Below, one piece after another: positions 1 through 64,000 of a stretch of 64,000 nucleotides of DNA. The position numbers and the translations under genes were made by a program. The notes beneath the pieces are model-generated. The model was not told the DNA's origin, ran no database searches, and was given only the letters and a program-made list of their open reading frames with translations. The DNA comes from Rugalucina vietnamica (taxonomy: Eukaryota > Mollusca > Bivalvia > Lucinida > Lucinidae), in contig OZ024876.1 of the NCBI GenBank assembly GCA_964017185.1, positions 28,798,278-28,862,277 on the forward strand, read 5' to 3'. Within the stretch, counting starts at the first letter, position 1. Every line of letters begins with the position of its first letter.

Positions 1-232
1 TGTCCGTGTAATGTATACCCCCTTGAACCCCACTTTTATATAACAAAACTGGGGTATGCAGGGCTATACCTATTTTTCTTATTATTGCTCCAAAACATAG
101 ATTGTGGGTACTCGTACCCACAATCTATGTTTTGAGCAAAAATAAGAAAAAATATCAAAATTTTTCAGCTGAAAATTTTCAATTTTTAAAGCTCAAAAAT
201 CTCTGTTTATTGCATGGGCGTGTTTTCGTAAT
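1..232. repeat. MITE family C, cut by window start
   Basis: Runs from the window edge to the TTTTCGTAATG end near 232. It shows the family hallmarks: a GTATACCCC-rich left part, an inverted pair around 'catagattgtgggtac', and a right end 'tgcatgggcgtgttttcg'. Complete copies elsewhere (for example 19270-19551) have imperfect inverted ends of about 20 bp. Confidence 0.6.
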
Positions 233-589
233 GATCATATTTAACTATAGATCAATTTAGAATGGATTTTAACAATTTTCAAATGCTTTGTGATGTGAGT
301 TATATATGCCCTATGTGGTGTTTTATTCTAGAGGCATGTTTTATTCAGACCATCTTTTATATCTGAAGCCTACATAACTTGTATAACAATTTATATTTTT
401 TGTAAATATTGTATATATGTTTTTAATATATTGTTTGCATGAATATGCTTAGAGGGCCATAAGGTAGACTAGCCTTTGGCTAATTGTGTACACTCTTTTG
501 ATATCGTATAAATAAATAAAAAAAAAAAAAATCGATGCTTAGACGGAGTATAGAGTCTATATAGAGGGGGAGGGGGAAGACCCTTTTCT
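233..589. other. No gene seen; AT-rich
   Basis: AT-rich sequence with a short A-rich run near 508-530. No coding signal or recognised repeat. Confidence 0.5.
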
Positions 590-839
590 GTGACGTGTGT
601 TTGGCCTTTTCTAATGTCTGTGATTTGTGAAAAAGCAAAATTTAACTCTGTGATTTGTGACAGAGGTATTTTCTGTGATGTGTGAAACACAAAGGCCTAG
701 GGAATTTAAGGCCTGATTTCGGCCTCATGTGTTGATAAAAAACTGAATTTTGAGATATTGAGGAGAAACGTATTGCAAATAGCAGGTATAGATCCCTGCT
801 TATAAACGCTAGCACAACTATCACATTCAAATTACACAT

Positions 840-853
840 GTTGCCATGGCAAC
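840..853. promoter_or_regulatory. X-box-like palindrome GTTGCCATGGCAAC
   Basis: A perfect 14-bp palindrome matching the RFX-factor X-box pattern GTNRCC-spacer-RGYAAC. It sits in the left arm of the foldback element. Binding is not shown; the match is to the general motif. Confidence 0.35.
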
Positions 854-1115
854 GCTCCGAAAACCATAGAAATATCACTTTTTGCAATTTTGGGTCTATT
901 TTTCACCATTCAACATCATTTTCAACTACCGGCCCACGCGACGAACAATTTCTTATTGTGAAATAATTATGAAGTATCATCCAGAGATATTATATGCTGA
1001 GTATAATTTTGTTCGGAGTGTGGGCTGGCACTTAAAAATTAAAAAAATGTGTTCAGAAATGGTCCAAAATAGACCAAAAACTGCAGAATGTGCTCTATCT
1101 AAGGTTCTTCTGGGC

Positions 1116-1129
1116 GTTGCCATGGCAAC
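1116..1129. promoter_or_regulatory. X-box-like palindrome, second copy
   Basis: The same GTTGCCATGGCAAC in the right arm of the foldback, 276 bp from the first copy, with similar flanks in inverted orientation. It is therefore part of the repeat rather than an independent site. Confidence 0.35.
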
Positions 1130-1330
1130 GCATGTAGGATAAAAGAAGTACTTGTTCTTGTTTTTAATAGAGGAGACATATGGCTGTTTTAAGGAATAGT
1201 TTTCTCACCTAAATTCCAAAATTTACTTTTTAGCAAACTCTGAGGCCAAAATCGGGCATTAAATGCCCTAGTCCTTTAAATCCCTGTGATCTGTGATTTG
1301 TAAATTTTCAAGTCTGTGAGTTGTGATTAT

Positions 1331-1954
1331 CATCATTCCTTGTGATTGTAAAACCAATGGTCTAAAAGTGCATTAAAATTGCATCCATGGACCTCCAGAG
1401 TTATAAAGTTTTCTCGGGGGAGATCCCCCGAACCCCCCCCCCCCTTCAACAATAAGCATACAATATCCCTTTGCAACTTGGCTTTAACATTTTGTGGACG
1501 ACAGGTCTGGTGACTGACAGAAATAAAGCTATCATGCATAGAATTACCATTTTCATTTGAGGTTTAAGACTGTACATGTATTTTAAAGCTGTTAATATAC
1601 TGACCAATACCAGAATAAAATATTGATGCATATCATATTAAAGTTTAAATAGAGGTTTTTGTTATACTTTTTAGACAGTTAGTAAAATGATTCCATTTTC
1701 CTCCGAACCACCGCGAAAAGGCAAGAGTCTCTACCATACACATGTAATGTAAGTCTAAGGTATTCTTATTTTACAAGTAACTATGAAATAATGAGTTAAA
1801 ATGACACATTACTTTTATATTTGATACGAATAGTTATTTTTTAGTAACTGAGAAGTTATATGCTGAACATCAGTCAAAACATTTGCCAAATAACTGAATT
1901 CTCTGTGATTACGAAAATTCATTGTCTGTGATTTGTGAAATCACCATATAAAAT
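1331..1954. other. No gene seen
   Basis: Contains a C homopolymer of about 12-13 near 1432-1444 and AT-rich sequence. No coding or repeat signal beyond scattered 'ctgtgatttgtga' motifs. Confidence 0.5.
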
Positions 1955-3490
1955 GCTACAAGTGGGCAACGATCAGGAAAAGGCTCAATCAGAAAGAGAT
2001 TCCCACTCCAAAAACCGAGGTGGGAAACAACTCAAATAACAATCAGGTACTTATACCATAAAAACATATCGTAAGCCGAATGAGCAGCTATTTACCCAAT
2101 AGGTGGCCACTCAGTTACATAAGGTGCAAACAGCATAAAAAATTTAAACACCAAGACATAAAACAATAAAACCCACCACAGAAGTATCGCATTGTAACGA
2201 TCAGTAATATAAAATTACTGGCGGACTTAACTCGATTTTACAGGTACCTAACCTCACCCTCAGCTTCTGCAGTGGTTCACAACATTTAGTTCCATGTAGT
2301 TGTTCGGTCCTCGTGGTGAATCTCTAACTAGTCAATGAATCATCAAGGACAAACGGATAACTCATGATAACCACCAAAATGAATCAAAATCGAGGACTCC
2401 GGTGGGCCAAGCAACAGACAAGAAGCTCCGGCCGCAACCACCTGAAATGAATAGCTTTAAGTGGGGCCATCATATTGTCTGACGCCCGACTCACCGGCGT
2501 GCAATCAAAGAAGGCAGCATAGTTATCAACCATGATTGAGTTAAAAACTAAGCATGCAGACTGTCGCAAAACATTTAAGTTATATACTATACGTCTGTAA
2601 CGTGTAATAGTTTTTTTCTGAACTGAAAAGAAAAATCATTCCTTCCTATAAGAAATTCTGTTTCCGAAAGGCCCTCTCGTAAAAGGGTCTTTAGCCCAAC
2701 ATTAAATTTGGAAATCAATTCATAGTGTCTGCGATAAAATTTAGAAAATGCTGAAGAAGTTTGGCTGTTTAACATTTATTTCGCGCACTGAAGTCTGTAA
2801 CATGATTGCAGACTCTAGCAACCTAATAAGTTGCGAAATGTATACACCATAAGAAGCACGGCGAGGAACCTCACCATCCAAAAACGGAAAGTTTACTATA
2901 TCTAAATCAAAGTCATCGCGTTTATCATAAATTTTAGAAGAAACAAATTTGCAATAGAAAGATGTAAATCTAAAGCGGGGGCTTCGGTGTCTGAGGCGTT
3001 CTCATTATTCAACTGTAGTTCAGGAGGATAAATTTGTTTCACCATTCCTTCAAAATAAGGATTGTCAATGTTCAAAAGCTCACCGAGGTACCTAGAAGTC
3101 GAATTGAAAGGCTCGATAACATCAGCTTTATTGTCATGATTAAGAGAATCCATGAAATCTCTTTCGTAGCAGTAAAACATGTCGCATGTCGCATACATTC
3201 AAAACATGACAAAAGTGTATATCGAAAAAAAAAAAAGCTTTTCTGTCATTACAGGCCAAATAAAGTGAACCATATTTTCAATGCTCTTTTGAATGTCCAC
3301 TCTATCAAATCGAGTAGTTTTTCTTTAATCAGATATTGTGGCAATGTGATATACAGAGTAGAAAAAATCGTATGTGGGCAAGCTCGTCGCGCGGAACCCT
3401 CTAAACTTCAATTTACTGAGCACCTCGCCAGAATTTTCAACATCTGTGAAGGGACGCCAGTGCATATAGACACTTTGAAGCTTAGTTAAA
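1955..3490 (-). mobile_element. Retroelement family A: decayed reverse transcriptase, C-terminal half plus 3' UTR
   Basis: The longest copy of family A. On the minus strand, from 3490 downward, frames carry RT-like segments in order: 'PTYDFFYSVYHIAT', 'FYCYERDFMDSLNHDN', then motif C as 'FNSTSRYLGELLNID', 'YPPELQLNNENASDTEAP', 'HYELISKFNVGLKTLLREG' and 'MRQSACLVFNSIMVDNY'. Motif C should read YxDD and reads YLGE here, so the active site is lost. Several frameshifts and a gap near 3200-3240 also break the frame. The 3' UTR ends near 1955. This RT family is, to my recollection, widespread in molluscs; I do not assign its class. Confidence 0.7.
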
Positions 3491-3589
3491 ACAGTTACTG
3501 TGTTTCCAAATACAAATTACTGTTGATTTCACTTAAAATGGCAGTAATTTGGTCGTTCGTCTCTCACTAATGAGAAAGATTCTTGAATA

Positions 3590-4170
3590 GGTTCGTTTGT
3601 GTTGGTGAGACCTTTGATGACTGACTAGGCCAATTCTAGCTCTAAACTGTCGGTTGCAAGTAGAGCAAGTCAATGTCATGGAATCAGCTGGTGGCTCATT
3701 GGTATCAGCTTTGTATTCTCTGCGCTTTCTTTCAGCTTCACAGATTTTTTTTCACAGGGAGCTGTTCCTTTGTTGATGAGACCCCGCCACCTTGATCGCT
3801 CTTGTGCAGTCTGTTCCCAAGTCCCTACCGGTATGTCGAAATCTTTCAGAGAGGCTTTGAGGGGGTCTTTGTAGCGTTTCTTCTGGCCACCTTGAGAGCG
3901 CTTTCCCTCCTGTAGGTCTCCATAGAAGACTTTCTTCAGGCAGTCCTATAACATGACCAGTTCACCTTAGCTGTGGTAGCTTTAAGACAGTATGCATGCT
4001 TTGCATCCCTGCTTTCTTCAGGACCTCCTTCTCTGGAATCTTGTCTTGCCACTTGATTTTAACAGCTTTCTCAAACAGCTTAAGTGGAAATGGTTAAGTC
4101 TCTATGCATGACGCTGGTATACTGTCCACGTCTCACATGCATACAGCAGGGTTGACAGTACCACAGCCTT
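3590..4170 (-). pseudogene. Family B retrotransposon, C-terminal coding fragment
   Basis: The reverse complement reads through the typical end of such polyproteins: 'VVLSTLLYACETWTVYQRH', an 'LRWTGHVI' motif, basic linkers and a C2H2-type finger. Frameshifts and stops are present. The upstream part of the same gene resumes at 5605 after a nested insertion. Confidence 0.65.
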
Positions 4171-5604
4171 TTCAGGATGTTTATCGTGATTTATTTGTTT
4201 GTTCTTGATGATTCATTGACTAGTTAGAGATTCACCACGAGGACCGAAGAACTAACTAAATGTTATGAAACACTGCAGAAGCTGAGGGTGAGGTTATGGC
4301 CATGTAAATAAAAATAATTGTTAGAACCTTTGGAAGCAGTAAAAATACAAAGCTAGAAGATGGGCCATATTGTACAATTTCGGGTAATGAACCTTCGTCA
4401 GTGACCCTTTATAAAACTGGCAGCGAAAGCCAGACATTTTGCTGCAATTTCAAGAATTTACATCTGTGTTGTCTAAATCAAAGACTCAAATTCCCAAAGG
4501 GGCCAAATAATCAAAATACAGTTAAGACGATGATTCTTAACATATAAAAATTTGAAATACTTCATATATATTCACTGATCCCAAAGGATCAAAAGAAAAA
4601 ATATAATCTGCACTATGGATGATGTACGGGGAGACTTTTTAGGGCCGCCACACGGCACAACACCAGCTGCAGTAATAGCAAATAAAAATAATTGTTAGAT
4701 CCTTTGGAAGCAGTAAAAATACAAAGCTAGAAGATGGGCCATATTTTACAATTTCGGGTAATGAACCTTCATCAGTGACCCTTTATAAAACTGGCAGCGA
4801 AAGCCAGACATTTTGCTGCAATTTCAAGAATTTACATCTGTGTTGTCTAAATCAAAGACTCAAATTTCCAAAGGGGCCAAATAATCAAAATACAGTTAAG
4901 ACGATGATTCTTTAAGACCTACTTCTGAAGAAGCTAAAAGGGGTACCCCTGTTTATTCGGTTAATGACCCCTAATGGTGCAATATGGTCGTTAGATCAAA
5001 GGACTGTCATGATGAGGTGATTATCACATCTCTGCAGGGGGTCATAAAGAGGCCCCTAAAGGAGAATACCTGTATTTCCACTGTTTATTGATTTATTGTC
5101 CCTGATAACATAATTCAATAAAACTGCCTCCCTCTGCAATCAATATTGATTTTTCCTGTTTTGGCCCCTACCTGTATTCTGAGTCAGGGTCAAGGAGCTA
5201 GGTTTTCTAATGCCCTGTCCCGTATCTAATGACCCTCAATAGACATGGAAATAGGTCTTTAACATATAAAAATTTGAAATACTTCATATATATTCACTGA
5301 AAACCGGTTTAAGCCCGCCAGTAACTTTGTGTTACTGATCGTTCCAAGGCAATGTTTTATGTCTTGGTGTTAAAATTTTTTGTGCTGTTGGCTCCTTATG
5401 TATGTTTTCATATTTTTAGTTAAGTTTAGGTAACTGAGTGGCCACCCTATTGGGAAAATAGCTGCTCATTCGGCTTACGATATGTTTTCATGGTATAAGT
5501 ACCTGATTGTTAATTTAGTTTTTTCCCACCTCGTTTTTTGGAGTGGGCATCTTTTTCTGATTGTGCCTTTTCCTTATCTTTGCCTACTTGTACTTTTTTG
5601 TAAA
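4171..5604 (+). mobile_element. Family A retroelement 3' fragment, itself split by a 1-kb insertion
   Basis: Family A 3' sequence runs 4171-4300 and resumes at about 5301-5604, ending in the family's 'gcctacttgtac' terminus. It lies exactly between two halves of the family B gene. A short T/A run (ctttt) sits at both edges, compatible with a target-site duplication. Confidence 0.6.
4301..5300. repeat. 1-kb inserted sequence with internal direct repeats
   Basis: A segment of about 230 bp is present twice almost unchanged (4307-4536 and 4680-4911). A 40-bp AT-rich segment ending 'atatattcactga' also occurs twice (about 4540-4579 and 5263-5301). No coding signal. It interrupts a family A retroelement. 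Its class is unknown. Confidence 0.6.
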
Positions 5605-6062
5605 CTTTCAGCTTGGTGTCAAGCTTGATTCCATTACGCTCCCAGCCATTTGCACAGAGTCTTCCGAATGCCACACGGGATTTCGCAATTCTGGCAGTGA
5701 CTTCATCGTCAGTGTGCACTGCGCTTGAGAGAGTGCTTCCCGGGTAGGTGAATTTTTCAACAACTTTCAGTTTTTGTCCCTTCACAGTGATGGTTGGTTC
5801 ATTGTACGGTTTTCCAGGTGCTGGGTGGTGTACAACCTCTGTCTGTGAGATCATAGTTATCACATGACTGTGAGACTTGATCCATGGCTCTTTGCATTTT
5901 TGCCTCTGAGCTGGCATTCTTAACCATATCATCTGCATAGAGGAGCTCATCTAGCACAGCACCTTAGTTTTGGTTTGCAGCCTTCTGAGGTTGAATATAT
6001 TGCCATCAAAATGGTACCTGATTGGAAAACCAGTGTCACTGTCAAGAAAAGCATTTGTGTAT
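5605..6062 (-). pseudogene. Family B reverse transcriptase, palm/thumb fragment with YADD
   Basis: The minus strand contains 'DELLYADDMVKNAS' (about 5950-5910), the RT motif C with both catalytic Asp, followed by 'KLKVVEKFTYPGSTLSS', typical of the region after motif C. It continues into the fragment at 4170-3590 once the nested insertion is removed. Confidence 0.7.
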
Positions 6063-6425
6063 AACTGAACCACTACAGAAGCTGAGGGCGAGGTTAGGTA
6101 CCTGTAAAATCGATTTAAGCTCGCCAGTAATTTTATATTACTGATCGTTCCAAGGCCATGCTTCTGTAGTGGTTCTTATTTTTCCATGTCTTGGTGTTAA
6201 AACTTTTAGTGCTGTTTGCGCCTCATATATGTTTTCATATTTTTAGTTAAGTTTAGGTAACTCAGTGGCCACCTATTGGGAAAATAGCTGCTCATTCAGC
6301 TTACGATATGTTTTCATGGTATAAGTGCCTGCTTGTTAGTTTATTTTTCCCCACCTCGGTTTTTGGAGAGGGATTCTCTTTCTGATTGTACCTTTTCCTA
6401 ATCGATGCCTACTTGTACCTTTTCA
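6063..6425 (+). mobile_element. Family A retroelement, 3' end
   Basis: About 360 bp of the family A 3' end, from 'ccactacagaagctgaggg' to 'gatgcctacttgtacc'. It is inserted into the family B retrotransposon, opposite to it in coding direction. Confidence 0.6.
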
Positions 6426-7560
6426 TTTATGCATGGCAGAACATGCTGAACAGTGTTGGTGCCATAACACAGCCCTGTTTGACTCCATTTGTTACCTAAA
6501 AAAGGTTCAGAGAACTCTCCATCATTTTGCACACGTCACTTTGCCATCATGAAATTGCCGCACCATTGCTATGAATCGTGGTGGACAGCCAAACTTGGCC
6601 ATGAGTCCATCACGACTGTGTCAAAAGCTTTGGTGAGGTCGACAAACGTCATGTATAGATCTACATTCTGTTCTTGTAATTTCTTCTGCAGCTGTCTTGC
6701 TGTGAAGCTCACGTCTATTGTCCCTCTGTCTTTTCTGAATCCACACTGACTTTCTGGGTTAAGTCCCTTCTGATCAAGATGAACATTCAGGCGATTCAAC
6801 AGAATTTTTGCCAGTATCTTCCCAGCATGGATGGGAGGGAGATGCCTCTGTGGTTATCACAGACGAGGATTTCCTTTCCGCTTTTATAGGTGGATTTTGG
6901 ATGCATCCTTAAATTCTTGTGGGATAATCTCCTTCCTCCATATACAGTGAAACAACTCATTCTGTTTCCATTGGTAGCCCCCTGGCCTTATAAACCTCGG
7001 CAAGATTTGCATATGCACCTAGAGCTTCGGCAGGTGACAGTTGTTGAACTGTTTTTACTTGTTTCCATGACGGTTGGAAATTCATCTTCCATCTACACTG
7101 AGCAATGTGGTGGCTCCAGAACTCTTTGTGCCATACATGGTTTTCAGTGCATCATGAAATTTCTGCATGTCTTTTCTGTCCGCAACTGAATTTCTTCTGT
7201 TTTCTACCTCAGCCAAGTATCTGGCAGGTCGCTGTAGGCTGCTTTCTTGGATACTGCGCTAGTATCATGTTGGTGTGCCTTGTGCAATCGGTGTTTTTTT
7301 TTTTTTTTTTTTTTTTTTCACGAAGCCTCTGAAGTCTCACTCGGTGCAGATATCTGTATTCCATACCTCTTAAGTTCTCTGCCAACAAGGGCCGTTCTGC
7401 GCTGCGGTCTGTCTTGCCCAGCACTGTCCATCAACGTTCGCACATTCCATGTGCCAATCCGCAAAGGGATTATCTTTGAATTTTTCTTATTATTTCGACC
7501 GCTTAGAGGGGTCCCTGCTGATCGCGGTTAACCAGCAAGGGGGATTTGAAGCAGGCAGTT
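6426..7560 (-). pseudogene. Family B endonuclease/RT N-terminal fragments
   Basis: The minus strand carries 'NPESQCGFRKDRGTIDVSF' and 'MTFVDLTKAFDTV' (6560-6800), which are RT motifs 2a/A with the first catalytic Asp. Further up, near 7440-7330, is the start of an APE-like endonuclease domain. Multiple frame breaks. Confidence 0.65.
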
Positions 7561-7870
7561 GTTTAGGGCACCTTTTCTAGAACCTTCCGCATGCTACGGG
7601 GGTGAGCAGTACGGTCCTAAATATGTCTGCTCAGTCGCTCAGTCGACTGCTGAATCCCGCTTACTGCTTCTCCTCACGGAAAACAACCATATAGATCTGA
7701 GCCGTCTGCGTGCAGGTCTGCAACTATAGCCCCGATTGTATCCTACACCTGCTGCTTCGCCACTCGCCCATCGCCACAGGACTTTTGTAGTTATGTGGGT
7801 GCTTGTGTGATGAAATTATTGTGTATGCACCACGTGATTGTGTGTTGAGAAATAAGATGACGCGCTATGA

Positions 7871-10645
7871 AATTGGTGTGCTCAGAGGCAAGACACAGAT
7901 CTAGACGTCTGGAGTTGGGTTTGGATGCAGTGGATGACCGTAACATCTTAAGTGCCTTGTCAATCTCTGCATGTTCCACAACTTGTTGCTGTATCGCTTT
8001 CCGAACCCTTGAATCAGATAATTTCGTTCGCTCCGCCTACCGAAACAGTCTTTGCACATCTGGACTAGACATATCCAGACACACAGGTTTTATTTTGTAA
8101 TAACATTTTCCTAGATGAATTGCTGGTCACGGCTGAAGAGCTCCATCTACCCTTTTTTCCACGAACAATGTTTCTTTGACATTCCATTGCCAAAGTTTCT
8201 GTGACATATAATCTTTGTAAAAGAAAAATGTCCGTGGAAACCAGACTTTAGGTTTTGTTTAGAGACCTGTAAACTCCTAGGAGGGCTGTCGACCAAAATT
8301 TATGAGTTCCCCTGCCCAGCTAGATTTTTGTGTAGAGAACTCCTAGATGGGCTGCCATTCAATGCTAACGAGCCCCATCCGCACCGCATGACAACAGGTA
8401 GTACTGATTACATGTTAAGTAGCAGTTAATCTGACCTGACTCATGGGCATTAACGGACTTAAAGTGTACACTGACAGAAAGTTATAAGAGGTCACTTATT
8501 TCCAGAATTGCGTGATTTTTTGCCTAAAAACGTGTCTTTCAAAGGACATCAGTTGCAATGTGTTTAGAAATAATGTTCTTTCACTAAACGCGTTTTTGGA
8601 TAAAAGTGAAAAAATGAATGTTTTTGTATAAAAATTGGTAAAATCACCAATTTATTGAAATGAGGAACATCTGTCATCAAAGGCACCCTTCCGGCTAGGA
8701 AAAACAGCAAACATTCGAATTTTCTCTACTGATAGGTTTTTAAGGCATTTTTTTTAAAATCGCTATTTTCGAGATTTTTTTTTTAAATTAACCAATGAGC
8801 CTCTTATACATGTCAACTCCAGTTAATGTCACTTGATGATATCTGAACATGAGAGATATACCTCGAAAGAACTTTATTATACGATCTACGAGGACAAACA
8901 TGTCACAACTATCGCACACTTCCGGTTTCAATGCCAAAGTTTTAACAAACAAAATAACGAAATTTGTGGACGATTTTATTAAATTTTCAAACTATATCAG
9001 AGTCGGGTAACGGACATAAATAATCGCTGAAAAACTCAGTGCGGTGCTGCTGATAATAAAGAATTCGGAGTAGAACAAAGTTTGTATTGTAGGCAAATTG
9101 CATGCATAAAGCTGAATTCCTGGTGTTCATGTTGCTGTCTTCTTGCATTTACAAAACAGAAACGAAGATTCTTATTGCAGAAACACATTTAACATGATTT
9201 TATCTTACATCATGACAGTCAATAACACTTTCAAACAAATTTAAAAAATGTAAAACATTAAGTCTGAATATGATATTTATTTTGGTGTTATAAAGTGTGA
9301 CTTTTTTAAGGTTCCTTATTACTATAATAATAGTGTTTTCTGCTCATAAATATTTCATAGATTTTTTTAAAAAAATGTGGCATGTTACATACCAGAATAA
9401 TCCCTAAACCTTAAACTTTCTTATGAATGATAATGTTTTCCAAAGGGAAGCCATTGTAATAGAAGTTTTTAGTGAAATTACCTATTTTTCTAATAAATTT
9501 CCATAAATAATCCTTTAAAATAAATTTTTGATTTTAATTGATAGAAACCTTTGTGAAGGTCTAAATAATGTTCTCCAACTAATTTGCAAGCTGAAAAATT
9601 AGCTTAGAAACGACTTGCATGAATAGCAGGTGCATCATCTTTATCAGATTTATTACTTTAAATAATATTGTCCGTCACTTATGCAAATACCTGTACCTTA
9701 AATATACCATGCCAAATAAATTAAGCAACTTTTACTTTGAACAGTGTCTTCATACGTTTTAGACATTAGGGAAGTTCTTCTGACAATATCTTTTATGTAT
9801 CTAATAAGGGTAAAAACAATTGTTGTGTGTTGTTGAAGTAACGTTGGATTTAAAGTCCTCTGAGACATGTCTCAAATAAAACATAGATAAAATTATTTTG
9901 TACAGTATATTTATATGCATTATAGTATGTACACGCTGTGTATACCTGTTAAAATAGGACAGGTAGTCTGTTCATTCAGGTAGAACATACATATACAGTA
10001 TATTTCCATAGCCTTTTTACATAACAAATAAGCCCATTAATTTGACCTTGATTAGTCTAAAAAAACGGGCTTTTTGTCTGCAGATATTTCGGTAAGAATT
10101 GTTTCAAACAGAACAAAAATGATAGCAGTTGATAGATTTTTCTACTTACTAACTACCGTGCCAACACTCATCCCACAATATTTCTTATTTAAGCGTAAAA
10201 CAATGCAAGAAAAATAAAAGCAGTTTTCAAACTAACAGTGCATTTCACTACCAACATGCACGAAAATGCAAATACAAATTCTGGTTATATTACTAGGATA
10301 ACGTTTGTCATTCATAGCCCTTTCAGGAGATGTAATATCATGAATGATCTGTATCCCAGGACTGAGAACAACATGTTCAAAGTTTAGGGGGGTTAGGGAC
10401 TTTGTAAATATATTAATCCACGTTAAATGAGGATACCTTTACTCGTTCTTCGTCTGCGCGAGATGTATCAGACATTTTGAAATGCAGCAACTCACAGAGC
10501 CACTGCTAGACATTGGTTTATCCATATGATCATGGAATTTGATTAATTGCACTTTACTTTCTGAACTAGAAGAAAAACTATATGGTGGCCCCTTATAAGT
10601 TTCTTTCATTGTAGTTTATTTGTAGGCGTACAAGGTTTAGTTTCG
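7871..10645. other. No gene seen; long AT-rich stretch
   Basis: No ORF with coding character, tRNA or recognised repeat. The sequence is strongly AT-rich from about 8500 onward. Confidence 0.5.
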
Positions 10646-10735
10646 CCGCACTAGCGCAATCGGTAGCCTGCTTGATTGTTAATATTTCAACATAGGGCGG
10701 TTCGGTCCCGGGTATGACTGGTTTTAATTACTTTA
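10646..10735 (+). repeat. tRNA-like SINE head (relic)
   Basis: An A-box-like 'ctagcgcaatcggtagcctg' is followed 40 bp later by a B-box-like 'ggttcggtcccgggt'. These are the internal pol III promoter elements of tRNA-derived SINEs. The stems do not close as a tRNA. Confidence 0.45.
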
Positions 10736-10794
10736 TTGTTTTTGTTTATGATATTCTATTCATTCACATTTTTGTATTGACTGACAACCTACAT

Positions 10795-11000
10795 GTAATA
10801 ACTGTTTAACCGCTCTGGTTTGAGTCTGCCCAGGAAAAGTGGTTCAGGTCAAACCATTCATACATATAAGCCTACTGTGGCTTAGTTAGATGGTTATATT
10901 TGAAGCACTTGTTGGATGTCATGTCATCCTCATTTTGGATAGAAGTCCCATAAACTGGAGACAATGCTCTGACATGGCCATAGCTGTTGACTGTCCGTGA
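10795..11000 (+). repeat. Dispersed SINE-like repeat
   Basis: Shares order and wording with 26640-26915: 'ttaaccgctc', 'cattcatacatataag', 'atgtcatg.catcct', 'gacatg.ccatagctg'. Its end overlaps the tandem duplication that starts at 10971. Confidence 0.45.
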
Positions 11001-11941
11001 TTCTGATTTTGTTATACTGACGGAATAAAGAAAACGCTACAATCTTTTAACGAGTCCATAGTTAAAACTTGAATCCATGTCATATGAATTTCATTCGCAC
11101 TCGAGGATCGCTATCAAACGAAAGCCCATCCCATGCTCGCTTTGATGGTATAATTTTTATTTATTTTTATTTATTTTTTTTATTTATTTATTTTTATTTA
11201 TTTATTTATTTATTTATTTTATTTTTATTTTTTGCTTTTAGGTGTCATGGCATTCTAATGTTGGGTAGAAATCTCTCTTAATATTGAAACGTATCGACAT
11301 GACCATATCTGTTGACTGAGACATAAAGCGGCATCAAATCAAACAAGCAAAAAACGAAAACCAAGGCTACATTTTCTCACCAATCAGACAAACATTGTGT
11401 GCCGTCAGAGATTTTTCTATCCCAGTACTAGTACAGTTCAGACATGGCCATAGCTGTTGACTGTCCGTGATTCTGATTTAGTCATACTGACGGAATAAAG
11501 AAAACGCTACAATCTTTTAACGAGTCCATAGTTAAAACTTGAATCCATGTCATATGAATTTCATTCGCACTTGAGGATCGCTATCAAACGAAAGCCCATC
11601 ACATGCTTGCTTTGATGGTATAATTTTTATTTATTTTTATTTATTTATTTTATTTATTTATTTTTATTTATTTATTTGTTTTTATTTATTTATTTTTATT
11701 TATTTATTTATTTTATTATTTTTTTTTTTTGCAAATTTTAGGTGTCATGGCATTCTAATGTTGGGTAGAAGTCTCTCTTAATATTGAAACGTATCGACGT
11801 GACCATATCTGTTGACTGAGACATAAAGCGGCATAAAATCAAACAAGCAAAAAACGAAAACCAAGGCTACATTTTCTCACCAATCAGACAAACATTGTGT
11901 GCCGTCAGAGATTTTTCTATCCCAGTACTAGTACAGTTCAG
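10971..11941 (+). repeat. Tandem duplication of a roughly 470/500-bp unit with TTTA tracts
   Basis: Copy 1 (10971-11440) and copy 2 (11441-11941) both start 'gacatggccatagctgttg' and end 'gtactagtacagttcag'. They are nearly identical outside the (TTTA)n tract, which is longer in copy 2 (about 11623-11735 against 11151-11235). The small number of differences suggests a recent event. Confidence 0.85.
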
Positions 11942-12489
11942 CTGTCTCAAAATGTCAATCATTTCTGTACTTATAGAAGTGTATATGGGCAAGGAAGTGA
12001 TATGAGTGTCAACTGTCAGAGACAAAAAACCCAAGCAATTTCAGGAAGTTATCAAGAGTAGTCTGCTGCCTTGATAAAATTCGCAAAGTTTAATTTTGCT
12101 GACAATTTTATGCACAATGCAAAATGCTCATTTACTAATTTTGTAAGGTGAGTACAAATACATTTTTCTTATTTTCTTATTTTTGCGAAATGGTTAATTT
12201 GCATGCTGTTTCACGTGCAAGAAAAATGGCTGCCTTAACAGCATTTGACGCCAATTCAGAGTCAAAATGCTTCAACAGATAGGTAAGAAAAATAATACAT
12301 GATGGCATTGAGGTCTCAGAAAGGGAATCTCCGGCTCGTTTTAGTTTATTCGTGCCTCATCCTCGACAGAGCCTCATTTGAGACTTGAATAATATGAAAA
12401 CTTGCCTGAGGTTTCCTCGTCTCGGCCTCAATCCCGTCATAGATTCATTTAGTCCAGGGATTGTTGCATTTGCATCAGGAAAACAGGTA
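11942..12489. other. No gene seen
   Basis: No coding signal or recognised repeat. Confidence 0.5.
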
Positions 12490-13397
12490 TATGAAAGGTA
12501 TACCCCCTTAAACCCAATTTTATATTAGCAAAACTGGGGTATGCAGGGGTATACCTATTTTTCTTATTTTTGCTTCAAAACATAGATTGTGGGTACTCGT
12601 AAGAACACTAACATGTACCCAAAAATAGCAAAAAATAAGAAAAATGTCTTTTTCTTCTAGACTGAAAAGTTTTTATTTGTACAACTTCTGTACATTACAC
12701 ATGGGCGTGTGGTCGTTTAGTGCAAAAGTTGTGACTGGGTAACATGAAAACTACATTACGAAAACATGCCCATGCAATATACAGAGATTTTAAGATTTGT
12801 AAAAAATGAAAATTTTTTGTAGAATTTTTTTTTAATTTATTTTATTTTATTTTTTTATTATTATTATTTTTGCTCAAACCATAGAACGTGAGGCGGTTCT
12901 AACGTGACGGTTCTAACGAGTACCTACAATCTATGTTTTGAACAAAAATAAGAAAACCGTTTATAGGTATACCCCTGTAAACCCCAGTTTCACTATACAA
13001 AAGTGGGGTTCAAGGGGGTTACTTTTCACGGGCGTTTTTCTGATGGTCTATGAATGCAGGTGCAAGTTATATAATCGACGTATACATGTACATTGTATCA
13101 AATTCACACAAGAGAATTGGTTTTCCAAACCAAATCATCACTAGACAGGAAAAAGTCAGTGTCCACGAAAGTATACCCCCGCTCGAACCCCAATTTCATA
13201 TCATAAAACTGGGGTGTGAGGGTGTATACCAGATGTATCATTTCTGATCCAAAACATAAATTAGGGGTATATGTACCCCCAATCTATGTGTTGGGCAAAA
13301 ATTAGAAGAAAAAAAAATGTTACAAAAATTCTAATGAAAATTTTAAATTTTTCAGCTATAAAAATCGTTGTATATTTCATGGGCATTTTTTCGTAAG
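12490..13397. repeat. Three MITE family C copies in a row
   Basis: Copy 1 is about 12490-12720 (forward), copy 2 about 12754-13038 (reverse) and copy 3 about 13144-13397 (forward). Each has the 'cccc-agttt / aaaactgggg' left part, the inverted 'atctatgttttg' core and a 'catgggc...ttttcg' right end. Confidence 0.6.
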
Positions 13398-13759
13398 TGT
13401 AATCGACGTATTCAAGTATCATGGTGACTCAAGAGAATTATTCAAACCAATCTGTCTGGCTCGCCCTCATAGTCTCTGGATCCTCTAACCGAACCGATAT
13501 TTTGATGGAACATCTATTAAATCATCTGATATTTGTGCGTTCCCAGCCTTAAGAAAAGCCATCCTTGTAAAGAGATTTGCAAGACACGAGCAAATACGAT
13601 CGATAGCATTCATATTTTTGTACTTTGTAACATGAATGCTTGACTATTTACAAAGGCTTCAAGTACAATAACTAGATCAAATCGGGTATTCACCTTTATA
13701 TTTTATGAACATTTCAAGGCCAGTCTTAAATTGTGTACGTTTGCAAACAGGCATATAAA
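13398..13759. other. Upstream region of the carboxylesterase
   Basis: No clear TATA box. A possible 3' splice site (tttgcaaacag) lies 9 bp before the chosen ATG, so a 5' UTR intron is possible. Confidence 0.4.
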
Positions 13760-16091
13760 ATGCTGACCAGCATAATACTCACTGGTGGATTAATGGCTGT
13801 TCTGTTAGACCAAACAAACAGCGAGGATTCCCTTATTGTTAAGACTAAAGTCGGGGAAATCAGCGGTTTTGTAGAAACGCTAGATGTGTTTGGTGAGCAA
13901 CGAAAAGTGAAGAGATACTTCGGAATACCGTATGCGGAGGCGCCGATAGGAGATCTAAGGTTTAAGAAACCCGTACCTAAACTGAAGTTAGCGGAATCAC
14001 CATTCCAGGCAACAAAATATGGGAAAGTATGTCTTCAAATGATGTTGTTCCCGTTCCCGGAAGATATGGATGTTTCGTACGGAGAGGACTGTTTGACGTT
14101 AAATGTGTATGTTCCAGTTAATAACAATGACGCTAGAAGCAATGGTAACATACCGGTTATGCTGTTTATTCACGGTGGTGGATTCGTGTGTGATTCAGCG
14201 CTTCCTTACGTTTCGGACGTGCTATCCGCACACGGCGACGTTATTGTCGTTACGTTTAACTACAGACTTTCCGTATGGGGATTTCTTAGTACAGGGGATG
14301 ACAATGCCAAGGGAAACTATGGGCTCTGGGACCAACATTTAGCGATAAAATGGGTTCACGACAATATTGAATCATTTGGCGGAGATCCACAAAAAATAAC
14401 CATATTCGGAGAATCAGCCGGTGCTATCTCCGTTATTTATCAAAGTTTATTTGAAGGAAATAAAGGATTATTCCAGCGAGCAATTGCTCAGAGTGGTAGC
14501 ATAACGCCATACTGGGCGTTGTCCAAACACCCGAAAGATGACGCTCTCAGGTTTGGAAAGTTAATTGGCTGTGAAACAACTGATACTGACCAGCTTGTGA
14601 ATTGCCTACGTAACAAGGCACCGGAAAATATTGATGCTGCTTTGAATGATCCGAACAATGAGATACTTGGACTAGAAACTCCTTTTGCACCAACTGTTGA
14701 TGGTGAAATCGTTAAAGAACATCCTAAAGAATTGCTCCTCAGTGATTCCGATATTTCAGCCAAAGGAAGAGAATTCTTCTCCTCCATTGACCTACTTACA
14801 GGAATGAATGCCGAAGAAGGCCTTATGATGTTAGACCCTTCGGTCGGCATTGACGACCCCGAGGCGTTTGAACCCAACCGTACACACTTTGAAGATGAAT
14901 TATTATCCAGCATCTTAGCATATGAGTTGGGAGACGTTCCAGATATTGTAAAGCAAGTAATCGTCCACGAATACACCGACTGGCGTGATGCCGAAAATAT
15001 GGAACTACGTAGAAATAAACTTGTCGCATTTCATACCGACCTCTTCTTCGGAATTCCGTTGACAGAAACCGTAAACCGGCACCGGGCATTAGTTACTAAG
15101 CTAAACTCCATGAAGAGTACATACATGTATTTATTCGATATATTACCGTCAGCACGAGGATTACCGGCACCATCCTGGGCGACTCGAGCTAACCATGGTG
15201 ATGACCTGACGTACTTATTCTATGATGAGTCTGGTGGAATAATGAAATTTATGCCGTGGGTCGAGGACTTCAGACCGACCGACTGGGACCGGGAAAGTGC
15301 CAAGTATTTGATGACGATGTGGAGTAATTTTGCAAAATCTGGGTAACTATTGACAACGGTTTGTGGAGTACGTTGGTCTAGTGATAAAACACCTCCGAAA
15401 TGTTAGTCCTGGATTCGAACCCCACATGCACCAGGTTGTGTCCTTTAGCGAGGTACACACATTAACTCCACTCCGACATGACTGAAAAAATATTGAGTTG
15501 GGCAATAAACGGCAACACAAAGAAAAACAAACGGTTGGGTCTCGTTTTGCGGGTTTTCTGTTCAGATTTACGACCCTGTAAGGCAAACCCTGTGTATCTA
15601 GCTTACACAGTCAAGCCTTTAGAATCTTGAAATTTTGGATTCAGAATTTGGAAGCTGCATAGGGGAGACTTACACGACTCATATAAAGGTGTACATGGTC
15701 ATACCCTATAAAGTAGTTTGTAGGTATTTGTTAGCATCGCCTCATTTAGACCATCCAAACCTTTGTTGTGTGTTAAATTGTTGCTATCATTGTGTGTAAA
15801 ATTGTTGCTATCATTGTGTGTAAAATTGCTGCTATTATAGCATCTGATTATATTTACAGGGACCCGAATACACCAGTCCCGGTACAAATGTTTTGGCCAT
15901 CATTTACAGAAGAAAGCCAACTGTATTTGCATATAACCAGAAGTATGACTTCGGATTCGATCAAGAATCACTTGCTGTCAAGAGAACATAATCTATGGAG
16001 AAATATTATTCCAAAATTACTGAAAGACGTCAAACAAAAGAATGTGGGAGCCACTGGCTACTGTGAAAAGGATAAAGAATGTGAACCGTAA
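13760..16091 (+). CDS. Secreted carboxylesterase / cholinesterase-like (type B), two exons
   Basis: Coding exons are 13760-15342 and 15860-16091, joined by a phase-2 GT-AG intron that restores K-S-G-D-P-N-T-P, a very typical junction in this family. The protein has 604 residues, normal family length. It begins with a hydrophobic signal segment (MLTSIILTGGLMAVLL). The alpha/beta-hydrolase signatures are complete: EDCLTLNVYVP, FIHGGGF oxyanion loop, nucleophile elbow GESAG (Ser219), acidic residue in NAEEG (Glu353) and His in NHGDDL (His479). The conserved Cys pair around 'GCETTDTDQLVNCL' is present. It should hydrolyse carboxylic esters; the substrate cannot be told from sequence. There is no C-terminal membrane or GPI signal, so it is probably secreted. 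The frame is open 9 codons upstream, but the ATG at 13760 gives the best signal peptide. Confidence 0.93.
15360..15545 (+). repeat. tRNA-derived SINE in the carboxylesterase intron
   Basis: A-box-like 'ttggtctagtgataaaac' and B-box 'ggattcgaacccca' are followed by a body ending 'ttgggcaataaacggcaac', a common SINE tail. It fills about a third of the 517-bp intron (15343-15859). Confidence 0.6.
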
Positions 16092-16439
16092 AGATTACTA
16101 TATATAGCTGCGGTGAGTTGAAATAATATCTAATGATGTAGTGGCCATAAATCAGTCATGGCATAGAAAGTTTGCGTTGGATGTGCACAGTACAGAATTT
16201 ATGCATTGTCTGACATTCCTTACATTGACATTGACATGTACGACGGTCGGCCTTTCTGGTCAGGTGCGACCAGACTGCGGTAGAGACCGCGGTTTGTAGC
16301 CAAAGAAATTAGCTAGGGTTTGCAATTGCGGCGCTGATCACCTGTGCAGTTACTTTTTTCATTTACGCCGCAGACAAACTTTAAAGTGTATGAAAGGATA
16401 TGTACGTTATATAAAATGTGCATGAGCACCGTCACCTGA
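16092..16439. other. 3' flank of the carboxylesterase
   Basis: Nothing recognised; no obvious AATAAA immediately after the stop codon. Confidence 0.4.
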
Positions 16440-16690
16440 GATCCGAGGTTATAAAACTTTTTTTCAGGCTCAACTCAGCTGAGCATAAAAAATAAACTAC
16501 TCATAAAATACCAAAATAGCAGAAATATATTGAAATTGAAGGATGAGAACTCCAAAGCCTGTCATTTATCCTGCTAATAAATGTTAAAATGCCAACAATT
16601 GTTGGCATTTTAACATTCTTGAGCAGGATAAATTTTAGCCTCAGCTGAGCCGAGCGTGAAAATAAATTTTATAAACTCGGGGCCTGGCTG
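16440..16690. repeat. Small foldback/MITE with a perfect 38-bp palindrome
   Basis: The outer ends 'gaggttataaaactt' and 'aattttataaactcgggg' are inverted to each other. In the middle, 16580-16617 is a perfect 38-bp palindrome centred on 'caacaattgttg'. 'Cagctgag' motifs also occur inverted on both sides. Confidence 0.6.
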
Positions 16691-16994
16691 GTTCAGGACA
16701 ATGCATGCTTCGATAAGACGTCACAGCATGAAATTGGATGGATCTGTTAAAGTAATGAAGTTTCAGTCAGCAATGTTGCTGCCTATCACTGAATCTCACA
16801 TACGTTAATAACGAAACAAAGGAGTCGTTATACAGTATACTGTGTAGATCTTTCGGATAATCGATTTTATAGGTCGTACGAAAATTAAGACCGGCGCGTG
16901 AAATTAATGTCCCCATCATCATTTTAACATATTGTAAATGTTACCAAAGAGTTTCTTTGTTTGCGTTAAACATTCCCCAATTTCCTCTTAAGCG

Positions 16995-17225
16995 CTATGC
17001 AAGATTTAGCTCAGTCGGTAGCGCGTTTGGCTTCCGACTAGCAATGTACCTCTGCCAAGCCGGTTCCAATCCCGCTGGTATAGATTACTGAAAAAACTAT
17101 TAATGGTTTCTGCATCGGTATGTACCAATGGTTTGACTGTCGCCTTCCAGGCGCGGTGGTTTCACAGGGTATTTCCCGACCGAACGTCGAGCACTGCCCT
17201 GGCTTCCCCCCCCCACCACCACCAC
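16995..17225 (+). repeat. tRNA-derived SINE
   Basis: The head 'gatttagctcagtcggtagc' (A box) and 'ccggttccaatcccgctgg' (B box) are about 40 bp apart, as in tRNA genes. A non-tRNA body follows, with 'gcggtggtttcacagggtat', ending in a C-rich run. The anticodon arm is not well formed, so it is not an active tRNA gene. Confidence 0.6.
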
Positions 17226-17435
17226 TAGACACTCGGCGTCTAAAAAGCAGAATTGCTTAGCTAAGTACAAATGCCTAGCTTGACTTCTATCTTCAGTAAG
17301 AATAGAATCGCCTTATTGACAACATGCCGATTTTTGAAGCAATGCGATAAACAAATGCAAATCATTGCTCATCAATGCCTGAGGTAAATCAGAAAGGTGT
17401 AAGAAATGAAAAATTGCTTATTATTTTATACTTTA

Positions 17436-17562
17436 CAGTGAAAACCAATGTATATCAAAATATGATAAAATTGGTATTTTCATTGATATGAAATTTCACT
17501 GATATCAAATCTCACTGATATCAAAAGTCACTAGTGACTGATATCAGCCTATATCTTCACTG
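17436..17562. repeat. Short Tc1/mariner-type MITE with TA target duplication
   Basis: The ends CAGTGAA and TTCACTG are inverted and flanked by TA (17434-17435 and 17563-17564). The interior holds several 'actgatatca' motifs in both orientations. No coding sequence. Confidence 0.5.
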
Positions 17563-17814
17563 TAGATTTTGGATTACTTCTGACGTTTCCATTTACTTGA
17601 CGTCATTAAATGTGTCTCACTTCAGCAATTCAAACGCCTATGACTCCGTAATTTATGAACGAAAACATAAAGTGTGGGTATTCATTTTCTTAGTTAGAAC
17701 GTAAGGAACAATTTGGTACCAAAATTATTTGTGTTTTCAAAAATTTTTGGTTTTTGCATTTTCACCGCCTGCCTTGTGAATTGGAAAATGCCCCTATATT
17801 GTATAAAATAAAAA

Positions 17815-17971
17815 GAAAATTTGCTTTTTTCGGTGAATACCAAAATTAATATATTTCATCTCGTGAGTTGAAAACATAAAAATTTTCACTCGTGCTGCGC
17901 ACTCGTGAAAATTCTGATGTTTTCAACTCACTCGATGAAATATATTTGGTATTCACCTCAAAAAAGCAAAT
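17815..17971. repeat. Hairpin element with long arms
   Basis: Two arms of about 70 bp are inverted around 'ctgcgca' near 17897-17903. 'Tttgcttttttcggtgaata' pairs with 'tattcacctcaaaaaagcaa', and 'gttgaaaacat' with 'atgttttcaac'. A non-autonomous foldback without coding. Confidence 0.65.
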
Positions 17972-18564
17972 ATCCTCTATTTATTTAACTTTTTGACTAC
18001 ATGATAAATATTATAAACATACTTGCATGTATAAAGACTAGAATTTAATAAAGAAGTATTCTATTCTAATTTCCTCTGCTAATCGCCGGGTTCCAATTAT
18101 GTATTACCCCACAAGCTAAATATCTCATTGGTTCGTTTACAGTTGTGGCAAAATGACGTCACAGGGTTTACATTTTTTACGAAAACGGAAAATCGACTAA
18201 TCGTGACCGCTGGTAAAATGACAATGCATATCAATATAAGTGTAAAGAAATTAATGGCCACCTCTTTGACGTTGTTTTGCGACAATATTAGACCACGTTG
18301 ACAGCTAATTTGTCTTAACGTATCATCAAACGTTCAAACATAATAAAATGACCCTTACGACATCTTCCGTACGGTAGCTTCCGTGAGTCGCGGGAGAAAT
18401 TTCTGAAATTCTGGCATGCTGCTTTCAGATATTGGTCAATAAGTAGCATACAAAGTGCGTGTTATCTCACTCATCACACTCATTATTGAGTGGTCAAACT
18501 ATCTATATGTATGTATATATTCTATATGCAAACGGTATGTTTTCCATGGAGACAGTTTATTTTC
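17972..18564. other. 5' flank of gene 1; no gene seen
   Basis: AT-rich, with no recognised repeat. It probably holds regulatory sequence for gene 1, but no specific site can be supported except the TATA-like motif that follows. Confidence 0.4.
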
Positions 18565-18572
18565 TATATAAA
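18565..18572 (+). promoter_or_regulatory. TATA-like motif upstream of gene 1
   Basis: TATATAAA lies 167 bp before the ATG of gene 1. A start about 30 bp downstream would give a 5' UTR of about 140 nt. The motif is frequent by chance in AT-rich DNA. Confidence 0.3.
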
Positions 18573-18738
18573 TGATTACCCTTGATTTTTATGCAGAACA
18601 GTATAACATAAGATTGACAATGTCTGCATTTTTCATTATGATTAAACTTTAGCACAGTTTGGCAAACCTTTTATCAATTTGAAGACAGAACTTCCTGTGT
18701 GCATCGCATCGAAAACAATTACAACATAAATAAACATT

Positions 18739-21700
18739 ATGGAAACCAAACTTTCGATCCTGTATCTATTGGTATGCAATGCTTGCAGATTTGGAATAAA
18801 TGCCCAAACAGGTAAGATGTTTGTTCTTTTCGAGTTTTAACGTAATGTTAGTTCGAACACTTTTATGATTCCAAGTATAAATCTGGAATTTTTAAAATTT
18901 ATTAGGCGTTAAGTATCTTTAATTTCCGCTACGTGAACTCGATCTCTCCTCATTTCTTTCACTGAAGATGCAGTCTGTATTGTTATTAAGATACAAAATC
19001 ATACATTGCATATTATGAACAAGGTATGAAGCTGTTTATTCTCTATCGACAAATATTTTAACAAACTTAACAAAGCAAGAATGAAAAAGCAAAACGGATC
19101 TCCAACCTACCCAACTACCCCTTTTCGGCACGTTTGTGGAAACTCAGCTATTTTAACGCCTCGGAACATAAACCGTTGTATACTGCATATAGTCATTTTG
19201 CAGCAAGTAAGCATTAACTGCTTTAACAAATTTTACAGTCTTTTCTTTTATGCAAAATATTTCCATTATCAGGAAAACATGTCCGTGCAATGAATACCCC
19301 CTTGTACCCCAATTTTATGTAGCAAAATTGGGGTATGCAGGGGTATACCTATCTTTCTTATTTTTGATCCAAAACATAGATTGTTGATACTTGTAAGAAC
19401 CGCCTCAGCGAGGCGATTCTAACGTGTACCTACAATCAATGTTTTGAGCAAACATATTAAAAATATCAAAACTTTTCCAATGAAATTTTTGATTTTTTTA
19501 ATTCTAAAATCATGAATTCTCTGAATATTGCATGGACAAGTTTTCGTAATGATTGTGGCCATTATAACTTGAGTGGCGTCATACGAAAACATACGATTTG
19601 CATCCATGGACATAAAGGTGCAGATCAGATGTCTAACTGATCAGCGTTTGTCTTCACTACAAATTCTTAATTCCATTTCTATTTCAAGTCCAGGGTCACT
19701 ATATTAGGCCGTTTGTGTGGTTTATGGGCCTGGTCTGATTTCCCGGGTCAACGTTTTATATTAACGAAACCCACATTGAATCAAATATTGTAATGCACCA
19801 CCAGTCATCTATACATATGTACAGTGACTTTTTTTTTCAAAATCACTCCTATTGCTCAGCCTCAGTTTTGTATTCATCACTGAGTTAAGACAAGTTCACA
19901 AATCAAATCGATTTTTTGCATTACTTTTTTGCGCGGAAAAGGAATTTTAATCATAATGCTTTGTCTGCATGGTTATCCTCTCCCCATGGACAATTTTTTA
20001 AAAGGTCATCCTCTATTTGGTTGCATCGTCGGAGGCTTATCTATTTAACTTATAAGTTTTAATTCCGATATGTTTTATCATAGTTTTAAAACTGCTTGTT
20101 TCAGGTTCAGGATTTCGACCACCTTCACTTATTCTGGATCCTCCAGCAACTGAAGGGGTTAAAGATACAGCACCTTCGAATACCAAACAAACGGATTTAG
20201 TAACGGAACTCAAAAACATCGTGTCGAACAATGCAGCAACTGCAAATAATATAGACCCAAAGCTTCCAGACTTTACAAACATTTTACAAGACCCCATTAT
20301 AGAAGGAATGGGTCCCATGATGGGACAGGGAAATCCAGGCTCAGAATGGAACTTACCAGCGCAAATCAGTGGAAGTCCTGTGCGGATCTTGACTCCTACA
20401 GATTTAGGAACGTCGGGTAATATCCCAGTAGTTCCCACTGCATCCGGTGCAATGTTTGACAGACCTATTGCACAATCTGGGACTGCAGATGCTCAGGCTC
20501 AGGATACACACGTGATCACAGATATACGGGGAGTAGAACCACCACATCCTACCGTGCCACACGTAGACTTGCCTAATATAAGTGGAAACCCTCACAATTT
20601 CCCAATTCTGCACATTCCGGACCCTGTACCAGGAAATGTGGGTACCCTTGTGACACAAACTGGAGGCATAACTCACCAAAATGACCACGCAGGATTACAT
20701 GTTGATCGAATTGGCGAACATGGTAATAGAGGTCCAGGTCCAGTTATACATAGACCTGATACTGGTGACCACGGAGGAGTTCACGTAGATCCAATCGGTG
20801 TCCATAATAATTTTGGCCCCGGTCCAGTTATACATAGACCTGACACTGGTGATCACGGAGGGGTTCACGTAGATCCAATAGGTGTCCATAATAATTTTGG
20901 CCCCGGTCCAGTTATACATAGACCTGGCACTGGTGATCACGGAGGGGTTCACGTAGATCCAATCGGTGTCCATAATAATAGAGGTCCAGGACCAGTTATA
21001 CATAGACCTGACACTGGTGATCACGGAGGGGTTCACGTAGATCCAATCGGTGTTCATAATAATAGAGGTCCAGGTCCAGTTATACATAGACCTGACACTG
21101 GTGACCACGGAGGGGTTCACGTAGATCCAATCGGTGTTCATAATAATAGAGGTCCAGGTCCAGTTATACATAGACCTGACACTGATCACGGAGGAGTTCA
21201 CGTAGATCCAATCGGTGTCCATAATAATTTTGGCCCCGGTCCAGTTATACATAGACCTGACACTGGTGATCACGGAGGGGTTCACGTAGATCCAATCGGT
21301 GTCCATAATAATAGAGGTCCAGGTCCAGTTATACATAGACCTGACACTGGTGACCACGGAGGGGTTCATGTAGATCCAATCGGTGTTCATAATAATAGAG
21401 GTCCAGGTCCAGTTATACATAGACCCGGCACTGGAGACCACGGAGGGGTTCACGTAGATCCAATCGGTGTTCATAATAATGGAGGTCCAGGTCCAGTTAT
21501 ACATAGACCTGGAACTGGTGACCACGTCGGGGTCCATGTAGATCCAATCGGTGTTCATAATAATGTAGGTCCAGGTCCAGTTATACATAGACCTGACACT
21601 GGTGATCACGGAGGGGTTCACGTAGATCCAATAGGTGTCCATAATAATAGAGGCCCAGGTCCAGTTATACATAGACCTGGCACTGGCGACCACGGAGGGG

Positions 21701-23178
21701 TTCATGTAGATCCAATCGGTGTCCATGATAATAGAGGTCCAGGTCCAGTTATACATAGACCTGGCACTGGTGATCACGGAGGGGTTGACGTAGATCCAAT
21801 CGGTATTCATAATAACAGAGGCCCAGGTCCAGTTATACATAGACCTGGCACTGGTGACCACGGAGGGGTTCACGTAGATCCAATCGGTGTTCATAATAAT
21901 AGAGGTCCAGGTCCAGTTATACATAGACCTGGCACTGGCGACCACGGAGGTACACATGTAGATCCTATCAATCACTTTGATGGTTTTGGTCAGCATGATA
22001 TAACAGGCACAAAACCAGTAATAGATACGACTGGCCCATTTGTACCAACTTCAGACGGTATTACCCACCAGAAGCCTGAATATATTGACCGCTCACCTAG
22101 TTTTGGAATACTTGATAAGATTCTTCCATCTCCTCCGATCAAAGATAGGCCTATTTTTGAAGTACCTATCGGTATAACACACACAAAATTTCCAGCTCAC
22201 CCAGTTTTACCTACGTCCTTTCCTTATCCAAATAAACCAAAAAGTAGAACCCCTTTAGTGTCAATGGTAAAATCTATGGTGGATAAAATGCTTGGTGGCG
22301 TTGTCGGTAAACGCCATAATTTACCAATTAAACCAATAGACCCTCCTATTGATTATCGTAAGAAGTTACACGATCTGCGAAAATTTCCTGATGTGTCGCC
22401 CCATAATGATGTAGGAATTGTTATCCCAAATTCTCCTTTTGCTGATATTCATCTCTTACCACGTAAACCGCCAAAGTTCACAAAACCGAACCATGTTGAA
22501 ACACTCCCAGACGTGGTCAATCTGAAGAAGGGTGAGCACATCGACTTTACTGGCCAGCATGATAGTCCGTTTAATGGACCAGCTATACATACGAAAGATG
22601 GACGTCATATTCCGTTAGACCATTCTCCTAACGATCCTATTGGTCTTCATGATCATATTCTACCAGGTGATATCAGTAAGCCAGGCATTGATCCTTTCGA
22701 ATTTCCAACTGTAATACCGCCAAAACACAATATCAAACTAAACAAACGCCGTGGACGAGGGAAAGGAAATCGTAGAGGCAAAGGGCGCCGTTGGGGCAAA
22801 AGATGGAACCCGAAAAAAGTCGCCGTAATTAAACACGGGCATGTCGATGCTAAGCATGGTGGAATCAACCCTGATAAGATTTACCCTGTTAAGCCTAAAC
22901 CAGAAATTTTGCAAGACTTAGGCCATTCTGCCAAAGGACATTTAGATAAAATCAAAAACAAAGACTATCATGGAAGGACAAAACCCGATATACCAAGCAA
23001 AATCAAAGACATGGTAAAACCCATTAAACCTATTGTGAAGAAAGAACCGAAGCCAAAAACATTTACAATTATTCACATCCCACCAAGGCAAGTTCACCCA
23101 CTGGAAGCTTTAAGGAACGTGGCCCGCCAAGGCATAGGTGCAATAATGAGTGGGTTGTTAAGAAACTTAGGTGGGTAG
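18739..23178 (+). CDS. Gene 1: secreted His/Gly/Pro-rich protein with 15 tandem 28-residue repeats
   Basis: Exon 1 (18739-18811) encodes a signal peptide starting METKLSILYLLVCNAC. A phase-1 GT-AG intron (18812-20104) joins it to exon 2 (20105-23178); the protein is 1048 residues. After a low-complexity N-terminal region and one degenerate core at His177, 15 nearly identical repeats (about 221-647) follow, of the type GVHVDPIGVHNN-x-GPGPVIHRP-GTGDHG. One more core lies at His836 (HIDFTGQHDSPFNGPAIH). A Lys/Arg/Gly/Trp block (about 904-931) and a Lys/Pro-rich tail end the protein. There are no Cys-rich or enzymatic domains. Secretion is well supported. Regular His and Asp suggest metal ion or pH-dependent binding, which is inference. 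The family is not recognised. Gene 2 shares the core and one extra unit. Confidence 0.85.
19270..19551. repeat. MITE family C, complete copy in the intron of gene 1
   Basis: The ends 'ggaaaacatgtccgtgcaat' and the reverse complement 'cgaaaacttgtccatgcaat' form imperfect inverted terminal repeats of about 20 bp. The centre carries 'agaaccgcctcagcgaggcg', which is inverted on itself. Confidence 0.7.
20692..21971 (+). repeat. 84-bp coding minisatellite of gene 1 (15 units)
   Basis: Fifteen head-to-tail units of 84 bp; one (around 21180) is 81 bp and lacks a Gly codon. Units differ at one variable residue after HNN (R, F, G or V) and at D/G before T. The F units (2, 3 and 7) also carry linked synonymous changes (ggccccggtcc), so variation is block-like. 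Confidence 0.9.
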
Positions 23179-23350
23179 GACAATATTCTTTGTGACATGT
23201 GTATATGAAATCCTGTATTTTAAAAGTGACATTTGTAGGCCTTTGTATAGAAACTAAACTAGAAACTAAAATATCAAAATACTATAGATAATGAAGATGC
23301 TAATGATGCTGACATTAATCGGCTGACGTATTTGTGTAAAAGCAAAATTT

Positions 23351-23586
23351 TGAGCCGCCTCATGGGAAAACCAACAATCTGCATATGCGAAACCAAAGGC
23401 GCAGATCAGCTTCGCGGTAACCGCGAAGCTGATCAGCGCCTTTGTTTTCGCTACGCGGATAGTACAATTCCTCTTCTACTTAAATCCGAAATTTCAAGCT
23501 TCTAGCTCTTTTCTGTGCTTGTACAGGCCGGTTTGTGTCGGACCTGTTCGGGAACCACATTGTTGGTTTTCCCACGAGGTGGCTCA
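23351..23586. repeat. MITE family D, complete copy
   Basis: 236 bp from TGAGCC to GGCTCA, with longer imperfect inverted ends (ctcatgggaaaaccaacaat and its counterpart attgttggttttcccacgag). A strong internal palindrome surrounds 'ttcgcggtaaccgcgaa'. It starts 172 bp after the stop codon of gene 1. Confidence 0.8.
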
Positions 23587-24029
23587 AATGATATTGCTTG
23601 CTAGTCCTCATGGTTGTATAGTAAACATGAGGTGTTATTCCCACACGATTATGCTATTGATAAATAATAAGAAATGTTAAATTCGTTTTTCTTGATATAC
23701 CGACAAATACACTGTATTTTATATTTTTATAATAAAATAAATTCATTTGATTTAATTTGTTCCATGTTGAAATAATAATATTGATGCGGTGGGCCAGAAA
23801 AGATAAGCACTGACTACCGATTACTGGTTTACCGCTCAAAAGGTTTGTGAGTTAATTGTACAAGTCACGCCATCCATATCCATACATATAAGAAAAACAA
23901 AAGCAAGATGGGACACAATCAACAAACTTTTCCAGAAAATATCCTTGCTAATAGTGCAGTTTAACCGCATAAATTGCCCGTCATATGCTGTGAAAAATGC
24001 ATTTATCTTCTTACATGATGGTTAATTTT
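23587..24029. other. No gene seen
   Basis: AT-rich. A short SINE-like fragment at about 23820-23890 ('ccatacatataag') matches the families at 10.8 and 26.7 kb. Confidence 0.45.
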
Positions 24030-24145
24030 AGCCGGGCCATGAGAAAACCATCTTTTTGCAAAGGCGAAAACACAGGCGCATATTAGCTTCGCAGTAAATG
24101 CACAGCTGATAGGCGAAAATCCGGTTTTCTCACGATGCGGCTCAA
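24030..24145. repeat. MITE family D, internally deleted copy
   Basis: Keeps both ends ('ccatgagaaaacc', 'ttttctcacgatgcggctca') and part of the internal palindrome, but only about 116 bp in total. Confidence 0.6.
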
Positions 24146-24483
24146 TTACAATATAAAAAAGTCACAAACTATCACATCTGAAGAACCTGTTTTACTTTAG
24201 TTTGAAAAAAAAAAAAAGAAACTGGTCCGTGACACCAAAGGAGTCGTACGTTAGGAAGCTTTACGAAGTTAGGTAGTCAACAGCTGTGGTAATGTCAGAA
24301 CGTTATCCTCTATTTCATGAGATTTCTATGTGGAAGTCCTTTTATGTCTGACGGCCTCATTGGAAAGAGTTCGAAAGGGCCTACTAAACCAGATTTTATG
24401 CTGAATTATAAACATATTCAGAAAAATACAGTTTATTGAAAAGGACCGATCAGCTTAGTAAAATCATAGTACGTTTCAAACAA
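24146..24483. other. No gene seen
   Basis: An A-rich run near 24206. No coding or repeat signal. Confidence 0.5.
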
Positions 24484-24998
24484 AAAGGTACAAGTAGGCA
24501 AAGATCAGGAAAAGGCGCAATCAGAAAAAGATTCCCACTCCAAAAACCGAGGTGGGAAAAAACCAAACTAACAATCAGGTACTTATACCATGAAACATAT
24601 CGTAAGCCGAATGAGCAGCTATTTTCCCAATAGGTGGCCACTCAGTTACCTTAACTTAACTAAAAATATGAAAACATACATAAGGCGCCAACAGCACAAA
24701 AAATTTTAAACACCAAGACATAAAACAAAAAGAACCACTACAGAAGTATCGACTTGGAACGATCAGTAACACAAAGTTACTGGCGGGCTTAAACCGGTTT
24801 TACAGGTACCTAACCTCACCCTCAGCTTCTGCAGTGGTTCACAACATTTAGTTAGTTCTTCGGTCCTCGTGGTGAATCTCTAACTAGTCAATGAATCATC
24901 AAGAACAAACAAATAAATCATGATAAACATCCTGATGAATCAAAAACCAGGACTCACAGATTGAGTAAGCTGCCCGACGATGGAGATCCCTGGGCGCC
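24484..24998 (-). mobile_element. Family A retroelement, 3' end
   Basis: About 515 bp matching the 3' UTR of family A, with the terminus 'gtacaagtaggcaaagatca' at the low-coordinate end. The 5' side is truncated, as expected for target-primed retroposition. Confidence 0.65.
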
Positions 24999-25002
24999 TA
25001 TC

Positions 25003-25022
25003 TATCTACCTATCTATCTATC
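25003..25022 (+). repeat. (ATCT)n microsatellite
   Basis: A short tetranucleotide run between two retroelements. It is probably the 3' tail of the reverse-strand LINE that follows. Confidence 0.6.
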
Positions 25023-25029
25023 TTCATAT

Positions 25030-26370
25030 ACTGAGTCGATCAATTTCTGATCATCATCTCAGGTGTTGGGTGGGTGCTAAATTTTGAATTTAGCAAGATG
25101 GGGAGAACATTCGGGATGGGCCATTAAAACTATTTACAAGAAGCTAAACAGAGGCATACTAAAACGTATACCTCTGAACCCCTGATCTAAACGAGAGCCT
25201 TAAATTCTTCAGCAGTCTTTGATGAGACCACTGAAGAGGGAAGACTATTCCATAAAGGGATAGTCCTCGGGAAAAAAAGAATTCTTCAGAGCATCACTAT
25301 AGGCCATATATCTTGTGTATTGTGAATCATGCGATGCCCTGGTACTTCTTAAATTGGGTGCTGGGGTCAGATATCTATCTTTATCAAGAGACACTGTACC
25401 GGAGTGAATCTTGTAAAAGAAAGTTAAGGAGGACTTCACCCTGCGGTCCTCCAGGGATGGCCACTCAAGTTCGTCCAACATATCGTCAACACTACTCCTG
25501 TTACGCCATCGCCTGCAGGTCCACCTGGCTGCTGTCCTCTGCACTTTCTCCACCTTTTTTGTCTCAGTTTCATTATAGGGATGCCAAATAGGAGCTGCAT
25601 ACTCAAGCTGAGGACGAACCAATGTTTTGTATGCAACCTCCTTTATGTGCCGAGGTGCAAGAGCCAAATTGCGCCGAAGAAAACCCAATGTCTTAGTTGC
25701 TTTACAAGAAATTTCAGAAATATGTTGACCCCATTCTAAGTCGTCAGTGGTATTTGGCGGATCGAACCTGTTCCAGAGTTTGCCGATGTAGAGAGTAGTT
25801 GAAATGTATTTGATTGCCAGGGAGGTGCCGGGTCACCCTCATTGAATGACATTTGGCAACGTTGAATTTCATTTGCCAATCGGTCTCCCATTGTGCAAGG
25901 CTATTCAGGTCTTCTTGTAGAATCTGGCAATCAGTGAGTGAATTAATGTTCCTATACAAAACACAATCGTCTGCAAATAGACGAACAGATGACCTGATAT
26001 TGTCCGGAAGGTCGTTAATAAATATCAAGAAAAGGGCCGGTCCCAAGACCGAACCTTGCGGGACTCCAGATAAGACCGGGACTGGATCTGGGGCTTGACC
26101 ATCTAACACCACTTTTTGATAGCGCTCAGAGAGCCATGAAGCGATCCACTTGTGAGTAGATCCTCAAATCCCGTAGTAGTGCAGCTTGTATAGTAATCTC
26201 TTATGTGGCACCTTATCAAAGGCCTTTGCAAAATCCATGATGATCACATCCGTTTGTCTGTGACCCCGGTTCTGAGCTCGATCCAGGTTACTAACCATGT
26301 CGTGAAAGAACTGAACCAAACTGATTATAAAACAAGAACGGCGACATAAATTAAGCGAGAAATAAAAGTC
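25030..26370 (-). mobile_element. Non-LTR retrotransposon (jockey/CR1-like RT), 5' truncated and broken
   Basis: The minus strand reads 'DVIIMDFAKAFDKVPH' (RT motif A), 'SGVPQGSVLGPALFLIFIND' (motif B), 'VRLFADDCVLYR' (motif C with both Asp) and 'GFLRRNLALAPRHIKEVAYK' (thumb), ending near 25200. Damage: an in-frame TGA just after 'KLHYYGI' (near 26165), and a small deletion near 25740 that shifts frame between 'SAKY' and 'DDLEWGQHIS'. The 5' end is truncated near 26370. Clade assignment is by motif style only. Confidence 0.8.
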
Positions 26371-26639
26371 CAGGTACATGCAGTAAGGAATATGTCAAGG
26401 AAAATGACAATCGAAGGTTTCACACTTGCAGCACCTATAATATATAGGTGAGGAGAACACTGAACTTAGACATTAAACTTAACAATGTCTATGGACTGTG
26501 AAGTATAGGTCAAGGGCACTGGGTCAAGATACATGCATGATGGGTATGTCAAAGACAATTACTATGCAATGTTTCATACTTTGCGGCCTAAATGAATACA
26601 TGGGCTGCTTGTGCCTCCAAGCAAAGGTTAGACGCAACT

Positions 26640-26915
26640 GACTGACCATCTGATTACTGGTTAACCGCTCAAGTATGAGCATGTCCATGGAAAAGTGGTT
26701 AAAAGTCGAATCATCCATACATATAAGTCTTACTGGATTACTTGGGTGGTTATATTTTAAGCCATTTTTTAATGTCATGACGTCTTAATTTTGGGTAAGC
26801 ACATTTTGAATGTCATGACATCCTAAGTTTGGGTAAAAGTCTCATAAAATGGAGGCAAATTCCCGACATGACCATAGCTGCTGACGGGGGCGTTAAGCAG
26901 CAATTCAAACAAACA
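26640..26915 (+). repeat. Dispersed SINE-like repeat
   Basis: Same family as 10795-11000 ('ttaaccgctc', 'catacatataag', 'tgtcatga.atcct', 'ccatagctg'), ending in 'gcaattcaaacaaacaaa', a SINE-type tail. Confidence 0.5.
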
Positions 26916-27954
26916 AAAAGCTTAGTCTTTTAATTGGGCGGTTATATTTGTTACATAAGAAATTGGTTTCCCGGATTCTCTCGTGCAGTCAGGACGGTAA
27001 AGGGCGATTTCCGGTTTGTCGGGAATATATCTAAATTGGGGCAAACTCACAACATAATTCTAACAGTGTGTCTTAGAATAATTTATAATTTGAATGAGTA
27101 CATACAGTGTTACATAAAACATAATTCTACAAAATTGTGACAAATAATGACACAAAAACAATGATCTTCATTTCGCTGTACATGGACCACAACTTACGAA
27201 TATGAACTGAATATCTAGTTTGTGCCCAGCGCATGGAACTGTAAGTTGTGTTCGTGTTTCAGCGATATGAATTAATAAAACTACTACGGAAAACACGCGG
27301 TGCACCTTTCGACCATGTCAAGTTTAATGACGTCACTTTCGTTGGCCGGATTTGGGTGTGATGCGCCAACATTCAATATCTACAAGATCTCACAATATTA
27401 AGCCAATACTGACGTGAACGCTATTTATAGAAACTGCCATGACTGTAACCCTTAAAACGCTTTTACTCCCTGTCCGCCACTGCTAGGCTTGAAGTGGGAA
27501 GCTTGGTAGGGGGAAGTAGCCCTGGTACTCCGTAGACTTGTACCTTCGTCAATTGCACCAACAGAAATATAGCTGCGCAAACTAATTTCAAACTGCCTAA
27601 GCTTTAAACTATGGCACCAGCCCTCGGTTCAGAACGACATAGCTTCTGACCGTGTAACAACTTCGTGTTTTCCTATAAAAATCTAAAATGTTCCAGCTAA
27701 TCATACACCTATTTGCGAGTTCTAAATCAAGACTCTCATGCGTTAATCAAAAGGCGGCCAAATGTACTGTAGACTGTACTTTACAAAATTATCTTGCAGC
27801 GGAAACATAGATCTTTTCTTATACATTTCATGCCATAAAACATATGATAAAACAGCCTTGGCGTTTGTCTTTCTGTTGTTCTCCTTCTTTCGTTTCCACA
27901 AGTATCTGTCCTTCCTTCCTCTGTTACTATGCTATATTTCTTCATGTTGTTCAG
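26916..27954. other. No gene seen
   Basis: A mixed region without recognised repeat or convincing ORF. A 71-codon ORF at 27762 has no conserved features. Confidence 0.45.
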
Positions 27955-29330
27955 TACGCCGAAGGCTTACAAGGTGAGCTTATAGTATGGTAGTCGAGCC
28001 GTCGTCCGTTCGTGCGCCCGTTCACACTTTCAAATACAAATAGCTCCGCAACTAGTCAGCCAACTGCAATCAGATTTTATCAGAAGCATCATTGGGGTGG
28101 GAAAAAGTTTAATTAGCTTTTGGGCCAGGTCGGATAAGAACTCTGGTTTCCATGGTAACAGATAGTTCCCATAGACTTACAATTGGAAAAACAAAAAAAC
28201 TCTTCTTCTCCGAAACCACAAGGCCCAGAGCTTTCATACTTTGTATGTATCAATGTATAGTGATCATCTTTATAAACCCTGCTCGGGTCCATACAGGCTT
28301 ATAATGGGAAATACATGAAGAATCTTCTATTCTGAAACCACTAATTTAAAAGCCAAAGCTTCTATATTTGATATGCAGCATTGTTATGTGGAGCTTTACA
28401 CAAATCATGCGAATCATGCCCCTTGGAGCACAAATGGCCCCACCCCGGGGGTCATTAGCTCCCATAGACTCACAATGGGAAAAACATTTAAAAATCTTCT
28501 ATGAAACCGCAAGGCACAGAACTTCCATAATTTGTGAATAACTGTATAGTGGTCATCTTTATAAATCCTGCCAACCGTGCCCCGGGGGCAATACAGGTCC
28601 CGCCCGGGGGACGTCATCATCTGCCACAGTCTTATAATAGGAAGTAAATTTTAAAATCTTCTCTGAAAGAGCCAAAGCTTCTATATTTGGTATGCAGCAT
28701 TGTTATGTGGATTTTTATATAAATCCTGTCAATCATGCCCCTGGGGTCAAAAGTGAACCCACAACGGGGGTCATTAGCTCACATAGATTAACAATGAGAC
28801 AAACATAATAAACCTTCTTTACTGAAAACACAAGGCTCAGAGCTTTCATTTTTGTGTGTCGCAATGTATAGTACTGCTTTTCATAAATTCTGCCAACCAT
28901 GCCCCTGGGGTCCATACAGGCCACGCAGGGGCGTCATTATCTTCCATAAGCTTATAATTGAAATACATGATAAATTCTTCTTCACTGAAACCGCAAGACC
29001 CAAAGCTTGTTCATGTGGTATGCAGCGATGTCATGTGGAGCTCTACATAAATCCTGCCAATTATTCCCCTGGGATCAAATATGGCTCAACAACGGGGTCA
29101 ATGAATGACCATCGCCTTATATGATGCTTTTTCAAGTGAAACAAAATGGTAGACAAGAGAGTAAACAATTCAGACAAGAGCTGTTCTGTTGGTGTAAATA
29201 GGGTTTCTAGGTCACAACACCAAGATGGCCGTCATGCCCATATATGGTAAAAACCCCGACCACGTTGTCCAGTGACTGTTCTTGATGACTCTCAGGTGAG
29301 CGATCGTTGCCCCTGGGCTACTTGTTTTTA
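27955..29330. repeat. Long interspersed repeat with about six internal units of roughly 160 bp
   Basis: Starts 'cgccgaaggcttacaaggtgagc' and ends 'caggtgagcgatcgttgcc', with related boundary sequence in both orientations. Inside, units with 'cttct...tgaaacc.caaggc' recur near 28201, 28322, 28495, 28660, 28813 and 28977. The element at 30918-31935 has the same type of borders. Non-coding. Confidence 0.55.
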
Positions 29331-29429
29331 TTCACCGACCACTTCTTATCTGTTTCGTCATTAAACTGGAATCGTCATGACATCCAAAAAGTGCTTCAAA
29401 TGTAACCAACCAACTAAACCAATAAGGCT

Positions 29430-29510
29430 TACACATGCATAAATGGTTTATGAATAAGGCTTACACATGCATAAATGGTTTACACATGCATAAATGGTTT
29501 ACGTCTATAA
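29430..29510 (+). repeat. Short tandem repeat, three units
   Basis: 'Acacatgcataaatggttta' occurs three times in close succession. Confidence 0.7.
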
Positions 29511-29519
29511 AGACGTATA

Positions 29520-30275
29520 GGTTATAACTTGAATGTTATGCGACAGTCTGCATGCTTAGTTTTTAACCCAATCATGGTTGATAACTATGCTGCCTTCTTT
29601 AATTGCACGCCGGTGGGTCGGGCGTCAGACTCTATGATGGCCCCGACTTAAAGCTATTCATTTTAGTTGGTTGGGGCCGGAGCTTCTTGTCTGTTGCTTG
29701 GCCCACCGGGGTCCAACTGGTGTTTTTCTTTTGCTCCGGGGTTAGTAGGTTATTCGGCGCCCAGGGATCTCCATCGTCGGGCAGCTTACTCAATCTGTGA
29801 GTCCTTGTTTTTTATTCATCAGGATGTTTATCATGATTTATTTGTTTGTTCTTGATGATTCATTGACTAGTTAGAGATTCACCACGAGGGCCGAAGAACT
29901 AACTAAATGTTATGAACCACTGCAGAAGCTGAGTGTGAGGTTATGATCCTGTAAAACCGGTTTAAGCCCGCCAGTAACTTTGTGTTACTGATCGTTCCAA
30001 GGCGATACTTCTGTGGTGGTTCTTTTTGTTTTATGTCTTGGTGTTTAACATTTTTTGTGCTGTTGGCGCCTTATGTGTGTTTCCATATTTTTAATTAAGT
30101 AAAGGTAACTGAGGTGCCACCTATTGGGAAAATAGCTGCTCATTCGGCTTACGATATGTTTCATGGTATAAGTGCCTGGTTGTTGGTTTGGTTTTTTTCC
30201 CACCTCGGTTTTTGGAGTGGGAATCTTTTTCTGATTGCGCCTTTTCCTGATCTTTGCCTACTTGTACCTTATGAC
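29520..30275 (+). mobile_element. Family A retroelement, 3' coding end and UTR
   Basis: Begins with the C-terminal coding end 'ATGCGACAGTCTGCATGC', giving MRQSACLVFNPIMVDNY and NCTPVGRASDSMMAPT. It then runs through the full 3' UTR to 'tgcctacttgtacctt'. It is a plus-oriented counterpart of 1955-2600. Confidence 0.7.
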
Positions 30276-30917
30276 TTAATCCACATTTCCTGGGCAGGCT
30301 CAGACTAGACCTGATTTAACCACTAATTACATGGTCAGTAGCGTAGAAGCTTTGCCAGACCCATCTAGGCCTACCCCGCCGGGACCCATACTCCCAACCG
30401 ACAACCCTTATTGCATTTCTGTTTATCCGACTTCTTCTTTTTTGGTCATGCTTTTCCAAAATAACGCGCATTTTCCTCCAACTATACTTGGTCTTACCCC
30501 TTCCTGTTATAATCAAATCGATTCGGTCTCTTCCTATCTTTTAACGCAAATGATCATCTTCAGATAAAGACGTTTGCTATAATATTCCTCGTTTTACATA
30601 TCACCATTCCAAACACGAATATCGCTGTGAACAATGAAATCCTGCTCACATGCATACTGATAGAAAACATATACATGTACAATTATGTCGCCAGATGATG
30701 TTTCATTAAAAGTCTTTGATTTTCTACCTTAAATCCATCTTATTAACTCAGCTTGCGTCTCAGATCAGTGTTTATAAATGCTACGCTGAACTCCAACCGA
30801 TCAGAAAGAAGCTCTAGTGGCACTCCTCTTAACTGTACACGTCACTGGAAAGCGCGCGCCGTGATGACGTCCATGTCAAGTTTGGAGGCACTCTTCACGT
30901 GCCAAACATGTGAATTT
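30276..30917. other. No gene seen
   Basis: No coding or repeat signal recognised. Confidence 0.45.
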
Positions 30918-31935
30918 TTAGCTCACCGGAGCCGAAGGCTCACAAGTAGTATACCCATGCTCTGTCGTACGTCGGCGTTCACAATGTCAAAGATCTTCTC
31001 CTCTGAAACCGATTTGCCAATCAAAGCCAAACTGCATGTGGGGCATCCTTAGGAAGGGGGAACGTAAGTTATAAGTAATCCAGGTCACATGACCAAGATG
31101 GCTGCCATGGCTGTAAATAGCAAAAACGTTTAAAAATCTTCTACTCCAGCGCCCGAAGGCCTGTGATTTTGAAACTTGGCATGAAAACTTAGTGAGAGGA
31201 GCTCTACAAAGTTTATATAAATCATGACCTTGGGGTGACCTTGTCCTATTTTACGGCAGCAACATAGGTCAGGTCGCCAACGCATTTAAATGGGGAAAAG
31301 TGTTAAAACGTCATTTATAGGGAAAAAAAAAACTGGCAGGATTTGAGAAAATGGACTGAAAATTTATGATTCTGAAAAATTTGGACTCCAGGCGTTGGTC
31401 TGTCCCCACCCCAGGGCAATATACATGTATATTACCATAATATATAAAGATCTTTCTCTCTGAAACCACATAGCCAATCAAAGCCAAATTTCATAGGGAG
31501 GATCTATATGAAGGGGAACCAATGTGTTCATAAATAATCCAGGTCACACGGCCAAGATAACAGCCATGCCCATGTATGGTAAAAACCCTTCAAACATATT
31601 TTTCTCTGGAACCTCTGGACCGATTTCAAAGAAACTTGGCATGCAGTATCATGGACTAGAGTACTACAATGCATTTGTAAATCATGACCCTATGATGGCA
31701 CTAACAGATTTTACTGCATGTTCAAATTAGGTAACTTAATCAGGAAACTGTCAAAATATTGAAGGGAAAACTTCCAGGAATATTTATGATTAGAGCAAAA
31801 GGACCCCAGGGGTTCATCTGGCCCCGTCCAGAGCATATATACATGTACACGTATATGACCATATTAGTCAAACAAGTTTATTGATATATATCCCAGATCT
31901 CAGGTGAGCTTTTACAGGACCATTGGTCTTCTGGT
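30918..31935. repeat. Interspersed repeat with GCTCACC / GGTGAGC borders
   Basis: Begins 'tttttagctcaccggagccg' and ends 'ctcaggtgagctttt'. Inside are two degenerate units containing 'caggtcac..g.ccaagat', 'ctctgaaacc' and 'ccaatcaaagccaaa'. Related to 27955-29330. Non-coding. Confidence 0.55.
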
Positions 31936-32350
31936 TATTTAATCAGAAATTGTTTTGATCAGCAGAACCAACAAGGTCCGCTACAAAACGTAGTGGAGTG
32001 AAGTTTCGCAACAAGACGAGAGGTAGTCTTCAGTCACTTTTCGGTGTCTTTTGAGATCACATAGTAATACGCCAGACTATAAGGGCAGGTAAGCAACATA
32101 TCGCAATAAATAAAAATCTTAAAGCTGTGATGCATTACAAAATGATTTGTGTTTATTTATACTTTCCTGACCCATACAGAACTGCAAAATAAAATTTTAT
32201 AACATTTTCATATTATTACTTCATTGATTTCTTCTGTGCCTCTTCTACAATTGGGTTTTGCTCCATGAATTGATCCTTCATGCGAATGCCCCTGTTTGAT
32301 AAATCTATCATGACCTGATGAATTAGACAATAGTTTCTTAATCTTGATTA
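31936..32350. other. No gene seen
   Basis: No coding or repeat signal recognised. Confidence 0.45.
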
Positions 32351-32582
32351 TGAGCCGTCTCATGGGAAAACCAATAATCTGCATATGCGAAACTAAAGGC
32401 GCAGATCAGCTCCGCAGTAACTGCGAAGCTGATCAGCGCCTTTGTTTTCGCTACGCAGATAGTACAATTCTCTTTCTAAATCCAAAATTGTAAGCCTCTA
32501 GCCATTTTCTGTGCTTGTACAGGCCGGTTTGTGTCAAACCTGTTCGGAAACCACATTGTTGGTTTTCCCATGCAGTGGCTAA
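32351..32582. repeat. MITE family D
   Basis: Starts TGAGCCGTCTCATGGG, carries the internal palindrome around 'cagtaactgcgaagctgatc', and ends 'ttttcccatgcagtggct'. About 230 bp. Confidence 0.75.
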
Positions 32583-33711
32583 TTTTATACACTTTAAACG
32601 TGTTCTGTGCTTAGTAGCTAATAGCAACCAACCAACCGAGTTGTTGTCGCGCAGCGACAACAACGAGGTGTTGGTTGCTTTACGATTAGAAGTTCTGTTC
32701 TGTTCTATTCTGTTTTGCAGTATGAAGACGTCGATTTTTGTGAGTCATTCAACTTCCGGAAATTTTTACCGCAGTCGAATTCCGCCAAGCGAAACCATTT
32801 AATCTTACAAATAAAAATATGCTAGACTTGTGATAGTTGAAAATAAAATTACACAAGAACATACAAGCGCTCGAAACTGCGTTTGAAATGCAAAACCTGT
32901 TTTTCTTTACTTTCTTTTTATCATTATTTTTCCTCTTACAAGCTGTGGTTCATTCTCTCCGTAATTGTTGCATAGCAACAGAAATCGTTCTTTGCTAGTT
33001 GGATGGCGGGAGGCAGTTGAAATGAGATATGCTTCTGAAATGCATGGAAATGGTTCATTGAAACTAATTCATTCATGCTGACTTAGCCAATGTTAAGCCC
33101 TGTTTAACAGCCTGAACCGGTATGACATTACTTGGTACCGCTGATTAGCACTTCGGGGCACTTCGGTGTTTAGTTGTCTCAAAGATAACTTTGTCAAGCG
33201 AAGAAGGACTCGAAATTTCACTACCTGATTCGGTTTCCTCTATGATTATTTGGATCTGCACCTTGTTTACTGCGAGTAGGTGGACATTGCACATGTTAAA
33301 CATCGTCAACAAAATATTTATAGTCTTTAACATACAGAAGGTGTAAATTTAACAGATTAAAAACAATCCGAACCACCGCCACCAGTGGGTGGGGTAGCGT
33401 AAGACGACAAGTGATCGATCAAGGACCAGTGATCGATCATCTAGTGGTTCTCAAAGGATACATGAAGTAAATCTTATGCTTACATGTACAGTTTTAATTT
33501 GTGTTGTCAACAAAATAGCCAATGGCTAATGTTATCCTGTTGTAAATTTGAAAGTCGACTTTAAATAAAGTTTCTTGTAATCTTGCTGACAAACATTAAT
33601 TGGAAAGGTCCTAATTAGGTTGAATGCAGTAAAATTTGAGCCGGTTTTGTTTTACATCTGTAGATTGTCCATCGCCGACAGCGAAAAAAGATCCGATACG
33701 AGAAAAGCTAG
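32583..33711. other. No gene seen
   Basis: A short perfect hairpin 'gttgtcgcgcagcgacaac' lies near 32640. Otherwise there is no coding or repeat signal. Confidence 0.45.
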
Positions 33712-34349
33712 TATCTCACTGGCATGCGAATTTTGTCGTGGACTTTCGCACTACATTTGTGTGAGTGTCGCATGAGTGTCGTGAGAATATTCATGTGTCG
33801 TGAGCTTGTCGCCAACTGGTCCCGAAGGTTTTAAACATGTTTTAAAATTTTATGCGAATTTTTTAAAATTGTTCCAAAATATTTCGCAAGAATGTCGTGC
33901 AACAGTCGTGCAAGTGTCGCGAACCTGTCGCCGCAAAATTTAGGCAAATTTACAATGCGAAATTTTCGCGACACTCGTAACAATGTCCTGCGAGTGTCTC
34001 ACGATGGTTGTGCGACAGTCTTATGAAAACATGCGAAAAACCTCACAAGTCACAAATATCTGGCGAGAAAATAAAACTAAGCGACATTCATACGAATGTT
34101 GTGCAGCACTCGCACGAATGTTGTGCAACTGTTGTACGAATTAAAATGAAAATAAGCTACATTCCCGGGAAAGTTGTGTGACTATTGCATGACAGTCGCA
34201 AGATTTATTTTCAAAATTAGACCGAAATTTATGAATTTGTCGCATAAATGTCTGTTCAATGAGACTGCAACGTGAAACGGTGAAAGTTGTGTTTATATTG
34301 TCAATCTTTGTCGCGAAATAGTCTCCAGTTGTCGCATTCCAGTGAGATA
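33712..34349. repeat. Non-autonomous transposon with GTCG-rich subterminal repeats
   Basis: The ends TATCTCACTGGCATGCGA and, reverse-complemented, TATCTCACTGGAATGCGA are inverted with one mismatch. The 638-bp interior is packed with variants of 'gtcgtgc/gtcgcga' in both orientations. No coding sequence. The layout resembles the element at 41204-42439 with a different motif. Confidence 0.65.
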
Positions 34350-34529
34350 GGGCTAAACCAGTCCAAATTCAATACGCAGCAATACTGTAAACAATCGAGA
34401 TAAGACAGTTCGCCAACAAGCCGCACCACCGACCCTGTATCATTTCTGATAGATTCGGAGTGATTTTTAAACAACGACAGTTAAAAGTCTTGGTTTTAAA
34501 TCTGCCTATTATATAATAAATTAATCATC

Positions 34530-34758
34530 AGGAAAACATGTCCATGAAAAGTATATCCCCTCATACCCCACTTTTGTGTAGAAAAACTGGGGAATGCAGG
34601 GGCGTACCTATTTTTCTTAGTTTTGCTCCCAAACATAGATTGTGGGTACTCGTTAGAACCGCTTCGGTGAGGCGTGCTAATGTGTACCCACAATCTAGCA
34701 AAAATAAGAAAAATATCAAAGCTTTGCTGATGAAATTTTCAATTTTTAAAGCTGACAA
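34530..34758. repeat. MITE family C, right end missing
   Basis: Starts 'ggaaaacatgtccatg' and has the central inverted 'gttagaaccgcttcggtgag'. It breaks off at a T-run near 34760. Confidence 0.6.
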
Positions 34759-34759
34759 T

Positions 34760-34870
34760 TTTCTTTTTTTTTTTTTTTTCTTTTTTCTTCAAACCCACAC
34801 AGATGCTTGAATGGTTAAGTGCGGTAATAAAATATCAGCGCTCTTAACCACTCGGCCACTAGGGCCACCC
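34760..34870 (-). repeat. tRNA-Leu/Ser-like SINE head
   Basis: On the minus strand 'tagtggccgagtggttaaga' is a canonical type II tRNA A box, followed by a B-box-like 'gtgggtttgaag' and then an A-rich run. It does not fold into a full tRNA. Confidence 0.5.
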
Positions 34871-35299
34871 CCAATATTTCAAAGTTCTGGTTACACAATC
34901 AAATGCAAATATTAGTAAATCAAAAGTATGCCTGGCTTCTATGACACTTTTGCAAACATCTCTTTACCAAGGCAATTGATGCAAAACTGTTTCAAGTTTT
35001 GAAAATAATTGGGTAATTATTTTTGTCTATCTTGTGACAAAACAAATTTAGCAAACTTATTGTGAATGAAGTGAGATTGAGGCACTTTCACAAATTTATG
35101 TCTCATGAATATTGTAAGAGTATCTTGCAAATAATCCAAATATTGCATAACATTCCAGAACTTTTACAATAGTATTGATCCCAGGAAATTGGAGACCCCT
35201 ACCACTTGGTCAAAGAGCTTGCCTGTCTGAACTTAATTAATTCATAAATGTTCAAGAACATCATGGATAGTGAAACTTGTTCTCTTTTTCTAAACCTAC
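34871..35299. other. No gene seen
   Basis: AT-rich; nothing recognised. Confidence 0.45.
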
Positions 35300-35480
35300 T
35301 TTTTACGCCCTTACAAAATTCTTTCAGCTCATATGAGATGGGCATATCAGTAGGCGGGGCGAAAACTGAAGTACTCTAAGACAAAATACTTTGTACACCC
35401 ATAAGCACACTACCCAAGGCAAAGGGGGCTTGAACCCACATACACTGGACACAGTGGTGAGACAAAGGAATGATTATGAG
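35300..35480 (-). repeat. tRNA-derived SINE, reverse, partial
   Basis: 'Cagctcatatgagatgggca' and 'gcggggcgaaaact' are the reverse complement of the body of the SINE at 35585-35822, and 'ggcttgaaccca' is its B-box region. The two copies are in opposite orientation about 100 bp apart. Confidence 0.55.
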
Positions 35481-35584
35481 CAGTATAAATGGAAAAAAAA
35501 GTTGACAAGATGAATATGAACCGCTTTTCATATGAAATTGTTCTGCCAATACTCTATTGTCTGACACTATGGTCAATTTCATTT

Positions 35585-35822
35585 GAGGTGGCTCCGTGTT
35601 TCTTAATCACTTGATCATTTCACCGCTGTGTCTGGTGTGGGTTCGAGTCCCACTCTGGCCACATGTGAGACAAGCCAAGTTCTGCTTGCGGGTGTGCCAG
35701 GTGGTTTTTCTCGCGGTTCTCCCGTTTTCGCCCCACCTATTGATTGGCCCGTCTCATATGAGCTGAAATAATCTTGAAAGGGACGTTAAACTGAATTAGA
35801 AAAAAAAAAAAAAAAAAAAAAA
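35585..35822 (+). repeat. tRNA-derived SINE with A-tail
   Basis: B box 'gggttcgagtcccac', then a body 'caagccaagttctgcttgcg ... cgccccacc', then 'tcatatgagctgaaat', 'gggacgttaaactg' and a tail of about 20 A. A complete, recent-looking copy. Confidence 0.7.
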
Positions 35823-36654
35823 CACTTTCATTTGAATAAGTTTTACTGTTTCTTTGAACTGTATACATGTACTGTTTTATTTTCAGGTAAAAAACCAGCA
35901 GTGTGGTCATGAATCCATGGTCACTGAGGTGTTCTAAATTAGCCTTGGGTAAGACAAATAAAGTTTCTGTCTTTCTTGCAAATACTTATTCAGGGTGTCC
36001 ATGGTCAGGGAAAAAGTCAGAGAGAAATCACTTTTTTCAAAGCCAAGGAATTGTCAGGGATTTTTGACATCAGTCAGGGAATTTTTCAATTTAAGCCAAA
36101 ATCAGGAAATTTTGAAAAACAGGTTTATAAAATGCCAAACTACAATGAACACAAACATTCTTTCACCTGTTGCTTGTCCTTATGAACACAAAACTGAAGT
36201 AAAGTAACTAGGATAAGCAAACTTGATGTAGAAATTCAATATGTAGATCATAATATAAAGTTGATATTATTATTTTCAGCAACTGTAGATATTCATGGTG
36301 CTGTCCTGGACTGTGACCTTTGGACCAGGAGGGGCATTAATTTCTGTTATTGTACAAGTCATAATTTCATAGGTAAGTGCTCCTCAAGTTATATGACCCA
36401 AGATTTACTCTTTCCCTAAACTCTCCTCTGGAAACCACCATAACATTTTTTCAGAGTAGAATAAAATTTAGTGATTGACATGCATAAAATTTGCTTTCCA
36501 AATGTTTTGACATGCAAAAGTTTTCAAACTGTGTTCACAAATTAATTTTATTTCCAAAAATATTCTTGAATTAGGCTCCATCCTGAAAATTAGATGGAAT
36601 GTTTCTCACAACAGAAGTCCTGTGCTGAAATAATTGATTTTTATCGTACCTGCT
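35823..36654. other. No gene; short 'tcaggga' iterations
   Basis: Around 35990-36110 'gtcaggga' recurs about five times with poly-A/T-rich spacers, a degenerate simple-repeat pattern. Small ORFs there reflect this and carry no domain. Confidence 0.4.
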
Positions 36655-37660
36655 TATAGCAGGGTGCGATATAGGAGTCCAAACTTCCGTCTGTCCGTCC
36701 GTCCATCCGTCCGTTCGTTCGTCCGTCCGTCAACATTTACGTTGAAGTTTGGTTTTCTTTACATTAGTGAGAGCTAGGAACGTGAAACCTTGCAAAGTAA
36801 TTGTCCTTGACATACCCTTCAAGCACGCTCCTTGACCCGGTGCCCTTGACCTATATTTTACGGTCCATTGACTTTGTTCATTTTTATGTCGAAGTTTGGT
36901 TTTCTCTGCATCAGTGATACCTGCGAGTGTGAAACCTTGCAAAGTAATTGTCCTTGACATACCCTTTGACATACCCTTCAAGCATGCACCTTGACCCGGT
37001 GCCCTTGACCTTTATTTTACGGTCCATTGACTTTGTTAATTTTTACGTCGAAGTTTGGTTTTCTCTGCATCAGTGATACCTGCGAGTGTGAAACCTTGCA
37101 TAGTAATTGTCCTTGACATACCCTTCAAGCACGCCCCTTGACTCAGTGCCCTTGACCTATATTTCAAGGTCAACTGACTGTTCATTTTTGTGTCGAAGTT
37201 TGATTTTCTCTGCATCAGTGATAGCTGCAAGTGTGAAACCTTGCATAGTAATTGTCCTTGACATACCCTTCAAGCATGCACCTTGACCCGCTGACCTTGA
37301 CCTATATTTCATGGTCCATTGACTTGTTAATTTTTATGTCAAACTTTGGTTTTCTCTGCACCTGTGATAGCTGCGAGTGTGAAACCTTACATAGTAATTG
37401 TCCTTGACATACCCGTCAAGCATGCACCTTGACCCGCTGACCTTGACCTATATTTCATGGTCCATTGACTTGTTAATTTTTATGTCAAACTGTGGTTTTC
37501 TCTGCACCTGTGATAGCTGTGAGTGTGAAATCTTGCATAGTAAATGTCCTTGACATACCCTTTCAGAACATACCTTGACCTGGTCCCCTCGACCTATATT
37601 TCAGGTTTTTAGTTATTTTGCCCAGTGCAGGTGCGATATTGACCTCCGCGGCGTTCTTGT
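36655..37660. repeat. Interspersed repeat with about five 150-190-bp tandem units
   Basis: Begins 'cgtacctgcttatagcaggg' with a (GTCC)n-rich stretch at 36690-36730 and ends 'gtgcaggtgcgata'. In between, 'gtaattgtccttgacatacc' recurs at about 36800, 36945, 37105, 37252 and 37400, each followed by 'ccttgacc.g.tg.ccttgacc'. Non-coding; minus-strand ORFs are repeat translations. Confidence 0.65.
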
Positions 37661-39060
37661 TAAATTTTTGAAGTACCTCCCACCAGTGCATGTAAAATGC
37701 AAGGTTAACACTGCTATTCAGTACTATAATGTTATGATTTTGTCAACTGATTTTCAAAATTTGTGTTGAACTTTTTAGGGATCGAGGAATGCAATGGGAA
37801 AACAATATCAGATACATTTTTGAACTAGGTGAATAGCTTAAAAGGTAGGTTTTAAGAATGCTTGGTTGAAGTACAGTATGGTTATTCATGAAGATTTGGT
37901 CATGAAGATATTTATACTTCTTTCCTCATATTCTGCTTCCCCTGATCCAAGAACAGATCTCAGTAAAATATACTGGTAAAGCCCTGTATATCCGTGATGC
38001 AACCAAATTTCTTAAGCACAGATTGATGCAACATTCCATCATGACAAAATGGAGTGTAGTGTTTGGAAGCCAGATTGATTTGAGTGCAACTTACCGTGAG
38101 GCATATACCTACAGAGAGACAATGACCTCTTTGCTGTAGGTTGAATCCCAATGGATCATTTAGCTTCCAATCACTGGACTGCGTGTCATGTGTCGTGAAA
38201 TGCTGCCTCAGTCTGCACTGTAAGAATCACAGATATACAGGATGGTAATAACTGCCTCAGATTGATTTGTATATATCTGACCATCCTAATAACACAGCAA
38301 TTGTCTGCGAATGTAAAACATTAAGTCAAGCAAATATGCATCTAATAAATGTGTACTTATACATCTATGATTTAAAACTTAATCATAAGTATAAAGTTTT
38401 GGAATATCCATCTTAATTGCTAAAATATGAAATCTTTTACAGAATTAATTATTATGAATATAGATTGAATTTATAGGCACTTTACTCTTATAGAAGTTGA
38501 TGCATTTTCCTTGATAAGGTTTCATGTAATTTATTAGAGGTGTTTAAATCTGTTTCAGATTTATTTACGGTTTGATCTTTTAAGTGGGAATACAGTATTG
38601 ACCAGTGTCAAATGCATCATTGACCATGGAAACTGGAGCATTGTTAACACATTACCAGAGAAATTTATGCCCAGTCAGCATAAACATTATGGACTGATTT
38701 AGATTCAATTCTGAGACTCCCCATCTTGCCAGCAAGTTCATTCATTCAGGATTCTGTCTTGTCAAAGCGCAATTACTACAGTTGAATCATCAAACTACTT
38801 TACTGTTTTTCAAATCTTCTTAGTAAAAGTTAGCAAATACCATCTTCTTTTTCATGTGAAAGTTGTCTGTTTTAGCTTAAGAAAATGCACTTTATTTATT
38901 AAATTGACAGACCTGTGAAGGTGTCACTTAAATATTAAAACTTAACTTCAAGAATCTTAGTTAGAAAAGTGAGACATTAGAACTGAAAAATGCTTGGCAA
39001 CATTTTCCATATAGGAGTTCTGTTAAATAAAATATTTCAGAAATGAAATAAACTATTAAA
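37661..39060. other. No gene seen
   Basis: AT-rich; no coding or repeat signal recognised. Confidence 0.45.
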
Positions 39061-39289
39061 TGAGCCATGACACCAGAAAATTGGTCTTCAGGGTTTCCGA
39101 CCAGGTCTTACACAAACCGGTCTGTTGAGTCACAGGAAAAGGAAAGAAGCTAGAAAGTTTAAGTAGAAAAGGGATTGTACTATATGTGTAGCGAAAACAA
39201 GGGCGCTAATCAGATGTACAGTTACTACTCAGCTGATCTGCGGCTTTGTTTTCACATTTGCAAAAATCCTGTTTTTCTCATGTGGCTCA
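39061..39289. repeat. MITE family D, reverse
   Basis: Starts TGAGCCATGACACCAG and ends 'tttttctcatgtggctca', with the interior in reverse order ('gggtttccgaccaggtct' first). About 229 bp. Confidence 0.7.
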
Positions 39290-40495
39290 AATTATAAATG
39301 TTACATTTTAAAAGAATAAATTCTACACACCCATATACTTGCTGTTTTTATATACAGTTTGTACATGTGACTCTGTGCCAGATATTTTACCCAAAATCAT
39401 TTTCATTATGTTGACATACATGTACTTGTACATGTAGCTTAGCTCGATAGAAAGGTTGTAGTTCAAATCCTGCTTCTTAGACATAAGTACTAGGATGTGT
39501 TGTTGAACAACGCTTTTGTAACCATCAAGTATCCAAAAAATGTGGCCTGGTTGACTGTACTGGTCAGCCTGAATGCAAACAAAACTGAAACATGGCTTCT
39601 GTGAACACTGATAACGAATTTAAAATGGGAAGTAAAATAAATGGGAGGCCTGGTGGCGTATAGGCTCAATTTACAACTTTTTAAGAGATCTATAAGTGTC
39701 TTGGAACAGAAAAACTATAGAATTGCAGACTGGTTATTTAATAATACATTTATTGATGCCTTGTTGAAAACTTCTGGTGCATATGATGCATATCCGTAAT
39801 CTGGTCATGTAAACCAGTTTGAAAGTCCATTTTGCATACAGTTCAATGATGAGAGCCATACGTTTTTGTAAGTAAAGGTACCTAAGTTATGTTTACAAAA
39901 GGAAATTTGATGCACAGATATGACCATTGACCAAAGTTGTTCATTTGGTTAAGCAACAAAACAAACAAACTAATGTACACACAAAAATCATGATTTCAAG
40001 CGTGTGGTATCCTGATAGATTGGTTGGTTGCCCATTAGGTGTGCCTATTTCATATTATTGAATTACGTGCTTTGAACTTCATGAAAAATGTCCATGTCAG
40101 GTTTAAATTGTTATATATTTTGTGTTTATCCTGGGTCACTTATTGAAATATTGAGAAATATTCATTTTCAACCACAAACATGTTTACTTATAATAAAGCG
40201 AAATAAATCGCACCGTGTGAAAAGCGTTGATTGTGAGAAAACATGAGCCATTAAACCTCTTACAGTCTCTCTCTTTCTGAAATTCCGAACATGCAATCGT
40301 CTACAATGGCTACACAGACTGGTTGACTTCTACATGATCGAAGTTCCTGATGCCTTTTTCTCCTTTTTCGTGATGAATCTTAAGCGTTTACGTCTTTTAA
40401 ATGTACGTCTCGTCTACGTATTTTGTGCAACCATTCAATCGCGATTCATCTTCATAAAATGTAAAACAAAAAACATGCGCTGTGCTCAAACAAAT
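39290..40495. other. No gene seen; possible SINE trace near 39430
   Basis: Weak A-box/B-box-like spacing at 39436-39475 ('gtagcttagctcgatag', 'gttcaaatcctgc'). Nothing else recognised. Confidence 0.35.
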
Positions 40496-40702
40496 TGAGC
40501 CGCGTCATGAGAAACCCGGATTTCCGAATAACTACACACTGGCTGATCGGCGCCTTTGTTTTCGCTACACGAATAGTACAATCCCTCTTTTTCTTAAATC
40601 CGAAATTTCAACCTTCTAGCCCTTTTCTGTGACTGTACATACCGGTTTGTGTCAGACCTGGTCGGAAACTCCACAAGACCGATTTTCTCGCGTCGCGGCA
40701 CA
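40496..40702. repeat. MITE family D directly upstream of gene 2
   Basis: Starts TGAGCCGCGTCATGAG and ends near 'ttttctcgcgtcgcggcaca'. The internal palindrome is shortened. It ends about 100 bp before the chosen ATG of gene 2. Confidence 0.7.
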
Positions 40703-40801
40703 ATGGAGATAGATATGTTCATAGTTTCGCTAAAGGTGAAAGTCTTTTATAATTATGACAACAGTATATATGGTCAAAGATTCTTACAATATGTTGAAAA
40801 T

Positions 40802-43800
40802 ATGAATTTCTTAAAATTGTTGTTTATTTTGCTACTTTTTGAGCTGGAACTGTCTGGTATACAGTCACAGATCGCAGGTAATATTCATTGTTTTTGCTTT
40901 TAATCTTAGTACTCCTTGGTTTATTAGTCTGATAACGCTTACATACGTGACACCTGATCTTGAAAATCCCATTCAATAGGCCAACAACGATTGCCAAAAA
41001 GTTCCACTGGAAGCATGCACTTTTTAACATAATTGTGACGAATAGACTTGCGGATCATTATCATTTTTGCGAGTCACCTTTCGTTTTAAGGGCTATCAGA
41101 GTGAGTTTTGATTTCATTTTCATTTTTCGATGAAATCACTCTAAACAAAAGTCGAAAAACCCAAATATGACGCCATTTTCGCGGCGTCACGGCTGTGGCT
41201 TTATGTTACGTCTACACTGGACCACGTTCTCACTACGTCCTTACCACGCTCTAAAAATTCAAGAACGTGGCGAGGACGGGGTCAAAATGAAACATTTTCG
41301 GATTTCTAAGTTCCCACTACGTCCTTACTACGTCCCCGACACGTTCTTATTATGTCCGCACCACGTCCTTACTACGTCCTTCACGTTTCCACTACGTCCT
41401 CAATACGCGCCCACCAAGTTCATCCCGTTTCCACTACGTCCTTGCTACGTCCTCACAAAGACCAAGCAGTTCATACCACGCGCGAACTACATTTCCAGTA
41501 CGTTCTTACTGTAAATATATTAATCAGTCGTGTATTAAGAGTCAGATAAGTTGCGAAACAGCTTGAATTGCAGTAAGAAAATGACGGGCGGACAACATTT
41601 CCGGTGGTATTCGCATGAAATTGAAGAATGCCTCTATCCTCAACTCCGCTAGTAGTCGGTCGTAATGCCCATACTGAAGCCTCCTTTCAGCTGATAGCCA
41701 AGGGCGCACCCAACAAGATCTTGCCCTTCTATTCCTCCTCCTGTGAAATAGCACAAGTGCAGCCTGTGCACCAAGTAAGGCATGATGTCCTTGAAGGAGA
41801 GCAAGTTACAAGAGTACTTCTCTGTTCATGTTTCGATTTTGATATGATTTAAATAAAAGCGAAAGCAATTGCTTGAGGGTACGGGACAATTAAAACAAAA
41901 TTAATAAAACGTGAAGGACGTAGTTCGAACCTGGTGTGAACGTGATAAGAACCTACTAAGGACGTGTTAGGAACCGCTAGGACGTGATAAGAACGCAGTG
42001 CAGTCTTCTAGGACGCGGTAAGGACGTACAAGAAGCGTGGTATGGTCTTGTCGAGAACTTGATGGACGTAGCGAGGACGTAGCGAGGACGTAGTAGAAGC
42101 GTAGTGAGGTCTTGATGGTCTGCAACAAATTTGCATCGCGTCCACGAAGACCGCACTACGTTTGCGCCACGTTCTTTCTACGTCCTACAAGTTCCTACTA
42201 CGTCCTTACCACGTCCTTACTACGTCCTTACTGCGTTCTAATTCCACCCCGTCCTCGCCACGTTTCTTTTGAGCATGTTCAAAATTTGACCAAGACCTCC
42301 GCGTCCATCAAGACCTCACTACGTCCTTACTACGTTCCTACCACGTCCTACAAGACCGTACCACGTCCTCACTACGTCCTTAATTTTTTTAGGACGTAGT
42401 AAGGACGTAGTGAGAACGTGGCCCGGTGTAGACGTAACATTAACGTTTGTCTTATGCCGCCACAGAAATAGGTTTAACGCTAATAATGCAGCTGGTTTGT
42501 GTCCTGTGACGGCCATTACTGAAAAGTCGCGCCGTACATCATTCATAGTGCAGATTTTATTTTCCTTTTGGTCCTTTGAGAAAAAAGTACAAATAGGCAA
42601 TGATCAGGAAATGGCGCAATCAGAAAGAAATTCCCACTCCATAAACCGAGGGGTGAGAAAAACCTAAAATGACACTTAAGTACTTATATCATGAAAACAT
42701 GCCGTAAGCCGAGTGAGCAGCTATTCCCCAATAGGCGGCCACTCAGTTACCCGAACTGAACTAAAAATATGAAAACGTACATAAGGCTCAAACAGCACAA
42801 AAATTCGACTCCAAAACACAAAACAATTAGAACCACAACAGAAGTATCGCCTTGGAACGACCAGTAATATAAAATTACTGAGATCAGCGAGGATATTCAG
42901 AGAAATCAAAAAATGATTATCGGTTAAGATTTATTTTCTAACCAATGCTTATATACCTTTGGTTGCATTTCGATACAATACTTGACCAAGCAAGTAATTG
43001 TGACAACAGTCGCCTCGTTAGAAAACAAACAATGTGTTTTTGAACAGGCCCGACACAAACCAAGCTTTACAAGCTAGAGGCTGGAAAGTTAAGATTTAGA
43101 AACTGCGAATCTGATCTGCCCCTTTGTATTTGCCGATGGAAAATGTTGGCTTTCTCATTACGCGGTTCATATATGAACTATTCCACATTGGTCCCAACAG
43201 ATCACGTTAACTTTGTTTCAGACCAGACGTCATCTACCGGCCATGGAACCGGAAGCAACTTGCCAAATTTAGGTGTCCTTCTGAATGAGCCTGTGGTTAT
43301 GGGCGTCGGAGATAAACCCGTAACGGATATAAGTTCTGCAGCAGTAACTCATCTACAACCCGGTGCCCACATTGACCATTTCGGGGAACATGGCCATACA
43401 GGGAAAGATCCGGTCATACACACGCCGGATGGCCAATTTCATCAGATAGAGTCTCCCTTTGGAGCGACTCATCCTAAACCTGACGCTCACCAGCACGGTC
43501 ATTTACATACCACTGATAATCTAGCCGGTGCACATGTTGTGCATACAGCAGAGCTTCCAGGGGTGGTCAATTTAGATACAGGAGCTCACATAGACTTTGC
43601 GAAAGAACATAATAATCCCTTTGATTGCGCCGTGATGCACACGCCCGATGGACAACGCACCCCTATAAACTGCCCGCAGAGTAAACCCGCCCCTATTACA
43701 GGCACGGGTCACCATCAGTTCCAAGACACAACCGTACTCATAGACACTCATGTTCCTAACAAAGGTACAATTATTGCTGATCCACATCCACATTCTGTGC

Positions 43801-45479
43801 CAACACTTCCCGGTGTGACACATTTAGACACAGGCGATCATATTGACTTCCATGGTGAACATAATAATTTTTCGGGGAAAACGGTAATACACAAGAAGAA
43901 TGGTCGTCGTATTCCAATGGACGCGGGTCTTGGACAAGGAAATACAAACACAGGTGTTCCCGATCTACCTCCTGGAGCCCATGTTGATTTCCATGGGCAA
44001 CACAATAACCCCCATAAAGATCCAGTCGTCCATTTACCGTCTGGAAAACATGTTCATTTAAGCACAGACAAGGGGCATGGAAGTCACACAACAGTCGTAG
44101 ATACCGGTCTTCCGATAAAAGATGTACCACATATCGACATCGGTGGCGTAGATCCGCATATGGGGCACATAGATAAACTACCAGGAGTTGCCGAACTACC
44201 TCCAGGGGCACATATTGATTTCCATGGGCAGCATAATAACGAACATAAAGATCCTGTCGTCCATTTACCGTCCGGAAAACATGTTCATTTAAGCACAGAC
44301 AAGGGGCATGGAAGTCACACAACAGTCGTAGATACCGGTCTTCCGATAAAAGATGTACCACATATCGACATCGGTGGCGTAGATCCGCATATGGGTCACG
44401 TGGATAAACTACCAGGAGTTGCTGAACTACCTCCAGGGGCACATATTGATTTCCATGGGCAGCATAATAACGAACATAAAGATCCTGTCGTCCATTTACC
44501 GTCCGGAAAACATGTACATTTAAGCACAGACAAGGGGCATGCAAGTCATACAACAGTCGTGGACCCCGGTCCTCTTATTAATGATGTACCACATATCGAT
44601 ATCGGCGGCGTAGATCCGCATATGGGCCACGTGGATAAACTACCAGGAGTAGCTGAACTACCTCCTGGGGTCATGGACTCTGGTCTTCCGATTAAAGATG
44701 TTCCGCATATGGGAGGCATAGATCAATATGCTGGGCGCGTTGAGAACGTTCCTGCTGATCAGAACATTGTCGGGAGAGTCGATCCTGGAATCAACCCGGA
44801 CTTTCCGGTGGCACCTTTTCCTGAGACACATCTGCAAGACGCTTTTCCTCGGATGGAAGTACCGCTTGCACATGAACAATCTGATTTCCCACCCCTTAAA
44901 ACACCGGATTCTCATGCCAAACCAGAATTTCCACTGGCTGGTAGGAACCCAGCAATCTTAAAACAGGATATTTTACCGGTCGATGCTATTCCGGATTTGT
45001 TCGGTGCGGAAACAAGCTTTGTCCCTCGGACTGAAGACATTCCTCCCTCGGAAATAGCTCCAGAAGTACCCATAGCAATCAAAACAGCTCCCCGTAAACG
45101 TACATTAGGCAAAATTATTTCTAAGCAAATTGAGAGAAGACGACAACAACAAATCGAGAAACTTGAAAGGTATGGGTCAAGGCCTGGAGGAAAACTGCGT
45201 GGTCCTTCTCGGAAACCGGGTGGTCTACCTCCTCTAAGGCCGCGTCCACCAGTAAAGCCGCATCGAAAACAAATTCTTGGTGGCTTAGTCAAGAACATGT
45301 TCCGCCAAATGTATGGTCGGAGGGGCCCTGGAAAGAAACGGGGCCATGTTAAACCTGTTCGAAGAGGACGCGGGCGGGGTCGACCCGTTGTTAGGAGACG
45401 TCGTCGCCGATTTGGACCTCCTAGACCTAGGCAGAGAAGAAGAGGTGGTCGCCGGTTCAGAAGATTTAGCCGAGATTAA
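40802..45479 (+). CDS. Gene 2: secreted His-rich repeat protein with a long Arg-rich tail
   Basis: Exon 1 (40802-40877) encodes a signal peptide starting MNFLKLLFILLLFELEL. A phase-1 intron (40878-43221) joins it to exon 2 (43222-45479); the protein is 777 residues. In-frame upstream ATGs exist from 40699, but the one at 40802 gives a clean signal peptide. Three single core units (first at His75) are followed by three 77-residue repeats (about 270-500) with the core HIDFHGQHNNEHKDPVVH, then HLS-TDKGH and a VPHIDIGGVDPHMGH segment, and a truncated fourth. The C-terminal 130 residues are extremely basic, with runs such as RRGRGRGRPVVRRRRRRF near the end. The core aligns without gaps to genes 1 and 3. 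Extracellular location is well supported; function is unknown. Binding of metal by the His/Asp core and of polyanions by the tail is inference. Confidence 0.85.
41204..42439. mobile_element. PIF/Harbinger-type transposon remnant in the intron of gene 2
   Basis: Inverted terminal repeats of about 45 bp with three differences start TGTTACGTCTACAC and are flanked by a 3-bp TTA duplication (41201-41203 and 42440-42442), as for PIF/Harbinger. Subterminal arrays of 'ctacgtcctta' variants face inward from both sides. The middle encodes a short transposase-like piece on the minus strand. It is 1236 bp long and defective. Confidence 0.8.
41560..41800 (-). pseudogene. Harbinger transposase N-terminal fragment
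   Basis: The minus strand reads FHRRRNRRARSCWVRPWL, then QYGHYDRLLAELRIE and FFNFMRIPPEML. These are characteristic of the region just before the DDE domain in animal Harbinger transposases. The DDE catalytic part is absent. Confidence 0.65.
42585..42880 (-). mobile_element. Family A retroelement 3' end, in the intron of gene 2
   Basis: Matches the family A 3' UTR, with terminus 'gtacaaataggcaatgatca' at the low end. Truncated near 42880. Confidence 0.65.
43006..43169. repeat. MITE family D, internally deleted, just before exon 2 of gene 2
   Basis: Contains 'gaacaggcccgacacaaacc' and 'gaatctgatctgcccctttg' and ends 'ctttctcattacgcggttca'. It ends about 50 bp before the 3' splice site. The first residues of a longer open frame here are MITE-derived, not protein. 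Confidence 0.65.
43954..44660 (+). repeat. 231-bp coding repeats of gene 2
   Basis: Units start at about 43954, 44187, 44418 and 44649 (the last truncated); the last two intervals are exactly 231 bp. The second and third are almost identical over most of their length. Confidence 0.9.
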
Positions 45480-45629
45480 TCACAGACCATAATTTACATA
45501 GAACATACAGGCTCTCTTTCCGGAGCACTCTCTGCTAAGACACATATCTCCTGGATATAAAGACAGTCTAATCAGAATCCTAACAATTCCATTGAAAATG
45601 TGGGCAACAACATTTCAGGTCACCACAAA

Positions 45630-45852
45630 GGAGCCGCCGTACCAGAAAACCAACCATCTGCATATGCGAAAACAAAGATACAGATCAGCTGTGCAGCATC
45701 TGCACAGCTGATCAGCGCCTTTGTTTTCGCTACACGGATAGCAGAATTCCTCTTCTTCTTAAATCCAAAGCCATCTTCTGTGGCTGCACAGGCCGGTTTG
45801 TGTCAGACCTGGTCGGAAACCCAGATTGTTGGTTTTCTCACGCGAAGGATCA
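45630..45852. repeat. MITE family D, forward, downstream of gene 2
   Basis: Starts 'gagccgccgtaccag', has the palindrome around 'gctgtgcagcatctgcacagc' and ends 'ttttctcacgcgaaggatca'. It lies 150 bp after the gene 2 stop. Confidence 0.75.
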
Positions 45853-45885
45853 AATCTTACTTAGGGATGTATGTATTGACATAAT

Positions 45886-46121
45886 TGAGCCACCTCGTGG
45901 GAAAACCAACAATGTGGTTTCCGAACAGGTCTGACACAAATCAGGCTGTACAAGCACAGAAGATGGCCAGAGACTGGAAATTTTGGATTTAGAAAATAGA
46001 GGAATTGTACTATCCGTGTAGCGAAAACAAAGGCGCTGATCAGCTTCGCGGTTACCGCAAAGCTGATCTGCACCTTTGTTTTCGCCTATGCAGATTGTTG
46101 GTTTTCCCATGGGGCGGCTCA
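45886..46121. repeat. MITE family D, reverse, paired with the previous copy
   Basis: Starts TGAGCCACCTCGTGGG and ends 'ttttcccatggggcggctca', 236 bp. With 45630-45852 it forms an inverted pair separated by 33 bp. Confidence 0.8.
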
Positions 46122-46539
46122 CATATGTGACGGATTGACTTGCCCATCCCTAACAAGTGGTTAAGTCAGTTTTAGGGGAATATATAGAATCATTAGTGAT
46201 TTTATTTATTTACTTTTTCCCCATTGAATTTCCTTATAGAAGCAAACAGAATATCCCTAGGCGAGAGTAGCTCTACCGCAATTTGCGGAGTTGCATCTGC
46301 AGCTATGTCGTTTTATTATTTACCTATGACGCATAAATACAACGCCAGGATTATATTAGTTGATCTGACTACATTTTTTCTGTTATTGTTACTAATATTT
46401 TAGTTAAAGTATTGGAGTTGTATATTGTTTGTTGAATTACATGTGTGTGTACATTTAAATGTGGGTTTTATCATGTACATGTATGCGGCAATACACTAAG
46501 TTGCAGCATTTACTCTCTTTGTGATATCATAATTACGTA
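46122..46539. other. No gene seen
   Basis: AT-rich; nothing recognised. Confidence 0.45.
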
Positions 46540-47044
46540 CAGTCAAGGGCCAAAAGTATTTCCACAACGTCGGGAAATCCATAGACTTACATGTATTTTC
46601 ATGTTTGCAAGAAAAAAATATCCTGCGTCTTCTGGTCAACACATTTAAATGATTTTGGTGTCATTTGAATGTTAAATAAATAAAGCAATAAACATAGGAC
46701 GGTAATTTGGTGAAGTTTCGGCGTTGCATTTTCTATATACAACAGTTTGAAATTTTAGGAATTTTTGAAAAAATCACTTTTCCATTGACGTCAATGGTGA
46801 CGTTGCCCAAAAATTGTCAAAATAAATATCATGTGTTGTTTAGAAATTGGTAGCTTTAAAATGCAAGGACGGAATTGATTGAAAATACCTTGTTTATTGC
46901 TTTATTCAGTCACCTTTCAAATGACACCAAACTCATGAAAATATGTTGACCAAGAGAGACAGGATAATTTTTCTTGTAAACATGAAAATACACGTAAGTC
47001 TATGGAGTTTTTGACGTTGTGGAAATACTTTTGGTCCTTGACTG
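46540..47044. repeat. Tc1/mariner-type foldback element with TA duplication
   Basis: Arms of about 165 bp (46540-46700 and 46885-47044) are inverted and highly similar, starting CAGTCAAGGGCCAAAAGTAT against CAGTCAAGGACCAAAAGTAT, and flanked by TA on both sides. The loop is about 190 bp. No transposase. Confidence 0.8.
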
Positions 47045-47045
47045 T

Positions 47046-47763
47046 ATATACGAATCATGCATGTTGATTTGACATTAAATTTTGTTGTTGGTTTTTCCAA
47101 TAAATCTGAATGATAAATCTTTATAAACTCATAAATCATGTACAATGTCTTTACATTTATTGAATTTAATTGTTTTCATGCAACACATCCCGGTCAATGT
47201 CGATTCATGTCTGGCCGTTGCCTCTATTCTGTTGGTTTGATATGTCATATCATGCGAAACGTGCTCTAAAACACAGACGATTCATATTTTTTCTCGATAG
47301 CGCGTTGTCTAAGAATAATTTGCATGCCCCCACATGCTATAAATGGGACAATCATGCTCTTATTTGTCACAAATATCCATAGCTTAATTGCATGATGAGA
47401 TTATCCAAAATCTATTACGAACCATTTTAATAGGGATATACATTGGAATAAAAAAGAAACTGCAAATGCTGAGTTCAAATTCTTGTCACATAATAGGATG
47501 GCACAAGCTCCTTATCAAACGGACATGCACATGGTTTCCTGAGTTCATGCAATATCTGGAGCACCTTGGAATATCTACAGGGCTGAACATGAAGGGAATG
47601 AGAATGGGTATTCGATATCAGCATTAAAAATAAAAAAAATGATTGCATGAATTACTAAAAACAAGATTTTTTGCTTTTGGTTTGTTTGTTTGTTTTAATT
47701 TTTATGGGAAATACAATGGTATTTTAAGCCTGTCGTCCTTTGTACTGGACATAAACAAACAGT
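47046..47763. other. No gene seen
   Basis: AT-rich; nothing recognised. Confidence 0.45.
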
Positions 47764-47845
47764 ATAGGCCCAGATATGACGCCGCAGAACGCGGCGTCCC
47801 ATCTGGGGCTATTCTGTTTGCTAAGACAATTTTCATCAACAATTT
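47764..47845. repeat. Hairpin repeat relic (GCCGC ... GCGGC type)
   Basis: 'Gacgccgcagaacgcggcgtc' followed by 'ccatctggggctattctgtt' is the inverted-orientation counterpart of the complete hairpin at 63141-63211, with a degraded left arm. Confidence 0.6.
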
Positions 47846-48227
47846 ATATTAAGAATGAAAATCACTCCAGTGCCCCTAACAATTACAATGGACTCACCCA
47901 AATGATAACGATGGGTAAATCCATTCGTCAAAAATTAGTTAATGGGTATCAAGTATTTTAACTGACATGTACAAGGCTTTCACCAGCAATGCCAACCTAG
48001 TGTCCATTTTGCAGTAAATGTTCAAGATCATGATGCTCATTGAGGGGCGACATTCTTTTGTAACTTCTGTCTGGCATTTTGCATATTACTCGTATATCGT
48101 GATCTGAGTTAGAGAATGCCGAAAGGTGGAGAAGTATAAGAGTTTGCTGAAAGGCGAAATCCATCTGAAATATCCGAAGATTTTGAATCCCCTTCGGATT
48201 CCAGTGCATATTTAAAGCTTATATTTC
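47846..48227. other. No gene seen
   Basis: Nothing recognised. Confidence 0.45.
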
Positions 48228-48365
48228 ATGCCGCACCATTGCTCTGAATCTGGGTGGACAGCCAAACTTGGGCATGATTTTTCCAGTGCCCGTATCGAAA
48301 GCTTTGGTGAGGTCGACAAACGTCATGTAAAGATCTACATTCTGTTCTTGGCACTTCTCCGGAAA
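48228..48365 (-). pseudogene. Family B reverse transcriptase fragment
   Basis: The minus strand reads CQEQNVDLYMTFVDLTKAFDT, then KIMPKFGCPPRFRAMV: RT motif A region, the same as 6569-6700. Only about 46 codons remain. Confidence 0.75.
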
Positions 48366-48684
48366 AAATAAAGGCTCAAACACTTTAAGTATACCGTACA
48401 CAAAATGTTATGTGTCGTGATTTTGAGCCAAAACCACAAAATTAAAAAAAAGCTGTAGCAATTACAATTTGCAGAATTACGGAATGACTACCATGTTTCA
48501 TTAATGTCATTGACTGGACAAAAGATGCATGCTTTCGGATTGAAAATATTGACTTTGTTGTTGATTTTATTGCAGAGGAAATGGCTATATTTTGATCCGG
48601 AAGTTCTCAATAATTGTAGGAAATGCGCAACGGATAAAATTAAGAATAAAATGTAGACTTAAAATTAATGACATATTTGCAATA
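48366..48684. other. No gene seen
   Basis: AT-rich; nothing recognised. Confidence 0.45.
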
Positions 48685-48702
48685 AATAAATAAACAAACA
48701 AA

Positions 48703-48737
<35 letters not shown>

Positions 48738-48740
48738 AAA
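48685..48740 (+). repeat. (AAAT)n microsatellite
   Basis: About 14 tetranucleotide units, with two AAAC variants near the start. Confidence 0.9.
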
Positions 48741-48921
48741 CATGCAGATTCATAGGATATTGACGAAAATGCCGATTTTCAAAATAACCATTATTTTATC
48801 AAAATCAGGTTTATTTAGAAACAAAGCCCTCCTACTTGAATAAAAATGAATATACAGTAGTCAATTTGTATGCACCAAAACAAACATTCAAAAGTTTGCC
48901 TTTCTTTTTGTACTGACAATC

Positions 48922-49640
48922 TTAACTTGACACTTAGGTACTTATACCAAGAAAACACATAGTAAGCCGAGTGAGCAGCTATTTCCCAACAGGCGGCCAT
49001 TCAGTTACCCGAACTTAACTAAAATATGAAAACGTACATATGGCTCAAACAGCACAATTCGACTTTAAATCACAAAACAAGTAGAACCACAACAGAAGTA
49101 GTATAAAATTCCTAGAGGGTCGGGGTCGGGTGGGGGGGCTTAAACCGGTTTTACATGACCCTAACCTCACCCTCATCTTCTGCAGTAACATTTAGTTAGT
49201 TGTTCGGTCCTCGTGGTGAATCTCTTACAAGTCAATGACTCCGACGATGGAGATCCCTGGGCGCCCAATAACTTACTGAAAACTGGAGCAAAAGAAAAAA
49301 AAAAAAAAAAAACACCAATTGGCTTTATGTCGGGGCCATCATAGAGTCTGACGCCCGACCCATCGTTGTGCAATTAAAGGAGGCAGCGTAGTTATCAACC
49401 ATGATTGGGTTAAAAACATTTAAGTTATACCCTATACATGTACGTCTGTAACGTGTAATGAGTTTTCTGAATTGAAAAGAAAAATCATTCCTTCCTAGTT
49501 TCTTAAATTTTTAAACCAAGTCACCATAAAATTCTGGTTCCGAAAAGCCCTCACGTAGAAATTCTGGTTCCGAAATGCCCTCACGTAAAAGCGTCTTTAG
49601 CCCAACATTAAATTTGGTAATCAATTTTTATAGTGTCTGT
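48922..49640 (-). mobile_element. Family A retroelement, 3' part
   Basis: 3' UTR and C-terminal coding end of family A on the minus strand. A 24-bp segment, 'attctggttccgaaa.gccctcacgta', is duplicated in tandem near 49531-49588. A run of A lies near 49294-49311. Confidence 0.65.
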
Positions 49641-49679
49641 TTTTTAGTAGTGGCTACATTATAATATCGGTAGATAGTA

Positions 49680-49915
<236 letters not shown>

Positions 49916-50404
49916 TTTCTTTATTTAAAGAGGGTGACTAAGCAAAATATGTAAAAGTGATTTAGCAAAAATATTTGAATTCCGTATATTATTCTCCTTG
50001 TTCCTTGTTTTATGCATTTGATATTTTGTCAGACCACAGCTTAATTACCAATCGGTCATATTTTTTTTGCAAAACGTAAAAATAGAAGGATGTTTTTAAA
50101 TCTTTGGGCAATTATCACGACTATGCACGGCTAAACTCTACGGAGCTTGGCAATGTTGTTTAGTTGTTTTGCAAGGGCGGGACAATTCAGATTCTTTCAC
50201 GTTTAAAATAGGTTGCAGCTACTTTAACGTTAACTTTCTTTATAAACCGCAATACTTAGAACAACGTTTCAAACATGTTTAATAACCGTCTAACTGACAA
50301 TTTAGAAATTTCTCAAGATTCGCCAAATATTTGTCTTGATATGGATTTCATGTCAAATAATTATAGAGAAATGACATTAGATTGTGGTTACAAACTAAAA
50401 CATA
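49916..50404. other. No gene seen
   Basis: Immediate 5' region before the MITE upstream of gene 3. Nothing recognised. Confidence 0.45.
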
Positions 50405-50631
50405 TGAGCCGGCGCATGGGAAAACCAACAATCTGCATAGGCGAAAACAAAGGCGCAGGTCAGCTTCGCAGTAACTTCGAGCGCCTTTGTTTTCGCTACA
50501 CTGATAGTACAATTCCTCTACTTACTAAATCCATAATTTCCAGCCTCTAACCATCTTCTGTGACTGTACAGCCCGGTTTGTGTCGGACCTGGTCGGAACC
50601 CAAATTGTAGGTTTTCTCATGTTCGGGCTCA
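50405..50631. repeat. MITE family D directly upstream of gene 3
   Basis: Starts TGAGCCGGCGCATGGG and ends 'ttttctcatgttcgggctca', 227 bp. It ends 61 bp before the chosen ATG of gene 3, so it may contribute 5' UTR or promoter sequence. Confidence 0.75.
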
Positions 50632-50692
50632 TATCAAATTTGAGGAAAGAGAAAATAACAATACATGTAGACAGAAATGACAATGAAACAAT

Positions 50693-53600
50693 ATGGAAAT
50701 ATCCCTGAAATACAAAGAGATGGTTTTGGTATGCTTGCTGATATTCAACATTCCGTGTATTATTGCGATCCACCGCGCCGGTAAGTAATATTCTCATTTA
50801 TTTTAACCCATTTAAACGTAGATATTTTGGCTTTTCCGGCATAAACCATATGCCGTATGTGTTTGGAACAAAACGTAGACTTTCATGTAGATCCTTTTCA
50901 AAAGAGCTAACTATTTAGAAGAAAGGCACATTGCCCCAAATTGCAATTCAGGGGTTGGTAACTCAAATCCATCTTAATCTTAAGATCAACTTACGACCAA
51001 CTTAAGTCACTGTATCTCTTAGGGATTACGGTGAATAACTGAAAAGGATCTTCAGTTACGGTGACAACCTAACAGCATCGTAACTTTGGCGTCATCTTAT
51101 CTTACAAAGTGGCACCTTTCATTTGAAAAAAGTTCCGACAGAGTAACTGGAATATCAAGGGTGTAAATTTCAAAGTGGCAGTCTTAAGTATGTCGTAAGT
51201 AGGGGAACATGCGATGCCTTCGAGTTACTGGGTCCAGTGGTTGGTTCAAAATTCATTTTATGTGCATGTTTACAAACGTTGTCATAACTGTTCTTGTTTT
51301 ACGCATTTCTTTGAATAATAGCCAAACTGTCATAGAAAGATTTTCTTGGTAAAATTACACTTAATATTAAAAGCTGACATTTTTTTCCGATTACAGAAAG
51401 GTACAAGTAGGCAATGATCAGGAAAAGGCGCAACCAGTTAGAAACTCCCACTCCAAAAACCGAAGTGGAGAAAACTAAATTGACAATAAGATACTTGCAC
51501 TAAGAAAATACATTGTAAGCCGAGTGAGCAGCTCAGAATCAGAATAGTTTACTGGTGAAACGTCAAACTGACAATACCACACCAGCTATTTCCCAATAGG
51601 CGGCCACTCAGTTACCTACACCTAACTAAAATATAAAAACGCACATAAGGCGCAAACAGCACAAAAAATCAACACCAAAACATAAAACAACAAGAACCAC
51701 AACAGAAGTATCGCCTTGGACGATCAGTAATACAAAATTACTGGCGGGCTTAAAATAGTTTTACATGGCCAAAACCTCACCCTCAGCTTCTGCTGTGGTT
51801 CATAACACATAGTTGTTCGGTCCTCGTGGTGAATCTCTAACAAGTCAATGAATCATCAAGGACAAACATATAAATCATGATAACCACCATGATGAATCAA
51901 AAACGAGGACTCACAGATTCAGTAACTGCCCGACGATGGAAATCCCTGGGCGCCCAATAACTTACTGAAAGTTCGGAGCAAAAGACCAGTTGAACCCCGG
52001 TGGGTTAAGCAACAGACAAGAAGCTCCGGCCCCAACCAACTAAAATGAATAGCTTTAAGTCGAGGCCATCATAGAGTCTGACGCCCGACCCACCGGCGTG
52101 CAATTAAAGAAGGCAGCGTGGTTATCAACCATGATTGGGTTAAAAACTAAGCATGCAGACTGCTGATTTTTCTGAACTGAAAAGAAAAATCATTTCTGCC
52201 TATAAATTTCTTTAATTTATAAACCAAGTCACCATAAAATTGTGGTTCCGAAAGGTCATCACGTAAAAGCGTCTTTAGCCCAACATTAAATTTGGAAATC
52301 TATTCATAGTGTCTGCGATAAAATTTAGAAAATGTTTTTCGAAGTTTATGATACCGATAGCCCTGCTGGAGAAGTTTGGCTGTTAAACATTTATTTCGCG
52401 CGTTGAAGTCTGCAACATGATTGCAACAGACTCGAAGTTGATTAACACTTTTATCCCCCAAAAAGACCACACAAGCAGTTCATTTTGGCCGTATTTACAT
52501 CACTTTATTTAATGAAAAGCCGTATACTATCATGGTAACCATCTCACAGCAGTTTGATGCTGTAATATAGTATTTGCGGAATTGTTCTCCAGTACAACAA
52601 ATACCGTTAAGTTCATCAATTTACGATGACAAAATAAATCTTACATGAACACTCTGAGTACTACATTTTGTTACCCCACCCATTTTCTACTATTGAAACC
52701 ACTGATACCAGACTAGATCAGCCGGCAACATTGCTTCACTTTCGTGACAGCTTAGCATTGGTTACAATCAAACTAATGTCGGGCTGATCATGGATTTTGT
52801 AATGAATATTAAAAGTTGCCGTCTACATAGTAACCTAATTGGAAAATCATACGTAACCAGAATGTAGATAGGGGCAGCAATTTGACAACTGGACTGTAGT
52901 TTGATTCCTTCATTTTAATGCTATGTTGTGTTCATTTCAGCTGATACACGACAGGGTGGGATAGTCCCTTCCACCAGAGAGACAAACACCTTTAAAATCC
53001 AGGCTCAGCTGAAAGATCTCGGCATAGTATTACCTCAGGCCAATGTTTCAAATGTACCACCGCTGATTTTAAATCAGCCGCATAGTCGGCCTGTCAGTCA
53101 GCTCAACATTCAACACAACCAGCCTTTGATTGCAACCGCCACGCGACCATTTAGACCACCACGTATTAAAACACAACCACAGCATAATGATGTACGGACC
53201 ACCGATTCTGGAACACAAGTCCTTCTTTTATACCCGAAGTCAGGAAATCTTAACAATACCCATTTTCCAGATATTGTTGGACAAAGTGATATTCATAGAC
53301 ATGGTCTTGCTCCGCCGGCAAATACAGGTCAAGGTCATATCAACTATCATTCTTCACATGTACATCTACCGGGCGAAGATGGGAACAATTCCACCCGACC
53401 AGTTATCCACAGAGTTAGACAAGGTGAACATCACCATAGCCACGCCAATCACCATTCAACACATGTAGATTTACCAGGTGTGCACGGGAACAACTCCACC
53501 AGACCAATAATACATAGAACAACACACAGCGAACACGGACACAGATCTGGACTTACAGGAACTGCACAGCCAGATCACAGACATGTAAAGTACCATTCCA

Positions 53601-54448
53601 CACACGTAGATTTACCGGGAGAGCACGGGAACAACTCCACTAGACCGATAATCCACCGAATACCCCAAGGTGGACAAGGTCATGGTGGCCATCGACATGG
53701 ACATCCGCACTCGCACCCGACAAACCATCACGAAACACACGTTGATCTACCGGGTGAGCACGGAAATCTTTCACCACATGCTGTTATACATAGAGTTGGA
53801 AGTGCGCATAGGCACGTTAATCAGCCGGTACAGGCAATGCGTCCTGCCGATCAGTCCGGCCCTGTTATTCATGGACTTGGTCATGATATATCACGTAATG
53901 TTGCTTCCTTGAGTGCTCCATACAGCGTCAGTGACGGGACTTTGGGAAACCGGCCCGTTCCTGGTACAGGGGGCACAGTGCAGTCGGCACATTACATTAA
54001 CGTTCCAACAGAAACCGCCGAAACCGTTAGTACTCAACACCAGCACCAGCCTGTTGTTCAAGCCCAAACGTCTCAACTGGGAATACTGCCATCTTATGTA
54101 GAAGGTGGCCTGCCGATGCCATCTGAGTTTGCAACAACACCTACATCGCCCACTATGATTCCGCCAATGCCCGATGGTATGGCGGTGCCATACATGGGAG
54201 AGGCCGGAGTACCGTTCGGGTTGGGTGGTGGACCTATAGCTCCATTTCATATGCCATTTAGACCATTAAGGCCTTTCGGTCCTTTAGCTCACCTCCCACC
54301 GTTCTTGCGTCGGCGCATTCGGTTTAGGCGGCGAATGCGCCGCCGCATGCGAAGACTTCGAAGGCTAAACTTCATGCGACAACATGGATTAATTGGACCA
54401 TTTGAGCCGCACGTGGGACTACCTGTTCCAATGTTTCCTATGTTATAA
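50693..54448 (+). CDS. Gene 3: secreted His-rich repeat protein with N-glycosylation sequons in the repeat
   Basis: Exon 1 (50693-50780) encodes a signal peptide containing MVLVCLLIFNIPCIIAI, with a strong donor (g|gtaagt). A phase-1 intron (50781-52940) leads to exon 2 (52941-54448); the protein is 531 residues. An in-frame stop lies just 5' of the chosen ATG; a second ATG 9 codons later would also work. Four core units (first at His169) of the type HVDLPGEHGNNSTRPIIH are separated by His-rich linkers of variable length. NNST gives sequons in three of the four. The rest of the middle region is Pro/Gly/Thr-rich. An Arg/Met block (about 484-506, RRRIRFRRRMRRRMRRLRR) precedes a short hydrophobic end. 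The exon plan and core match genes 1 and 2. Extracellular; function unknown. Confidence 0.83.
51398..52445 (-). mobile_element. Family A retroelement in the intron of gene 3
   Basis: About 1.05 kb on the minus strand, from the coding region ('KFYRRHYE', 'SKFNVGLKTLL' in broken frames) to the 3' UTR terminus. A 55-bp foreign piece interrupts it near 51533-51590. Confidence 0.7.
53344..53810 (+). repeat. Coding repeats of gene 3 (four units)
   Basis: Four units with 'acatgtagatttaccgg' at similar positions and His-rich spacers of unequal length. Less homogeneous than the arrays of genes 1 and 2. Confidence 0.85.
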
Positions 54449-54853
54449 TTAATGCTTTCTACAGTTTCTGTCTTTGGACGGGTAAATATTGTATATACAA
54501 ATGTTATTGTGAAACAGTTTTACGTGAATTTAACAAATATAAGTGTTGTCAATGTGTGATACTTTTACCTTTCTTTATTTGATAGCGATAGGCACGGATA
54601 GTGCAATAATAATTTGATCTAACGCTGGTAATGTATTGCATTCGACATACGTAGGCGCAGCGTGTGTATATATAATGTGTACAGGTATGTGTGTTTCTGT
54701 GATGAATCACTAATTTAAAACTATCTTACATTTGAAAATGTTAAAAGGTTTTCCGGAAATGTTGACAGAAAAATAAGTCATTCTATACGTGGGTTATTGA
54801 GCACCTGACAATGCATGAACACTTGCAGACAAACATGACAGTGAACTGAGAAA

Positions 54854-55078
54854 TGAGCATGTGCGTAAAAAAAACAACAAATCGGGTTTCCGACCAGGTC
54901 TGGCACAAAACGGCCTGTACAGTCATAGAAGCAGGCTAGAAGCTTGAAATTTCGGATTTTAGAAGAAGAAGAAGAAGAAGAAGGATTGTACTATCCGTGC
55001 AGCGAAAACAAAGGCGCACAGCTGATATGCAGCTTTTTATTTCGCCTATGCAAATTGTTTGTCTCATGCAGTGGCTCA
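54854..55078. repeat. MITE family D, reverse, downstream of gene 3
   Basis: Starts TGAGCATGTGCG and contains 'gggtttccgaccaggtctgg' and a short (GAA)n expansion near 54963-54983. It ends 'tctcatgcagtggctca'. Confidence 0.7.
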
Positions 55079-55574
55079 AAATACAATGAAATGACAAAGC
55101 GACTGTTTGCCATTGGGAAGCCGAAACAAGGGATGCAAACAAGTGTGCAAAGAGCAAATATATTCAAAATATTTATTTTATATGTCCTAAATAATAACAA
55201 CTTGTGTCAAACACACTATTGCACGTTTCGTTGTCGTAGTCCCTTCTGGCAGAGATCAATGTTACGGACAAAGCAGAATCCTGAAATAGAAGAAAACATG
55301 TCAAAACAAAAATATATCGGTTTAGATAAACCTGTATTGTTGTATCCATTTCCATCATAAAATATCATATGTGTTACACGTCACCATTTTTACTGCGAAT
55401 CGTTTTAACCCAAAACGTTTTAAAAAAAACATATGGAATTACGATGGGGTTACGACGGCGATGCGATGGAAAAATTGCACGAAAAGCTGTTATCAAACAT
55501 AATTAAGATGCTTAGATATTTTGTCAAATAGAATCCTTAAATTCTTTCCTTAACAGAACCCTATAGTGACTGAA
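55079..55574. other. No gene seen
   Basis: Between the tail-to-tail genes 3 and 4. Nothing recognised apart from repeats on either side. Confidence 0.45.
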
Positions 55575-55760
55575 AAAGTACAAGTAGGCAAAGATCAGGA
55601 AAATGCGCAATCAGAAAAAGACTCCCACTCCAAAAACCAAGGTGGGAAAAAACCAAACTTACAATCAGGTACTTATACCATGAAAACATTTCGTAAGCCG
55701 AATGAGCAGCTATTTTCCCAATAGGTGGCCACTCAGTTACCTTAACTAAAAATTAAGTAC
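55575..55760 (-). mobile_element. Family A retroelement, 3' terminal fragment
   Basis: Only the last 185 bp of the family ('gtacaagtaggcaaagatca' to 'ccactcagttacc'). Confidence 0.65.
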
Positions 55761-55875
55761 TGCTCTACTCCTGCTACTTTTGGCCAGGAATGTTATAATT
55801 CGTACAGTGCAAAACAATTCCCAATCAAAATTTTCGAACTTACTTACCCACTGTTTGGTGCTATAGCCCAGTTAA

Positions 55876-58047
55876 TCACTTCGGCCTCAAAGGTCCACTT
55901 TGTCGTCTACCATATATGTCCAATCCCACGGCCGGCAACGGACCACTTCCACTGATGCCACTTACTCCCGGTATCATACTAGCACCAATTTGTCCAGCAA
56001 CCAAAGAACTGTCCATAAACGCTGAACCATCAGACAGGGGTACACCAACACCAGCTTGTTGCAAATCGTTGCCGCTAGCTGATAGGCCCAAACTAGCTGA
56101 TCTAAAAGTGTCTATATTATGAGCGTTTACAACGCCCTGCAATGGACCAGAGCCCGATTGTGGTCCTAATGTCCCTATATCTTGTACATTAACAATGCCT
56201 TCTAATTGTCCAGAGACCGACTGACTGCCCATGTTCAAAGGCGATGCCATTACAAAGGAATCAACCCGTTGGCGGTCGAGGCCGGTAGGTATGAAAGGCA
56301 CGCCCCCTCCAATACTGACACCGCCCGTAATAGACTGATCAATAGGGTTAACACCTCCCTGGCTTGCAGATATCTGTGCAAGTATATCCTCAGGTATATT
56401 CGTCGGTTGAGTCCAGTCTGCTAGAGATGGTGGCAGAGGTGCATGTCGGTCATTGCCATAACCGTCCCTGATACCGGACGAGTAATCGCCGTCATTGCCG
56501 AGTCCACCGTGCATCGGGAGGTCCCCGATACCACCTTGTAGGGGTCTTCCAGAAATCGTGCTACCTTCGAGATCCCTGACCCACTGGGGTATCTGATCAA
56601 GTGGTATACTCGCGCCAGAGTCGGACGGAAAGCCTGTTAACGGACCAGCCGCCGTCAAAGTGGCGCCCGACCCCACTGGTAAGACTGACCCCCGCCGCTG
56701 ATAGGTTTCAAGTGGTCTGGACTGTGAAGCAACAAACGGAGTACCAGCGCTTGAACCCGATTGGAACACTCGTGGCTTAGGTATGACTCTTCTTCTACCA
56801 TAGTCTGACACAAGAAAATATATTGTACATGATGTACCAATATGTTGTATGAACCAATTAATGAACAAATGTAACGAACAGCCGAGCTGAGCCACAGAAA
56901 CCCCATCAGTGGAAAAGCATGCTCATCCACCAAGGGTGGTTTACTGCGCTATATACCCAACACTTACTCGATTCACAGAGTCTCGAGTTTGAAATTTGCA
57001 TATTTCCAAGGGAGGCTATCCCGTCACATTACTTCCCCCTCCGAGAAGACTCGTCCCGAGTCTTGGCCTGGGGACTACATGGGTAAGGCAACTCCGTTCT
57101 GGCAGTTGTCATCATCCCACCGCTGCCACCAAATGTTTCCATCGATGCTATTTAGCATCGATGTAATGTAGGACTTTACATTTCACAAACAATGATATGT
57201 TTCTCGAAAAAAAAAATCATGGAGTATTTTATCAATTTCTATGTTTCTTGATATCAAGGCGGATGCTTTAAAATCTGGATATATTAAACCAAATGGGTTT
57301 TATAAAAAAAAACAAATCTAAATCTAAAGGGTCACTGATAAGGCATGAGTAGCCGAAACCGCGGTATGACCCACCCCTTTCTCATTAATATGTTCACTGC
57401 TCTTAAAGGATCTAAGTTTTAATTATCATTTACACTAAATGGCAGATCGTGGAATGAACACATTTACGTATGACAAGAGCTTCGTCTTCAGGTATATTTA
57501 CATGTGCCTGATTGATGATGATTGAAACTTTATTCTACAAAAAGTGTGACATGAATAAATGATTACTGTTGTCTGTAATATATTGTTTCATTGACTTTTC
57601 ATCTGAGGTTAAAATTAAGGAAACGCTAAATAACGTTTATTGTTTACATACGATTGTAAATTGTTCTATAGGAGCTATGTTTTTTCAATTAAAGAAAGTA
57701 AAAGTAGGCAATGATCAGGAAATGGTGCAATCGGAAAGAAATTCCCATTCCAAAAACCGAGGTGGGAAAAGATCTTTATTTACACTAAGGTACTTATACT
57801 AAGAAAACATATCGTTAGCCCAGTGAGCAGCTATTTTCCAATAGGCGGCCACTCAGTTACTCGAACTTAACTAAAAATATGAAAACGCACCTGTGTGTAA
57901 GGAGCACACAGCTCAAATATTCAACACAAAACAATTAGAACCGCTACCAAAGTACCATGTTAACATGTTAATTGGTTTACCTGTTTGTTGTCCAGAGCAC
58001 AGGAGCACCAAATTGACAACAACCAAAGAAACACAGACACTCTTCAT
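55876..58047 (-). CDS. Gene 4: secreted Gly/Ser-rich protein with the same exon plan
   Basis: Minus strand: exon 1 (58047-57981) encodes a signal peptide starting MKSVCVSLVVVNLVLLCS. A phase-1 intron (57980-56805) joins it to exon 2 (56804-55876), giving 331 residues. The mature protein starts with a basic stretch (DYGRRRVIPKPRVF). It continues Gly/Ser/Pro-rich with a loose duplicated segment ('SGQLEGIVNVQDIGTLGP' against 'SGPLQGVVNAHNIDTF') and ends YGRRQSGPLRPK. There is no His/Asp core and no Cys in the mature part. It is tail-to-tail with gene 3. A 3' splice-like 'ttatttctag' just before the ATG suggests a 5' UTR intron. Function unknown; grouping with genes 1-3 rests on location, intron phase and secretion, not on sequence homology. 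Confidence 0.78.
56890..57170 (-). repeat. Possible gypsy-type LTR relic in the intron of gene 4
   Basis: On the minus strand 'tctcggagggggaagtaatg' followed by TGTGACGGG resembles the pol end / LTR start junction of Ty3/gypsy elements. The other LTR boundary was not found and there is no second LTR. Confidence 0.3.
57171..57689. other. Intron of gene 4, nothing recognised
   Basis: AT-rich. No coding or repeat signal apart from the short hairpin 'catcgatgctatttagcatcgatg' near 57140-57165, just before it. Confidence 0.45.
57690..57945 (-). mobile_element. Family A retroelement 3' end in the intron of gene 4
   Basis: Starts 'aaagtaggcaatgatcagga' and runs to 'aaaacaattagaacc'. It ends within 40 bp of the exon 1 splice donor of gene 4. 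Confidence 0.65.
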
Positions 58048-59949
58048 CTTTCCTAGAAATAAAATAAATAAACATGTTTCAATTTGGCAGTATAAATCCA
58101 TTTGTATTCCCTATCAGTACAGCATGCACTTGTAGAAATATTTGCGTCACAACAGCTTAAGCATTGGATGATTGGGATAGCTATGATATTTTAGCAACAT
58201 GTTTCAGCATGAGTATTAATGTAAGTACAACTATTTTGAACACACCAGTGCTAACAAATAATAGCCCGAATATCTCTATAGTTTTGTACGGGAATCTTAC
58301 CGGTGTTTTAACCGAGTGTCTTGCTTTTAATACACTGCTTAAAATACAAAATGATACTGCAGGTTTTATCAATTAAAGTTAGGTGTAAATTGGATTTTAG
58401 ACGTTTGCTTGTGGACGGTATAGTTGCGTAAAATGGCACAGACAAATTCAAACAAGCAATTGTTTACTTACAGAAAACAGAAGTCCTATGGCCGAGAAGT
58501 ATACAACAAATTTTGAAATATTAAAACTCTTGTCAAACCATTTATACCAATGAATTCTCTAGACATGTTTAAGCATATATGAGACGCAGGAGGATAAAAC
58601 GATACTTTCGTGTACAACAAAAACACGTTTTACTTAATCATATGAAAGACGGGTTGGCCAGAGACTTAACAATTGGGATATAGGAAACAGAGGGTCTATC
58701 TCTCCACGTAACGAAACGAGAGTTATGGTCAGCACTGCTCTTGAAGCTGATCCGTACCTCTGTTTGCGAATCTACAAAAAGCAAATTTTCTCCCGTCGGG
58801 CTTTGTCCTCTTATGACGGCACAGCTGTCATTCATATTATAATGAAATAAAACGAGAGTAATTATTTTATGTACTTAATATACCTAAGATGACGTATTGC
58901 AGGTAATGAAGGTACAGTAACCAATGATATTCAAAAGAGGTTGGGGTTTTCAACCAGGTTTTATTATCTTCCAACTGTTATAGAATGTTTGAAATGCATT
59001 TTCTGTACATATATATACACATAGAAATAGATTAGAGAACATCTTATTTTTGAAGTGTGTATTTTCGTTAAAAATGAAAATTCCAAACTTCTGTTGACGA
59101 TATTCGAAGAAATCTTTCGTAAAACAATGACAAATGTGAAGTAAAATTGCGCAAATAACAAAAATAAAGTTAACGTATTTAATTGCTTGTACGTTTAATA
59201 AAAAAAAACAACAACACTGAACAAAAACATTGGTTTACAATTATAGTGAGCGTTGGAACCACAACTGGTGGAAGGTTAAGACTGTGATTTTTGGAGCTAA
59301 TGCAATTACAGGATGATACAACAAGCACATAATCGTCAGTATTTCTAATGTCACCAGTGTACATTGGCCCTCGCTAAAACCAAGGACTCTAGGGTCCTTG
59401 CTAAAATACGAACGAGTTTGTGTATATTTTGCTTCTAGTATGTGCTAATGCCGCTTTTAACCAGGTCACACTCACCGACTATAAAAATGGAAAGTGATCT
59501 CTCTTACAGACAATTACGTTGAATTAGTTTAGCTACTTTTTCCATGTGTATAATTAACGGACATGTGCATGTCCAAAGAAACCGGAGCGCTAGCTCGAGG
59601 GTTTTAACAATTAACAATGTACTCTAGCATATTTGATAAACAATGCATTTCCTCTCGGGTGTCTAGACATAAATCTCTTTCGAGCTTCAGAATAAGTCCA
59701 GCCTGACTGGTTCTGGTTACTCGCGATCAATTGGGATCCCATTTATCACTCAAAGGTGATATCTTTCACGATTGGCGCATGGAATGTGTGTACCTTAGTC
59801 ACAGATAGACTAGCAAATAACCCCCGATGATTAGTAGAGATCTAGAAGATGTTGGGTATTTATGGTTGCATAAAATGGGGTTTGGGGCATTGTCAGAAAT
59901 TGACAAAACGACATCAACAGCGACCAAATGATACATGACACCCTCTTGC
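58048..59949. other. No gene supported
   Basis: 5' side of gene 4. A 65-codon minus-strand ORF (58638-58835) looks fairly coding-like but has no recognised domain and no good splice context. Otherwise AT-rich. Confidence 0.45.
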
Positions 59950-61265
59950 AGAGTAAACCAACATAATAAAATCTGCAATTTTATCTTAATTTTAACTGTT
60001 TTAGGTGAATTATCAGAAAATTGACGTTTTGGCGGCCATTTTGGATATCATCTTGAATTTCCGTGTAAAGAATCCACATACAGTCTTGCCACCTTGACAT
60101 ATAAGAATGCCCATTCTATGAGCCTCAACATAAAACCATCAAATCTTTCTAGTGGTGGCTGAAACGAAATTTGTGAAGCTAAACCTACCCCTACCCCCTT
60201 GATTTGCCAGAATCTTATCATGTATCCCTACGTTATAAAGACGAGAATATTTTCAATCCAATTTGATACCACAATCCTAGCTGACATCCACGTTGAACAA
60301 TTTTCTTATATACTCAATTTAATTCCAACCTTTTCTGTAGTGTGTTTGCAGTAAAATATTTTTGTTTGAGTAGTGGACCAGGTAGCAAATCCGTATAAAA
60401 TATTTCAATTTTTGTTAAAATTTTGGGCTCACTCAGAAGAATTCTGTTGCAAGGAGGATTTAGCGCCTCGTTATGTTTTTCCAGTTACTTCCGGGTAAAC
60501 CATCATAATAAAACCTGCATGTTTATCTTAATTTTATGTGTTTAGGTGAATTATCAGAAAATTGATGTTTTGGTGGCCATTTTTGAATGTCATCTTTGAT
60601 TTCCGTGTGAAGAATCCACATACAGACTTGGCATCTGGACCTAAAAGATTATCCATTCTATGAGCCTCAACATAAAATCGTCAAACCTTCCTAGTGGCAG
60701 ATGAAACGAAATTTGTGAAGCTAAACCTACCCCTAACCAATTTATTTGCGAGAATCTTATCATGTACCCTTACGTTATAAAGACGAGAATATTTCCAATT
60801 TGATACCGTAATCCTAGCTGACATCCACGTTGAACAATTTTCTTATATACTCAATTTAATTCTTACGATAAAAAACCTTTTCTGTAGTGTGTGTGTGCGA
60901 CAAAATATTTTTGGTTTAGCAATAGGCCAGGTAGCAAATCTGTATAAAATATGCCAATTTTGTGACACTTTTGGGCTGAGTCAGAAAAAAAATCTATTGC
61001 TAGCAGGATTTTAGGCCTGATTATGCCTTGTAAGTTACTTTTGAGTAAAACGACACAAAATCTGCATGTTTTTCTAAATCTTGACTCTTTTATTGAAAAT
61101 TTATCTTTTGGTGGCCATTTTGGACGCCATCTTGGATTTTGGTAAGAAGAATCCACATCCGGCCTTGGCACCCAGGCCAAAACATTTGCCTATTGTATGA
61201 TCTTTAACATAAGCCCATCAAACCTTTTATGTGGAGAGGGTGGAACGAGACTGCTTTTCTAGCTG
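59950..61265 (+). repeat. Three decayed tandem units of about 540 bp
   Basis: Units begin near 59955, 60495 and 61034 with 'gtaaaccatcataataaaa'-like sequence, then 'gaattatcagaaaattga', 'ggccattttgga', 'gaatccacatac' and 'ctatgagcctcaacataaaa'. The third is more diverged and truncated. Non-coding. Confidence 0.75.
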
Positions 61266-61288
61266 GATATTTCTAGCTGGCTTCTGCG

Positions 61289-61408
61289 CTATACCCACAA
61301 TCTATGTTTTGAACAACAATAAGAAAAATATCATAATTTTTCAGCTGAAAATTTTCAATTTTTAAAGCTTAAAACGTCTGTTTATTGGATGGGCTAGTTT
61401 TCGTAATG
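61289..61408. repeat. MITE family C, right half
   Basis: From 'acccacaatctatgttttga' to 'gatgggctagttttcgtaatg'. Only the right half is present. Confidence 0.55.
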
Positions 61409-61635
61409 TGTAGCTCTAAACTGTTGGTTGCAAGTAGAGTAAGTCGTTGCTGAAGAATCTGGTGATTGCCCATTGACTCTGGCTTTGCGCTCTCTGCACT
61501 TTCTTTCAGATTCGACAATTCTATTTTCTCTCCTTTGTTGACTAGACAGCGCCACTTTGATCGATCCTATGCAGCATGTTCCCAAGGATTGGTATGCTGA
61601 AGTCCTTAAGTGAAACGCTTCCCAGATGACTTTTT

Positions 61636-61918
61636 TGTCCCATAACGAAAACATGCCCAGTCAATATACAGAAATTTTTAAAGTTGTAATAAACTTTTCA
61701 GTAGCAAAAAATTTGATATTTTTTTCTTATTTTTGCTCAAAACATAGATTGTGGGTACACGTTAGAACTGCCTTAGCGAGGCGGTTCTAACGTGTATCCA
61801 CCGTGAATCTTTTTTTTTTTTTTTTTTTTTGAACAAAAATAAGAAAAATAGGTATACCCTGCATTACCCAGTTTTTTTACTATATGAACGTTATTTATTT
61901 CACGGACATGTTTTCCGG
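61636..61918. repeat. MITE family C, reverse, nested in family B
   Basis: Starts 'cgaaaacatgcccagtcaat', has the central inverted 'agaactgccttagcgaggcgg' and a T24-25 run, and ends 'cacggacatgttttcc'. Confidence 0.65.
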
Positions 61919-62773
61919 ATGCATTGATAGTGTATATGGTTTTCCATGTGCTTGTCGGTGTATGTACAACCGCGGTCTTTGGTGCTGATTGTAAGGTCAT
62001 AGTTATCACATGTTTCTGAAGCCAGGTCCAATGCCTCTTGCATTTTTGCCACTGAATTGGCGTTCTTATCCATGCCATGAGCATAGAGGAGCTTATCCAC
62101 CAAGTATGTATGCACCTAAGTGTTGGCTTGCATCCCTCTCAAGTTGAATAACTTGCTATCAAAGCGGCGACCCCATTTGTCAACCGATATGGTTCAGAGA
62201 ACTCTCCGTCATTCTGAACACGAGCCATCATGAAAGTGCAGCACCATTGCTATAAATCGGGGTGGACAGCTCGACAAACGTCATTGTGGTTGCACTTTCC
62301 AACACCTTCTGGACTTAAATTTCCTCTCTGGTGGTCTCTACAAACTCTGGCATTAAAGTATGCTTTCTGTACAGGATGCTGCAGAAATAACATTGTCTAA
62401 GTCATTATAGAACATGTCCTAAATCCTATCTGGATTGGTCATCGTAGGTGCATAGGCACTGACAACAGTTGCATGTTTATCGCCTGTCAACAGAAATCTC
62501 AATGTCATTAGGCGGTGATCTATGCCTTTCGACGATCCTGAAAGATAACCTACAGCTTCCTTCTGTCAAGGAAAATTTCCCCTATCGGCTTCCGTATCGA
62601 TGCCTTAAGTTCTGCGTCCACTGACGAAGAGAGTGTATCCAGCACCAACGTCTTTGATCTCCCCAACCTTCACTCAGTGCAGCCAACAGGGGTCGTTCCA
62701 CGCTGTGGTCTATCTGACCATCAATGGTCGCACATTCCATGCGCCAATCCTCAAAGGAGTCGCCTTTGCTACT

Positions 62774-62914
62774 CGGCGAGGCGGTTCTAACGTGTACCCA
62801 CAATATATGTTTTGAGCAAAAATAAGAAAAATATGATTTTCTTTCTACTGAAATTTTTTATTTTTTACAACTTTAAAAATCTCTGCTTATTGCATGGGCA
62901 AGGTTTCGTAATGT
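62774..62914. repeat. MITE family C, right half, nested in family B
   Basis: From 'cggcgaggcggttctaacg' to 'catgggcaaggtttcgtaatg'. Confidence 0.6.
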
Positions 62915-63140
62915 AACCAGCCAAGGCGAGCACTTGTTTAGGGCTGCATTTATATTGCAAGTAGATACTACTGGATTTATAGCGCCCCATGCTACAGGGC
63001 TGAGCAGCGCGATCCTATTAACCCATATTTGACGAATGGATTTGCCCATCATTGTCTTTTGGGGTTAGTCCACTTTCATTTTTAGGGGCGTCAGGAATGA
63101 TTTGTAAATTTTGTTCAATTTTTCGATGAAAATTCTCTAA

Positions 63141-63211
63141 GCAAACAGAATAGCCCCAGATGGGACGCCGCGTTCTGCGGCGTCTCATCTGGGGCTATTA
63201 TGTTTGCCTAT
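63141..63211. repeat. Complete hairpin repeat
   Basis: Arms of 31 bp with two mismatches around a 5-nt loop: 'gcaaacagaatagccccag' through 'gacgccgc', loop 'gttct', and back. The stem is GC-rich. Related sequences lie at 47764-47845 and, more weakly, 41085-41185. Confidence 0.75.
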
Positions 63212-63453
63212 GTCCCATAAAAGGGACGCCAGGCTTAAATGAATTAAATAGGTCTTGTCAGTCGCTCAGCCGAATTCCGCTACGGAAAACGACCATGAGC
63301 CGCTAGTGTGCAGATCTACAACTACAGCTTCCAGTGTGCCCTACACCTGCTGCTTCGCCAACCGCCCATCGGCCAAAGCAGTTTTGTAAGTATATATCTG
63401 GGTGCATGTGTAATAAAATTTTGTCGTGTGTTGAGAAATAAGATGACGTGCGC

Positions 63454-63941
63454 TATATAACACAGCTGAGAATCACGTGGTATTGTTTACATACAAACAG
63501 ATAAATGATCGGGTGACGCACAATGAAATTCTGTCGTAAGTTGAGATGAGAAATTCGAGTTTTCTCCAATAACGTTTACTCAACTGACTGATAGATAGGT
63601 GCAGGCAATGCAGAAATTGAGCATTCATTGAATGAAACTAACATAAGGAATCCAGGTTATTTCGTTTTCGCAAACACTTCCGCCCCATGATTATAGAGTA
63701 CTTCCAATACAGTAACATTGAAGTGTTTGCGAAAACGAAATAACCGGGATTTCTTATGTTATTTTCTTTCAATAAATATTCAATTTCTGTATTGCTTGCA
63801 CCTATCTATCCGTCAGTAGGAGAAACGCTGTAGGAGAAAACTAAAAAATCTAACTTCAATTGTGTTCTCATTGTAGTGTGTGTAACCCGGTCATTTATCC
63901 GTTTGTATATTAATAATACCACGTGATTCTCAGTAGTGTAT
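63454..63941. repeat. Large foldback element
   Basis: Arms of about 225 bp are inverted around 63697. The outer ends are 'ctgagaatcacgtggtatt' and 'aataccacgtgattctcag' (19 bp exact). The inner ends are 'ggttatttcgttttcgcaaa' and its counterpart. The outer parts of the arms have drifted more than the inner parts. Confidence 0.75.
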
Positions 63942-64000
63942 AAATGTAATTGGATTATAGCGAGAAAGAGCTGCGCAGCGTCAACCTCACTCGTCCGCAC

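What the first reader, a model, noticed from the sequence alone, without database searches (positions are those of the whole stretch)
18739..54448. Undescribed family of secreted repeat proteins sharing an ungapped 18-residue His/Asp core
Three genes encode repeats that differ in length and flanks but align without a single gap over 18 positions: H-[VI]-D-x2-G-x-H-[NG]-N-x4-P-[VI]-[VI]-H. Counted by eye there are about 17 cores in gene 1, 6 in gene 2 and 4 in gene 3. Degenerate singles (gene 1 His177 and His836; gene 2 His75) keep the spacing even where side residues changed, which argues for structural constraint. I know of no named domain with this pattern. Three His and one Asp at fixed spacing suggest metal coordination; that part is inference.
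Basis: partly seen in the sequence, partly recalled or inferred. Interest (0 to 1): 0.92.

Follow-up and report, generated by a model that had tools for sequence, protein, structure and literature searches.

The report
Three secreted histidine-aspartate repeat proteins
Three neighbouring genes in a shellfish-like genome appear to make secreted proteins built from many copies of one conserved, unnamed histidine-and-aspartate unit with a basic tail, most likely a structural material that can bind metal, although neither the material nor the metal has been shown.

Summary
Three two-exon genes (18739-23178, 40802-45479, 50720-54448) carry 17 + 6 + 4 = 27 ungapped 18-residue units, H-[VI]-D-x2-G-x-H-[NG]-N-x4-P-[VI]-[VI]-H. 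Profiles trained on two genes find the third at 220, 49.5 and 43 bits; shuffles reach at most 9.3. Within genes pN/pS is 0.16-0.30: purifying selection. Protein searches of the 1.09-Gb genome found no further member.

"No named domain" needs qualifying. Gene-2-type units and the last gene 1 unit align in one register with the C-terminal hairpin of bacterial DUF3465 (PF11948): profile-profile 91.7 %, 0 of 300 permuted controls as good; Pfam 26.4 bits for gene 2 (cut-off 25) but no stretch alone. About a quarter of that domain matches; the gene 1 array and gene 3 do not. It is not a member; descent or convergence is open.

Best reading: secreted, metal-linkable structural matrix proteins (His/Asp units plus basic tail) in a local cluster of five two-exon secreted genes, two with other repeats. 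Tissue, metal and fold are untested. AlphaFold2 gave low-confidence beta structure, and it is reported to over-predict beta-solenoids for repeats.

The parts
18739..18811 (+). gene 1 exon 1: signal-peptide-like METKLSILYLLVCNACRFGINAQT
   Evidence: splice donor GTAAGA, phase 1; hydrophobic core; in-frame stop upstream
20105..23178 (+). gene 1 exon 2 (spliced protein 1048 aa, 9.1 % His, no Cys beyond residue 25)
20560..20613 (+). gene 1 degenerate core (ORF residue 169; spliced His177); weak on its own
   Evidence: 4.2 bits
20698..21924 (+). gene 1 array: 15 cores, 28-residue period (one of 27)
22537..22590 (+). gene 1 solitary core (ORF residue 828; spliced His836); the gene 1 unit nearest to gene 2 and to DUF3465
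22744..22818 (+). gene 1 Lys/Arg-rich stretch KRRGRGKGNRRGKGRRWGKRWNPKK in the basic C-terminal part
40802..40877 (+). gene 2 exon 1: signal-peptide-like MNFLKLLFILLLFELELSGIQSQIA
43222..45479 (+). gene 2 exon 2 (spliced protein 777 aa)
43368..43421 (+). gene 2 core 1 (ORF residue 109; spliced His75)
43587..43640 (+). gene 2 core 2
43839..43892 (+). gene 2 core 3 (best single match of the DUF3465 profile, 7.4 bits)
43980..44033 (+). gene 2 core 4
44211..44264 (+). gene 2 core 5 (77-residue repeat)
44442..44495 (+). gene 2 core 6 (77-residue repeat)
45096..45476 (+). gene 2 Arg/Lys-rich C-terminal tail (start approximate)
50720..50780 (+). gene 3 exon 1: signal-peptide-like MVLVCLLIFNIPCIIAIHRA; an in-frame ATG lies 27 bases upstream at 50693 (adds MEISLKYKE)
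52941..54448 (+). gene 3 exon 2 (spliced protein 522 aa, 10.5 % His)
53357..53410 (+). gene 3 core 1 (Asp3 to His and His8 to Asp); weak on its own
   Evidence: 3.9 bits
53462..53515 (+). gene 3 core 2
53603..53656 (+). gene 3 core 3
53738..53791 (+). gene 3 core 4
54299..54373 (+). gene 3 Arg-rich tail PFLRRRIRFRRRMRRRMRRLRRLNF
57981..58047 (-). neighbour gene, exon 1: signal-peptide-like MKSVCVSLVVVNLVLLCSGQQT; same two-exon phase-1 plan
55876..56804 (-). neighbour gene, exon 2: Gly/Ser-rich protein with YGRR near both ends, no core

Best explanation
The three genes are tandem paralogues that encode secreted structural matrix proteins. Each has a signal peptide, a Gly/Pro/His-rich middle made of one conserved His/Asp unit repeated 4 to 17 times, and a basic Arg/Lys tail. 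The likely mechanism: each unit forms a short beta-hairpin that presents three histidines and one aspartate at fixed spacing; metal ions or protons bridge His/Asp sites within and between chains; the basic tail binds an acidic partner (acidic matrix proteins, polysaccharide or mineral). The product would be a cross-linked extracellular material such as shell matrix, periostracum, ligament, byssus or cement. SHOWN by sequence: the units, their spacing, selective constraint, signal-peptide-like first exons, the tails and the local clustering. INFERRED: secretion itself, hairpin, metal, cross-linking, tissue.
For: Units and spacing. Common ancestry of the three genes (leave-one-out 220.3, 49.5 and 43.0 bits against shuffle maxima of 5.3, 5.8 and 7.9; all five non-self hits of the gene 1 unit-828 region in the 1.09-Gb genome are in gene 2, best E 1.6e-6; the only other place hit by the gene 3 repeat region is gene 1, weakly, E 0.85). 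Purifying selection: pN/pS 0.25 in gene 1 cores, 0.30 in gene 2, 0.16 in gene 3. Same exon plan, 9.1-10.5 % His, 0-2 Cys beyond residue 25; K+R against D+E in the last 100 residues 21 v 8, 39 v 1 and 17 v 3. Two further genes with the same two-exon phase-1 plan lie within the same 77.4 kb, one with YPKKPIIPP-type repeats, as expected of a structural-protein cluster. A mussel shell study describes uncharacterised shell proteins with short tandem repeats and low complexity, and His-rich shell proteins for which calcium binding is suggested (PMC4517812, passages seen).
Against: No expression, proteome or metal data were available, and no signal-peptide predictor was run. The His/Asp sites could equally act through pH or hydrogen bonds. 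The gene 1 linkers are as constrained as the cores (0.18 v 0.25), so constraint there is not special to the His/Asp positions. The gene 1 tail is only moderately basic. AlphaFold2 gave low confidence for gene 2 (mean pLDDT 44.4) and gene 1 (58.5; the other four models 50.1, 47.4, 42.7 and 28.8); no significant PDB fold match. In gene 3 core 1 the Asp and one His are exchanged, which fits metal ligands but also drift.
Confidence: 0.55

Rival explanations
1. The unit descends from a DUF3465-like domain: its last hairpin was captured from a bacterium or shared with an unsampled animal domain, then duplicated in tandem, shortened to 28 residues in gene 1 and enriched in His. The gene-2-type unit would be the ancestral form. 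(A statement on origin; compatible with the best explanation of function.)
For: All 6 gene 2 units and gene 1 unit 828 align in the same register with '[29 protein letters not shown]' of a profile from 80 bacterial loci. Profile-profile 91.7 %, E 7.9e-7, 31 % identity over 35 columns; 0 of 300 column-permuted controls reach it (best 34 %), and single units give 3.7 to 75.9 %, highest for unit 828. Pfam 26.4 bits for gene 2 (cut-off 25). None of the reported controls among 2000 unit-permuted (767 reported) and 2000 shuffled (889 reported) versions of gene 2 reaches its score.
Against: Unit scores on the home-made profile run only from -1.1 to 7.4 bits. 34 of 124 Pfam positions match, 27-36 of 134. 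No single stretch of gene 2 passes alone in the full protein; none of 15 single units, neither of two 77-residue gene 2 units, nor the gene 1 unit-828 region or the gene 3 repeat region hits DUF3465 in Pfam. On the near-identical gene 2 repeats nine other, unrelated Pfam families also appear, the next at E 7e-4 against 1.2e-4 for DUF3465, so summed repeats inflate scores. All units pooled give 8.3 %, the gene 1 array and gene 3 0.2 % each. HWTHHD is absent. No complete DUF3465 was found in this genome (best 17.1 bits, E 3.5, none over the cut-off). The family was chosen as best Pfam hit, so the pairwise E-value must be multiplied by about 25,000 families (about 0.02).
Confidence: 0.22
2. Soluble metal-carrier or metal-storage protein of plasma or extrapallial fluid, working like the bivalve histidine-rich glycoproteins and pernin/dominin.
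For: 9.1-10.5 % His, signal-peptide-like first exon. Bivalve plasma proteins such as pernin and cavortin bind multiple metal ions, and a Mytilus histidine-rich glycoprotein is reported to bind several metal classes (PMC6530089: a passage and a reference title seen).
Against: No C1q or Sod_Cu domain in the Pfam scan at E <= 1; no similarity to pieces of the tandem SOD domains of this genome (1.2 % and 0.5 %). Basic tails and neighbours with structural repeats fit a matrix better.
Confidence: 0.12
3. The arrays fold into a beta-solenoid or amyloid-like fibre with His ladders along its faces.
For: The AF2 model of 8 gene 1 units shows three strands per 28 residues (VHV, IGVHNN, VIH), pTM 0.55. 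The weak PDB neighbours include SufB/SufD and adhesins (beta-helical, recalled) and the functional amyloids FapC and CsgA.
Against: Mean pLDDT 58.5 for the best of five models; 0 of 63 PDB matches has E <= 0.001. [quoted passage not shown] Unit spacing in genes 2 and 3 (35 to 84 residues) does not suit a continuous solenoid.
Confidence: 0.1
4. Chance: independent low-complexity His/Gly/Pro repeats that only look alike.
For: All three proteins are rich in H, G, P; the best of 500 shuffles per gene reached 9, 8 and 7 of 11 core positions, and two of the 27 units are not significant alone.
Against: Leave-one-gene-out scores are 5 to 42 times the best of 1000 shuffles and reversed sequences score below zero; shared exon plan; genome-wide cross-hits fall on each other.
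Confidence: 0.02

Closest known systems
DUF3465 (Pfam PF11948), bacterial
   Same: One hairpin, in one register: P-x-[VI]-x2-L-x2-G-x-x-[VI]-[DE]-F-x-G-[EQ]-[YH] ... V-[IV]-H.
   Different: DUF3465 is a single domain of about 124 positions with HWTHHD; here about a quarter of it matches, repeated up to 17 times, in an animal. The gene 1 array and gene 3 do not match.
Mytilus histidine-rich shell proteins / extrapallial (EP) protein
   Same: His-rich (14.3 %), calcium binding suggested (PMC4517812, passages seen).
   Different: Those carry a C-terminal C1q domain (PMC4517812); none found here.
Pernin / cavortin / dominin (CuZn-SOD plasma proteins)
   Same: Secreted bivalve proteins that bind metal (PMC6530089, passages seen).
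   Different: SOD domains; none here. A separate 679-residue frame with SOD domains lies elsewhere in this genome.
Basic, repetitive mollusc matrix proteins such as shematrins and KRMPs; squid beak histidine-rich proteins (all recalled, not tested)
   Same: Secreted, low complexity, basic tail or His-rich, structural use.
   Different: Different repeat motifs; no H-[VI]-D-x2-G-x-H-[NG]-N unit recalled in them.

Membership tests
DUF3465 (PF11948) | Whole-protein score over the Pfam cut-off (25 bits) | tested here: inconclusive
   Gene 2 26.4 bits, no stretch alone; genes 1 and 3 no DUF3465 hit; parts of gene 2 19.8 and 22.4 bits, single 77-residue units none
DUF3465 (PF11948) | Match to most of the 124-position domain | tested here: not met
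   Profile positions 69-102 of 124; 27-36 of 134 positions of a home-made profile
DUF3465 (PF11948) | HWTHHD after the hairpin (seen in the profile consensus) | tested here: not met
   After the last core His the 27 units read R, I, T, L or K, never W
Histidine-rich extrapallial protein of Mytilus | C-terminal C1q domain | tested here: not met
   No C1q in Pfam scan at E <= 1
Pernin / dominin | CuZn-SOD domains | tested here: not met
   No Sod_Cu hit at E <= 1; hhalign 1.2 % and 0.5 %
Shell / byssus matrix protein | Signal peptide | tested here: inconclusive
   Hydrophobic first exons (best 9-residue mean 2.7, 2.91 and 3.5) with GT-AG phase-1 introns; no signal-peptide predictor was run
Shell / byssus matrix protein | Present in the mineralised or fibrous material, or expressed in the tissue that makes it | not testable with these tools
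   No proteome or transcriptome available
Metal-binding His/Asp repeat | Measured metal binding | not testable with these tools
   Only sequence: His1, His8, His18 and Asp3 kept in 26, 25, 27 and 26 of 27 units

The most novel reading that the evidence does not exclude
A single hairpin of a DUF3465-like domain was lifted out of its fold, enriched in His and Asp and multiplied into a new extracellular metal-linking repeat, making a lineage-specific family of structural proteins inside a five-gene matrix cluster.
Probability: 0.18. Interest if true: 0.68.

Novelty: new variant of a known kind. Interest (0 to 1): 0.5.

Why it matters
Animals make shells, threads and cements from fast-evolving repeat proteins whose sequences rarely show ancestry. 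Here one compact unit survives with fixed spacing across three paralogues with very different arrays, so the functional part can be named, searched for and tested as a 20-36-residue peptide. If it binds metal it gives a small natural module for metal-linked protein materials; if the DUF3465 link is real it shows one route by which structural repeats arise.

Tried and rejected
Cu/Zn-SOD origin of the core (my idea: H-V-x3-G ... H at the same 17-residue distance): hhalign against three pieces of one SOD frame gave 1.2 % and 0.5 %, rejected. Further family members in +-100 kb: best outside hit 9.3 bits, E 0.35, in six-frame ORFs of 25 aa or more of 264 kb, so none detected. Further members in the genome: full proteins and segments searched; the three other hits (E 3e-4 to 8e-4, at query residues 1-71, mostly before exon 2) and the one (E 0.8) all carry stops. 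These are single-protein searches with only the best candidates scored, so distant members can be missed. Viral contigs: 29 pattern matches, 0 relatives. Prokaryote genomes were not scanned with the core itself: the profile had no stretch conserved enough. PDB fold matches: 0 of 63 and 0 of 96 at E <= 0.001. A 231-residue repeat piece of gene 2 had three NCBIfam rows far under their cut-offs (best E 0.0059). Literature: the unit as letters found no paper (1 string; 6 strings). Six further paper searches on His-rich, shell, byssus or repeat terms listed 3, 3, 1, 1, 0 and 10 (of 29) papers; no title or abstract start in those lists describes this repeat, and I saw passages of only two of these papers. 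DUF3465 is named in 2 papers, not opened. Most subscription papers and all supplements are outside that library. A shared N-terminal motif of four cluster genes was derived from those same genes, and its 'FP' in the fifth gene lies in an intron, so I do not rely on it.
Full report
CHECK OF THE OBSERVATION. A degenerate DNA form of the core occurs 21 times in the window, on the + strand only, and never in 100 dinucleotide shuffles. The three long frames are 20056-23178, 43044-45479 and 52919-54448. The near-invariant positions are His1 (26 of 27), [VI]2 (27), Asp3 (26), Gly6 (25), His8 (25), Asn10 (25), Pro15 (24) and His18 (27); 18 of the 27 units are distinct. Joining a first exon to each frame gives three two-exon genes with GT-AG phase-1 introns of 1293, 2344 and 2160 bases; gene 3 has a second in-frame ATG 27 bases upstream.

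IS IT MORE THAN CHANCE. A profile trained on genes 2 and 3 finds gene 1 at 220.3 bits; one trained on 1 and 3 finds gene 2 at 49.5; one trained on 1 and 2 finds gene 3 at 43.0. The best of 1000 shuffles per gene scored 5.3, 5.8 and 7.9 on the whole sequence and 9.3, 8.9 and 8.6 on the best single domain, where the real genes have 29.9, 22.6 and 21.3; reversed sequences scored below zero (995, 994 and 955 shuffles were reported at the threshold). Two units, gene 1 residue 169 (4.2 bits) and gene 3 residue 147 (3.9), are not significant alone. In the 1.09-Gb genome an 82-residue piece around gene 1 unit 828 has six hits: itself and five places in gene 2, best E 1.6e-6; a gene 2 piece finds gene 1 at E 3.5e-4. 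The gene 3 repeat region has two hits: itself and gene 1, the latter weak (E 0.85). Between units, pN/pS is 0.25 (gene 1 cores), 0.18 (gene 1 linkers), 0.30 (gene 2, six units), 0.16 (gene 3) and 0.35 across genes, with synonymous differences near saturation among the older units (pS 0.91 in gene 2, 0.82 in gene 3). So the units are old in genes 2 and 3, recent in the gene 1 array, and held by purifying selection. The gene 1 linker is as constrained as its core, so the constraint there is not specific to the 18 positions.

ANATOMY. The spliced proteins have 1048, 777 and 522 residues. Beyond residue 25 they carry 9.1, 9.3 and 10.5 % His, 10-15 % Gly, 12-14 % Pro and 0, 2 and 0 Cys. Middle parts are rich in His with D/E. 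The C-terminal parts are basic: K+R against D+E in the last 100 residues is 21 v 8, 39 v 1 and 17 v 3, with runs such as RRRRRRF in gene 2 and RRRMRRRMRRLRR in gene 3. Gene 1 repeats with a 28-residue period (84 bases, 92 % matches), gene 2 partly with a 77-residue period (231 bases), gene 3 with irregular spacing of 35, 47 and 45 residues. In gene 2 and in gene 1 unit 828 the unit is longer, about 36 residues: V-x2-L-x2-G-x-H-[IV]-D ... H-x3-G-[QRK].

SURROUNDINGS. The ORF at 55876-56922 (-) holds the second exon of another gene with the same plan (exon 1 57981-58047). A fifth such gene lies about 30 kb beyond the window (second exon from 95021 down to about 93628 and first exon 96096-96168 in extended window coordinates), with YPKKPIIPP-type repeats and GYGRR motifs. 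These two share LEGSTI[SL]G[RM]P[LI]QGG; no core was found in either. A carboxylesterase ORF is at 13730-15346 and a reverse-transcriptase fragment at 25744-26163. Within +-100 kb no other core was found (best outside hit E 0.35).

TAXON. Not given. The own genome has 1.09 Gb in 47 contigs. A 679-residue frame with four SOD matches, three over the cut-off (read), recalls pernin, which has three SOD domains (PMC6530089, passage seen). A mollusc is likely, not proved.

COMPARISON WITH KNOWN FAMILIES. Gene 1 has no Pfam hit and gene 3 only a weak one (IL3, E 0.2); gene 2 hits DUF3465 at E 7e-6, 26.4 bits against a cut-off of 25, but with no stretch passing by itself. Of 15 single units (of 27) none hits DUF3465. 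The divergent gene 2 part (units 1-3) has one stretch at 19.8 bits in all, two 77-residue units have none, and on the near-identical repeats nine unrelated families appear beside DUF3465, the next at E 7e-4 against 1.2e-4: summing over repeats inflates such scores. I built a profile from 80 bacterial loci (of 546 found). It aligns all six gene 2 units and gene 1 unit 828 in one register, at -1.1 to 7.4 bits each. Among 2000 unit-permuted and 2000 shuffled versions of gene 2 none of those reported (767 and 889) reaches the observed total of 15.6 bits; the best had 5.2 and 7.5. Profile-profile comparison gives 91.7 % and E 7.9e-7 for the gene-2-type units, 8.3 % for all units, and 0.2 % each for the gene 1 array and gene 3. 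Of 300 column-permuted controls none reaches it, the best being 34 %; single units give 54.4, 8.1, 3.7, 73.0, 54.9, 56.0 (gene 2) and 75.9 % (unit 828). Corrected for having picked the best of about 25,000 Pfam families, the E-value is about 0.02. So the hairpin resemblance is real as a pattern, but it covers about a quarter of DUF3465 and lacks its HWTHHD; no full domain was found and membership is not met. No sequence relative of the DUF3465 query or of the proteins was found in the PDB set.

STRUCTURE. AlphaFold2 on two gene 2 units gave mean pLDDT 44.4, with three short strands per unit (HVD or HID, VVH, HVH) in stretches of pLDDT 51-59. On eight gene 1 units it gave 58.5 and pTM 0.55, three strands per 28 residues (VHV, IGVHNN, VIH), the other four models being at 50.1, 47.4, 42.7 and 28.8. 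PDB searches gave nothing at E <= 0.001 (0 of 63, 0 of 96). [quoted passage not shown]

MECHANISM. Most likely (0.55) these are structural proteins of an extracellular material. Shown: signal-peptide-like exons, conserved His/Asp spacing under selection, basic tails, clustering with other such genes of the same exon plan. Inferred: short hairpins that present His1, Asp3, His8 and His18 to metal ions or to each other, and tails that bind acidic partners. Rivals are a DUF3465-derived unit (a statement on origin, compatible with the same function), a soluble metal carrier, a solenoid or amyloid fibre, and chance (contradicted).

VERDICT. Novel as a repeat unit, ordinary as a kind (secreted, low-complexity, His-rich structural protein).

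Noticed in passing
55876-56804 (-) with exon 1 57981-58047: Gly/Ser-rich protein gene with the same signal-exon/phase-1 plan and YGRR near both ends; shares LEGSTI[SL]G[RM]P[LI]QGG with a gene about 30 kb beyond the window.
   Followed up: partly
G000:C8:28891905-28893298 (L033/L034; exon 1 at window-extended 96096-96168): Lys/Pro/Tyr-rich protein with YPKKPIIPP-type repeats and GYGRR motifs, adhesive- or matrix-like; a 409-residue frame on contig C3 matches its repeats weakly (E 1.3e-6; 362 of 487 residues used as query).
   Followed up: partly
G000:C8:62702527-62704300 (L121): A 679-residue open frame with four Cu/Zn-SOD matches, three over the Pfam cut-off, like the bivalve plasma protein pernin.
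   Followed up: partly
window 53357-53410: Gene 3 core 1 carries a reciprocal Asp/His exchange at positions 3 and 8, keeping one of each in those two places.
   Followed up: no
56805-56922 (-): The first 39 residues of the listed ORF lie in the intron and match a dispersed repeat: 125 matches at E <= 10, itself included, nearly all at residues 1-45.
   Followed up: no
36736-37603: Tandem array of about 146-base units (5 copies, 88 % matches) between genes 1 and 2.
   Followed up: no
41134-42667: The intron of gene 2 holds ACGTCCTTACT-type repeats in both orientations that open spurious ORFs on the + strand.
   Followed up: no
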